Under the pieces are notes generated by a model. It ran no database searches and was not told where the DNA came from. It saw nothing but the letters and a program-made list of their open reading frames with translations. From positions 6,015,378 to 6,079,377 of the forward strand of contig NC_087381.1 in NCBI RefSeq assembly GCF_963675165.1: DNA of 64,000 nt. The letters run 5' to 3'. This stretch comes from Halichondria panicea (lineage: Eukaryota > Porifera > Demospongiae > Suberitida > Halichondriidae). The position numbers and the translations under genes were made by a program. Every line of letters begins with the position of its first letter. Positions within the stretch are counted from its first letter, which is position 1. Shown piece after piece: positions 1-64,000 of the stretch.

Positions 1-1355
1 GGTATGTAATATAGGGCAGGATCAAAATTTTCAGAGCGACCTAAAACCGGTTCAGCATCACGGCCGAGTGTATATCCAGCCATAGTAACGGGTTGAGAGG
101 ACGTAACACAACAATAGGTCTGAGCACTCTGAGGTGTTCGGCACTCAGCGTATTGTCCTGCACCCACTGTGGCTGTGTAAACACCATCTCCAGCGCTAAC
201 AAGTCCAACTCGATTATTCCCATCAGCTGAACTTGCTGCACACTCACAATTGATCGTTACTAGTGCTCCAGGAGATACTGAGCCAATTCTATACAGTTCA
301 CCGCTTCGTCTGACAGCAAAGGGAGCCGTAAAAAACAGGTCACCGTATGTTGGATGAGGTGGCAATTGTTCTACAAGATAGTCACAACTTCCATCATCAG
401 TAGGAGTTCCACATTGATGCCCAGAAAATACAGCCAATGGCTTGTCAGAAGTGATGATAGAGCCTGTAAGATCGTCATTATTGCTATTCATCACAGTGTC
501 AAAACGATTGAAAGCCCTCCCATATGTTGCTTCAACTCGAGCACTTGGGTTGCCAGAACTTGGTAGCACCCAAGTGGGATGGGTTTGGGTTTGGGAGGCT
601 TGTACACTGACAGTAGTGTCATCTTTGCAAGGAGTAAAGAGAAATCGACTCTGAAACGACTCTCCACCAAATACATTAGATGAAAAGATAAAATACTTGT
701 AACTTTTAGCACTTGGAAATTCGACGCAGTTAATAGCCATGTACGCATCAGTTGTTGTATTTTCATTATTGAGCACATATACAGTGAGTTCATCGTTTGC
801 ATTTTCTGCTGTTATAAAGAGTCCTTTTTGGCTGTCAGCTTCATCGTTATCTCCATTGTCTTGCACGGCTATGTCTCCTTGGCCATTCCTTCCTGCTGGC
901 AGATTAATGAAAGTGAATTCTCCACGTACAGTCCTTTCCGTACGGGACCATAACCCAGATCCAGGAGAGGTCTCAGTGAATCCTGCTCCATTAACTCCCG
1001 GCCATCGTGTCTCTAGGGTGAAACTTGAGCTCTCCTGTTCAGTGGTGATGAAAAGACCGATCTGCTGTAATGTGGTTGCTGGTCCTTCATTCGCATTGTT
1101 CATGAAGGCCAAAGCAAATTTACTTCCTCTGGTTTTTGGAGCATTAGGATCTGTAAAAGATATTCATGCACTACTTTGAATTTCTGTAGCAGCTATTATA
1201 ATTTTACCTGATATGATTCACTATAGATACAATGAAATGCATGCAAGACAATTGCACTTACTGACATCCAGGGTGGGGCCATCACTAGCTCCAAGTGCAC
1301 TATGAAGAAGGACAGACAATAGGAACATGCAACACAATCTTTGTGACCTAGCCAT
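1..1355 (-). CDS. IgGFc-binding-domain secreted protein (partial, runs off left edge)
   Basis: Two exons are visible. Exon 1 (1355-1262) starts MARSQRL and encodes a signal peptide with a hydrophobic core and a likely cut after LGA. It ends at a GTAAGT donor in phase 1. Exon 2 (1150 to beyond base 1) follows a CTTTTACAG acceptor in the matching phase and stays open to the window edge, about 414 residues in all. The block KPLAVFSGHQC followed by CDYLVEQLPP, with many paired cysteines, is the hallmark I recall for the IgGFc-binding N-terminal domain of FCGBP-like proteins. Such domains occur in secreted or surface adhesion and mucin-like proteins; the role here is unknown. The short open frames on the plus strand over this region are shadows. 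Confidence 0.8.
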
Positions 1356-2226
1356 AGTCAGATGAATGGCATCGATCTTTTTCTGGCTCACTATAGCTAG
1401 ATCTATATATATACCTATGACATGGATCAACTACGTAGTTGACACAGCTAATGGCGCGGCGTTATTGCCATCTTTACTCGTCGTCAGCAAATGATAGCTA
1501 GGTACGTTGTCACTAGATCTTGATAATTATGTGTTGATAGATCAATATTCCATGAATTTGTGGTGGCTTGGGAACGTTACAAAATTTATTAATTCTTGAT
1601 AATTACGTCTTCGCACGTACCCCTTCCAGTACAGAAAATTGGGTATTCAGGTATTTATGTCATGTAGTTCAATTGTTGGTTTTCTGTTTATTGTGCATGA
1701 GTACATGTCTTATACCAGTAAAGTTTTGTTATGTGTTCCCTGGATTGTTCGACAGCATGTATTACGGTTTCACTTTTAATTAGAAGTGTCTTATAACTTG
1801 ACGATTGTATAGCTATATACCAACAATGAAAATTCGACACTGAAATTCCATACTGACAGAGTGTAAAAATCATGATTATCGCATTACTGAATAAGCGTAT
1901 TATACTCTAGTCCTATTATTAAACAGCTCAGGGGCCAGGTGATGGCCGTTTAATATTAAAGAGGGGTTCCACCGTACAAGTAATTGCAATCCATATGCAT
2001 TCTTTAGAAGTACAATTACATATACATGTATGTACATCATAACATTTCAGTGTTTCCATTATTAGCTACACCACGCATAATTATATCACTATAGATTAAT
2101 AAGAGAACTCAATACATGGTTAGAATCATGTGAAATCCTCATGCGGGAATCTCATTCACACAGTCATGTGACAGCATATTCATGGAAAAACAAACAACAG
2201 AACGCCAACAAAAACAAAAACAAAAG
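1356..2226. other. Intergenic, nothing recognised
   Basis: This AT-rich stretch separates the 5' end of the IgGFc-type gene from the 3' end of the methyltransferase gene. I see no exon with plausible splice signals. It should contain the promoter of the leftmost gene; no TATA or CCAAT arrangement stands out. Confidence 0.4.
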
Positions 2227-5200
2227 TTATTTTCTGTCCACAGAAGACTCCACATGATAAATATTTGGTACAGATTCATTAGTTTGCAAGTGTTGTTCAC
2301 TGTCTCTATGTGTAGTGTCGTTAGTTTGTTGACCGTCTTCGTATGGTTTCCTAGCAACAAGGAATGCACAATTATATGTCATCTGCATCATGGAGTGGGA
2401 GTTTTGTATGTACGTTGATGGCTTCTTAGTCTCCTCATTCTGTGAGTGTGGAGGGGGGGGGGGGGGGGGGGTGAATGATGTCATCATGTATAGCATGCAT
2501 GGAATAATAGTATAGTTAAACACTACAATACTGCCACTATCACATTTAGAACACCATCATTCACTATGAAACTATACAAAACTACACTTGCATTAAAAGT
2601 CTAGGGTGGAGCCCCTAAATGTGGACTCCCAGAAATAAAGACACCTCCTAAAAAAAGCACTGATAGAAGCACTTATATATAGATCAAGCCCACACGTATA
2701 AACAAACGACACTGTACAAGGTCCCAATAGTGTACACATAAGTTTTAGAGTTCCACTGTAACTCATAATCTGAAATACTTTTAGTAATCTGTACACACTG
2801 TTTCTCACAATAATTTCAAAGCCGATGTGTTGTGTAGCTACTTTCCTGAGGTCAGCCCAGCTCAGCTCAATAGACCTCTCTCCCGGAGTGTCCGCATAGT
2901 GGTAGAGGAGGGGGCCTGTGTGGGTGGGGCGGTGGGTGTGGTTAGGGAGTGAGATACTGAGAGTGGTGGGTGTGCTAGCTGTAATAATGAATGCAAGGAA
3001 ATAACAGTCAATTATAGTGTTAAACTTAAAAACTTACACATACATTAATACAGGAACACTTAGCAAGTACCGTATACATTGAATTTTGTTTTCGAGACAT
3101 TCTCTTAGTCGTTAGTACTTAGGCAAATTTGGCGAGCGTTTTATTATGGCGATCAGGCTAATTGCCTCTGCAATAACCGTGTCAATAAGTATAGGCGTAA
3201 TTATGCCTCGAATCTGCCCACGCTCAACCTTATTGCAGAGGCAATAATAATAATTATGTGACGCGTGTCGTACCTCCTCTGGTCTCAAATAATGGGAGTA
3301 CAAAACTATTTATACAAGCTCTGGACTTCTGAATACACACAGTGTATGTACATGTATGCATAGTAAGTTGCTACTGACTGACCAAAGTTGATCCATAGTC
3401 CACCGGGTTTAAGAATGTGGTAAATCCTCTCCAGGTACTCGATGACGTTGTGAGCCGTGTCAATAAAGAAGCAACACACCACCGCGTCCCACTCATCTGT
3501 AAAGGGCGTGTCTTCTGTAATAGATTCTCTCCAATTCAACTTCTGATTATCAACAGCAAACAAACAATCAAACCAAACGACTACTATAACCCGTGGGTGC
3601 CCACGCACCTCGGGTTAACAACTACATTGTATATACTAGCATTCTCAGAAATGGATCGTTTCCACCTCGATCGCAGAAAGCTTATCTCTACAAGGCAACC
3701 TTTACTGACAACTCGACAATACTTTACATGCACTGACATTTACCTCTAGACACAAATAACCACTTCTTCTGGCCTAGTTTACTACATGTACATGTTAGGC
3801 TATACTGTAAAAAATGAAGTGCGGTGGGCAAACTAAAACGGTCACACATAGCACGCTTTTTCAAAAATGTGTGGTACATGTATATGCAACCATTTTAGTG
3901 TGCCCACTGCACTTCATATTTTACAGTGTATAAGAAATCAAGCAGTGTGCGTGTTTCAAGACACTTATTGGGAATTACATGTACAACATTCTGTGCAGAT
4001 CCCTGGCACATGAATTTATTATACCTGGATTAGTGTAGACCATTAGGAAGTCACCAGCTGCCATCGAGAATAGTCCGAGTTTAGGGAGGTCACAGGGGTC
4101 AACATCTGGGACCCTCACAGAAGTCAGCTGATCGTCACATGACCAGCAGTTGGAGAACTGGTGGATCCACGGGTGAATCACATGAGCACCAACACCAGAC
4201 GACCTGTGAAGACATTGGGGGGGGGGTATCACAACCTCAAATATCAACTACAGTAAAATATTTAGCGAAAAACAGTTTATGTAACAAAACACCCCTCAAC
4301 AAAGCCACTTCAGTATATTGTAATGGACAAAATGTGTTTCTAAAGGATAACAAACTACAGGAGGGACCAACATGCAGTCTGATATATTCACATATACGGT
4401 ATATTTCAATATAATTATTGCTATGTACTTAGAGATCCTCACTGGTTGAGAATGAAGTTAGAACCCAGTAACATGAACATGCTGAACTCGTTTCCCTGAC
4501 ACGCGTAGCCACGTTTAGCCAACTCATACGCTAGCCGTCCCAGTCCACATCCCGGTACCAGAATGGAAACCTCACTCGGATCACTGTATGGAATCAAACC
4601 AAAGCATTACACTCATACCTTCAAACACAAACACACACACTGTAATCTATGTAATGTAATGCTGTAGGCTAAATTGTTATGAACAGTAGCATTATATACT
4701 GTATAATAATGATTATACAATTAATACCCCAAAATGTTAATACCCCAAAATGTAACAGGAACTCCAACGACCAACAGAATACATATGAAAATAGACGTTT
4801 CAAACTCGAGTTACAAGCAATTAATATTAGCTACAATACTATTTCAGACAAGTTGATTGAAACTATATTTCCCACTTAAAGCTGATACTATTATATTAAC
4901 TCAAGTTATACAGTTTAGAGCCTCAAAGTTTGAGCAACATTTACAATTAATTATTCCTCTCGCACCATTTATTGAGTGGGAAGTATCTGAGCACCTCCTC
5001 AATGAGAGGACGGTAACACTGGTCCCTCTCGGCAGCACCTTCCGAGCTCCAGTCTCGATAAAATTGCTTCACTGTCGTTAAGACCTTGGAAATCTCAAAC
5101 AGTACAGGGGGTGGGCTACAATGGGGAGTGGTCTGGGGGTCCTGCGTGGGGGGTAGGTGTAATATAGAATACACAATTAATTCACTGTAACCACATAGAG

Positions 5201-5747
5201 TTTGTTTTGGTCAAAGCAATTTTCCATTTAATGGATGTTACTAATCAAAGTTTGAGAATTAATGCCACTCGTTTTGTACAAACTTACACTTTTAGAAAGC
5301 GGTGAGTTCTCAAACATCCCTACTGATGATTTGACAACGGCCTCCACAAAACGCTGGTTGACAAGAGCTGCTGCCCGTAAGTTGCTGAGATGCTGAGGTA
5401 CTTGACTGAGCATGGCTTGGTGGGTAGGAGGGAGGGACGAGTAGTTCTCTTCCACTCGATGTAGACGAGCATTGAGGTGTACTCTGTAGAATGGGACTCT
5501 TGATTAAGGATTGGAGATAGGAATACGACCACAACCTGATTCCGTATTAATCGTTCTAATCATAATTATAAATTATGAAATAGATAGCACCAACAAATTA
5601 ATAGACTACCTGTACTACCTAGTACCTGTAGTGAAGGAATGTATTGACTACTTTATGGAAGTGCTCTTGTTCTTGTCTCAGCTCCTCACTTCCTTCATTG
5701 CCTCCGCTGAGAGACTCCCTACTCAGGCTACTGGTAGCCATGTCCAT
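2227..5747 (-). CDS. CARNMT1: Carnosine N-methyltransferase, CARNMT1-like (N2227 family), complete
   Basis: Eight exons join in phase: 5747-5626, 5483-5288, 5141-4966, 4583-4443, 4203-4025, 3514-3383, 2915-2779 and 2439-2227, giving 431 residues. An in-frame stop upstream fixes the start (MDMATS). The family methylates carnosine to anserine using S-adenosylmethionine. Diagnostic blocks are the SAM loop [11 protein letters not shown] (about residues 173-183), PWIHQFSN (about 222-229), FFIDTAHN (about 287-294), [11 protein letters not shown] (about 305-315) and the C-terminal FLVARKP. Length is close to the human protein of about 409. The exon 3/4 junction gives Cys where I recall Trp before DPSK, and its donor (GTGCGA) is weak. 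The C-terminus carries an extra hydrophilic tail of about 35 residues. The acceptor tract of the last exon includes a C-rich run (2453-2471 as G on plus). Confidence 0.88.
3160..3250. repeat. Short inverted repeat in CARNMT1 intron
   Basis: ATTGCCTCTGCAATAA near 3160 is mirrored by TTATTGCAGAGGCAAT near 3232. The arms flank about 60 bases in the intron between exons 6 and 7. It could be a small MITE or a hairpin; no target duplication was identified. Confidence 0.45.
3555..3620. repeat. Dispersed repeat: AAAC-rich tail plus ACTACTATAACCCGTGG
   Basis: An AAAC/AACC-rich run leads into ACTACTATAACCCGTGGG, then CCACGCACCTCGGGTTA. The same arrangement recurs at 43655-43735 with a cleaner (AAAC)n run. 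Two copies with a simple-repeat tail suggest a retroposon end, which is inference. Confidence 0.5.
3802..3931. mobile_element. Small MITE with ~30-bp terminal inverted repeats
   Basis: The ends TACTGTAAAAAATGAAGTG and CACTTCATATTTTACAGTG are imperfect inverted repeats of about 30 bp. They enclose about 70 bases in the CARNMT1 intron between exons 5 and 6. TA sits at both borders, so a Tc1/mariner-type origin is plausible. Confidence 0.6.
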
Positions 5748-7901
5748 ACAGCATCTTTTGTCAATAAATAATTGTCTCTAACTCCACGTGGGTGACAATG
5801 CAGCCCCACCTTCTCACTGTCACAGTCTATAGCCTCCTTCCCAGGCCGATCCGTCTCCAATTGAACGATAAGTTTGGCCTCGAGACCAAAACTGGGTACA
5901 GAGTATTTTGGAGCCGTATTTTGCGGGTGAAAAACCTTTGCGAATGAGCAGAAAATTTGACCATTTGCGATCTAACTATTGTGTTCTGGCAAGGATCGTG
6001 TGTATTTACTAGTAAACTCAGGATTTTATTGTGATCAACCCTCGCAAAATTCCCAAATGTTTGATGCTCGCAAAACATTCTAGTAATACGGAATGCACTA
6101 GCTCATTTTTAGCCTCATTGAACCTTCATAATTATGCTCTGATATTAGTGGTACATTAAGTAGTGGGATTAACAGCATTATCCAATGAACAAGCTGAGCC
6201 AAAAGAGTTGTGCATACACGTAGATCTGATCAGTCAATGCCACAGGGTCGTAGTCAGCAGCCAGTTACTACTTCATCGACGCTCATAATTTGGGTTTAAG
6301 AAGCTGATAGGCGGGTTTCGCATGGTTTTTTCTTTTCAATTTTCTCCAGTATACCTGGGTGTGACCGTGACTAGATGGGCATGGCCCGCCTTCAAAATTT
6401 TGGACTTAATTATCAGTGCTCTCGCCAGATTTCTTGCATCTATATATACACTTTTTGGTGTTTCCCATAGCAACTTTTCACATTGGTTTTGTGGTACTTG
6501 CATGCTTTTTTGGTGTCAGATTGTTGAATATAGAGGGGAGTTAGTGGGCAGCATATTTTCGGCAATTGTCGTACAATTTGTTCCAGCAGTAATTAGCTCT
6601 GTTCCATTTCGCTTCTATATATCCATCGAGCTGCTCGCTTTTGAACATTAACCACTAACTTGTTATCGCTACCTTGTAATTTACACCTTTTGTTGATGTG
6701 ACCAGCCTTGCGGACCACCCTCGACCCTCGTAGAAGGAACGCTAAGCGATCGCCTTCCCTCTAGTCTCGAGACTCGTGTGAGTCAGTCTGGTAAGGGTCA
6801 TCTTATAATTATAGTTATTAATAATTATGTTGTTGGGTTAATGATCTTAACCCAACCAAGAGAGGAACTTAACTGGTGTGTCTTACATTATAACCACATG
6901 CTGTGGAATCTAAATTTGCAATGATTTGTCGATCATCATGCGCATGATTACTGAATGATGGCCTTTCCTACCTTCGGTTTAGATTTTATCACTGCATTGA
7001 CATTATTGCTAACGCGCCTCGTATCTCAAGTGGTTGCGGTTACAAATAGCATATGCAATAGGGATCAGTATTTGTGACGTAGGTATGGAAGAATGCTTCC
7101 TGTGGGAGTTGCTAATGAACTCTTGACCCAACAATTGTTAAATAATTTTATTATTGAATTTTCATAATCATTGAGATAAAACAAAAATGTGTTCAGTTAA
7201 TAAAACAGTTTGCAGTGCTCTTGCACACTAGAGAGATAGTCCTCCTCCAGTGTGACAGCCAGCACCGTCGCGAGTATGTGGCATTGCATCGCTGGCCCCC
7301 TGCCCATCCGCCCATGGGACCATCTGGGATATCTGTAGCAAATGTAGTCTCAAGCTATTTACATATAACCACCTACCGTACATTGAGACTATCCCAGACC
7401 AGGTGAATAGAAGATTCTGTTAAATCCAGGTAGTTAGAATTTACTATCCATTGGAACTTCTCAGGAGTAGTTACGTCTACAGGGACAAAGCAAAGCATGC
7501 ATGTGTGTATATATGTAGTACTATATAGGCACACCCATAGCTCAAATGAAGGTGTGACCAGGTGGGTGTGGCCTTGAATTAGAGGCATGGTCACATACGA
7601 ATTGTAGGTGTGGTCTGACCACTCCTCCTCCTGATCAGAATTTTTTTTTTCTTCTTTTATTTTCTTCTTTCATGATTAATAATTATGACAACGAAAAAAG
7701 AAATGAAAATATAAAGGGGCCCCCAATAATGAGTTTATGATTGATAATTATGTTGAATTATGACTGATCAGATGTAGTTCAGTGTAGTAGCTGTGGGCAG
7801 AAGGGCTAGAATAACACACATCCACTATTGTATGCATGGGGCAATCAGTAATTTTGCAACTCTTATAATACACTAAATCATAGCTAAATACATAGCTATA
7901 C
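5748..7901. other. Repeat-bearing gap between CARNMT1 and the NLR remnant
   Basis: I found no convincing exon. At 5829-5870 lies a single end related to the TAGCCTCGAT transposon family. At about 5900-6092 is a degraded copy of the element found intact at 57283-57509, sharing the passage that ends in TTCTAGTAATACGG. The plus-strand open frames at 6322-6651 and 7215-7406 show no family resemblance and lack exon-like borders. Confidence 0.45.
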
Positions 7902-9720
7902 AGGGGGAGGAGCTTGAAATCTTGGGCTTCACGAGAGAAGACATATTGAGGTACATTTCACATGCTTTCACTGAGGAGGATAAAACAGAGTTCTTAGAAT
8001 ACCTCCGCTCCCACCCTCAGCTGGAGTCCATCATGCACATCCCACTCAATGCTGCCTTTGTTGTTCAGATCTACAAGCAATTTCGTCGTTCTCAGCAAGC
8101 TATATATCCCTAGCATGTTGACCCAGCTCTATACAGCTCTTGTTGAGGGTCTCTTGCTCCGCTATATCAAATTAAATCCCAATTTGACGCATTTTCACAT
8201 TGTGTATCTTAGTAGCTTGCCAGAACCTCATTTTCATCAGCTTTGCCTACTAGCTTTCATGAGCTTCACCAAGTTGACTGTTCAAGTCACATTCACCAAT
8301 TCAGAAGCAACTGAACTCTCCATAAATAGTTGTACCACTGTATCCCACAGCTTCCTCCATTTCACAATCCAGGAGTTCCTAGGCTTACCACCTCTCTAAA
8401 CAGCCGTACACCAGGTACAGGAGTTGTTTTTAGAAGTTCACAGCAAAGATTCACAATTTTCAATGCTTATCACATTTCTGGTTGGATTGAACAGCAGTGT
8501 TCTACATTGTCTTAAACTACCGGAGTCCGAAGTTCAAGATCTGTCCACGTTTCACTTGCACTTGTTGTATGAAACACAATCCTCCAAGGATGTATGCAGG
8601 TTCTTAGGGAATAAGACCGTGAATTTTTCTCCTGCCCTAATAAGTACATCACTTGACCTACATGCATTATCATATTGTCTTTGCTCCAGTGATTGTCGTT
8701 GGTCTCTGAAAATCAGTCTGCGAAACTTCTCATCACTCTTTTGCACTACAGATGGGTCTTACAAAGGGGCACGTTAGACGACTGGTATTCAATGACGTCT
8801 CTATGCAAAACCTTCAATTTTTCTTTTCTCTTTCCAAGCGTTTGTTTTTAGGTCTGTATGAGCTTGACATTTTGGCATGTGAACCGGTTAACGCAGTGGT
8901 TCTAGATATTTTAAGTGACGGCCGGTTATCACAATTGAAGCAACTTTCTTTTGTTGGCAAATCTTTATACGAATCTTATAATTTAACATCTATATGTTTG
9001 AAAGTCTATTTGCATCTCACCCCAAGCTTGTTTTCATAGGTTTCAGGAAAACTATAGTATCTTATCCTTGGAAATGTTAGGATTATGCAAATATGTGAGT
9101 TTACACTCTCAGTCTAGCTCATCTGAACTAACATTGGATTTTACACGAAACCGTATTGACAACGAATCTCTTAAATTGTTGATTAGCACTGTTGCCTTTT
9201 CAAAGATTCTTACCCATTTGGATATTTCTCTCAACTTTCTCTCACTAGATTTATTAGAAATGTTTTCTGTTGCGATTTCTGCTAATTTATCTTTGAAAAC
9301 ATTATAGGAATGAAGAGATGTTTAATTACCAGTGAAGGAGCTGAATTACTATCCAATGGGTTGGAGAAGAATCAAACCCTCATTGGATTGGATCTTCGCC
9401 GAAATGGTATCAATGTTAATGGAGCTGCTGCTTTGGCTTCAATGCTTACTGTGAACACTTCGTTAAAAACACTTTACCTTTCACACAACAAACAAATTGG
9501 TCATGTTGGAGCTCTAAGACTGATTAGTGCACTACAAGATGACAACAAGACTCTTGCAACACTTAGCCTCTCTGCAGAATGTGAACCAATTGAATACGGA
9601 TCGATCTTGATGGATGATATACGAAATAGTGGTCGCGTAGAATTTGTAGAGAAACCAACTTCAGTATCTAACTCAATAGCGCATAAATTTACATCAACAG
9701 ACATATGGCCTTATGCATAG
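7902..9720 (+). pseudogene. NLR (NOD-like receptor) pseudogene: winged-helix region plus LRRs
   Basis: The remnant begins LEILGFTREDILRYI and continues through HIPLNAAFVV, typical of the part after the NACHT domain in sponge and cnidarian NLRs. Next come a FLHFTIQEFL motif and ribonuclease-inhibitor-type leucine-rich repeats such as GLEKNQTLIGLDLRRNGI. No NACHT P-loop is present upstream, so the 5' part is missing. The frame is broken several times: a one-base insertion near 8107, paired shifts around a stop at 8397-8399, a shift near 8750, another near 9020 with a stop at 9037-9039, and stops near 9306. These breaks do not sit at GT/AG pairs, so introns do not explain them. It once encoded an intracellular immune sensor and is now probably non-functional. 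Confidence 0.82.
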
Positions 9721-10590
9721 TCGTTATATATGCAGTGAACTTATTACATTGCTGTGATCTAGTGGATATATAATTATATATTAACCTTGTGAATGGGTTG
9801 TCACAATGAATAGACACACGTATCACTGTTGTATAATCATACAACACTGTTACTATTTTGACTATGCATGTCTTAATTGCTATACTTTTTTCTCATACTC
9901 TGTTATTAGCAGTGGGTGCATGTGTGTGCAAATGGGATGAGCACTCGTCAGTGTTCTTGTTATTTGTATTGCTAATGTTATACATCTAATTTTCCACACA
10001 GGAAATTCTGTTCGTATTGTCCTCCTCCTTCCGGCCCATGTAGTCACACTCAGTTTGCTATGACCTTGTGTAGGTTGAATTTGTTCAATGGGATCTTTTT
10101 CAAGACTAAAGATATCTCTGTCGTGAATTCATTGTCGGATGGACAAATATTTTCGTCACATTTTTGCTTATAATAGCTGGACCATGCAGTTATTAAGGTT
10201 CTGTTATGCTCTTGCAGTATAATAATTATACTCAACAATGAAGTCAACATGATCTTAATTGGGCATTCTCAGCACATTTCTAGCTTTTGTGAGTCTATAT
10301 ACCAGCTCTGTAGGAACTTAGATTCTCAAAAATTGTTGAGTGCATGTCTTAAAGTATTTCACATTTGTATCACCTTGTTTGCTTTTATTTCGACCTCATA
10401 TATAGGCTATTTTTTGGCTTTCTCCATCGAAACTTGACGCTGTTACTATTTATTAATTTTGTTGACAAAAAAAGACGTATTATAATAGTGTATCGCTTTA
10501 CTGCAGTACTCTTGGTTTAAGCACAGTTTAGAGAATCCTTGTACGCCACTGCATGTTTGCTCTTAGACTAATAAATACTCGCGTTTGCTG
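9721..10590. other. Intergenic, nothing recognised
   Basis: AT-rich sequence with no supported exon. The minus-strand open frame at 10050-10250 has no recognisable domain and is likely chance. Confidence 0.4.
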
Positions 10591-10633
10591 TGTCCAGCAG
10601 TGCTTGCCTCAAACCCAGGCCGGCCTGGTTCAT

Positions 10634-11394
10634 AGACTCGCAAGCCACTCCCTTTTCTCTGATTGGACGGGGGCGGGAGAAAAGGGACTGGTGACTCTGG
10701 GACACATTTTGTGTCTCTACCAGAATTTGGGTAGAGATTATTCATTGATTTTTCCACGTGATCCAAAAATTGCGTGAGGTTAAGTAGAATTGCGTAGCCT
10801 GCAAAAGTGATCGCGGGCTTCTTAGCTACAGTTTAAGAATGGATGCTAGTGCTAGAAAAGAGAAGATGATGGAGTAATAACATCATCAGGCATTCAGCTA
10901 GGATATAGTCATCTAAGACACCAGCAGAGATTAGCTTGTTTTAGTTTTACGTGATGAGAACTGGCAGCCGAAAGTCATTGGTTGCCTAAAGCTTTTAATA
11001 ACCTGTACAATACAAGACAGATACTGGCAGACGGCAGCAGTTGAATTGAGAGTAGTCAGACTTGTACAAGCTGTCTTAAATCGCTGCCACTCCTCGGTTC
11101 AAAGAAGGACTGCCAAGATTTCTACGTTCATCAGCTGTTCCATGCTAATCCACAAGTTGTGGCACAACAGACACTGGTACAAGGATCTATAAAATCAAAA
11201 GGCTGGCTAGATAGATCTGTATACTTGTCTTCTGTGTGTCTTTAGCTTTTGACACATCAGAATAAATTGGATAATTTGCATGTGACATTAATATTTAATA
11301 GCATTCCTGATTTACACAAGCTGTAGCCCAGAGTCACCAGTCCCTTTTCTCCCGCCCCCGTCCAATCAGAGAAAAGGGAGTGGCTTGCGAGTCT
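10634..11394. mobile_element. Inverted-repeat element with 68-bp arms
   Basis: The 68-base arm at 10634-10701 (starting AGACTCGCAAGCCACTCCC) recurs inverted at 11327-11394 with essentially no mismatch. The spacer of 625 bases shows no coding domain. Weaker similarity extends outside both arms. It is a non-autonomous element or a fold-back; target duplications were not identified. Confidence 0.65.
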
Positions 11395-11440
11395 ACCTGG
11401 TTCAAGGCAACCAGCAGTGCATGCACAATTGTAGTGTGTA

Positions 11441-12519
11441 TAGCCTCGATCCCAGGCCGAGTTTTCGCTTTTATAACGGTTAGGCGAACAACTGGGCCTG
11501 GTACTAGTTGTCTGCGCATGCGTCAATCGTTCGTCAGATTCTGACGAATGGATATTCTCGTTCACTTTCGTGACATTTATATTCGTGTACTATCGTGTAC
11601 TAGAAGTCAGTTCCCGTTTTATCATTAATTGGAATGGCTCTTAGCTGAAGCTTCTCTCTTCTCTGAAGCTTATTCTGAAGACTGAACAACAAGGGAAGAG
11701 GTATAAAGCTTTGTCAAGCTTGTTAAGGTCAGATATTTTTGTGTGGGCCCTATGGCCGGCTATGCTATCAAGTCTTGTTCATGTTTGGCAAGAATGTAGG
11801 TAGACTATAGTTTCATCATTAATATGGTGGATCAAGTGAAGAGTGTGAGCTAGAGAACTTGGTGCTGCCATCATCAGCTCGTCGACAATGACACTATAAC
11901 CGAGAAATTTAATATGTATAGATCTACACGTATTTAAAATGTCTACTTCTCTGTACAGGAGCAATGGCTAATATCCAGCTATCCCAACAGTGCTCCTCTT
12001 GGCTATACTAACGGACGAGACTGGACAGTTTGAGGTAAGGGTTTAACCGTCTTTGGTTTCTTTTAATATTGTCCTATACTCACAGACACAGGACTGGAGT
12101 ATGACCTGCTCATTCGAGCGTTGCTGGGTAGCTCAGAGACATCAAGAGAATCTACGTTTTCTCAAGCAATGAGTTACGAGTTGGGGCCTAGAATCAGAGA
12201 AGTCCAGCAGCCTGCTAAATCTTTTTGAAACGTAATTTGAAGGCATTCAATCATCCTGAAGTTGCCCTGGGTCACTGTAATTGTGCTGCAGCACAACTGG
12301 CAACTCCCCAGGCCTTTGTGAAGCAGCTCCCTATGTGCATCTTTTGTGTACTCACTCTGTGCATTTTCTGTGTACAAATTTCCATTATTGATTTATTAAA
12401 TATTTTTGCCGACCACAAATATACAATGAAAATTTGACGCATGCGCAGACAACTAGTACCAGGCCCAGTTGTTCGCCTAACCGTTATAAAAGCGAAAACT
12501 CGGCCTGGGATCGAGGCTA
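11441..12519 (+). mobile_element. TAGCC-family DNA transposon, copy 1 (Mutator-like candidate)
   Basis: This 1,079-bp element has terminal inverted repeats of about 85 bp beginning TAGCCTCGATCCCAGGCCGA. It is flanked by a perfect 9-bp direct duplication, TAGTGTGTA (11432-11440 and 12520-12528). It has no transposase frame, so it is non-autonomous. Copies 2 and 3 are at 15191 and 54696. Long inverted ends with 9-10-bp duplications are known for Mutator-like elements; that class assignment is inference. Confidence 0.85.
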
Positions 12520-12756
12520 TAGTGTGTAAAGAACGCTGGACGGTTATCGGGATCTTCCTGTAACGTGTGAGTAGATCTAGTGGCCGGTGCCTGAGATATG
12601 TAATAATATTAATGTACCACTCAGCATTGTCATGGGAAATAGAAGTCATGCATGCCTGATCTCTGTGCATCAATGATGCTGAATAGATATCAATTACAGC
12701 TGTGCATATACCCAGACACGAACAAGTTGGTATAGCTTAGAAGTTAAGAAATTCCC

Positions 12757-13812
12757 ATGGCTAGTATTCTGCAGATAGTTGTTCTACAAATCATCGTAAG
12801 CAGGTCTTTATGCAATGGACAACCATGTACTGGGATGAGTTGTCCGGACGGATTGTCGCTAGTGCCAATAACTAACTTTAGTGATTCAGAGAGATGGACC
12901 TTCGACAGTAACGATACTTTACAAATGGTGTGCTATAACGAGAGGGGGGAGCCCCAAAGCTGTCAGCCTGATGATATGGAGCTCTTTCAAACTTTGCTAG
13001 CAGTGGTGTGCAGTCTGTCAATTGTCGGTGATGGTTTTGTAATATTGTCATTATGTATATTTCGAACCATTCGTAAATCTTTTCATGTGCTATTAATTAA
13101 CGTGTGCCTGGCCAATTGTGGATTCGATCTAACAGTGGTAATATTGGGATCTTTGGAGCACACAAAAGAGCTGTGCTACAGTGTAGCAGTGTTGCTACAT
13201 TTTTTCCTGCTGTCACAATTCATGCTCATGTCAGTCACAATGTTCGATACGGTTTATTGTTTCAATAATGCTCGTAAACTGAAGAAAGAGTCTCTGAACT
13301 GTCGACAAGGACGAGTTCCTACACTACTAGTGTTTGGTTGGGGAGTGCCATTATTGATCGTAACAGCAGCTCTAATTGTGGACAATACAACCGAATGGGT
13401 AGGATATGCGCGTGATCCTAGCACCTGTTGGATCGATCAGCCAATATCAGAGGTTATATTTATCGACATTCCATTTTCGATTTCCATAATTTTCAACGTC
13501 ATTATGTTCACTGTTCTTGTTGCTCTTGTGATCAGATTAAAAGCTTTTTGTGGCAACAAGAAGTACCCTAGCAAGCAAACAGATGTACCATACACAAGAT
13601 TCGTCATTACTGTTTTCTGTACCAGTGGAATAACGTGGATTTGTGCTATTTTTAAATACGCTTTCACAAACACTTGGTTTACAAGGACTGTTGTTTTGCT
13701 AAACAGCTCTCAGGGAGTAGCAATTTGTGTTGTATTCCTTTTTAGACTGGAAATAGTTCAAAAGTATCGAAATTTGATCTCCCATTGTCGAACAGAGCAG
13801 ACTAGTACATAA
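12757..13812 (+). CDS. Seven-transmembrane receptor, class B / adhesion-like, intronless
   Basis: A single 351-residue frame. Residues 1-20 look like a signal peptide. A short cysteine-bearing ectodomain (about 21-75) carries N-glycosylation sites such as NFS and NDT. Seven hydrophobic helices follow at about 77-102, 109-131, 141-168, 188-208, 232-260, 281-303 and 309-333. Cys140 at the top of helix 3 and Cys224 in the CWI of loop 2 are the expected disulphide pair. GWGVPLL in helix 4 and the SSQG in helix 7 resemble class B (secretin/adhesion) receptors. No GPS autoproteolysis domain is present, so this is a short or Methuselah-like form; the ligand is unknown. Being intronless, it may be a retrocopy or simply a single-exon gene. 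The copy-1 transposon ends about 240 bp upstream. Confidence 0.75.
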   Translation: MASILQIVVLQIIVSRSLCNGQPCTGMSCPDGLSLVPITNFSDSERWTFDSNDTLQMVCYNERGEPQSCQPDDMELFQTLLAVVCSLSIVGDGFVILSLCIFRTIRKSFHVLLINVCLANCGFDLTVVILGSLEHTKELCYSVAVLLHFFLLSQFMLMSVTMFDTVYCFNNARKLKKESLNCRQGRVPTLLVFGWGVPLLIVTAALIVDNTTEWVGYARDPSTCWIDQPISEVIFIDIPFSISIIFNVIMFTVLVALVIRLKAFCGNKKYPSKQTDVPYTRFVITVFCTSGITWICAIFKYAFTNTWFTRTVVLLNSSQGVAICVVFLFRLEIVQKYRNLISHCRTEQTST

Positions 13813-14128
13813 TTATAACTATACCATTGACAGACCTCAAAGCGTATGCAAGTTCATAATTATGATCACACATGATACGATGAGTTAATCATGCAGTTAG
13901 TTGTTTCCTATATATACCTCCTGTGTTGTGTTTATACCGTACAGTAAATTACACATGGTTATTACATATTTATTGTCTGTACTTTGTACTTTAGTATGGT
14001 GACCTGCTTCTTGCAGGCCTATATTTTAGGTGCTCCCTATACTCCACTGTAGGAAAATGGGGCCACGTACTGCCTCCCCCCCCCCCCCGATATTTTAGGT
14101 GTTAATTCTTAGTCCACATACAATATAC
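13813..14128. other. Intergenic, partial similarity to the Roc gene introns and to 49.25 kb
   Basis: The part from about 13955 resembles 49240-49310 (TAGTATGGTGACCTGCTTCT), and from about 14060 it resembles intron sequence at 18030-18125. The stretch includes a run of C at about 14073-14087. No gene was seen. Confidence 0.45.
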
Positions 14129-14194
14129 CTTTTGATCATTAGTGCTACTAAACACAGAGGGATCAATATTATCATGAGTCACACCAGCTAGATC
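14129..14194 (-). pseudogene. Relic exon of a paralogue of the Roc-COR-DD gene
   Basis: Read on the minus strand this is a 22-codon exon (DLAGVTHDNIDPSVFSSTND) bordered by CATGCAG and GTATATTG. It matches the 23-codon exon at 18189-18121 in sequence, splice sites and flanking intron, with one codon fewer. No other part of a paralogous gene is visible nearby, so it is probably the leftover of a segmental duplication. Confidence 0.65.
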
Positions 14195-14210
14195 CTGCAT
14201 GTATGTACAT

Positions 14211-14369
14211 CAGTGACGTAGGAAAGGGGGAGCTCCAGGGGCTGGAGCCCGCCCCATCTTTCTAAGTAGAGATGACTTATCAAGCTGCTCTATATGTAGA
14301 TAGCCGTACTTTTTTCCATTCAAAAAACTATAGCCCCCCCCCATTAAGCAATTGCTTCCTACGCCATTG
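14211..14369. mobile_element. hAT-like MITE
   Basis: The ends CAGTGACGTAGGAAAG and GCTTCCTACGCCATTG form imperfect terminal inverted repeats of the CAGTGGCG type. The interior is G-rich on the left and C-rich on the right. An exact 8-bp target duplication is not evident; GTACAT occurs on both sides. Confidence 0.5.
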
Positions 14370-15072
14370 TACATGATGAGCACAGTGAAAGTAAATGAAT
14401 ACGAGGATTATGTCAGCTTAACTCACTTACTAATTCCACACACTTTTTGGCTGTATTTTAACAGGGCAACTTGTTTTTGAAGCAGGTTGACAACTTATCT
14501 TCTCAACTATAATTGGCCATGAGTCACACCACATATTTTATAAAGCCCTTTTCATTGCAATTGTTATTGTACATGATGACATAAAAAGAATAGGTACAGT
14601 AGGTAAACAGATACTGTAACAGTACTGACTTGTTATTTTACTAAAAGTTGTGGTTGTGAGAAACCGTTTAAAGCTTGCATTTTCAACGTAAAGTTATGAT
14701 AGAGATAATTAATATTAAGCAAACATAAGCGTATTATATAGAGAGTGACGTAATACACACCATGAGATGAGGGGCATTATTGGTAGCAGCTATACTAGTT
14801 GTAATTATGACCTCATGTGATGTCATGCTGCATATTTTTCTACCAATTTCGTTAATCACACACACATGCGCACATAGCAAGAGAGAAACCATGGTAACAA
14901 ATAATTGTACTATTACGTAGTGTTGCTCAAACTACTATCACTTTAATTATAACAGTGCTATTATTGCTTACGCTCTGAAGAATGTCTATCAAGTCCCTGG
15001 TTGATTATCTACATAACAATTATATAAAGGTGATAAAATCCTTATCTAGCTGTATGAACTGAGGCACATCCC
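14370..15072. other. Intergenic, nothing recognised
   Basis: AT-rich sequence without supported exons or element ends. Confidence 0.35.
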
Positions 15073-15156
15073 TAGCCTCGGTCACAGGCCGATTTTTCTT
15101 TAATAGAACGAAGTTTAGCGTTCAATTGGAGACAGATCGGCCTGGGATCGAGGCTA
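15073..15156. mobile_element. 84-bp element with TAGCCTCG ends
   Basis: It begins TAGCCTCGGTCACAGGCCGA and ends CCTGGGATCGAGGCTA, the same terminal sequence as the TAGCC family, around a core related to 5829-5870. No matching target duplication was found, so it may be a rearranged or solo remnant. Confidence 0.55.
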
Positions 15157-15210
15157 GTGCTGGGGAGTGCTAATACTCACTCCCCAGCACTAGCCTCGAT
15201 CCCAGGCCGA
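15137..15210. repeat. Perfect 33-bp palindrome at the junction of two TAGCC elements
   Basis: The 33 bases at 15137-15169 are exactly complementary to 15178-15210, with an 8-base loop. Each arm is a transposon end plus GTGCTGGGGAGTG or its complement. Confidence 0.85.
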
Positions 15211-16331
15211 GTTTTATAACGGTTAGGCAACTAGTCCTGGTGATGACAGTAGTTGTCTGTGCATGCGTCAGTCGTTCGTCAGATTCTGACAAATGGATAT
15301 TCTTGTTCACTTTCGTGACATTTATATTCGTGTACTATCGTGTACTAGAAGTCAGTTCCCGTTTTATCATTACGATTGGAATGGCTCTTAGCTGAAGCTT
15401 CTCTCTTCTCTGAAGCTTATTCTGAAGACTGAACAACAAGGGAAGAGGTATAAAGCTTTGTCAAGCTTGTTAAGGTCAGATATTTTTGTGTGGGCCCTAT
15501 GGCTATGCTATCAAGTCTTGTTCATGTTTGGCAAGATCTACCGGTAGGTAGACTATAGTTTCATCATTAATATGGTGGATCAAGTGAAGAGTGTGAGCTA
15601 GAGAACTTGGTACTGCCATCATCAGCTCGTCAACAATGACACTATAACCTGTTTAATACGAGAAATTTAATATGTATAGATCTACACGTATTTAGAATGT
15701 CTACTTCTCTGTACAGGAGCAATGACTAATATCCAGCTATCCCAACAGTGCTCCTCTTGGCTATACTAACGGACAGACTGGACAGTTTGAGGTAAGGGTT
15801 TAACCGTCTTTGGTTTCTTTTAATATTGTCCTATACTCACAGGACTGGAGTATGACCTGCTCATTCGAGCGTTGCTGGGTAGCTCAGAGACATCAACATC
15901 AAGAGAATCTACGTTTTCTCAAGCAAAATTTAACTGAGTTACGAGTTGGGGCCTAGAATCAGAGAAGTCCAGCAGCCTGCTAAATCTTTTTGAAACGTAA
16001 TTTGAAGGCATTCAATCATCCTGAAGTTGCCCTGGGTCACTGTAATTGTGCTGCAGCACAACTGGCAACTCCCCAGGCCTTTGTGAAGCAGCTCCCTATG
16101 TGCATCTTTTGTGTACTCACTCTGTGCATTTTCTGTGTACAAATTTCTATTATTGATTTATTAAATATTTTTGCCGACCACAAATATACAATGAAAATTT
16201 GACACATGCACAGACAACTAGTACCTAGTAGAATCTAACGAACGATTGACGCATGCACAGACAACTAGTGCCAGGCCTAGTTGTTTGCCTAACCGTTATA
16301 AAAGCGAAAACTCGGCCTGGGATCGAGGCTA
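15191..16331 (+). mobile_element. TAGCC-family DNA transposon, copy 2
   Basis: This 1,141-bp copy of the element at 11441-12519 has the same ends and orientation. It is flanked by a perfect 9-bp duplication, CCCCAGCAC (15182-15190 and 16332-16340). Small insertions and deletions relative to copy 1 show independent ageing. Confidence 0.85.
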
Positions 16332-16340
16332 CCCCAGCAC

Positions 16341-17610
16341 ATGACATTTGGAAGGATCGGCTATTTTGACACTAGAGTAAAGTGGCTATCATTGAAATGG
16401 GTACATGTACTTGCATGATCCACAAATACTTTGCAGGTGCGTTTAGAACACAATCTGCTTGGTGCTTTCCGTCCCGATATCTGTCATTCAACGTTTAGAT
16501 CAGTTGTTGGTCGCATGTGCAGTTATTTAGTGTGTTGTCTTTAAATGCGTTCTACGATACAGATGAATACCATCTCGGTATAGCGTTGAGAATTTGCTTA
16601 GGTCAACACCACTCAATTTAAAGGGAGAGCCAGAAACATTCTCTCTGCCCGCTTCCAGACTCACCAAATGGACGCTAAACACATTCTGTGGTCTGGTGTC
16701 CTAGGATACCACCAGAAGTTGAATTACAACTAAGAGGTGTGGAATTGCATTACCTGGCAGGTCAATGATACACTCTAGGTGAAGAAGTGCCTCAGCTCGT
16801 CAGCCGTTGAGTTTATGACAAAACTGATGTTAAAAGGAATGGAAGGAATCGCATACTCCGCCTATTTTATACTCACTTGACAAATCATATTATATTAGCT
16901 GAATCTAGAAGCATAAAGTAGATTCTGAATGCTCTTGTTATATAATGTACTTATAATTATACAGTTAATATTAATATACAGTTCTATAATTATCAATGAT
17001 TCAGTCATTCACTCTTCTGCATGACCGCACGCTTCCTTATGACCACACTATACTATTTCCCCTCATGCACTCCCTGCATGCATACGTATAGTCAGTGGAC
17101 TGCTGATATAATTATATCTTATACTTTGTGAACGTTGCCATGCTCAGTAACTACTACTGAGTGGTTGTGCTATAGGGCTAAAAGGGTATGTGAACAGATA
17201 TTGGCTGCATTATAATGTACTAAAGTAAAACGTATTCAATAAAAATTCTACTTTTTGTACAAATTTTGTATGTGGCTATAGCCTCGACGTCTGACATGCA
17301 GACGGCTTATAATGGATAACAGGCTAGAATTGTTTAGGTAAAGATCAAAATGCAGCAACAAGAGTATAAACAGATTTATAACACAATAAACGTCAAGTTC
17401 AAATCAGTACAAGAGTCCTACAACAGTTTAACAGTTCCCAGCACTCATAGATCACTGGATCTGCATGTAAAGAAAGCATACTAGTGTCTCAAGCAGTATA
17501 CTAATTCCGGGTATTTATAAGGAGCTGGAAATTAATGAGCTAGCACAACAATTAAGCTTGCATTTTGGAAGGAATACAGTCACTGCATGTGCAGTATATA
17601 TAGATACTAA
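16341..17610. other. Intergenic, nothing recognised
   Basis: No exon or element end is supported. It should hold the 3' flank of the minus-strand Roc-COR-DD gene. Confidence 0.35.
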
Positions 17611-17952
17611 TTACCTTATTTTCAAGTACTGACAGATCTGGATAGCAATTTCTTCCTTCTTCAGATCCAATAAGATTCTAATCAGTGCTCTGAAGGTTGT
17701 TTCGCTGGGTTCGTGACCCCTCCAGATTGACAAACAGTTGATCACTGCCACTTGATTGCCTTTAACAAAAGCATCTCTCTTCACGTCAGCTTGTTCATTG
17801 TCAGTCAACTTCAGTGGGTTGAGGTAGAGCTCCACATTATCAAAGTGTGTAGCTACTAGAGCAAGGTCGTCTTGTACAATCTCTCGATCCAACTGCTCGT
17901 CAGTGACTCCATGCTTGACCATCAACTCATGGACGATGGTGGTCCCCGGATC
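17611..17952 (-). other. C-terminal death-domain exon of the Roc-COR gene
   Basis: It reads DPGTTIVHELMVKHGVTDEQ and then a helical DD of the same subtype as the plus-strand cluster (LTDNEQ, GNQVAVINCLSIW, TTFRALIRILLDL, ICQYL). The frame ends at a TAA that overlaps a possible GTAATT donor, so this is either the last exon or one spliced onward. Confidence 0.75.
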
Positions 17953-20900
17953 CTATACACATAAAAATATTGAGAAAGTCAACAGTTGAAAAACACAACA
18001 GGCCGGCCATGCATTTCCCTACTCTATAAATGGAGTCTTGGGAGCCACTGCCTCCCCCCCGATATTTTAGGTGTTAATTCTTACTCCACTGAATTACAGG
18101 TATAATTACGTACAATATACCTTTTGATCATCACCACTGCTACTAAACACAGAGGGATCAATAACATCATGAGCCACACCAGCTAGATCCTGCATGTACA
18201 TTAGTGAAAGTAAAAATCAGTGGCATGTTAAAATCCACTCACCAGAGGGTTTCTCCAAGTGAGGACACTGTACTTGTTGAGAGTCTCCCTCAGACAGCTG
18301 TAAGTTCCCTCAGTTTCACTCCTCCACGTCTCAAGGGCTTGGACCACCTCCTGTCTGGGCTGAATGTTGACATTAGAAGCTCGAGATTGGCTCAGGATTT
18401 GTCTATACAAGAGAATACTTTTTGGATTGGAAATTTGACTAGCAAAATGAGAAATAAAGGCATTTGAAATTTGATCATCTTTCATGACATTTTTGTCACT
18501 GTGAATACACTGTAGGGTGTTGACATCCAAACCAGCGTACGGCTCAAACTGGAGAAGACATTTTATTGAACGAGCTCGATGAACAGACTTCACAGTTCCT
18601 TTTTGAGAGCTGACAGCTGCAGCAAAATCTTTAACACTAAACAAAGTTAGCTCTGAGGAAGGTTTTAGAGGATGACTGACAACTTCCTGTGAATCGATTA
18701 GTGATTCCAGAACAACAATTTTGGAACAAATATCCTTAACTGTTTCGATAACTTTGTTGACTACCTTGGAGCGATGGGCTAGACTCTCAGGTGTAACAAC
18801 TTCGGCTCGTATTTTAATAGTGAAAGATTTATTGTTGCAAAGCTCGAGGTGTGTGGTGATCCCATCATCATTGCACCAGCAGATCCCACTTTTCCACACA
18901 GAGCAAAATTTCTGCAGGGAAGGAACATGGTGTAGTACTTTGCTAGCAGGAGCAAGGCCGAACGTGAACACTATTCTCAGAATGAGGACCTGAAGGCAGC
19001 GAGGATCGAAAAAATCTGTGTCTTGAAAGGTTTCAATTATCCAGCCAAAGTGGTAACTCATGGAAGGGTCTTCCTCCCACACACGCTCTGGAGTTTCGAT
19101 TTTGATAAGCCCGGGAAAGAAGAGGTAGCGAGTGTCGTCTAGGTCTGGCTCCATCTTCTGAATGTACTCTAGAACCTGCTTGTCTTTGATCTCAAAGCAC
19201 AGTTCTAAATGTGTCATGAAAGCAATCAGCATTTCAATGTCGTAGTTACTGAAAGTTTCGGCAAATTTGGATAAAGGAACCACTCCAGTACTTGAGGCAA
19301 GATCGCAGTGCTGACGCAAATGCTCAGGAGCAAACACTGTCCCAGTGACATCAGAGAGCAATTTTTTGGATTGACAAATCAGGAATGACTTTTCCGGTGA
19401 TGATTCGTTGTGAAGAAACAGCAGCAGACCAGTTTTGCTTAGCTGGTCACAGATATGAACTAGACGGGTGAGGGTGGTCGGAATGAAGGAGAGAATGTTT
19501 GCCATTTTCTCAGACTCGTGTGTCTGTTCTAGATCACTGCGTAATCGTTGTTGAACAACCTTCAATGAAACTGCAAGTTCTTTTTTGAAGCTTTCAGCAA
19601 GGTAGATATAAAAGGTGTGAGCATTCAGGCTGATGGTTTCTGGAGAGCGGAGAATAGCGGAGCTTTTCTGAATTTGTTTTCTTGTTTTTTTCATATCATC
19701 CGAATCAGCAAAGCGACAATCCATTGGAATGAACCCTGTGAACTCCAACTTCGAGAATTGCTTAATAATGGGGGCAAAGATGCTCTCTTTGGCTCGTGGA
19801 TCTTCTCCCATTTCCTTCACCTGGTCGGCATGGCTGCCAACGACTATCACGTGTGCTTTGCCTTTCAGATTGGTGCATTGGTTTTGAATGAGGGTCAACC
19901 AACGATGGAATCAATAATTGCCTGCTCACTTTCTACAAGCTTAGCACAGAGGATAATGATGGGTGGTGAGGTTTGAACAGCATTCTCCAGAATGGCACAG
20001 TGGCTCGTGTAAAACTCTTTCTGACCAGCGAAATCAAAATAGATGATTCTCCCAAACTCTTTGGTGTATACTTCGTGCGGTATGATCCCCACTGTCCTTG
20101 CATCGACACCATCCACGGGTCTTGCTCTCTGGAATATAGACCAAAACCCTTTTGAGCTCAGAATGGACTGCAACAGAGTGCTCTTCCCCACGCCACCATC
20201 ACCAATGATGAGCACAAACAGAGGAAGGTGTGGGGGTCGCTCGGACGAGAGCTTTCCGATGAGCTTGCTGTGTTTCTTGTAGACATTGGCAGCCTTGGCT
20301 CCATGTTTCAAGAGGAGCTGTATGATATCAGGGTCGTTGGACAAATCGAGAGGTGTCTTGCCTTCTTTGTCGGTCACATTCGGATCGCTGTGGAATTTTG
20401 CTAGTAGAAATTCCAATTTTGATTTTTCATTTTGCTTTACTGCTAGTAAGAGGACACCTAGAATACAGAAAATTAACCTTAGAATTATGATCGTGAATCT
20501 ATTATAAGCAACGATTAGATCAATTAGAAAACAGTGATTTTTGTCGCCTTCGAAGATCCTATTATATTTCAACCACTATCTCATTAGCAGTTAAAGAAAG
20601 TGTCTTGTTTGCACAAACAGCACAAACCGACACACACATCTATCACTGTGCACACACAGATAATAGTAATAATTATAGCTAGACAAAAAAAGTCGTTCAT
20701 TGTGTGATAGACCAGTTGCATGTAAGAGAAAAAAGTTATTGCTGTGACTTCACGGCTGGATGCCGTCGTAGGTGTTAAATCTGCACCAGTTATTGTAAAA
20801 TTCAAGTATGGAGTTAAGTAGCCCAGGTTGAGATTTCTTGAGATACCTCGTCGATACAGGAGAAGGTGTGGCTGATATGGGAAGAGATGTGCGTGCTTTA

Positions 20901-23900
20901 CACGTGCACTGTGGCAATGGATCCCAGTAGAAACAGTTGATGCAGTTCTCCACGTACATGTGTTCAGTTCTAGAAACATAGACAAAAGAAGTGGACTGAG
21001 AAAATGTCTCAAATCCACTGACTTCCTAGATACCAAAGTAAGATAGCTGAATGGCTAGAGCTTCTCCAAGAGAGAATACTTGGGAACCAAGTTTGAAAAA
21101 AATCTTGCTGCAGCTAACTGGATAAGCTCTAAAGACTGGCTTGCACTGACAACATGGAGAACTGCAAAAAATGGTTTCTATTGGATACATTAAATAGTTT
21201 GCACACAGTGTAGTGCACGTGTAAGTCTGAATGACTTGTGCATAGATCTAACGCCCACGATGGCCTTTGTGTTCCAGTTCCTGGTCAATATGAATTTAAA
21301 TATAGAGTTAATTGCCTGCTTTCCTAACTATCGAGTCATACTCGTTACAGAGACATCCGGTTACTGGGTGGGGCTCGAAAATGACTGCGCATCCTCGAAT
21401 ATACTCAGCTAGGGTGGTTAAGGCGAAAATGTCTTGTCATTGTGAAATGGCATCATCAATGCATGTTTTTGCTCTTGAATGATATCTTATACGTAGAAAG
21501 GATCAGTATGACAACATCGTATGGTTACTGGAATATTGTGTGCGTTACCTGTGACCATTTATTTTAAACAACTCTTTTGAGAATGCAGCCTCCAATACAC
21601 AATTTTATGACCTCATCTTAGTATTAAAAGAAAGCTCTTACTATAGTACAGTAGGAACTATGTTAGTATTTAGGGCTGCTTTCATGTATTTTGTACAGTA
21701 AAACTATGCATATATGATTGCTTTTCTCCTTTTTTCAGCAATTAAGTCACTGTAATCTGAGATATACTATTGACCTCATACTAAATACTAACATTTTTTC
21801 TACCAAGAGCTTTACATTTTGGGTGAAAAAAGGTACTAGCTATTGTCAAGATTTGATACAAGAAATCTTGAGTTGTTTACAGTACACTTCATCTCAATTT
21901 TAATGCTGTTTTGCTTAAAATCTGCCTTACCCTACCTGAGTAAGTGCCCTCTGCTATTGATCCCATTAGCGCAATACCCTAACAATCCAGTTTCTCCCGC
22001 AGTAGTTCTCAGCAGAAAGTTTAAAATACGTCAAAGAACATATATAAACATGCAGAAGTAGTGGGTGAGTGTGGCACAAAGCAGTGGCGGATCCTGGAAT
22101 TAGAATAGCAAAGCTTGGCTTATCTATTGCATGGATGATATAGTGCGTTAGCCTCCTTCACTGGCCTCCCCTGAAGAGAAGTCCTGCTATACTGACTGCT
22201 TGCGCATGCGCAACATTATTGGATATTTTTCCCGGACAATTTCAGTTAATATACTGAATTTATCAGAGAAAATATCCTGACAAAGAATATGCACAGAGCT
22301 ATAGAGCTAGCTAGCTAGAGACAGGTTTATTCAGTGGCGGATCCAGACAGGTTCCATGGGTTTCATAGAACCTCCCTTTCACACAAGAACACACTGGAGA
22401 TCAACTTACTATATAGCTAGCAACTCAGCTTGAATGATCGTGATCTGTAGTTCTAATACGCATGCATGCTCATTGCTTAGGAAAAGTGATGACCTTTTTT
22501 TTTTAGTAAAATTAACTGTTTTGGAACCTCCCTTTCAACATTCCTGGATCCGCCACTGTTGTTGTACTGGTATACAGCTATTTTCTTTCTGGTAGAGTTA
22601 GTAGCAGTAGTATAGTAGACTTTCTCTAAAGTTAGCATTAGATGGGCATGGCCTATCCCATATAGGCTAGTGTCAGCTTCACTCTTCCTTCAATCCACTT
22701 CCGTTTGTTGTGACGTCACTGTTTTACTGAGCATACATGGTGTTATCCGGTATCTGGCTAATGGTTAGTGCATGTGCAAGCAGTTGATACCAGGTCCACT
22801 CTTCAAGGAAGTGCGGCCTGGGATCGAGGCTAATTGTCCGTATGCATGCGCTTAACCGTGGAGTTAATATTGTATATGTCTTTATATATTATAGTCCCTC
22901 TTGCGTTGTCGAGAAGGCTTGCACACTAGTCTGAAGCCAGAAGAGCCTACCTCTACAATGGTCGTATGGTTGAGATGTCTGAACTTGGTTTCTATACAGG
23001 CTATGGCAATTTAGTCTTTGTGCTGTTCTTGCATGACAACGCAATAGAGTGACAAGTTATACAATAAAAAAAGTGTAGTAAACAAACTAGTTTACAGTCT
23101 AATTTTACGAAGGTTTACTAATTAATGTGGAACGAATTCCTCAGATTCTGGGAAACTCGTTGAATGCATGTGTACTATCACCCATGCAATAGACACCAGG
23201 CCGTATTTAACCGGACAGAGGCTATAACAAAGTTGTTGATCAGATTTCTTAGGGTTTCATTGGAAACCACTGAAATTCCCATTCAGTGTAAAGCCATAGA
23301 CCTATAATTATACTAAACATACTTTCAGGATCACATTTATGCTCGTTCACAAGGTACTTGACTGTGTCCAAGTGGCCATTAGCACAGGCCAGAGAGAGTG
23401 GGGTGTCACCAGCTTTATTTACTGTAAAAAAGAATTGAGATTATTATGCCTGGTGTATGCATGCGTGCGCAAGCGGTGTGTGTGTGTGTTACAGTTGCTC
23501 AAGGATCAATTATGAAGTGCAAGTAAGAGCATCTATATATAGGCTTCTAGTCATGTTTTCATTAAGCCGTGATCATCAATATAGATGTTTGTGAGTCAAG
23601 ACTAAGTAACATACTCAGTTATACAGAGCTGGTCTAGGAGTGGAGGAATGCATGGAAGAAACAATTCTTTCACCTTTTGGATCGAGGACCACCGTTTCCA
23701 CAAGACGCTTGACACAGTCCAGCCAGCCATAGAATGCACTCACTGACAGAGCACTCTCACCTTCAATTAAGACAACAAATTAAGTTGGTTGAGATTAATT
23801 AAGACAACAACAGTATATATTAGTTACTTGTAGCTACAATACAGATGTATCAATAAATATCTTACAAGCTTATATGATAATAATATTATGGTTTTAATAA

Positions 23901-25088
23901 TAAAAATAATGTATTTCTAGTACAGGCAGCAGTGGCAAACAAGATAGCCACTAACACTTAGTCGATAGTACTTTTAATAGGAGAATTTGTTTTCTGACCT
24001 TGCTGAGTGCACACACTCTCTGCCAACTTGTACTCTCCAATGCTCACCAGAGCTTCCACAATATCCTTCCACTGCATGTCGATATCCTTGACTTTGGCTG
24101 CCTGAAGAGTTGCTGCTGTGGGATGTTGGCTCTTCTTTATGGTTTCCAGTTGGTCATTGCCCAATCCCAAGCAAACACCAAGTTGAAGCCATTGGTCACA
24201 TTCCAGCTGACTCAGCTGTTCCAGTGTTGGGTACGAGGACAGAGGATCTACATAACATAGTTAGACGAGGTACCTATGAGCCAAAGAGGTATTCCTATAG
24301 TGTGCATGCAGTGGCGTAGCCTGGATTTTGAGAAGGGCGGGCTCAAATCGATTGAGCATAAGCGCGGAATTTCATTGAATTTTACCTAAAAAAATCATCA
24401 CTACTCCTCAGCATGCGCATCAGATGGCCCTGCCCACATATCGACATCATTCTATAGTAACTATGCGTGGCAGTACTGCAAAATAGATTGACAGATCACA
24501 GTGATGTGATATCAAGCTAAGTTGAAGTTGATGGAGCACAAGAGGGGGGGGGGCTCTAGCCCCGTCAGCCCCCCTCTACCTACGCCACTGGAGGGGCATA
24601 CTAATATTATACTACATGTAGTCGAGCATTAATTGATATTGTGCAGTAATACATCTTAGCTATGTAAAAGAAAATTGCAGAAGGGTTACAAAATGTTCTA
24701 TGGACGTATCACAAATTCTATAGATGTATATATCTGTGACCAATCGTATCACTCTGTTTGTGATATATAAATACGCAGGTTCCACTCTTCAGAGATGCTG
24801 ATCCTTAACTTACATGAGCTTACACTGACGCCACTTGCATATACAGTGCACAACATCACACAGAAACCAGTGATCTAGCTGTCCGACCATGCTAGATATA
24901 TCTACTTACTACTGCGTACAACAGCTGATGGCCATGCAGATACCTACTGACCACAGTGTACAACAGCTGATGGCCATGCAGCTTACCTCTAGGCCCAAGC
25001 CGGAATTCCTCCACATAGTCAGCCAACGCACGGTGTTCCTTCCCTCTGGCCACATCAGCAGCAGTATGTCCACTATTATCTTTGATAT
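17611..25088 (-). CDS. Ankyrin - DD - ankyrin - Roc GTPase - COR - DD protein (DAPK-like, no kinase), 5' incomplete, one frameshift
   Basis: Seven exons join in phase: 25088-24987 (ankyrin), 24247-23999 (DD), 23760-23674 and 23421-23323 (ankyrin), 20457-18243 (ankyrin, Roc, COR), 18189-18121 (linker) and 17952-17611 (DD, stop). Roc shows the P-loop GDGGVGKST (about 20180-20210), the switch motif DFAGQ (about 20030) and a VGSHADQ G4-like motif. COR shows FFPGL and FHPR-like FFDPRCLQVL. DAPK1 has the order kinase-ankyrin-Roc-COR-DD, so this is likely a GTP-regulated, DD-coupled death or stress signalling protein. No kinase is seen. A one-base loss near 19907 breaks Roc; exon length confirms a single shift (2,215 nt where 2,216 would fit). 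The first exon is not found, so the 5' end is missing. An ankyrin exon between 20.5 and 23.3 kb may also have been missed. Confidence 0.78.
18243..20457 (-). other. Large exon: ankyrin end, Roc GTPase and COR domains, with frameshift
   Basis: The exon opens after TTCTGTATTCTAG with about two ankyrin units, including GKTPLDLS and LLLKHGAKA. Roc follows, then COR to the donor CTG|GTGAGT. The frame reading EQAIIDSIV ends in TGA at about 19895. The -1 frame picks up at RWLTLIQNQ. No GT/AG intron fits in these few bases, so this is a real or assembly-level frameshift. Confidence 0.8.
20458..23322. other. Long intron with repeats
   Basis: The span between the ankyrin exon at 23.4 kb and the Roc exon holds a hAT-like MITE (22332-22558) and a partial TAGCC-family end (22786-22832). 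The minus-strand frame at 20584-21036 is hydrophobic at its end, but a second overlapping frame looks equally plausible and neither matches a family I know. Confidence 0.4.
22332..22558. mobile_element. hAT-like MITE, 227 bp
   Basis: Perfect 15-bp terminal inverted repeats CAGTGGCGGATCCAG and CTGGATCCGCCACTG enclose an AT-rich core. The phrase GGAACCTCCCTTTCA also recurs inside. CAGTGGCG ends are typical of hAT elements. No clean 8-bp duplication was seen. A solo end lies at about 22083. Confidence 0.65.
23999..24247 (-). other. Internal death-domain exon of the Roc-COR gene
   Basis: It reads DPLSSYPTLEQLSQLECDQW, then LGVCLGLGNDQLETIK, WKDIVEAL and IGEYKLAESV. This is a classical DD pattern, of a different subtype from the C-terminal DD. 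Both borders are phase 1. Confidence 0.75.
24309..24590. mobile_element. hAT-like MITE, 282 bp, in Roc-gene intron
   Basis: The ends CAGTGGCGTAGCCTGG and CCTACGCCACTG are imperfect inverted repeats of hAT type. It lies in the intron between the 25.0-kb ankyrin exon and the DD exon. Related half elements occur at about 32860-32965, 50380-50475 and 58528-58930. Confidence 0.55.
24905..24985. repeat. Two tandem copies of a ~40-bp unit
   Basis: The unit containing ACAACAGCTGATGGCCATGC occurs twice in a row, ending just downstream of the donor of the 25.0-kb ankyrin exon. Confidence 0.6.
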
Positions 25089-25488
25089 CTGTAACAATTA
25101 ACCGTGCAGTAGGAAAATATTGCGAGCATATGTATAATTGTTTTGGCTGATTTGGTGAATTAATAATAGCGTGGAAGCCAATCCAATGCCCATGAGACTG
25201 CGTATGCGCACGTGTTATGGCTTGCCTATAATTATATAGAATCTGATAGTATAGTACGACAATACTTGATTCATTTGTTGCCTGAATCGCCAAATGCAAT
25301 GCTCGCCAACATTTTCAGCAATAGAGCTATTTCATGTGATGTCACGATAAAGTGAAAAATGCCAGTTAACCATAATTATACTGGTGTACAGATTTTAGAT
25401 GATTGTGCACAAATAAGCTGTTCGAAAAAAATGAATCGTTACATGTACATAGAATCCTTGCAATCAAAGGCAGAAGTGATCAAATGAG

Positions 25489-27295
25489 CTATGTAAAATA
25501 GGAAGGCGGATTTCTGGCAGCTATTTCAAGAAGGTTAATGATAAGATCTTGGAAGTTGCTATTTTCTTGCATCTTTGGTATAATTATAAGCCTGTGGATG
25601 AGAAAAAACTTGGCAGGATGAAACAAACACTTGTTGGGATAATTAACACATTGAGCGTGGTCGACAGAAGTTCCAATATAAATGGGACCTCCTTTTACTG
25701 TGGAGTTGTACTCAAAGAGGAGATTTGTTTCCTTGTCGATTTCAAGCCGAGACTCTTGATTAAGGAATATTGCCCCTCCATTCTTTGCTGAGTTCTTTCG
25801 AAATGTTCCATTTCCGCTAAACTTCATAGTAGATGTGACTGTTGCGTATACTGCACCACCATCTAGAGATTTTCAATGAACAAATAATCTCCACCTATAA
25901 TGTTAGTGTACTGTTTTGTTGAATAGCAAGAGCACCATCACTGTAGCCATCATCAACATTGTTACGATAAAAAATTGAGTTGCCATTAATATTCAAATCG
26001 GACTTCACTGCAAATAATATTCCAGCATTATCTTGAAAGTAGATCTGACCGTACAAGTGAATAATAGCATTGTACCCAGATAAAGGGGACCTTGAATTGT
26101 TTTTAAACGTTATATGACCATTGACTAATACTTGAGAAGTGTCAACTAGAATAAGCCTTTGACGTATAATTGTATTATTACAAGCTTTTAGTGTTCCATT
26201 GAAGATGATCAGTTTTGATCGTTCTGTTAGTGACATCACTTGAAATCCATTCAGAAGTAGAGCTGATCCCTCCATTAAAGATATATTAGAGCCCAGAGAT
26301 TGAATTGATGTGATGTAACCTTCGTTTGCAACAGACTCAATCGTCCCATTTATATTTACTTGACTGTTACTGAAATATAGTCCAGCAGTGGTTTTGTATT
26401 TGTCACCAATCTCTTTGTTGTCAATGGAGTATAAAGTCCCGTGAAATTCAATGTTCACCTCACTCAGGAATAATGAACCACCTAGACAGACAAGGTTTCG
26501 TTCAAATGACCAGTCGATCTCCATTCACAACTGCCTCAACATTACTCAAGGCCATTACACCAAACGGTCCAACATTATCAATAATATAAATACTCCCAGC
26601 TGTCAATATACCACCATCGATTTGAAACACCACCTCTTCTGCATTAGGAAAGCTGCTGTAGACACACTCAGAATCATATTATCAAATACTGTTGTTTAAG
26701 ATGCTGAGGTCATTTAATGTGGTAGTTCCTGAGTTTTGTATGCTGACGATGGTAGCAAGTGAGTTTTTGTTATTGGTAATCACGAGGTTAGTGAGCTCAA
26801 CATATTTGAGCTGTCTTTAATGTAGAGAGTACCAGAGGTGGTGTATAGCTACACTGATGTCCATCATCTTCACTGTGTTGATGTTGGTCAAGCTGATACC
26901 AGGAAAATCACCTTCACCGCACGAAAAAAAGGCCATGCACATTCTGAATAGTTACACTTGTCAAACCATTGAACGATAAAGTGGCATTTTGTCGTCAGTA
27001 GATGGTACGTGGTATTTTCAGTTCCGTTTAGAGAAAAGCTCTCAGTACTGGTACCATTTATATGTGAAAAGTCTGAATCAAGATAATACAGACCATGAGT
27101 TAGTATAAACTTGGAAGGGAGGTCACTTCTTGTATTGAGTGCGTACTCAGACAAAGTCTGACAGTCGGGGAACTGGTAGGAACAGGAGCACTCTTGTGGG
27201 CAGCTGTCGGGTTTAACGTGAATCAGTTGCTCTTGGGCATTGCAAATAATCAGAATTATTAAGAGAAAAAGTACTTTCACTCTTGTTGAAGCCAT
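25489..27295 (-). pseudogene. Decayed secreted protein with beta-helix-like Ser/Asn/Gly repeats
   Basis: The start MASTRVKVLFLLIILIICNA is a clear signal peptide, followed by a Cys-rich segment with CPQECSCSY. Imperfect repeats rich in N-G-T/S, G-G and I/L follow, such as SAKNGGAIFLNQES and NGHITFKNNS. This is the pattern of parallel beta-helix or polymorphic-membrane-protein-like repeats found in large sponge surface proteins. The frame shifts repeatedly: near 26900, 26790-26830, 26690 and 26510-26525. After about 25870 there is a further break before the segment MKFSGNGTFRKNSAKNGG. It sits upstream of the Roc gene's first visible exon and could lie in one of its introns. The family name is uncertain; decay is clear. 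Confidence 0.6.
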
Positions 27296-28392
27296 GATAT
27301 AAATTGCTCTCAACTATATTCTGCTAGCTATCATGTGAGGAAACATGTATATTCATGTTGGTAAGAGGAGTGTCACTGCTAAGTTTAATTCATTTTAGTT
27401 GCAGAAATGAATGCCATTACATAATTATAAATACTCCCTAATTCTTTATATGCACAGGTGTTAGAAACGATATATTATACAACAATAGTCTAAAAACTTA
27501 CAATCTCTATAGCAAGAACTCAGTAAGACAGATTTCCTAGCAAGCTTAAGAGTAAACACCGAATTTCGTCAATAATCGTCAGCTAAAACTGCATTATGAA
27601 CAAAATGAGATTGATTCTGCACACACTAATAGATATAGCTATGGGACTACTAACCAGCGAAAATTTGGATGGGCCAAGTTACTTCCAGTAAGGAGCTGTG
27701 AAAACTAGAAAAAACTGTCCAATACTTCGATTTTCGGCGAGTGTAATCTATTCCGTTTTTGGCAGAACTACACAGTTAGAGCTAACTGACACATGCTGGG
27801 CTCAATCTAGATAGAGTACAGTCTAGTACATGGACTGGTGGAGCAATTTCAGATTCAGTGAATCTTGCAAAGCTGAGCTAGTTTGTGTCTGACAAATGTA
27901 AAGTGCTGTGTCAGCAATGAGCCCCACCCACCATAGCTTTCTGAGTAGGTGGGGCTCATTGCTGACTCAGCACTTTACTTTTGTCCCAGCACAAAAACTG
28001 TAACGACTAGACTCTAGTATATAGCTCAGTAAATTATTAGGAACATCGGCATGCACTGCTTGCACTCATGTATAGTGAGTATAGGTAACAATGTTTCATC
28101 AAAATGTGCATGCTGGGGACTGACACCTCTCAACTAACTGTATAGATATCTATATCTATATAGCTATCATGTGACATAATAGTCATTTATTTATAGCTAT
28201 ACTTCATGTTGGCGAGAAGAATGTCACTGCAAGTTCATTCCTTTTAGTTGGAGAAATGAATGCCATTAGATAGAAATACTCCAATTTCCTACTAAGCCAA
28301 ATCACATAAATAAAACAAAACGCATGTTAACTTGGTAGATCTACATGGTATATATGGGCAGCATATAATAGTTATAGGCTAAGGGACGAGTC
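27296..28392. other. Intergenic with a hairpin repeat at 27.9 kb
   Basis: At about 27910-27980 GTCAGCAATGAGCCCCACC is mirrored by GGTGGGGCTCATTGCTGAC. One arm with adjacent sequence recurs at 33241-33335, so this is the terminal region of a dispersed element. No exon is supported. Confidence 0.5.
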
Positions 28393-28510
28393 TCAATGTA
28401 TTGGCTTTCTTAATGGCTCCCTCAGATCAACTTGATATGATGGTGTCATGACAACCACGCTCTGAGTAACTTCTTTATCCTCCAATTCCATTGACAAGAT
28501 CTTCAGGCTT
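28393..28510 (-). CDS. Possible C-terminal coding exon of an unidentified gene
   Basis: After a candidate acceptor (TGTTGAAG) the minus strand reads LKILSMELEDKEVTQSVVV, then MTPSYQVDLREPLRKPIH and a TGA stop. The composition looks like protein, but no family is recognised. The upstream partner exon, perhaps within 28740-28850, is uncertain. Confidence 0.22.
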
Positions 28511-28593
28511 CAACACCATGAAATTGATATAAAAGTGGAAATTTAATTTTACACCTAGGTTCACCAAAAAGGACACTACTTTGGTATGACAAC

Positions 28594-28624
28594 TAGCCTC
28601 GATTCAAGGCTGGAATCGAGGCTA
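28594..28624. mobile_element. 31-bp miniature with TAGCCTCGAT ends
   Basis: TAGCCTCGATTC and GAATCGAGGCTA abut with almost nothing between them. Flanks GTATGACAAC and GTATGACAC look like a slightly damaged 9-10-bp target duplication. Confidence 0.55.
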
Positions 28625-29143
28625 GTATGACACTGCCCCCAGGGTATGCTGAAATGTGAGTGTTCAATGTCACTGTGGGGAATGTACTTGAATGGGAAAT
28701 TACTACACATGTATAAAACTCTATAATGTTTATACTACTCCTCTGAGGCTCGCTGAGCTCTGTGAGGGTTTGTGTCTGACCCCTGAGTAAACAAAGGCTT
28801 TTTTGTATGTGAAAGCTCTCCATCTCGGGGCTAAACAAATTTAACAAAATACAATGTACAATAAAAGGAAGTGGTTAACTAATGGTTACTGTAGCACAAT
28901 GAGCAGCAAAAGTTGAGGATGGGGATAGAACAAAGGTAGGTTAGTGCGCATGCGTAGTAAAATCTAAGGAGTCACAACAAGATACGCCCTCCAGCATTGA
29001 CTTTGTTGGCTTCTTAGTATAGCTTTTAAATAAACCTGCCTGGACAGCCGGGGTTGTTTCTCCATGTAACCAATCCTAGATTACATCATCTATATACCTT
29101 CCTAATGACGTCATAGTAGCTAGTAGGTGAATATAGTAGGTAA

Positions 29144-30026
29144 CTAGTAGCATGCAGCAGTAGCACTGGTAGCTCTGGTAGCAGTAGTAGCACTGGTAGC
29201 GCTGGTAGCAGCAGTAGCACTGGTAGCAGCAGTAGCACTGGTAGCACTGGTAGCAGCAGTAGCACTGGTAGCAGTAGTAGCAGCAGTAGCATTGGTAGCA
29301 GTAGTAGCACTGGTAGCAGCAGTAGCACTGGTAGCAGTAGTAGCACTGGTAGCGCTGGTAGCACTGGTAGCACTGGTAGCGCTGGTAGCAGCAGTAGCAC
29401 TGGTAGCAGCAGTAGCAGCAGTAGCACTGGTAGCACTGGTAGCAGCAGTAGCACTGGTAGCACTGGTAGCAGCAGTAGCACTGGTAGCAGTAGTAGCAGC
29501 AGTAGCATTGGTAGCAGTAGTAGCACTGGTAGCAGTAGCACTGGTAGCGCTGGTAGCAGCAGTAGCACTAGTAGCACTGGTAGCAGCAGTAGCACTGGTA
29601 GCAGCAGTAGCACTAGTAGCACTGGTAGCACTGGTAGCAGCAGTAGCAGCAGTAGCACTGGTAGCAGCAGTAGCATTGGTAGCAGCACTGGTAGCGCTGG
29701 TAGCATTGGTAGCAGTAGTAGCACTGGTAGCACTGGTAGCAATAGTAGCACTGGTAGCGCTGGTAGCAGTATAGTAGCACTGGTAGCGCTGGTAGCAGCA
29801 GTAGCACTGGTAGCACTGGTAGCACTGGTAGCACTGGTAGCAGCAGTAGCACTGGTAGCACTGGTAGCAGCAGTAGCACTGGTAGCACTGGTAGCAGCAG
29901 TAGCACTGGTAGCGCTGGTAGCAGCAGTAGCACTGGTAGCGCTGGTAGCAGTAGTAGCACTGGTAGCGCTGGTAGCGCTGGTAGCAGCAGTAGCACTGGT
30001 AGCGCTGGTAGCAGCAGTAGCACTGG
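29144..30026 (+). repeat. 9-nt minisatellite array, left arm
   Basis: About 98 units of consensus AGC-RNY-RGT (AGCACTGGT, AGCAGCAGT, AGCGCTGGT, AGCATTGGT). The unit contains no stop in any frame on either strand, so the long open frames here are repeat artefacts. Confidence 0.9.
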
Positions 30027-30707
30027 GGGGAAATATCTTTCATTGAAAAAATTATATATATAATGTTACAAAATTAATATTGCAATGAAAGTGTACTGCT
30101 CTCGAACCGTCAAAGAACACTACCGACTCCACTCTCGAGCCAGAGAACCTGAACTCCACTCCCGAGCCAGAGAATCCAAACTCCACTACCGAGCGGCCAG
30201 AGAACCCAAACTCCACCCCCGAGTCAGATAACTCGAACTCCACTCTTGAGTCAGAGAAGAACCCAAACTCCACTCTTGAGCCAGAGAAGAACCCAAACTC
30301 CACTCCCGAGCCAGAGAACCCAAACTCCACTCATCCTCATGAGCCCTAAGCAACGGATTCCCCGAAAACGATATTATACGAGATCAAAAGCCGAGGCTCC
30401 TCCAATTTCGAAGAGGCTGTGCAAGGGTGACTCTTCATACTCACAGTAACTATTGTGGTTACTCTATATAATTATGACTTGGACTTTGCATTGCTATTCT
30501 GATTATTATATGTGATTGTTTTGCTATGTTGTTTTCATGATCATCACGCCTTATAGTTTGTCAATTGTCACTGCATGTAAATTATACGCGGTGTCTGCGG
30601 CCTACTGTCTAGAGAGTGCCCATGCTACATAAATGTTAATAATAGGCTAAGAAATGTTGCTGATAATACCATTGTGTATAGTAGATAAAAGAAAACTCCA
30701 AAAATTG
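30027..30707. other. Centre of the foldback element
   Basis: It holds the 27-nt repeat array described separately and a plus-strand tail reading KRYYTRSKAEAPPISKRLCK in another frame. The stretch at about 30600-30710 resembles 38325-38400 and 63380-63440, inverted in the latter. No complete gene is evident. Confidence 0.5.
30118..30330 (+). repeat. Tandem 27-nt repeat encoding PEPENPNST-like units
   Basis: About eight degenerate units of 24-30 nt (CCAGAGAACCCAAACTCCAC core). In one plus-strand frame they read as variants of PEPENPNST up to a stop after HPHEP. Coding status is uncertain because no start or splice border is clear. Confidence 0.7.
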
Positions 30708-32573
30708 TTTCACTGCTGCTACCAGCGCTATACCAGTAGTGCTACTGCTGCTACCAGCGCTACTAGTGCTACCAGTGCTACTGCTGCTACCAGTGCTACC
30801 AGTGTTACTGCTGCTACCAGCGCTACCAGTGCTACTACTGCTATATACCAGCGCTACCAGTGCTACTGCTGCTACCAGTGCTACCAGTGCTACCAGTGCT
30901 ACTGCTGCTACTGCTGCTACCAGTGCTACCAGTGCTACCAGTGCTACTGCTGCTACCAGCACTACCAGTGCTACTATACTGCTACCAGCGCTACCAGTGC
31001 TACTATTGCTACCAGTGCTACCAGTGCTACTACTGCTACCAATGCTACCAGCGCTACCAGTGCTGCTACCAATGCTACTGCTGCTACCAGCGCTACCAGT
31101 GCTACTGCTGCTACTGCTGCTACCAGTGCTACTAGTGCTACTGCTGCTACCAGCGCTACCAGTGCTACCAGTGCTACTGCTGCTACCAGCGCTACCAGTG
31201 CTACTGCTGCTACCAGCGCTACTGCTGCTACCAGTGCTATACCAGTGCTACTGCTGCTACCAGCGCTACCAGTGCTACTGCTGCTACCAGCGCTACCAGT
31301 GCTACTGCTGCTACCAGTGCTACCAGTGCTACCAGCGCTACCAGTGCTACCAGTGCTACCAGTGCTACCAGTGCTACCAGCGCTACCAGTGCTACTACTG
31401 CTACCAGCGCTACCAGTGCTACTACTGCTACCAGCGCTACCAGTGCTACTGCTGCTACCAGCGCTACCAGTGCTACTACTGCTACCAGCGCTACCAGTGC
31501 TACTACTGCTACCAGCGCTACCAGTGCTACTGCTGCTACCAGCGCTACCAGTGCTACTACTGCTACCAGCGCTACCAGTGCTATACTGCTGCTACCAGTG
31601 CTACTACTGCTACCAATGCTACTGCTGCTACTACTGCTACCAGTGCTACTGCTGCTACCAGTGCTACCAGTGCTACTGCTGCTACCAGACTGCTGCTACC
31701 AGTGCTACTGCTGCTACCAGTGCTACTACTGCTACCAATGCTACTGCTGCTACTACTGCTACCAGTGCTACTGCTGCTACCAGTGCTACCAGTGCTACTG
31801 CTGCTACCAGCGCTACCAGTGCTACTGCTGCTACCAGCGCTACTGCTGCTACCAGTGCTATACCAGTGCTACTGCTGCTACCAGCGCTACCAGTGCTACT
31901 GCTGCTACCAGCGCTACCAGTGCTACTGCTGCTACCAGTGCTACCAGTGCTACCAGCGCTACCAGTGCTACCAGTGCTACCAGCGCTACCAGTGCTACTA
32001 CTGCTACCAGCGCTACCAGTGCTACTACTGCTACCAGCGCTACCAGTGCTACTGCTGCTACCAGCGCTACCAGTGCTACTACTGCTACCAGCGCTACCAG
32101 TGCTACTACTGCTACCAGCGCTACCAGTGCTACTGCTGCTACCAGCGCTACCAGTGCTACTACTGCTACCAGCGCTACCAGTGCTATACTGCTGCTACCA
32201 GTGCTACTACTGCTACCAATGCTACTGCTGCTACTACTGCTACCAGTGCTACTGCTGCTACCAGTGCTACCAGTGCTACTGCTGCTACCAGTACTACCAG
32301 GGCTACTGCTGCTACTGCTGCTACCAGTGCTACTGCTGCTACCAGTGCTACTACTGCTACCAATGCTACTGCTGCTACTACTGCTACCAGTGCTACTGCT
32401 GCTACCAGTGCTACCAGTGCTACTGCTGCTACCAGTGCTACCAGTGCTACTGCTGCTACCAGTGCTACCAGTGCTACTGCTGCTACTGCTGCTACCAGTG
32501 CTACTGCTGCTACCAGCGCTACCAGTGCTACCAGTGCTACTACTGCTACCAACCAGTGCTACTGCTGCATGCT
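30708..32573 (-). repeat. 9-nt minisatellite array, right arm, with higher-order duplication
   Basis: About 207 units of ACCAGTGCT, ACTGCTGCT and ACCAGCGCT, the complement of the left array. Marker irregularities such as GTGCTATACCAGTGC occur at about 31221 and 31850. A second marker set occurs at about 31580 and 32183. These show an internal segmental duplication with a period of about 600-630 bp. Confidence 0.9.
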
Positions 32574-32671
32574 ACTAGTTACCTACTATATTCACCTACC
32601 AGCTACTATGACGTCATTAGGAAGGTATATAGATGATGTAATCTAGGATTGGTTACATGGAGAAACAACCC

Positions 32672-35600
32672 ATGACGGCCGACATGGCTACTACTGCTGG
32701 AGCTGGAGAGGATATAGCCTTGATCCCAGGCCTTTTGAAGGAGGCTGGAGAAGCAATGCCACTAGATGGTGAGTGTGGGGGCAAACTTATACTATAATTG
32801 ACTATTGCTACAATACTTTAGATATCTAGACTACTCTAAGAATAGTAATTCTAGGAACAGCCCTGTTGGGGCGCGTTTTACACCGCCAGAGCGCATTGCA
32901 TGGTAATTCGAACAATCCATTCATCCAGCACCCCCCTCTCTCAAATCCTGGCTACGCCCCTGCCAATAATTCATTTCTAGCTAGTAAGCTCTGTGTAGCT
33001 AGTACAGCTACACTACAGTGACACAGAGAAGCTACATGATCGGTCCAGCTGCACCAAGAATGCCTCCATGTCTCACAAACCTGTGTGGGCCTGGGAGAGT
33101 ACAGGTCTATTCTCAGTTTGATAATTAGCCCACGCTCTCAACAACAACCCCGCAATAGCCACACCCATTATTAGTTTCATTTCCGGCTGTTCCTGTTTAG
33201 TGTGCGTTCCTGTTTAGTGGCCCTACAAACGTCGGTAGCTTTCTAGGGTAGGTGGGGCTCATTGCTGACTCAGCACTTAACTTTTGTCAGGCACAAACTA
33301 TTCTAGCTCAGCTTTGCAAGCTTTACTGACTCTGCAATTGTTATTTTAACTATGGTTTTTGCAGTGACGATCCGGATGGATGGTTTACGTTTGTATAAAT
33401 TCGAATGTAGCTAGTGGACAATAAGTGTTATATACCCACTTGAATGAAAAGTATACTTGCTATTGGATACAACTAGCAAACAGTCTCAAAAACTGTTGAA
33501 AACAAACAAAAAGCTTGTGCGTATAGCTTGAAGCCAGTGCTAAGCTTCTAGCTCTACGCACTAACTTGTCAATGTCCAAGCAGTGATTCATTAGCTTCCC
33601 CAATAGAAATGATGGGCAAAAAGTACTCTACACCTGCTCAAGTTCCTTTTCCTTTATCAAAATTAGTGACTGGCCATGGTAAGTATACAGTTGGTTTACA
33701 GAACGTGTGTAATTAGTTAATTCAACCCAGGTCCCATAAATTATCACTCCAGTTTGGATGATCAAGTAGATCACCTGGGCGCATCGTTTCAATGGCTAAC
33801 GAATGAAGCATATCGAAGAATGAAGATATCTGATGTTAGTGTTGACGAGATCTATTTCGCTATATCAATTATACATATGAAATGTTTCGCTAAAAATTAT
33901 GTTAACGAATGCTTTGAGAAAGCCAATACGCTCGCAAAGATTTGGGGCAAACTAAATCATTTATGGGATTTCTTCAACTATGAGCTTTTCCAACAAGTGG
34001 TTCGAGTCATGTTCACTAAAGCAGACGATCCTTTGCTGAGCGAACTAGCCAAGTACGAGAGTGAGATGGAAATATTTTGTTCTAGAACAAAGTTTTGTGA
34101 CTTTGTTAACCATTGGCCATTTTCAATTGCAAAACCGAAGCAAAAAGCGATAAAAAAACTTAAAAAAATACTCGTTACAGTGGACCAAAAATGGGAAGAT
34201 TGCACTTTACATGATGCTAAAAGAATTTTTTCAGTAAGCTTTTCGCTACCTCAGGAATTTATGGTGTTGAAAGGTGCTTGTACCGGGATCCTCCCTCCAT
34301 CTGTGGCCAGCTCAATAAAGAAACTACAAGGTAATAGTTCTGTTCTCTTCCAGCTCCATAATTGGCACATACCTGAAAAACTCCTTACCATCAGCTCTTA
34401 TTTTTGGAAGTTTCAGTTGTACGAAAATTAATACGGTGTGTATTGTGTTTTTCAATAAAGTGCCGTATTTCTTTTCTTCTCAGTTTTGACAATGGAAACA
34501 CTAGAGAAAGAAAATAAAATCACTGACGAGCAGCTGGACACAAGAGTAGAAGAAACTGATCTACCTCAATTATCCTCATATTTCGACAACACTGACGACT
34601 ATGTTGAAATGCTGGGGCTCTCACCTGGACAGCAAACTTGTGTCATTGAAGAGAAGGCTAGAACAGCCATAAATCAGACACAAGCTGGAATAAAGTTGGC
34701 TCTGAAATACTGGCTGGACAGAGTTCTTGCAGAGGGCACGTTCAGAGCTCTGCTACTTATCCTAATCTCCCTGGACAAAGGAGACATTGCTATCAAGGTG
34801 GCACAGTACTTGTCAGCCAAAGGTGAGTGATTATCTGTACTAACATAGAGCTGAAAATGTGCTAGTGTCTGATAAACGGTAAGAACAGACAAAAAATCGA
34901 TCATCAGACACAACCTACCGTTTCTTCTGTAGGGGGATATGCTGAGAGTCGCATAGTAATTATGTAAGGACAATAATTAAACAATAAAACCCCCAAAGTT
35001 GGAGTTGCAAAACGCTTGTATGTCCATGCAGCAATTATTTCTGCTGAGTCACTCGCGTATCAATGATCAGACAGAAAATGAGGTCAAAGGTCAAATGTTA
35101 TTGGCACCTCACGCAACTGGGGTCAAAGGTCATTAGTGAGCGTGTGCGTGGATGCCAATGACATTTGACCTTTGACCCCATTTGTTGTCTGATCATTGAT
35201 ACACGAGTGACTCAGCAGAAATAATTGCTGCATGGACATACAAGCGTTTTGCAACTCCAACTTTGGGGGTTTTATTGTTTAGTTATTGTCCTTACATAGT
35301 TACTAATGTAGAGAATAAAATTATTGATGCTCAGAATTAAAATCAAGATTCTGTAAGTGTATAAGTAAACGCTCATCGCAGGCTAGTACTTTTTTATGCC
35401 TCGAGGACTAGCCGCACGAGGAATACGATAAAGCTGACTGTGTGTGTGCATGTGTGCGTGCGTATTCCAGCTGTTACTGCTCAACGGTTGCAATGCGACG
35501 AAAACTAACAGCTTCTATAGGCTTCTAGCCACGTTCTCTTGGATTTTGATTCGTGGATTAGCAAACTAAAGCTTCTTTCTCGAGTTAGGCTAGTTTGACA

Positions 35601-38600
35601 CACATTGAAGGCTGTTGCAGTCTCTTCAGAATCTGTCATAGCATCATCTGTTCGCACAAACTTTCTATTCAACACATGAGTTAGCCTTGCACTAAGCTAG
35701 CTATAGTAGCCTGATCTCTTTGGACACACCCTTTAATTATTCCTATAGATGCAATGCGCATGCGCACTCATCCCCACATGTTAGAGAATTCAGTGGCAGA
35801 TCAACTTACTGGGTATACTTCTTTTCTTGAGGTCCTGGTATACCGATAAGCAAATGATACCATATAGACTAGATAACAATAGATTGGTGTACACAAGTCT
35901 GGTAACAATAGATACATGTACACAAGTGTTTTCTTCTCAGTATTAATATTTAGATAGATACACACTTTCTGCTTGTTTATATACTATACTGCATGTCTGT
36001 GCTTAAAGGGAAGGTACCATGAAAAAATAAAGTTTTATTTTTTTGCCTTAAAATGTTCTTTGTGGGGTATAAAATAGTCCTGAGACAAAAAAATATTTTT
36101 CTGAAAATTAACTTTTCAGAGAAACAGGACTGTAGGAACACAATTTCTGGCTTAAAATTTTGCTTCCTGTTGTGGTCAAATGTGGGCGCGGTCAAACGTG
36201 ACGTCAGAGTAGGCATTTGTGCTGCATGTAAAATGTATTCTGTGTGTGTTGAGTGTGTTGCAGCTGGTTGCTCCTTTACATCTAGCAGTCATACAGTTCT
36301 CTCAGTTGAAATATGAGTGGGAAAAACAAGTCCTATGTACCAGAGCTCACTGAAAAGCAACAGAATCCTGTTTTTGTGTACAGTGAAAACTCACAGATAT
36401 GACCTCCCTTGCTGCTCAGTTTGGGATCCAAAAGAGGAAGAATCTGAGGTCTGGAGCCATTCTAACTGTTTTCTATAAGGCAGTTATTCAGAAATAAACT
36501 GCCATATCGTCCTGTAAAAAGAGAGGCCCTGAGATCAGAGTCATGGAATGGAGAGATAGCCCTATAGAGAAGTGCCCGGTCAGCCGCTGTATACGGAAAA
36601 GCGAGAACGGAGACAGGTTAATAGCTTCTGTTTTTGTTCAATCATGTATAATTATAATACCTCGCTGCAGTTGATACTTGATGCTTTACAAGAGACAACC
36701 TCTCTATACCGTGACTCCTGCATGTAGACCCGGCATGCAACTGAGACTCCTGATCAGACTACATAATTATGCATGCAGTACCTCTCTTCCTATTTTCATG
36801 TTGGAAACAACTTCAGCAAGGGTCTCATTGTCATGCAAAGACAAGTGAAACCAAAACTTGACGTGTTAATAATGTAAAGATTACCGATAGTAACTCAAAC
36901 CCCATCTAAATTATAAATTATAACTATACCAAGGATGTCGATATTTAGTGTGAAGTGCTTGGACTCATGCATGGTGACTCTCCCCCTGTTGTCAAATCCC
37001 ATACAACCTAATTTTGAGCCCAGCATCTTCTTCTCCTAAACGTTTGTCGCGACATTGACAAAAACATAACTTTTAAATTGTCTCAAGAGTAATACACGTA
37101 ATACAGGTTGAGTCAATAATCCTGCATGTGAAGAAGAAGGAAATTTGTTACGAATCGCAGCTATACTGCATGCACAGCTTGGTAGAACAACTCGTATAAT
37201 TATATGTCTTCCAAGCCAGCCCCAGCACAACCGACTAGTTAAGAAAGTTATACCTTTCACACTGATAAACTTACTGGTGTATACTTCATTCTCATCTGCC
37301 TCACCATATCTGTGTTTGTGGGCAGTGTACGCCATCTGTAGCACCCACATATCAAGGATCAAATCCATCACACTGATTCTCTATTGGTATAATACATTTC
37401 TACACAACGTACTACCGCATGCATTCACACCTGCATGACACACTCAATTGCATGACTGTATACTTATACATATAGACCTAGTCTATATACTAATTAGTCA
37501 ATTAACATTTCCTATCCTGCCTTCATTGTCACCATCATCATCACCACTCGAACTAGCATGGGAAGGCTTTCTCGCTCATACAGATATGGCTCCACAGCGC
37601 TTGTTTTATCTTCACTGCAGCTTTTTTCATGCTCAACAGATGAGAAGGAGTAGGAAAAACTCAACTGGCTTGAAAATCATAGCTAAAATCACATGTGTCT
37701 GTCAGTCAGACTCATGCAGCCACCAGTATGCATCAATTCAATGTTTACTAGTACCTACTCTGACGTCACGTTTGACCGCGCCCACATTTGACCTCAACAG
37801 GAAGTAAAATTTTAAGCCTTTCTTAACAATCCTGTTCCTCACAAACTTTAATTTAGAAAAAAATTTTTTTGCATCAAGGTTATTTTATATCTCACAAAGA
37901 ACATTTTAAGGCAAAAAAATAATTCTTTATTTTTTCATGGTACCTTCCCTAAAGGTTTGCTCCCATGCAGGGCCACTGTTTGGCTACAGGCAATTTAAGA
38001 CGATCAGTATACACTATTAACTGTGGACACCCCTTTCTTGTGAAACAATCAAAGCACACTGCAAATTATTTACTTGTTCTATAACACTCTGAGCGAAAGC
38101 AAAAACATGGCGAGAGGCATTAGCAAGCGCACGTTTGCAACACTCATTACTTAGGCAATCAACATAATGTGGAGGGTGCAAACTCTCAGGGTACAAACAG
38201 GACTGCTCTTATGACATGTACATAACTCACTGCGTTTGGGATGCTATAACCTTTGGGTTTTGTATAGCAAAAACTGCCTGTAATCTAAAGAGTACAATGC
38301 CACTAATATTATTTGTGAGTAGATATGGTGGAATATTTCTAAGAAATGGTGCTGATACCATTGTGTAGGTGAATGAAACATAATTATTCAAAAATGTTTC
38401 TAAAACGTTTTAGTGGGAAATCATTTAGGTGAAAACGGGGGGGTGATTGTAAAAAAATGTATGTAACTCTGTAAGTAAAGTCTTTTCTGGATAGGTTTGT
38501 TACCAAATGTTAGATAATTTTCATGTGTAAAAAATTAGACCTTAGCCAAGAAATTTACTTCAGTTCCCTTGCTATAATTATAACCGAAAAGGCACCTTTA

Positions 38601-41600
38601 AACACAGTACGAAGCAGCGTGTGTACTTGTACGCATACATGTTAAACCAAGAGCACATTACAGAAGGAGCGTCTAACTCTGCATGGGTTCGGAAATCGCA
38701 TCTTGTGTGTTTTCCTAAACGCTGCATTGCCTTATAAGAAAAGTGTTTTACAGACCGCTGTCAGCCTGTGAATATCATTGGATTTGAACGGATTTTGTAA
38801 GTAGTGCAGCAGCAGGAGAGCTATAATTATAGGTTGAGCCAGAAAGAACTAAAATGAATAGCTAGGTCTTTGATGGATGTTGGCCGGTATACATCATGCA
38901 TGAAAGAGACTGTCATTGGTGAGATATCCAATTACTTTGTAAAGAGAAAGTTTGCTAAGCTAGCTGTAGCTTTTCATTTTTATTGACATGCTTGGTAAAG
39001 CAGAGATTGAAAGAGAAGGGGATATAAAACTAGATCACGTGAGCTTAGTATGTGCTCAATGTAAAACAGAGTAAAAAGTTTAGGCACTCTGCGTTGCTAA
39101 AAATGGCGGTTTAAATAACAAAACAGGCCCATGGGAAGCTGGATGACTCACTAATTGACTAGCCGCAGATAGTTTTAAAATATATTTGGTGGCAATAAAA
39201 TCCAGAACGCCAGATTCCCTGGTTTATTGGCTGTACTATAGCCTTTGTGGGACTGCAGAAAGCAAGTTGGTTTTCATAAGATGGTTCAGTGATGGGTTTT
39301 ACTGTTAGCTATGTATTGGTGCCTTTCTCAAAGGCTAGGTCGCTCTGATGCTGAAAGCATAATCGATTTTTAGTGTACCATTTTGCAAAATTTTGCTCCA
39401 GGACAAGTAAAAGAGGTCAAAAAAGTTAAAATGATCAAACAAGCTGTCTCTTGGCTTTTAGCTGAGGAGCTATTCCACTTCCCAACAGTCCACTCTTGCA
39501 TGTGTATATAAAAGCTATTAGTAGCTTCATGTTATGTAGCTTTGGCATCTCCACCGAGGCATCAGCACACCTGCGGTGCTTTCATTTCATTTAATCAGGA
39601 GCACATTACAGAAGGAGCGTCTTACCTCGGGAATCGCATCTCATGCAAGTTTGCAAAGCATATAATAACCTTATGCAAAACCGCGAAGTGCATGGGTGAT
39701 AATCATCTGCGGGCGAATGCTATTTGAGCTGACGATGCACTTTTACCAGAGATTGAAGAGAGAGGGATATGAAACTTGATGACGTGTACATACAATCCGT
39801 GATGCCCGAAATGGGCGTGGTACGTTGTCTGTACTGCAAGTTCTATGTAAAATCATGTAAAACACTTTGGGGACTGTATCTCTAGACTTGCTGCTACATA
39901 TAGAACAAAGTTGATATGATGACCATTATTTTAATGATCGACCATGATTGTTGTTAAAAACGATCACTGCCAAAAGTTCAAGTCTAAAATAATAATTATT
40001 AATGGCTGCAAATCAGCAGAGCCTTGCAGCTCTCTTCTCATTCTTGCAGCTACCAATAGCTATAGTGTTCTAGTGTAGAGCTAACTACTAAGTAGAGTAG
40101 CAACACTCGGTATAGTATAAGGCAAGCTACGTGCTCTTCTGAAAAGGCTGCAATTGCATTCCAACTCGGTAAGTAAAACTAAGCATAACTCGAGAACGAA
40201 CTTTATGTTATGTAGCTTTGGCATCTCCACCGAGGCATCAGCACCTGCAGAATTAAATCCAAGTAAACATGACTATAGAAGCTTATAATATAGAAACTCT
40301 TGATTCATCCTTGAACAGCTTGCAAAAATGTTCATCATGATTGATATAATGTGTGTAAAAAAGCTATTAGTAGCTTTATGTTATGTAGCTTTGGCATCTC
40401 CACCGAGGCATCAGCACCCGCAGTGCTTTCATATTAAAGCTGGAATTGTTGTATGCTACCTTTGGCCAGGGTCTATATAGGGTATGTATTGTACATAATT
40501 ATAGGCTCATGCAATACATTGCATGTGCAATCGAATTCCCCTTATATTCTTTAGCTTGCTGTCAATTATTTGAGCTTGCTTGCTGGCAGAAATTAAATGT
40601 GTTTTCTTGTGTATGTAGGAGAAGCTGTTGTGGAAGTCACTAAAAAATCTAACGAGTTCAGCAGTTTTGGAATTAAAATTACCGTCCCGGAAAATTCGCT
40701 ACCTGAAGGTATCGATACGTGTGTCCTACACATATCCTTCGAGTTATCCACTAACTTTGAGATTCCCGCTAACTCAGAACTACTCAGTTCAATTTATCGT
40801 GTGAAGTGTGAGCCCAAAATGCAGTTCAAGAAGCCTGTCACCCTGGAAATGCAACACTGCATGAGCTTAAACTCTGACCATCAACAAAGGCTTGTCTTTG
40901 CTCGAGCAACAGATCAGAGTAAAAAGTTTGAGATCCTGGAGGGTGGTCACTTTCCTATTGGTGAACGCTATGGATCCATCCAGCTTACTAGTTTCAGTTG
41001 GTTTACAACTTTGTGTGAATTATTAGGCTATCCAACTGAGAAGATGTACAGTGCATTGCTCTTCAGAAATAACTTGCCCTGTGACGTAATTGACATGAAA
41101 TGTGTGGTATGTCAGGATCTAGACACTCATGTAAAGGTAGGTTTCCACAATCATAATTTGTGAGCCTATAATGAATTATACAATAATTATAATTATGCCT
41201 ATACCATGCAGTGTTACGTAACATAATCATTACAGGTAATTAGAGAGGCTTTAGAAAGAGATGGATTCACAAAAGAAATGGATCTAGATCAAATTCAATT
41301 TGAAAATACAGTAGAGATGAAGCTACATTCAGAGAATCCCGAGCTTTGGACTGTTACTAGAGTAACATCCACTGTGAGTTATAGTAGTATCAGTGGTAGT
41401 TTTTAAAACAAAAGCATAATTATAGTTACACTCTTGGGGAGGATCATATATAATGCAACAAAACAATGGACATGCATGCAGGTGTAACTATATTATCATG
41501 AACTTTCTATCTTGTATATATAGCTGTCCAGAGATTGTATTGAGGGATACTCAAGCGTGTTGGATTCTAATAGACGGCGTGGAGTTATTCCAGCCATCCA

Positions 41601-44600
41601 TTATAGATTTAACCTAAAGGAAAAAAATATTTCTGAATCAGTAAACTTTCTGCTGACAAAAACCGATTTAGAGAGCCAACACTTGATCCTACATATTTGC
41701 TGTAAGTATATATATAATTATAATGATCTTTCCTGAATTTTACTGTCCTGATACTTGCAACAAACCATGCATCCTTAACAACTTAGTTTCCTCAGTACCC
41801 CACACTCTGGGAAATAGTGACTCAGCTACACAGAGAGGTCAGTTTGTGTGTATAATTATAGTAGATGATTAATTATGTGCAGCTATATTTTTATATTTTT
41901 ATTTTCCTCAGTATGTCAGACTGCCGGGAAGAGTGACTTAACCACACAGAGAGGTTTGTATATAATTATAAGTGCATTGTCTACAATATACGTACATAGC
42001 TATAGCTACATTAATAATATTAAGCCAAATTAAGACAGTCATATAATATAATTATATATAGGTTATGAAGTGTCAACAAGCTATGATTGCGAATCCATTG
42101 TGAAGACCTCATCATCAGGTTTGATTGCTATAACATTGTATTGTTATAGATGTGTCAACGAAATAGCCCATGCATGCACAGCTTCAGCTAGTAATCGTAG
42201 ATTCAAGTACCTATATTATTCAAAGAGGTAAACTATATAGTTATGTATATACGTTAATTATATAGTAATTAGTATTCTAAACATGTTCACGTCACTGCAT
42301 GCTCATTGCCTCTTATGTATATAGCTAGTCGAATCCCTCTCCAAGATCTAATAAAGCGATACCGCCTGACTGACAAGCAACTCAACAGTGAAATCAAGAA
42401 ATCTGATACTCCCGTTATAGCCCACTATTTCGAAAATGTGCAACTTTATTCGAGTGCAATGGAACTAACTCTTGCTGAAGAAGCTGATGTGAAAGAATTG
42501 CGTCGTGTAGATGGCAATCAAACAGCCATGATGAAGTGCTTGCAAATCTGGAAAAAGCATGCTCCTTCTCAAGCAACTTACAGAGCTCTACTGGATATTG
42601 TACTGGGATTGGGGGAAGGTAACACAGCTCATCAAATCTGTCAGCAATTTACTCGACGTAAGTACATGTACATACGTTATTTCATATCAGGTGAATCCCC
42701 TGAGAAGCTACTCAAAATTTAACGCGTGCTTGAAATTACAAAAACAAATTACCTGAATGGTGTCAGGAGCACATAAGCTAGTACATGAATAGAGATGCAT
42801 ATGGAGTGTCTTATACTATATATGCAGTGTATTGCGGAAACAATAATCGTCCTAACTGTAATAATTTCCTTGTTTGTAATGTGCTAAGGCACTTGATCCG
42901 AATAATTATAATTAAGTATAGCAGAACTCAGCGGTTTGACATTATTATATATGGCAATGTTTTTACATAGCAAGATGATATAATTTCCGGGTATAGTAAC
43001 ACACTGCATCTCCTCATGTGCTCCTAATGATGTATGGTAGAAACTGGATTATTAGCATGCAGGCTGCATACAGTGTATCTTATATATAACTAGAGCACTG
43101 AAGTGCAAACCCTCAGCTGGTGACATGATACTAAAGAAAACGGAGGAATGGTATAATTATAATGCAGTGCATGTAGCATGCCTATATATGACTAGCACAG
43201 CACCTCAAACTAAACTAACAACGTACAACTACATGAGACATGCACTGTGAACTGGGATCACAGCAAAGAAGCCTGGAGTCTTAGACTAAGAGAAGTATGG
43301 CTCCTGCTAAGCTGGAGTATAGGATCCAGAGTCAGTCAACAACCATGCAGTCACAATTCTACTTTCTTGACCGTAGGCCTATTCAATTGTTCCTGGTACG
43401 GGATCACTTCAGTTGAAAATAGGTAATGAAGCCTATACGTAGTCAAGGCTTCATTACCTATTTGCAACTGAAGTGATCCCGTACCTTGACTCAAGGCCAT
43501 GTGCAAGTTTAGCTTTTGCTCGATTTTATTCGACAAAGGAGCTTTAACATCAAAGTCTGCCACAATTTAAAACAAGATACTGTTGTGTGAAGGCTATCCA
43601 TGCATGCTGTAAACGCAGTGCTGTGGCATCCAGGTGAGTAGAAAATCCCATCACAAACAAACAAACAAACAAACAAACAAACTAACAGACTACTATACCC
43701 GTGGCCGCCCACGCGCGCCTCGGGTAATTATGCCTCGGTGCACATGCATGCGCAAGCGAAGTATATTACAGTAGTACAGTGTGTTCGTGTGTGTGTCTGT
43801 GTAGACTGCATGCATGCATGCTACATCTGCTCAAGGTTCATTGAAGTACAACTAAGAGTTTCTATAGGCTTCTAAAGTCTATTTGCATTGAGTTCGACCC
43901 CGGAAGTTATGTGGTCAATTATGGCTTCATTTATGCTTTATGTGGTGGACAAGTATGCCTGGGACTTCTACATGGAAAATGCTAACTTTTAGCTGGTTGG
44001 AGCTTATCAGCTCTACAGCATATAGATAGAAGCGCTTTTTAACAAGGAATATGAAACTTTGAATTTCAGTAAAGTATGACAAAGTTATAACAACTTATGA
44101 AGGTCAAACTCAACACAAATAGACTTTAGTCATGTTTTCTTAGATTTAATTCGTGGATTTGCAAAATAATGCTTGGTTCTCGAATGAATACATTAATGTT
44201 CATTATAATAATAATTATGATGTGTGTATAAAAGCTACCGTATAGCAGGTAATTTTAGGGGGACAAAATATTCGTGGTTCAGCAATATTGAGACACTTCG
44301 TAGGTCATATTTTCGTGGTTGGAGCTTGCACTGCAGGTAAAGGTAGGCAAGGTCGTTTCATTCGTGGGTAAAACATTCGTGGTCAGACCTCCAACCACGA
44401 AAACCACGAATATTTTGCCCCACGAAAATTACACGCTATACGGTATTAGTAAAACCAGTAGGTTTTACATAGGATTGGCAGTGGGTTTGCCCGTTATTTT
44501 GACTCATGTTCAAATTGTTCTATCTCTGCAGGGAAAGGCCACATCAAGGAGCTGGCTAGACAGATAGTTTATTTAGCCTTTTCTCTCTTTGTATCTCTCA

Positions 44601-47600
44601 TTTCATAATCCATGAACATTTTAATGAATGAATATTGTCATTTTAAAAATTGCACTATTTCGACGTTTCACTGCTCTTTGTCTGACTGACTAAGTAAGTA
44701 AGTAAGTTTCTTGCCCAGCATTTGTTCCAAGTACAGCCATCTCCAGGACATTCTGCACAGGGTTTCCAAACGACTACAACCTGGATTACAAAGCGCTTCT
44801 TCAGATTTGCGATTGCTTCCACGAGGCAGATGACCTCTCAGTCTCTATTTCTCTTACCTAGACAATTCCGCCATCTTTAATGACTCAGCAATTGCGTTGT
44901 GGCCAAATAATAGATAGGCGTGGCTAAGAAACCGCGCCTAAAATCAGAGTCTGCTTTTCTTCACACTGTTCAGCTCTAGCTCCCTTTCTCTGACAGGCAT
45001 GCTATATGCACTGGCTAGATATCATGCTCTTAAAATGGCTGTCATTTAATACTGATTCACAAATTCAACATATCAAGCAATGATTACTCATTACTATTGA
45101 ATTATTAGTCCCGAGAAGATATCTGATTAGTCCTGTCTTCTCTTCTTGAACTTCTGTACTGCCTCTTGACGTTCCACTTATGCATGTCATGATACGTAAA
45201 CTGTACTGAAAAAGAAAGGGAATCCGACTAGAAAAACATTTGCAATGTGAAAAATTACTAGGATTGGCCAGGGGAACCACAAAAAAGCATGGACACAAGA
45301 AATCAGACGAGAGCATAACTCCAATCCGTTACAACGTCATGAACATGTACAATACATAGTATATAGACTGCATGCATGTGTTCCAGATCCATCTACCAGC
45401 TTCCATCCACCACATCATTCCATGCAGGTCACCAGTACGGTCCGTGCATGTTAGACTTAGACTCGCCAGCCAGCCCTTCCCATGTTGGACTGTGTGTACC
45501 TGTGCTAAACACTGCATGTATTAGGAACATCAAATCATCATGATTATATGCCTGCACATTCCAAAATGTAAATATATATAGGGATTGGTCATCACTCCAC
45601 CAGTAAAAATTGCGTGGTATATAATTATATTGGCCGGGAAAACTATCAGTACATGCATGTGATTGACGTTGTAACGGATTGGAGTTAATGCTCTCGTCTG
45701 ATTTCTTGTTTCCATGCTTTTTTGTGGTTCCCCTGGCCAATCCTAGCAATTTTTCACATTGCAAATGTTTTTCTAGTCGGATTATAATAAGTGCTGACAT
45801 CAGCGTTTTACATTCAAATTGCACAGGAAGCGACTCATCACCAAGTGCATGAGCAGATATTTTTCCATATCGCACACCCGGAAGTATTATTGATTGGAAT
45901 AAAACGTTTTTCAGTGAGAGAACAAGAAAAACAATAATTTACACACATGCACTCATGATCATGCCTTCTGCAAGCTCTTCTGGTGTTCTAGAGTTTTATT
46001 TCTTCGTCTTTTAGCCGTTTTTTTTAGTTTTCAACTGGGAGAATTAATTTTGTTGCTACGCATCCTTCTGGTTGACAAAGCAACCACATGTCGCGCATGC
46101 GCAGATTCAACCTGCATTTGGTTTCTAAGCATTATCCCATGCATACTCGTTTGTGCGTAGTAACTGTCACTCGTGCCTGCTCTCCAGTATCCATAATATA
46201 GGATAATATCATATTAGTATAGCTTTATGTTATGTTGCTTTGGTACCTCCACCGAGATATAAATTGACACCACCGAGGCATCAGCACCTGTGGTACTTGT
46301 ATTGTTGTGTTTTTAGCAAGGGCGTATGAAGAAAAGAAGACATGCAACTACAATCTATCGTATTAGAAATGGGCGGGGGGTTTATGTCTAAAAATAATAA
46401 AGAATTTATTGCACGTGCACTTTATATAATTATACTCTAGACTAGCCTTGTTTTTACTCTATTCCCTAGTGGGCGGTTGGGCTAAATATAGCATATCCTG
46501 CTGACTCATCAATAATACGACGCGCACAGTATACATTGTGAGTTGCATGCCCTCTTCTCTTCATACGCCCTTGTTATTAGGTATTGTTGTACGAATGTGC
46601 TGAGCGTTTTGTGTCAGTGTTGGTATCCATGGGACCATGCATGTCTATTGCCAATTCCTTTGAGATTGCACCAGATGAGCCATTTGTATATATAGCAGCT
46701 ACATTGTATTCATTATACAGTGAAACTCTCCTCCTCTGACAAGCCGTACCACAAAACGCTGTTTGAAGTTGCATATAGGCAAGGAAAGAACAAGTGGTAT
46801 AACATTGGCATCAGTCTGAATGTGTCTGTGTTTGATTTGGAATCCATTCGGAAAAACAATCCATCGGACGTTGGAGATTGTTTCCGTGCAATGTTGCTGA
46901 AGTGGTTTGAAAGCAGTCCTGACTGCTACCTTTACGATTTCCTGAAAGCTCTCAGATCAGAGCCTGTGGAACTTGAAAACCTCTGTCCAAAAGTCGAGGA
47001 AGCCATCTTAAATATTGCAAAATTAGGTAACTATAAACTGGTTATAGAGACAGTATTGACGTGACATCATTAATTTTGTTGGAGCATAACAACTTTTTAT
47101 TGAAGACAGAACTCTCCCATTCAATGCCTCATTAAGAAAATTCTAAGGCTATTGCGATTCTAACATAGACAGGCGTATAGACATTACGTCTATGCATGTT
47201 AGAATCGCAATAGCCTTATATATAGTAATTTGCTTGAGTATAGCGAGCCTCTCTATAACCTAACAGGTGTACATACCTCACGCATGCAGGGTCACCATTA
47301 TTTTGTGTGAGGCAAGTAATGTTACTAAACCACCTAGGGATGAAGTTAGATGTATAACGACCACTTTTAGTGTAATACCCAGCTAGCTATGCAGTTTTAA
47401 GGGTTCTGTTGTCAATGGCATCATTGTGCATTGTGGGGCAGAGATAAGATGATTAACTGCTCCAATGAATGTAAACACAGCAATAATTTGGTGTAAACTG
47501 TAGGGTAAATAAGACATTAAAACTATTCAATATACGTAACACTTCTTGTATATAGGCACAGCTTCTGAAGTGGGAGGAGTTGGTCTACAAGAGCTGATGG

Positions 47601-47926
47601 ACCATGTCGATACCGTCCAACTTGATAGAGAGATCCCTGATGATGAACTCCCAGTCATAGCTGCCTATTTCAACAATGTGGAGCTCTACTCTCAAGCAAT
47701 GGGTCTGACTCCCGCTGAACAAGATGATGTTAGAACTTCCCTCCATCAATACGATACTCAGACAGCCATAACCAGGTGCTTGTTGTTATGGCAGCAACGC
47801 GACCCATACAAGGCAACGTACAGAGCACTGTTGGAGCTGCTACTGAGATTACATAGAACACAAGTAGCTACTCAAGTCTGTCAGTACCTGGCTCAGAATG
47901 TGAGTACACCATTTATGTCAGTCTAG
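32672..47926 (+). CDS. Multi-death-domain protein: N-domain - DD - ZU5 - UPA-like - DD - DD - DD
   Basis: Thirteen exons join without a frame conflict: 32672-32768, 33607-33678, 33731-34330, 34484-34822, 40619-41136, 41236-41373, 41524-41701, 41796-41837, 41912-41953, 42062-42118, 42325-42657, 46721-47026 and 47556-47926. They total 1,030 residues. Order: unnamed helical domain (about 60-255), DD1 (about 257-369), ZU5 (about 370-542), UPA-like region (543-647), short linkers, DD2 (about 695-805), DD3 (806-907) and DD4 (908-1030). ZU5 with DD recalls PIDD1, UNC5 and ankyrins, so an intracellular scaffold for death or immune signalling is likely. Most introns are phase 1. The stop after AQNVSTPFMSV overlaps a strong GTGAGT donor, so splicing onward is possible. 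The long introns are full of transposons. Exon 1 starts one base after the foldback element. Confidence 0.72.
33731..34330 (+). other. Exon for N-terminal helical domain of the multi-DD protein
   Basis: It reads GPINYHSSLDDQVDHLGASF, then LNHLWDFFNYELFQQVVRVM, a Lys-rich stretch and LPPSVASSIKKL. I recall this FNYELL-type domain from other sponge DD proteins but know no established name. The frame could also run past the donor to a stop at 34431, giving a short isoform. Confidence 0.6.
34484..34822 (+). other. Death-domain exon DD1
   Basis: It reads ITDEQLDTRVEETDLPQLSS, YFDNTDDYVEMLGLSPGQQ, and then FRALLLILISLDKGDIAIKV. It is the same DD subtype as 17.6, 42.3, 47.6 and 60.8 kb. Both borders are phase 1. 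Confidence 0.72.
34840..35305. repeat. Foldback repeat sharing sequence with 51.5-52.4 kb
   Basis: The arm at about 34962-35090 (CCCCCAAAGTTGGAGTTGC onward) returns inverted at about 35150-35300. The left part, including GGGGATATGCTGAGAGTC, recurs at 51.48 and 51.88 kb. The minus-strand open frame at 34674-34973 is largely generated by this repeat. Confidence 0.75.
35306..36007. other. Intron sequence with a dispersed repeat
   Basis: The stretch at about 35395-35590 (TTCTATAGGCTTCTAGCCAC) is a copy of a dispersed repeat also at 23460-23560 and 43720-44180. No exon is supported. Confidence 0.5.
36008..37949. mobile_element. 1.94-kb element with ~205-bp terminal inverted repeats
   Basis: The left end GGGAAGGTACCATGAAAAAA and its inverted copy at the right enclose arms of about 205 bases (36008-36213 and 37746-37949), diverged by a few percent plus small indels. 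TAAA flanks both sides and may be a 4-bp duplication. The interior shows no recognisable transposase. Confidence 0.75.
37950..40618. other. Repeat-rich intron before the ZU5 exon
   Basis: It holds a copy of the 61.96/63.48-kb element end (about 38320-38600) and a partial copy of sequence seen inverted at 48580-48740 (about 39950-40040). It also holds three copies of the CTCCACCGAGGCATCAGCAC repeat (about 39541, 40213 and 40388). No exon was found. Confidence 0.5.
40619..41136 (+). other. ZU5-domain exon
   Basis: It opens GEAVVEVTKKSNEFSSFGIK and passes through ITVPENSLPEG, SSIYRVKCEP, PVTLEMQHC and SFSWFTTLC, the characteristic order of a ZU5 domain. Entry is phase 1 and exit is phase 0. The following exons (41236-41701) continue with a region placed like a UPA domain. 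Confidence 0.78.
41796..41953 (+). other. Pair of duplicated 42-bp micro-exons
   Basis: Exons 41796-41837 (LPHTLGNSDSATQR) and 41912-41953 (VCQTAGKSDLTTQR) have equal length, the same phase and similar sequence. Their TTTTCCTCAG-type acceptors are also alike, which implies a tandem exon duplication. Confidence 0.65.
42325..42657 (+). other. Death-domain exon DD2
   Basis: It reads LTDKQLNSEIKKSDTPVIAH, then MELTLAEEADVKE, GNQTAMMKCLQIW and ATYRALLDIVLGL. It is very similar to the exon at 60826-61182, pointing to a recent duplication. Confidence 0.75.
43395..43485. repeat. Hairpin with 40-bp arms, one mismatch
   Basis: The arm at 43395-43434 pairs with 43446-43485 with a single mismatch, around an 11-base loop. 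It may be a very short young MITE or a structured RNA precursor. Confidence 0.8.
43875..44126. mobile_element. TA-target MITE with AAGTCTATTTGC ends, copy A
   Basis: The terminal inverted repeats AAGTCYATTTGYRTTGAGTTC are bordered by TA on both sides. It interrupts another dispersed repeat: the undisturbed site GGCTTCTAGTCATGTTTTC is visible at about 23544, which fixes TA as the duplicated target. The class is probably Tc1/mariner. Confidence 0.8.
44238..44443. mobile_element. 206-bp TA-target MITE with CCGTATAGC ends, copy A
   Basis: The ends CCGTATAGCAGGTAATTTT and AAAATTACACGCTATACGG are inverted repeats bordered by TA. The second copy at 61269-61474 has exactly the same length. Confidence 0.8.
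46721..47026 (+). other. Death-domain exon DD3
   Basis: It reads KTLFEVAYRQGKNKWYNIGI, then FDLESIRKNN, CFRAMLLKWFESS and YDFLKALRSEPVE, a classical DD pattern distinct from DD1, DD2 and DD4. Both borders are phase 1. Confidence 0.7.
47144..47218. repeat. Hairpin with perfect 23-bp arms
   Basis: TAAGGCTATTGCGATTCTAA at the left pairs perfectly with the right arm over 23 bases, around a 29-base loop. It lies in the intron between DD3 and DD4. Confidence 0.8.
47556..47926 (+). other. Death-domain exon DD4, possibly terminal
   Basis: It reads VQLDREIPDDELPVIAAYFN, MGLTPAEQDDVR, TAITRCLLLWQQ, ATYRALLELLLRL and VCQYLAQN. The frame ends at TAG (47924-47926), but AAT|GTGAGT at 47898-47899 is an excellent donor in phase 0. 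Confidence 0.72.
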
Positions 47927-47969
47927 AGTTACAGAGTCCGTCAGCATTTTAGAAGTATACTTGAAACTA

Positions 47970-48228
47970 AAGTCTACTTGCGTTGAGTTCGGCCCCGGAA
48001 GTTATGTAGTAAATAATGGCTTCATTTATGCTTTATGTGGTGGACAAGTATGCCTGGGACTTCTGCATGGAAAACGCTAACTTTTGTTGGAGCTTTTCAG
48101 CCCTACAGCATAATAGATAGAAGAGCTTTTTAACAAGGAATCCAATGGTATATGAAACTTTGAATTTCAGGGAAGTATGACAAGGTTATGACAACTTTAT
48201 GAAGGTTGAACTCAACACAAATGGACTT
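47970..48228. mobile_element. TA-target MITE with AAGTCTACTTGC ends, copy B
   Basis: Same family as 43875-44126, bordered by TA on both sides, with small internal insertions (AATCCAATGG) and deletions. Confidence 0.78.
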
Positions 48229-50166
48229 TAGTACTGCCATGCACACGGTAGAAAAATTACTGGGGGCTTTCTCTTGCTAGGCATTCCATTACCAGCATCT
48301 GCTTATGTGTTTCCATTTTCACATAAAATGTCCATTCTTCTATGTTATAATCTGTAATTTGCATGTGAAGGGGGAAATGGTACTATAATGGGACAATGTC
48401 CCTAAAGTTACCTCCATACTGTGTGATTATCCATCCAGTACAAAAATGTGTATAGGTCTGGTGTCTGTAGGATCTAAGTTAGTTGAGCGGGACAAGGACT
48501 CTGATTAAAAAAAAAGGTTGTCACTTCTACTATTAGAATTTCACCTAAAAAAAGGTCAACATTAATTCTAACAGTCAGCATGCGCTGGAGAGTTATTAGC
48601 CTTTTAGTCACTAAAGAGCTAGAACGCTATATAGCAGCTTGGTAGCTGGTAGCTGCAAGAATGAGAAGAGAGGTCAACCGTATAATATACTGATGCAGCA
48701 GCCATTAATTTTAGACTTGTACTTTTCGCATCCTTTTACAATCGTTTCTTGCCTTATGATTACCCTGATGCAAAAATGCTCGTCATGATAATTATCGTGA
48801 GCAATAGCTAATAGCTGTTATATGTATACATCCACCAAGGCATCAGCACCCATGGTGCTTTCATTATATAAGCCTTGTATAATTCAACTTTATGTATAGA
48901 CGGCCATGGAAGGTTGCCTTCTTCCACTAAAATTTCTAGTAACACCTTTATTGTACAGAAGATGGAGGGTGTGGTCACTGGCTCGGACTTATGAACTGAT
49001 TATATACGCAAGCAAGCAAGTATCCGACTGTACAGGACACACGTTATGTATGTAGATCTATTTTTAGTATTGGATATTTCCATGTAGTCTTTGTACAAAA
49101 TGCAATAATTATATATAATAGTGTAAAATATATAATTGTACTAGCTAGTCCACTGCCATTAAATTAATTTTCTACTGTTTGCATGTCTATTATATAATTA
49201 TGCTTATACCCATGCAAACACTGGTTTGTACCAGTCATGGTTATTATATACTTTTGTGTCGGCTTCTATACTTTGTACTCTAGTATGGTGATCTGCTTCT
49301 TGTATTGCCCTTTGTGAACGCCTAAAATCAGTAGATCTATTTTAAATTTGGATTCTCTACCACGTTAAGTTTTCGTTGATAGCTTCTCCTGATAAACTGA
49401 CAGCTAGGTCTTGGCGGATTATGCTCAATTAGTTGCCTATGTTTCTTTTCTTTTATTCTCTAGCACTATCTGATTGGGTTCAGACTGTCGGGAGACTGTG
49501 CCAACGTTGTTCTTTATTCCCGTATTTTCTTTTTCATCATCCATCATAATAATTATTATGCTGATAATAATTATAACTTTTTATTGATTTTCAAGCTGAT
49601 TTTTAGGAGTCTGTAATAAAGTGTAAAATCAGGATTTCAGGAACGACATACAAGTAGAACCAAGTTTATATATAGTTGCATCGTTAATATTTTCTTTTCG
49701 CTAATTGTATTACGTAACAGCCAGCTGTAGGTATATAGTCTTCACATGCATGTAAAGATTTAAGCTGTTACGAAAATAATTAAATTCCTGATAGTTTTTT
49801 GCTTTGAAACTTACAAAACTTCTTGTTTATGCCTATTTTCTCGTCAAAGTCAGAAAATATGCCATGCAGCATTGTTCTTAATGATCAGGAGTACATACTT
49901 TTCCTGCTATATAGCATCATCCACTAAGGCCTACATTGACAATAATTTTTCAACTTATTGTCCAAGTAAATAATAAATGTTTGTCAATGATTGTTGAATT
50001 TATTGTCGTCTTTTATTGTCATTAAAATTATTGCCAATGATTATCATCAAGTGTTACCGTTCAATGTCCCTGCTCTATTCTAGAATCTAGGTCACATTCA
50101 CACCCGCACATGCGCATAAACTAGACAAGAGCTCTCTTTCATCGTTCCTGAGCTGATTGACAGGGC

Positions 50167-50274
50167 TATAGTCTCGCGATATATACCAGCCAGCGTCTGG
50201 TATCACTGGGCTGGTATATAGGGTTCTCTCCCTCCCATGCTACTAATGAGAACGGGCTGGTATTACAAGACTAT
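50167..50274. mobile_element. 108-bp element with 8-bp target duplication
   Basis: It starts TATAGTCTCG and ends AAGACTAT, with inner inverted GATATATACCAGCC / GGCTGGTAT segments. GACAGGGC flanks both sides (50159-50166 and 50275-50282) as a perfect 8-bp duplication. Confidence 0.7.
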
Positions 50275-51465
50275 GACAGGGCACTATTAAACAAAGCCAG
50301 TTACTCATTCCTGAACTTCCTGCTCAACTGCCGTGTCAATCACCCCAGGAACAATGAAAGAGATGCCGCAGCTCTCAGGGGCGTAGCCAGGATTTGAGAG
50401 AGGGGGGTGCTGGATGAATTGATTGTCTGAATTACCAGTGCGCGGAGTGCACTGGCGGTGCAAAATGCGCCCCCAGAAAAAAAATGTTGTTACATGTTCT
50501 GAGATTGATTCTAACGCAATCTGGCTAAAGAAATGAGGGTACTGCTGCTTTGAGGGTACTGGTGGTTAAGCCACATCTTCATCTGAAGATGTCCTATAAA
50601 ATGCATTGTTTTGAGTTGTGACAATTAAATCATACAGCTGATAACCAGGCTTCTGCTTGTGAATTAGCAGGACAGGGTGGCAAGCCACTTGCAGTTGCAG
50701 ACTGCAGTGCTGCCCTGTGAACTGGGCTCAACTGAAAAGTACTTTGATATGATGATGATGGCGATAGCTGCTGAACAGTCTGCAACTCAGTGGGGGACCT
50801 TGGTCTGCTCATATAGATGTAGGAGAGAGGGATTGGAAACGGAAGTGGGCCTCGGAAAACATCCGCGCCTCGCTTTCTTGTCTTCTTTTCTTGCCTCAAA
50901 TGATTATAAGCTACTCATAGTGAAAGAAGGGTGAAAGAGACACAATCAACAGTGCATTGGTACATGGTAATAGTAAGGAGAATGTGCAGAGGCTCTAGTG
51001 GTATTGGATACTTCTTTCATAGTAGATATAAAATCATCAGAGGATGCTATAGTTCCCTGAAATTGTGAAGGTATTTGTGACTGTCAGAGGCTTCTCTTTT
51101 GCTGCCAACTTAAATGAAAAAGAAAACCATCAAGAAGTCCACTAGTTTGAGGCAATAACCATCATTCACATGACAAGATACACCATGTAATACACCATGT
51201 AATATATAATTCTTTCTTAAGGTCTTTAATTAATAGGATGTGTAATTCTTCAATGCAACAGAGAAAAGTCTCATTCTGATGTACAGCAACCAAAGAAACT
51301 AGTTCAGATCTATATATGTATGTAGTAGCTACTCTATGGGCCAGAGACAGCTAGCTAGCTATCTGTTCACTCTCTTTTGGCCCCAATTAAATTAACTTCC
51401 TGTCTATTTCCGGTGCGACACACATGGGCCGCGTGAAATTCCAATCCCTCTCCTCTACTATCTAT

Positions 51466-52370
51466 GGTTATTGTCCTTACAATAATTACTATGTGACTCT
51501 CAGCATATCCCCCTACAGAAGAAACTGTAGGTTGTGTCTGATGATCGATTTTTTTTGTCTGTTCTTACCATTTATCAGACACTAGAGTAAGGCATCTATA
51601 TTCAGACACAATGCATGTTCAGACTAGCCTCGATTCAAGGCCGCTGTAAAGCGGACTTGAGTCGAGGCTAGTTCAGACACTCATTCTGAGGAAACAAGCA
51701 GTGATAAAAAATTTTCTTTTGCACCATCTGATCAAGCATGTATTACTATGAATGTATGCAAAAAAGAATTGATAAATATCAACTACTAAGTCTTCAAGAG
51801 CTGAAAATGTGCTAGTGTCTGATAAACGGTAAGAACAGACAAAAAAATCGATCATCAGACACAACCTACCGTTTCTTCTGTAGGGGGATATGCTGAGAGT
51901 CACATAGTAATTATGTAAGGACAATAACTAAACAATAAAACCCCCAAAGTTGGAGTTGCAAAACGCTTGTATGTCCATGCAGCAATTATTTCTGCTGAGT
52001 CACTCGCATATCAATAATCAGACAGCAAATGGGGTCAAAGATCAAATGTCACTGGCATCCCACGCAAATTGGGTCAAAGGTCAAATGTTTTAGTGGGTGT
52101 GTACGTGGATGCCAGTGACATTTGACCTTTGCATGTCTGAACATGCATTGTGTCTGAATATAGATGCCTTACTCTACATGTAGCACATTTTCAGCTCTTG
52201 AAGACTTAGTAGTTAATATTTATCAATTCTTTTTTTGTATACATTCATAGTAACACATGCTTGATCAGATGGTGCAAAAGAAAATTTTTTATCGCTGCTT
52301 GTTTCCTTAGAATGAGTGTCTGAACATGCATTGTGTCTGAATATAGATGCCTTACTCTACTTGTCATACA
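51466..52370. repeat. Nested inverted repeats related to 34.84-35.3 kb
   Basis: The block at about 51480-51600 returns inverted at about 51800-51940. A second block at about 51570-51800, with TTCTGAGGAAACAAGCAGTG, returns inverted at about 52140-52365. A part reading CCCCCAAAGTTGGAGTTGC is direct to 34.99 kb. A 46-bp TAGCC miniature is inserted at 51625-51670. Confidence 0.7.
51625..51670. mobile_element. 46-bp miniature of the TAGCC family
   Basis: The ends TAGCCTCGATTCAAGG and CTTGAGTCGAGGCTA are separated by a GC-rich stem. The perfect 8-bp duplication GTTCAGAC lies at 51617-51624 and 51671-51678. Confidence 0.72.
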
Positions 52371-52736
52371 GGATGATACACCAATATATTTATCATGTAT
52401 GTGCTTCAAACTTTATCATGGCATGTATAGTTTCACAAAAATCATTATAAGATCATGAATATTCATGAGCAAACTGTTTACCCAATCTTAAAGAGTATTC
52501 ATGGATTGCTAATGAATACTTTCACCACAGACATTCCATACACACCCTCTATTGTGTGTTTGAAAGGCTAATTATACCATGTTGTTGTCTCTCTGACAGT
52601 ATACAGGTAAAACTAGGCTCTATGTGATGTAGCCATGTATAGCTAGATAGATTAGAATTGTAGAATTGATTTGTGCATAAATGTATATCAGTATTGTGTA
52701 TTAATTTTAGCCCTGCCTTAGTATAGGTGTGTACAG

Positions 52737-55700
52737 GATCTTCATCAGAGGAGCAACTAAGCATAAACCAAGAAGTAATCACAAGACTGCATATGTTGTG
52801 GCTAAAGAGGAAATGTCGAGTGACCAAAAGAAAACTGATGAACTTCCTGGAACTTCAGTGCACAAGACTGATGAGGTATGTTCAGTAAAATATTTCCCAG
52901 GACTGACAATTAAAAACCATATTTTGCCAGAACGCACATTATTTACTTGATTAAACGCCCGGGCGTTTATTTCATATCGAAGTCTGTAAAGGCATAGGTG
53001 CCAACTGTCCCGGATTTGGAGGCTCTGTCCTGTGTCCCATCCAGAAATTGCTATTTACGTGAAATGTCCCGGATTTTCAAGGCTGCTCCTGAACTGAGAT
53101 AAATAAAATAATAATACAGTCCAAAGAAGCTCAAAATACTAAAGCTATATGGCTTGAAAGCTTAAATCATGAGCAGAATTTAGTTTCTTGCACTATATAC
53201 TCTCCGTCTATCGCTACGATCAAAAAAGGGGTGGGGCTGCTACACTGTTTACAGTTTTTGTTGGTGGGCTCTCCAGTATGATCATACTGAGCATGCGCAG
53301 AGAGCAACTAAATCTCCTCAAGTGTCTCCTAATTTTTTGTCCCGGAAATTTTTCTTTGGAGGTTGGTACCTATTTAAACAAAATGGGAACTTATTCGAAA
53401 TGGGTGTTTATTGTTATGTCTACTCCAAACTCTTGCACAGCAGCAGTTATTATGCTCATTTTGGCTGCTGCCACAGCTCTCAGCTTAAATCCTAAGTCAT
53501 AGGAGTGGTGTTTTTCTACCTCTGTGTTGGTATACTCTGCCATCATAAAAAGATATACTGCCATGCTTGCAAGTGGTTCCACGTGCTAATTCAGCTCCAC
53601 CCACAGTGCCACACCCATACATGGGCGATTATTTAAGATGGGCGTTTATTAACCAAGACAGAGCTTTTATATCATGGGCGTTTAATCAAGTAAATACGTA
53701 CAAGAGGAAATGGATTAAAATGAGGTCACGTGAACTCAATTAACACGATGCAGACTGTGGGTTGGTATAGTCTTTGCATCCTCCAACTATATAGTTGGGG
53801 GTGGGCCTCAATCTTTGCAATCTTTAACAGTTGGGTCCAGCACTACTTCGAGTTTTGGTGGGCAGGGCTCATCTCTGAAGAGTCTCAAATTCGGAAGTCT
53901 GAGTATAAAAAGAGCTGCCATGGGTGCGACCTTTGACCCCGAAATTTTCATTCAAGCCTTAGTAACAAGCTCTTTTTTCTCTTGCGCAAATAAAGCGCTC
54001 AGAACCCATTCATTATATACACACTGTGAACTCTCCAAAATAAATTATACACAAAGGGAAGGGATTTAATACATTCTTGGTAGTTTAATTTTCATTTTTA
54101 CCAGAAGCTGAAACAAAAAGACAAAAAATATATTATTATGGCTGACAATAAATAAGGCTTTATGTATAGATACAGCAAAAGGCTATGCACAATAAAGGAA
54201 TCTTTTCAGCTCCAGATCAGCTACAGTGAACATACTCCAGGGAACGTTGTGGAAGAGTTAGGAAGCTTGCTTTCGACAGCATTGAAATTGTGCCATTGTG
54301 GAAATCCACCGAAAGTCCGATTCTGAAAAAGGTAAATCAGTACATCAAAATCTTTATTACCATTTTAATAGGGCAAGTGGGGTGCATGGCACCAGACAGT
54401 GAGCATAATTATAGTTCTCAGCATATGCTTACTTCTCTTCTCCAACCAGGCGGCATAGAATATCACACTATTCAAAATAAAGTGGTAGCCTGCTAACACT
54501 GGTCAAAACACAAGCTTCGCCCATGCAGGAGACTTTAGGTAAAACACTCTAGAGGAGGGTGACGCATTATAATAGCTGGAGCAAGCAGCTTTCAGAAAGT
54601 GTACTCATGATAAATATTACTGTCACAAGCCCCATTTCCTGTTTAATCTAAGGTAAAAATGTTATACTTGCCTGCATGCATGCATGGTAGTAGACTAGCC
54701 TCGATCCCAGGCCGAGTTTTCACTTTTATAACGGTTAGGCGAACAACTAGCCTGGTACTAGTTGTCTGCGCATGCGTCAAATTTTCATTGTATTTGTGGT
54801 CGGCAAAAATATTTCAATAACCGAAATTTGTACACAGAAAATGCAGAGAGTGAGTACACAAAAGATGCACATAGGGAGCTGCTTCACAAAGGCCTGGGTA
54901 GTTGCCAGTTGTGCTGCAGCACGATTACAGTGGCCCAGGGCAACTTCAGGATGATTGAATGCCTTCAAATTACGTTTCAAAAAGATTTAGCAGGCTGCTG
55001 GACTTCTCTGATTCTAAGCCCCAACTCGTAACTCAGTTAAATTTTGCTTGAGAAAACGTAGATTCTCTTGATGTTGATGTCTCTGAGCTACCCAGCAAGG
55101 CTTGAATGAGCAGGTCATACTCCAGTCCTGTGAGTATAGGACAATATTAAAAGAAACCAAAGACGGTTAAACCCTTACCTCAAACTGTCCAGTCTGTCCG
55201 TTAGTATAGCCAAGAGGAGCACTGTTGATGCCTCTGAGCTGCAACACTCGAACGAGCAGGTCATACTCCAGTCCTGTGAGTATAGGACAATATTAAAAGA
55301 AACCAAAGACGGTTAAACCCTTACCTCAAACTGTCCAGTCTCGTCCGTTAGTATAGCCAAGAGGAGCATTGTTGGGTTAGCTGGATATTAGCCATTGCTC
55401 CTGTACAGAGAAGTAGACATTCTAAATACGTGTAGATCTATATATATATTAAATTTCTTGTATTAAACAGGTTATAGTGTCATTGTCGACGAGCTAGTGA
55501 TGGCAGCACCAAGTTCTCTAGCTCACACTCTTCACTTGATCCACCATATTAACTATAGTCTACCTAGATCTTGCCAAACATGAACAAGACTTGATAGCAT
55601 AGGGCCCACACAAAAAGATCTGACCTTAACAAGCTTGACAAAGCTTTATATCTCTTCCCTTGTGTTCAGAATAATGTTTTCTAAGCTTCAGAGAAGAGAG

Positions 55701-58700
55701 AAGCTTCAGCTAAGAGCCATTCCAATCAATTCCAATAATGATAAAACGGGAACTGACTTCTAGTACACGATAGTACACGAATATAAATGTCACGAAAGTG
55801 AACGAGAATATTCATTCGTCAGAATCTGACGAACGACTGATGCATGCGCAGACAACTAGTACCAGGCCTAGTTGTTCGCCTAACCGTTATAAAGCGAAAA
55901 CTCGACCTGGGATCGAGGCTAGGTAGTAGACTAACACTTATATACCACAGCTGGCCGTTTCAATGCTGAAAGAGAGCCTCATCTAGGCTTAGCCTATAAG
56001 TTTTAATAAAGTTTTCATAATTATCTTCAGCTAGAATATTATATTAAACACGCGTGGTTATTCCTAATTCCTGCGCGCAGTTAAACAAAGAACTATAATT
56101 ATACCAAATGTTCAAGTCAGTCTGCACAAGGTCAAAGGTAAATAAATCATGTCCTTGGCTATTGATGCAGTGAGCTGGATTTGGCCCTATAATTATATAT
56201 ATTTTGAAGAGTGTCTCAAAGGAATCACTATTAGCATATGTAGCTATATAGTGGGACCAAATCCAACTCACCTGCATCAAATGGCCATTTCATACATGCG
56301 TTAATGACATAACCTTTAACCTTGTGCTGTCTGACCTGAAAATGTGATGGCGGTTCTTTGTTTAACCACGTGTGCATGTTGTGTGTCTCTTACAGCACGC
56401 GAGCATTAAAAATATAGCCGCACGCGTTTAATTAGCCTATATATACAGCGAGCGCTTAGATATAAATGCGCGAAGTTAATTGTGGCGGTATAGGCGGAGG
56501 CAGGTGACCCTTCCTTCTCGGCCACGCTGAACTTCTTGAACATGGGTGAGAAGGAAAGGATAAAACCACTCCTCCAGGTACACATAATAACAGAATGCTC
56601 CATGTCTGACAGTGACTAACTACCAATGCATGTGCAATGATATACATGCAAGCATGCATGTGCTTGTATCATAGGCACCAACTGTCCCGAATTGGCCTGG
56701 ACTGTCCCAGATTAAGCACCCCTGTCCCTTGCATGTCCCAAACTGCTGTTTACCTCGGATTTTTAAGGTTGCTGATTGCATGTGAGCTAGGTTATCCAAT
56801 AAAGTTCAACAAGCCTTTGAACTACTTCTAGCATTTTCAAACAATGAACAGAAACACATGGAGACAGATATTTACACAAGAGAACTTGAGGTATATAAAT
56901 ATATATACATCATAATTATATAGGTGCCAGCCAAATTCAGTGACAAAACATGCATGGGGTGTTAGCCCCGAACAGCTGGCCGCCAAAGGAGGCGGCGAAT
57001 TTTAGGGAAATCACAAACTATACGACTCTGTGCAAAGAAATTATTTTTTTCCCCATGTTTTCACATGTGATATAAAAATTGTTGTGGGGATGCCCCAGTC
57101 TTCACTACCCAGCTCTCATGCGGCTTCACTAGCTCACTGCGCATGCTTATTAAAATTAATTGCCAAGCAAGTGAGCCCCGCCCACCACTTATTGGACTGA
57201 TCAAGCTATAGCTAGCTAGCTAGAGCATTCATTTTGTTTGACTGCTTTTCTCCAATGACTCTATTATCTGACATGCATGATACCGTATTACTAGAATATT
57301 TTGCGGATGAAAAACCTTTGCGAATGAGCCAAATCAGCAGAAATGTTTACCCTTTGGGATCTAACTATTGTGTTATGGTAAGGATCATGTGTATTTATAC
57401 TAGTAAATAGTTTAGGTTTTGCAGATTTTATTGTTGCGAATGGATCATGCATGCAACCATCGCAAAGTTCGCAAATGTTTGATGCTCGCAAAACATTCTA
57501 GTAATACGGTATCTAATATGCTGAACGTGTATTTTCTATTTACTTTCTCAGCACGATTTGTAGATAAATAAATCATAAAGTGTATTATAATTTTAGCCTG
57601 CCACACAATTTATTATTATTTGCATGCACAGCATCATCATCAGAGAAGGCACCCAAGCATAAACCGAGAAGTAATCACAGAACAGTCATTCTACACTCAG
57701 ATTGTTCTGACTCTAATGGATGCTCAAACAATTGATGAGAGTCTGGAGGATGCTAGCAAAGATTGGTTCAATTTGGGATTGGCTTTTGGACTGGAGCTTT
57801 CAGAGTTGAAGAATATTGAAGATGAATACCGCTATAACAAACGCCGCCTAACGGAGGTGGTAGTCAAGCGTCTTCAAGTCACTGATCCAGAACATCCGAT
57901 GACATGGTCTTACATATGTGAATGTCTGAGGAGTCCCACTGTTGAGCGTAACGATGTAGCCAATGAAATTGAAGGTAAAGTGTCTACCTCTGTATAGTCT
58001 ATTCATTTTGGACTGACATAGAATATGTCGGGAAATGTTTTCCTTAAATGTAATTTGAATGCATTAATGTACTCTCTGCATGCATGTATATATAGAATTT
58101 GCAGACGTTGTGAAGTGGGGAAGTTTCTGATATTAGTGCATGCATGGGTGCACATAATTATATGAGCCTAAACACCATGCATTATGCAATATGCTAGCGT
58201 GACTGCTCAGCAGCCAGAGATACTCCAATATTGTCATCAGCTGACAGAGTCACAGTAGGTATATACTAAATATTAGATAAAACTTCACAATGGAGCTGGC
58301 TTCTGGCAGTTTACATGGAGCTTTGTATACAGTCACCTGTTTTCTCACGCCATCGCTTTAGTGCAATGTAATAACCATGCAAACTACAATTCTGCATGAG
58401 GAGACTGGAACAGCCTCGGTATAAGTTAGCAATAACTTAAGAAAGTAATTCAAATCCAAGAGAGTATGGCTAAAAGCAGCTGTTAGTTTTATAGCATTGC
58501 AACTGTTTAGTCTCATATAGATCAGCCAGGATTTTAGAGAAAGGGGTGCTGTCGAGGGCGCGAAGCGCCCGATTTTTAGCCGCGCAGCGCCGAAATTTGG
58601 TTAACCGGAAGCCACACCTCTTATTAATGATGTCATAATTAACTTATCTGCCAAGTTGGGCGTGGCTGAACGTTTATTTGCATAGAGAAGCTGGCCACGA

Positions 58701-61182
58701 TCACAAAAGAGAACTAGTTTATAGATTTAAGCCAGAATAGCTCACAGTTTAGAGACTGAATTGTTTTCCTTGCCTATACTAGCTAGCTAACAGCCTAACT
58801 GCAGCAAGATCTGGAAGAGAAGGGGTGCTCAGCTGGATAATCAGATACATTTCTCTGTGATTTGTATACTTGACTCAGGCTGGTTGGGGGTGCTCGAGCA
58901 CCCCTAGCACCCCCCCTGGCTACGCCCCTGCCCTTCCTACTGAAGAAAAGGGGTCTGAGCACTAGGGCTGTCCCAATTATTCAAAAAAATTTGTTATTCT
59001 TATTATCAATTTTTCTTCCATTGAAAAGCCAACATGAACATAAACCATAAATACAGTATAAATTACATTGCATGCAGCCATATAAAACTAAACAACTGAC
59101 ATGTGTACTGCACTTACATTAGAATAATGACATTAATTTTTATTGACCTTTATGACCTTTTAAACCTCCGACTCTACCTATTACTCTAGCTTCACCTCAC
59201 CTTAAAATTATTCTAGAATAATTAGGACAGCCCTACAGTACTGAGCACTCTTGTCTTGAGGTCATTTCACAATGGAATGTACCTAACCTTACGCACCTGC
59301 GTATTTATTAATTGTACAAAGCGTTAAGCAGGCATCTTTCTCTCTCTGAAAAACGTGCTTCAATCTATTGTGATTTGCCTGTGGTGCTAACTCTGTGCCC
59401 AAGGACCCCTGCTTGGCTTGCTTATATACTTCGTAGCAGTGTCTATGTATGAAGCGTTTACCATGCGTGATGCATGCGTTAATGATTATCCAAATGCATT
59501 GAGCAATGTGCAGCTCTTTATTGCCTCCTATAATATAGAATAATTCAATCTAATTGAGCCGCTGGAATTCCAGCGTGTGCAACAAAACTACACCAAGAGT
59601 GCATGCTCAGACGGTCCTTCAGGTCTGGCTGAACCATGCAATTGTTATAAGCACATCACAGTCAGCTTTATCGTATTCCTCGTCATGTGGCTATAATCCC
59701 TCGAGGCATAATACTACCAACATTCGAGGACCATACAAACATTACGCCAATTTTGTTTTAAGGATAGACTATACCGGAAGTATACAATGATTCAAAATAT
59801 CTTGGAGCATAAAGTTTCGAGGTTTAGGTGTTTAGGCCAATCCGCGAAAGTTATACGCCTCGAACATTAATTAATTTGACACTATGTTATAGTTAGAACA
59901 TGGGCATAAGGTATCTATGTGTTTTAGTGTCCCAAAGCTCGAGGGTTTTAGCCCGAGGGATGAGGGACACTATAACCATAGATACCGAATGCACATGTTC
60001 TAACTGATTTAGATCCCAAAACCTATTGGCTACTAGAAATGCACTAGCTTAGCAACAGTCAACCTATATAAACAGCCAACCTAGCAACTGCATCATTATT
60101 CTTTTGAAAACTAATATCTGAAGTTGGCATCTCTCTGTGTCTCTACTATAAATGTGTGGTCTCTATTCATCAAGTCAACCCTGCTCCTCTACCTCACTTT
60201 GATGGACAAAATTATAGTCCTAGCTCCACCCACAAAACGGAAACATCCAGCTCCTCTACAAGTCCAGCACACTTCCCAAGAAACGAGCCGCTCGTACTAC
60301 TCTCACAAAGCAAAAGGAAGACATCTAAGCTATAATTTGCAGCAAACAAGCCCAGCAAACGAGCGGCTCCTATACTACTCTTGAACAAAGCGAAAGGAAC
60401 TTTAGGAAGAAACCAAAGCTAGAATCCCAGCACTTCCATACATCCAGCTCCTCCCCCATGCAGCCTTGCAGCAAAAAAGCACAGCACACTGCACAAAAAA
60501 CGAGCGTCTCCTACTACCCTCGAACAAAGCCAAAAAAAGAAACTAGAGCTTCTCTCTTTCATTCTAGCTCTGTTATTATATTACTAGACAAAGCATCTAG
60601 CTACAATAATTGTTATGTTATTACATGTGTATCTTCTTGTAAATCACAATACAATGTACAATGTTGTAGTTTGTAGCCCAGAGCAATCTATAGTACCAGT
60701 ACGTACTATAGCTCATAGTTCCCTGCTAAATACACTCAAATGGGATCTAAACAATAGCTATTATGTGGTCTAAAATATAGTGTTTATATATTCATGCCAC
60801 TATTATTAATAATTTATATTTATAGAAGTCATGATCAGAAGATCACTTGCTAATCGACTCACTCTCCAAGAACTAATAAAGCATCACAGTCTGACTGACG
60901 AGCAACTCAACAGTGAAATAAAGGACTCTGATACTCCCTACCTGGCCTCATGTTTCGATAATGTGGAACTTTATTCGAGTGAAATGGGGCTAGCTATTAC
61001 TGAACAAACTGATGTGACAGAATCGTGTCGTATATATGGCAATCAAATAGCCATGATGAAGTGCTTGAAAATCTGGATTCAACACAATCCTTCACAAGCA
61101 ACTTACAGAGCTCTACTGGATATTGCACTGCGATTGGGGAAAGGAGAAATAGCTCTTGAAATCTGTCAGCAATTGATCCAAC
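52737..61182 (+). CDS. Downstream death-domain exons: continuation of the multi-DD gene or a second gene
   Basis: Three exon candidates: 52737-52875 (charged linker ATKHKPRSNHKTAYVV...), 57632-57974 (DD5) and 60826-61182 (DD6). DD5 ends in phase 1 and DD6 starts in the matching phase. DD5 starts in phase 0, which fits either the 52.7-kb exon read from its second base or the GTGAGT donor at the end of DD4 (47898). The first alternative lacks a visible start. A single gene would then carry six DDs on the plus strand. DD6 ends at a GTAAGT donor, so the gene continues to an exon not found or beyond the window. Transcripts would decide between one gene and two. Confidence 0.5.
52942..53694 (-). 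mobile_element. pogo/Tigger-like element with transposase N-terminal remnant
   Basis: The ends TTTACTTGATTAAACGCCC and GGGCGTTTAATCAAGTAAA are inverted repeats bordered by TA. Inside, the minus strand at about 53413-53516 reads HHSYDLGFKLRAVAAAKMSI, then TAAVQEFGVD. This resembles the N-terminal helix-turn-helix of pogo/Tigger-type transposases. The catalytic part is absent, so it is a dead remnant. Confidence 0.68.
52985..53100. repeat. Dispersed GGTGCCAACTGTCCC repeat, copy 1
   Basis: The block with AACTGTCCCGGATTTGGAGG recurs at about 56673-56790 with moderate divergence, including the CTGTTTAC and TTTTTAAGG/TTTTCAAGG phrases. Confidence 0.55.
53695..54695. other. Gap, nothing recognised
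   Basis: Frames at 53730-54069 and 54290-54496 lack family resemblance and clear splice borders. No element ends are supported. Confidence 0.35.
54696..55921 (-). mobile_element. TAGCC-family DNA transposon, copy 3 (inverted)
   Basis: This 1,226-bp copy has the same ends as copies 1 and 2 and its interior in the opposite orientation. It is flanked by a 10-bp duplication, GGTAGTAGAC (54686-54695 and 55922-55931). It contains an internal tandem duplication of about 130 bp (about 55095-55210 and 55250-55350, with AGGTCATACTCCAGTCCTGT). Confidence 0.85.
55932..57282. other. Gap, repeat copy and nothing else recognised
   Basis: The second copy of the AACTGTCCC repeat is at about 56673-56790. The remaining sequence has no supported exon or element. 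Confidence 0.4.
57283..57509. mobile_element. 227-bp TA-target MITE with CCGTATTACTAG ends
   Basis: The ends CCGTATTACTAGAATATTTT and AAACATTCTAGTAATACGG are inverted repeats bordered by TA. A decayed copy lies at about 5900-6092. Confidence 0.78.
57632..57974 (+). other. Death-domain exon DD5
   Basis: After about 23 linker residues it reads MDAQTIDESLEDASKDWFNL, LGLAFGLELSELKNI, RRLTEVVVKRLQV, MTWSYICECLRSPTV and DVANEIEG, a classical DD. An internal CTACACTCAG at 57692-57701 could serve as a shorter acceptor in the same frame. Confidence 0.75.
57975..60825. other. Intron with hAT-like and hairpin elements
   Basis: A hAT-like element lacking its left tip spans about 58528-58930 and ends in GGCTACGCCCCTG. 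A long hairpin with CGAGGGTTTTAGCCCGAG lies at about 59893-60004, followed by CCTATTGG and TATATAAA-like boxes (about 60020-60072). A degenerate tandem array of three ~75-100-bp units lies at about 60255-60545. Confidence 0.5.
59893..60004. repeat. Hairpin with nested CGAGGG...CCCGAG core
   Basis: GTTAGAACATG at the left mirrors CATGTTCTAAC at the right, GGTATCTATG mirrors CATAGATACC, and AGTGTCCC mirrors GGGACACT. The centre is CGAGGGTTTTAGCCCGAGG. A similar core occurs at 62235-62256. Confidence 0.7.
60826..61182 (+). other. Death-domain exon DD6
   Basis: It reads LTLQELIKHHSLTDEQLNSE, then GNQIAMMKCLKIW, ATYRALLDIALRLGKGEIAL and ICQQLIQ. It is closely similar to DD2 at 42325-42657, including the upstream region and the GTAAGT donor. 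Confidence 0.75.
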
Positions 61183-61268
61183 GTAAGTATTACGTCTCAT
61201 GTGATAATCAATGTCTCCTGAGCCCTCTACTGAGTAGCTATATTCAATTTTAATTCATAATTAACGTA

Positions 61269-61474
61269 CCGTATAGCGGGTAATTTTTGGGGGACAACAT
61301 ATTCGTGGTTTAGCAATATTGAGACATTTCGTGGGTAATATTTTCGTGGTTGCTGCTTGCACTGCAGGTAAAGGTAGGCAAGGTCGCTTCATTTGTGGGT
61401 AAAATATTCGTGGTCAGACCTCCAACCATGAAAACCATGAATATTTTGCCCCACGAAAATTACATGCTATACGG
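61269..61474. mobile_element. 206-bp TA-target MITE with CCGTATAGC ends, copy B
   Basis: It matches 44238-44443 in length and nearly throughout in sequence, again bordered by TA. Confidence 0.8.
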
Positions 61475-61953
61475 TATACGGTAGACATTTTTGTAATTAT
61501 TATTTCAAAAATTTCGAAATAAAATTGTAGCATCATACGAAAATTAAAACTACGAAAGTTATTGTTTTTTAAATTCGTCATTGCCATAATAGCAAAAGCT
61601 AAAAATATATAATAACAAAATAAGCATACTACAGTAGAACGTCAATTATCGTGCACTCGCCGAATTACTTGTTTCTACGCTTTTTTGTGCTTTTCCTGAG
61701 GAGGCAGTCCCAACAGGTGGTCCTTTAGCTGTCCGTGGGTGAGGACCCCAGTCTCATGCATGGCAATCCTAGCAACGTTTCACATTACATTTAGTTCGAT
61801 ATTTGTAAGCGTTTGCATGTATAATTATACTACCAGGAGGACAGGAGGAGATGTATATTTCTATATATATAATTATTATTGCCATTGTTTATACCACATT
61901 TCCTTGTTTGTAATAATTATGCTAAGTACTCTGCATGTACATGCAGTGCATCC

Positions 61954-63490
61954 AGTCTAAAGAGTAGAATACCAAAAATGTGTGAGTAGTTGAAAATCTG
62001 CTGATACAATTGTGTAGGCGAATGAATAAGCTACAACATATCCAAAATTGTTTCCATGATAACATAAGGCGGTGGGTTTGTGGTGATTAATAAAACAGTA
62101 CCCAATTGTTATAGTGGGTAATCGGTTAGGGAGAGAAAAAGCCAACGGTTTCCAGCTAAGGTTTGGAACTTTTTCACAAATAGTTTGGCTATGTATTAGT
62201 GTAGAGGGGTTTATGACTGTAAACCTCCCAACCACGAGGGCGTAGCCCGAGTGAAAGGTGTGGTTTACTGTCATAAACCCCGAGGCACTGTGCATTAATT
62301 GATATAATTATGTCCCATCTGATTGGCTGGCTGGATGCTATGCATCCAGCCTATATAAGCTTGCATGACTACCACATAGCAACACTATTCAAACAAGAAG
62401 ACAACTAGGAAAAGAGAGCTCGTCCACACCAAGGCTGCTGTCCACACTCAAAGCCTTGCGCAGCCTGGACAAAATATGAGCAGCCAGCCCCTCCCTCCAA
62501 GCGAACGGTACAGAGCCACTCCCCCTATCTGTTCAATTAGTCAGCCCCTCCCTCCATTTATTGTGCAGCAACCAGCCAGAAGAAACAACACAGCTAGCTA
62601 GCTCTAGACAGGCTGACCAGCTCTCTTCAGCTATGCCAGGCTAGTATAGGCAAGCAAAGGTAAGCTTAAAATAGCCACTCCTATATTATTATTAAAATGG
62701 CTTCTTTTTCTTTGCTGAACAGGCCCAGTGCAGTGCGTGCAGTCAGTCAGTACTAGTGCTAGTGAGCAAAAAGCTCAGCCTGAGCCCAAGCCCTCTCCCA
62801 GAGTGTCTCTAAAGCAGCTCCTCAAACAGCAGAATTTTTAAGGAACTAGTCCACAGACTACACCCTCTGTCTCTATATGTTTTCATTTATGACATTTTGT
62901 TTCTCATGCAAGATTCATCTTCATTCATCGAAAACACCATTATTTTTTATTTTTGCTGCATATGCTTGAGGTGCCAATTTATGAGCCATATTTTCCCTAG
63001 TAGCCCTGAGGTGCCAATTTATGACAGTTAAACCCCACTAGACTACATGGCAAAAGTGTAGTAGGTGGGAAATATCTTATGAAAGTTACTTAAATATCTA
63101 CACACCCTCCACAGTGTGCTCCAAATTGCTAGTTTTTAGTGCCGTTTCGGTTAGGGAGAGATTTGAAGAAAATCTTACGGCTAAGGTCTAAAAATTACAC
63201 GGAGTAAGCTTGAATAAATTGTCTGACTTTTGATAAGAAAAATTTTTCCAGAAATACTTTAGTTCCGGAGATAATTGATGTTACGTATCATTTTTTACGA
63301 TCACCCCCATTATCACCTAAAATTATTTCCCACTACAACAACTTTTGGGGAAATATGTTTGAATCGTGTTGTAGCTTATTCTTTTACCTATACAATGGTA
63401 TCAGCACAATTTCTTAGAAATGTTCCAATCTTGAGATACATTTAGTACAACTACTCACCTATTTTTGTATTCTATACTCTCTATAGACTT
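61954..63490. mobile_element. ~1.5-kb element with inverted terminal regions
   Basis: The left region (AGAGTAGAATACC..., GTGAGTAGTTG, TGCTGATACAATTGTGTAGG, AATAAGCTACAAC) reappears inverted from about 63490 back to 63150. A hairpin with CGAGGGCGTAGCCCGAG (62235-62251) and a TGATTGGCT ... CCTATATAAG promoter-like block (62317-62360) lie inside. Partial copies of its ends occur at 30.6 and 38.3 kb. No transposase was recognised. Confidence 0.6.
62317..62360 (+). promoter_or_regulatory. Putative CCAAT/TATA promoter inside the repeat element
   Basis: TGATTGGCT (inverted CCAAT box) is followed about 30 bases later by CCTATATAAGC. The same order appears at about 60020-60072 (CCTATTGGCT ... CCTATATAAAC), each just after a CGAGGG hairpin. 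What it would transcribe is unknown. Confidence 0.35.
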
Positions 63491-64000
63491 TATGCACTGT
63501 ACACATGCGACGCATTTGATCTAATAATAGTGAATATCGATGATGTTTAAGGTAGTTAAACAAGGTTAATCGAGGTACTCCGCTTGCCCTGCCTACTGCA
63601 TTATGTACTACCCAGCATCTACGCGCATGTGCAATTATCTCTACACCTCGTGCTTGATTATAGCTATCTGAGTTAAAGCCCCACACCCAACCCTCCCTTG
63701 GTTTCTATACACTTCTCTGTCGTTACGACATGACTGAGCCGTGGCTATGACTGTTGGCTAGGCCACCTCTTTACCCCCAAGTACTCAATTACGGGAGCAA
63801 CAGAAACGCTTAATCATTATCTAATTACCGAGGTTGCACCCCTCTAATTAATTAGAGGGGCTTCCTAACCATAATAACGGCCTTCAGTCATGGTCCGGCT
63901 CACCCTCCGGCTCACCCTCCAAGGAGCGTTGCGGTAATGGGTAGCTGTACTCATCGCTTGCAGTAGTACCTAGAGTAATATATAACTATGTAGTAGTAAT
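63491..64000. other. Right edge, nothing recognised
   Basis: No exon, element end or structured repeat was supported. A short inverted repeat, CCCCTCTAATTAATTAGAGGGG, lies at 63839-63860. Confidence 0.35.

Follow-up and report, generated by a model that had tools for sequence, protein, structure and literature searches.

The sponge Halichondria panicea carries a plus-strand locus at which several death-domain (DD) exons accompany a ZU5 exon, and it raises the question of whether these exons form one gene or several. We analysed a window of 64,000 nucleotides (C5:6015378-6079377 of a 131.5-Mb assembly). A preliminary description had proposed a single transcript with a ZU5 domain and up to six DDs, and its stop-to-stop frames were found again in our ORF check. 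The ORF list and homology models recovered the six DD exons where it had placed them, at 34.5, 42.3, 46.7, 47.6, 57.6, and 60.8 kb, all on the plus strand. Thirteen exons (32657-47899, plus strand) join with AG/GT boundaries throughout, with agreeing phases and without a stop, as had been described, but the join gives 1,027 codons from the ATG at 32657 instead of 1,030; the longer figure fits a start at the ATG at 32672 and read-through to the TAG at 47926. DD5 and DD6 can indeed be appended through the phase-0 GTGAGT donor of DD4 if the DD5 acceptor is used in phase 0, and the 15 exons together are then open over 1,260 codons, again with AG/GT boundaries (Table 1). Between UPA-like exon 2 and DD2, the join contains four introns of 94, 74, 108, and 206 bases.

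Table 1. Features of the window, with positions counted from its first base.
Feature	Position	Strand	Evidence or remark
LRR_6 repeats	9286-9717	+	Pfam 33.6 bits
7tm_2 receptor, single open frame of 354 aa	12748-13809	+	Pfam 70.1 bits
DD	17614-17952	-	Pfam Death 17.0 bits
Roc-like GTPase with ankyrin repeats	19898-20575	-	Roc 24.7 bits, below cut-off 27
DD-like exon	23961-24260	-	Death 16.7 bits
Candidate first exon	32657-32768	+	open, GT donor, phase 1; in-frame ATG at 32672 taken as start in the preliminary description
Candidate exon 2	33607-33678	+	AG/GT, phase 1-1
NT domain exon, 200 aa	33731-34330	+	15 genome matches
DD1 exon, A type	34484-34822	+	homology to DD6; relatives adjoin NT or stand alone, not by ZU5
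ZU5 exon with F/S motif	40619-41136	+	Pfam ZU5 35.6 bits
UPA-like exon 1	41236-41373	+	after ZU5 in 8/8 loci read
UPA-like exon 2	41524-41701	+	10 matches, one per whole-ZU5 locus
Linker exon a	41796-41837	+	AG/GT, 1-1; DNA similarity after UPA in relatives
Linker exon b, resembles linker a	41912-41953	+	exon join
Linker exon c	42062-42118	+	exon join
DD2 exon, A type	42325-42657	+	Pfam scan, homology
DD3 exon, B type	46721-47026	+	Pfam scan, homology
DD4 exon, A type	47556-47899	+	Pfam Death 24.6 bits; phase-0 GTGAGT donor common to C8 relative
DD5 exon, B type	57632-57974	+	counterpart of DD after ZU5-UPA in relatives
DD6 exon, A type	60826-61182	+	DNA 82% identical to DD2

The domain assignments held in part when profiles were applied. 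The ZU5 exon lies well above the PF00791 cut-off of 21 bits, and DD4 is the sole exon above the PF00531 (Death) cut-off of 22.6 bits, whereas the other five fall below it or are silent: DD2, DD3, and DD6 score 14.6-15.6 bits, and DD1 and DD5 gave no Pfam Death match. DD1 and DD5 are nevertheless taken as death domains because homology links them to Pfam Death matches. DD1 matches DD6 at 1.3e-18, and the frame of L015, itself a Pfam Death match of 57.1 bits, is matched by DD5 (1e-11) and DD3 (6e-10). The joined 13-exon protein reaches 45 bits for Death over three stretches. Sequence comparison divides the six DDs into the A and B types of Table 1, of which the B type matches strong Death matches such as L015. 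The NT exon matched no Pfam family above cut-off; its motif and the A-type DDs presumably resemble Amphimedon proteins. The UPA-like exons were not recognised by Pfam, by a profile against PDB chains, or by hhalign against L033; their place after ZU5 fits a UPA at 10/10 whole loci, and we take them to resemble the UPA of UNC5. The Pfam scan of the exons found one ZU5 stretch and no LRR, Ig, TSP, ankyrin repeats, SH3, or NACHT.

An open, phase-consistent join is weak proof of one transcript, because 22 of the 30 scorable DD exons have a phase-1 acceptor in a genome with hundreds of DD exons. These phases, including 1-1 in 14 of the 30, come from splice-site scoring with a generic matrix drawn from general knowledge, under which only 1/30 exons has both sites above 5 bits. 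First-look candidates for DDs in the genome numbered 503 (Pfam Death), 648 (DD6), 459 (DD5), 577 (DD1), and 381 (DD3); at most 150 candidates were scored in each search, so the DD lists are lower bounds. Phase agreement thus tells little, and the single transcript of the preliminary description was not confirmed. A genome search found no relative of exon 1, which is therefore only a putative coding exon. That reading, in which one transcript from 32.66 to 61.2 kb or beyond encodes NT-DD1-ZU5-UPA-DD2-DD3-DD4-DD5-DD6, draws on the open 15-exon frame, on the phase-0 DD4 donor and the phase-0 acceptor used for DD5, and on the 20 plus-strand ORFs between or just after the exons, which matched no Pfam family above cut-off (one gave a weak DUF4215 match). 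Since the phase fit is cheap, and given the comparisons described below, we consider it improbable.

Relatives of the ZU5 exon give a clearer picture of the gene. Its genome search returned 61 matches, of which 10, the window included, are whole and close (62-100% identity). One copy of the same subfamily (C10:5286800-5287339, minus strand) has two internal stops, and an eleventh ZU5 consists of four pieces of a broken copy without a UPA2 match (C10:5510267-5510776, minus strand); both are probably decayed. The matches to UPA-like exon 2 coincide with a whole ZU5 at 10/10 loci. We read the bases around seven of the nine relatives (C15, C8, C6:1.33 Mb, C6:3.37 Mb, C1:0.17 Mb, C1:2.36 Mb, and C1:2.98 Mb) and found the order ZU5, UPA1, UPA2 in all eight loci, counting the window. 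A stretch like the first linker follows in 6/7 relatives, at C6:1.33 Mb and C8 only via the C15 copy. A same-strand DD after ZU5-UPA is likewise present in six of the seven: it is of the DD5 type at C15, C6:1.33 Mb, C1:0.17 Mb, and C1:2.36 Mb, of the DD4 type at C8, and of the A type at C6:3.37 Mb, where the DD2 counterpart is broken by a stop (TGA). No downstream DD was found in the bases read for the C1:2977635 relative.

The same arrangement recurs beyond these close copies. On C14, at least 12 of 21 ZU5 matches are followed within 5 kb by a DD on the same strand, compared with a mean of 0.53 and a maximum of 5 in 2,000 rotations; among the DD matches listed, one of the 21 has a DD upstream and none has one on the opposite strand. 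The ZU5-UPA-DD gene family is real, and its window copy probably carries several DDs; the locus likely contains a ZU5-UPA-like gene that has two or more DDs.

The preliminary description also placed tandem DDs around the ZU5. DDs do flank it in three relatives, lying 0.5-1.3 kb upstream at C6:1.33 Mb, C1:0.17 Mb, and C1:2.36 Mb, and the order at C6:1.33 Mb is A-DD, ZU5, UPA, B-DD. Of the two upstream DDs at C1:0.17 Mb, one scores 19.7 bits by Pfam, below cut-off, and the other has no match; single-sequence models detect one of the four upstream C1 DDs, at 15.4 bits. On the other hand, exons like DD1, DD3-DD4, and DD5/DD6 recur without ZU5. The scaffold idea based on DDs around the ZU5 is plausible, and six DDs in one protein are unproven.

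Among the downstream DDs, DD5 was tested for a tie to the ZU5. Among the matches listed, a DD5-type exon lies within 7 kb downstream in 4/7 relatives, while local shuffles gave a mean of 0.11, and 0/20,000 reached four; the shuffles shifted each ZU5 within 1.5 Mb and included neither the window nor the two C10 loci. For this reason, DD5 probably belongs to the ZU5-UPA gene. By coordinates, both C10 loci also have a DD5, at 1.6 and 6.6 kb. It counts against this assignment that the distance from UPA2 to DD5 is 15.9 kb in the window versus 1.2-4.9 kb in four relatives.

DD5 may also be the last exon, judging from its 3' sequence. In the window, as in a copy downstream of it, a stop comes 6 codons past the domain; it comes 16 codons past it in C15, C1:0.17 Mb, and C1:2.36 Mb, and 31 past it in C6:1.33 Mb and C1:2.97 Mb. 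Because DD5 so soon meets a stop here and in the three relatives with 16 codons, the step from DD5 to DD6 is doubtful; the window DD5 could also use a GTAAAG donor. In the downstream copy and four relatives, the DD5 acceptor, taken in phase 0 for the window join, reads as phase 1. Both the stops and the acceptor phase argue against one transcript reaching DD6.

The upstream end of the 13-exon join raises a similar doubt. Of the other NT matches, the best are 81% and 80% identical, and the nearest relatives of DD1 among the matches listed (83-86% identity) are at C17, C7, C11, and C6. An NT copy lies 0.3-7.3 kb from DD1-like exons at C11:5.65 Mb, C14:5.85 Mb, C7:5.53 and 5.71 Mb, and C6:0.13 Mb, and none of these pairs has a ZU5 match nearby. 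The order is NT-DD1 at C11, as in the window, and DD1-NT at C14, C7, and C6. The pairing is not strict: DD1 copies at C17 and C11:6.2-6.4 Mb have no NT match, and among the matches listed no DD1 accompanies the NT copy at C4 (81%). The nine other loci of the ZU5 subfamily are all without an NT match nearby. Because NT and DD1 pair elsewhere without ZU5 and those nine loci lack an NT match, the 5.8-kb DD1-to-ZU5 junction is the weakest in the 13-exon model, and the same two observations speak against the single long transcript.

The locus could instead be a row of separate small genes, namely NT-DD1, ZU5-UPA-DD2, DD3-DD4, and two-DD adaptors of A-B composition made of DD6 and the next DD5 copy. 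DD3 followed by an A-type DD recurs without ZU5 at C5:6103053/6103908 and C3:1391750/1390850. Past the window on C5 there are two DD5 copies (6079834 and 6088243), one of DD6 (6082030, 82%), and a less similar A-type DD (6091030, 58%), and the ZU5-exon genome search found no second ZU5 match on C5. Moreover, DD6 and the next DD5 could be the A-DD, ZU5, UPA, B-DD unit of C6:1.33 Mb minus its ZU5. However, DD3-DD4 start at phase-1 acceptors and so would need a further upstream exon, and a DD of the DD4 type stands after ZU5-UPA at C8. We regard a complete division into separate genes as rather unlikely.

In the region C5:6079834-6104225, the plus strand carries at least two copies of DD5, one each of DD6 and DD3, and three further A-type DDs. 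A single ZU5 is followed over 46.5 kb by at least 12 DD exons on its own strand, and many of the window exons among them are in phase 1-1; one ZU5-UPA gene might instead have a 3' array of interchangeable, alternatively spliced DD exons. Long same-strand DD arrays without a ZU5 match inside also occur, for example at C3:7.06-8.24 Mb and on C7, and we consider this option very unlikely. A slightly slimmer chance is left to its extended form, a self-cleaving ZU5-UPA hub with an array of at least 12 DD cassettes (42.3 kb to C5:6104225) that is spliced to varied C-terminal DD sets; if true, one sensor would have many alternative seeding specificities.

Decay of the whole locus has also to be weighed, as one C10 ZU5 copy has two stops, another lies in pieces, and a C6 DD contains a TGA. 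The window exons are open in 15/15 cases, and dN/dS of the window ZU5 is below 1 against all seven relatives tested (0.41-0.75; 0.41-1.07 over all 28 pairs), so that remnants without a working product are hardly credible. On these values, the ZU5 is constrained. For the window DD5, dN/dS is 0.41-0.73 against four copies and 0.27-1.89 over all ten pairs, and for DD4 against its C8 counterpart it is 0.80. The DD2/DD6 group (five intact copies, ten pairs, with the broken C6:3.37 Mb copy left out) gives 0.49-1.26, which is weak as proof of constraint. The A-type DDs evolve fast, yet the copies compared keep open frames.

Several other features lie in the window. The minus-strand stretch 17614-24260 consists of Roc-type frames with DDs, and the LRR_6 repeats at 9286-9717 are possibly part of an LRR receptor. 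Two large minisatellites (29154-30026 and 30740-32551), with 9/27-base units and open in several frames, end about 100 bases before candidate exon 1. Positions 52668-52783 share 74% similarity across 129 bases with the 5' part of the DD5 region (57555-57679) and may represent an orphan linker exon. The first upstream A-DD of C6:1322001 (at 3160) was rejected as part of a ZU5 gene, because it shares 84% identity with the DD at 17.6 kb of the window, which sits among the minus-strand Roc/ankyrin frames.

The ZU5 exon itself offers a hint about function. The eight ZU5 copies share the segment GGH...LT(S/R)F(S/C), in which GGH is invariant and an invariant Phe (8/8) is followed by Ser (7/8) or Cys (1/8). 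The residue before the Phe is Ser in the window, as in the CARD8 motif, and Arg in the other seven. Six aligned ZU5 sequences of other subfamilies differ: L031, L032, and L039 read HFC, and in L033, L034, and L035 a Cys occupies the Phe position. A structure model of the window ZU5 built from 14 sequences (pLDDT 77, pTM 0.73; best of five, the other four at 56-62; last 35 residues unreliable) places F125-S126 between the last two strands, 117-122 and 127-133. A model built from eight close copies was discarded (pLDDT 35). In Foldseek, the retained model found ankyrins, adhesion-receptor GAIN domains, and UNC5b among ten matches at E < 0.001, and a weak match to NLRP1 (E 0.023).

CARD8 is cut at SF/S at the end of its ZU5, where the Phe is buried and a His is important (PMC3210808), and the position of F125-S126 in the model is of the same kind. 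NLRP1 is described as needing H942, 26 residues before F968 (PMC8081665). The F/S at the CARD8/PIDD cleavage position suggests, by analogy, a self-cleaving switch that would free a UPA-DD part. The cleavage chemistry is only putative here, because the invariant His stands 15 residues before the Phe and not 26, as in CARD8 (H270) and NLRP1. The Arg before the Phe in seven copies and the divergent motifs of the other subfamilies also count against the proposal. With the UPA, the concentration needed for CARD8 filaments fell from 15 to 0.25 uM (PMC7794386); by the same analogy, a UPA-DD half, once released, could seed assemblies of DDs.

The window gene resembles PIDD1 in its ZU5, UPA, DD order and in an F-S type self-cleavage motif (PMC3210808); PIDD1 has LRRs N-terminal to ZU5, whereas no LRR match occurs in the window exons, and the LRR at 9.3 kb is separated from them by minus-strand frames. 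The window gene also differs in that it likely has more than one DD, and DDs lie upstream of ZU5 in three relatives. The FIIND of NLRP1/CARD8 is similar as a ZU5-UPA with an SF/S motif ahead of a death-fold domain, and NLRP1 gave the weak Foldseek match, but the window has a DD in place of the CARD, another His spacing, and no NACHT/LRR match in its exons. UNC5 and ankyrin share the ZU5-UPA-DD order and are among the closest solved chains and folds; UNC5 has an Ig/TSP ectodomain, without a match in the window exons, and ankyrin has ankyrin repeats and two ZU5, in contrast to the single ZU5 stretch and lack of repeats here.

The preliminary description held that known ZU5-DD proteins carry one DD, which is incorrect, as MACC1, with SH3BP4 as its nearest homologue, combines ZU5 with two DDs (PMC11585957). 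In MACC1/SH3BP4, an SH3 lies between ZU5 and the DDs, with no SH3 match here, and the window DD exons come from the genome's own expanded families. Multi-DD proteins also occur in the sponge Amphimedon, where a TRADD-N set has one to three death-like domains per protein; the seen passages of that paper mention UPA-ZU5 fusions for another TRADD-N clade (PMC8195603). A sponge genome report records DEATH genes as well as NACHT-ZU5 genes (PMC12909245). A word search of titles and abstract openings in the open-access literature returned no sponge ZU5-UPA gene with several DDs.

Taken together, we favor, at roughly an even chance, a self-cleaving ZU5-UPA gene from a family of about 10 loci that carries one or more DDs, with NT-DD1 and DD6 likelier to be its neighbors'. 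The core gene would consist of the ZU5, the UPA-like exons, and the linker exons, followed by DD2, probably by DD3-DD4, and by the DD5 that is usual in the family; neighboring genes would be the likelier source of NT-DD1 and DD6, born by tandem duplication of DD exons. It would probably work as PIDD and CARD8/NLRP1 do: the ZU5 would cut itself at F/S just before the UPA part, and the two halves would remain associated up to the removal of the N-terminal one. The freed UPA-DD half would then cluster and seed death-domain assemblies that might recruit caspases or adaptors. The exon anatomy, the ZU5-UPA-DD order across the family, the ZU5 fold, and the F/S motif were observed here, while a single transcript, the identity of the UPA, self-cleavage, the seeding of oligomers, and a link to caspases are inferences.

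The genome contains 33 caspase-family matches, one of them near DD matches on C8. This match (PF00656; C8:3215040-3222430) is flanked by same-strand DD matches and is a candidate DD-caspase effector.

If the gene is real and self-cleaving, it would represent a PIDD/NLRP1-style switch that is cut first and released later, with several DDs in the released half. In this genome ZU5 matches number in the dozens and DD matches in the hundreds, and if the proposal is true, the origin of PIDDosome- and inflammasome-like seeds would become testable within one genome.
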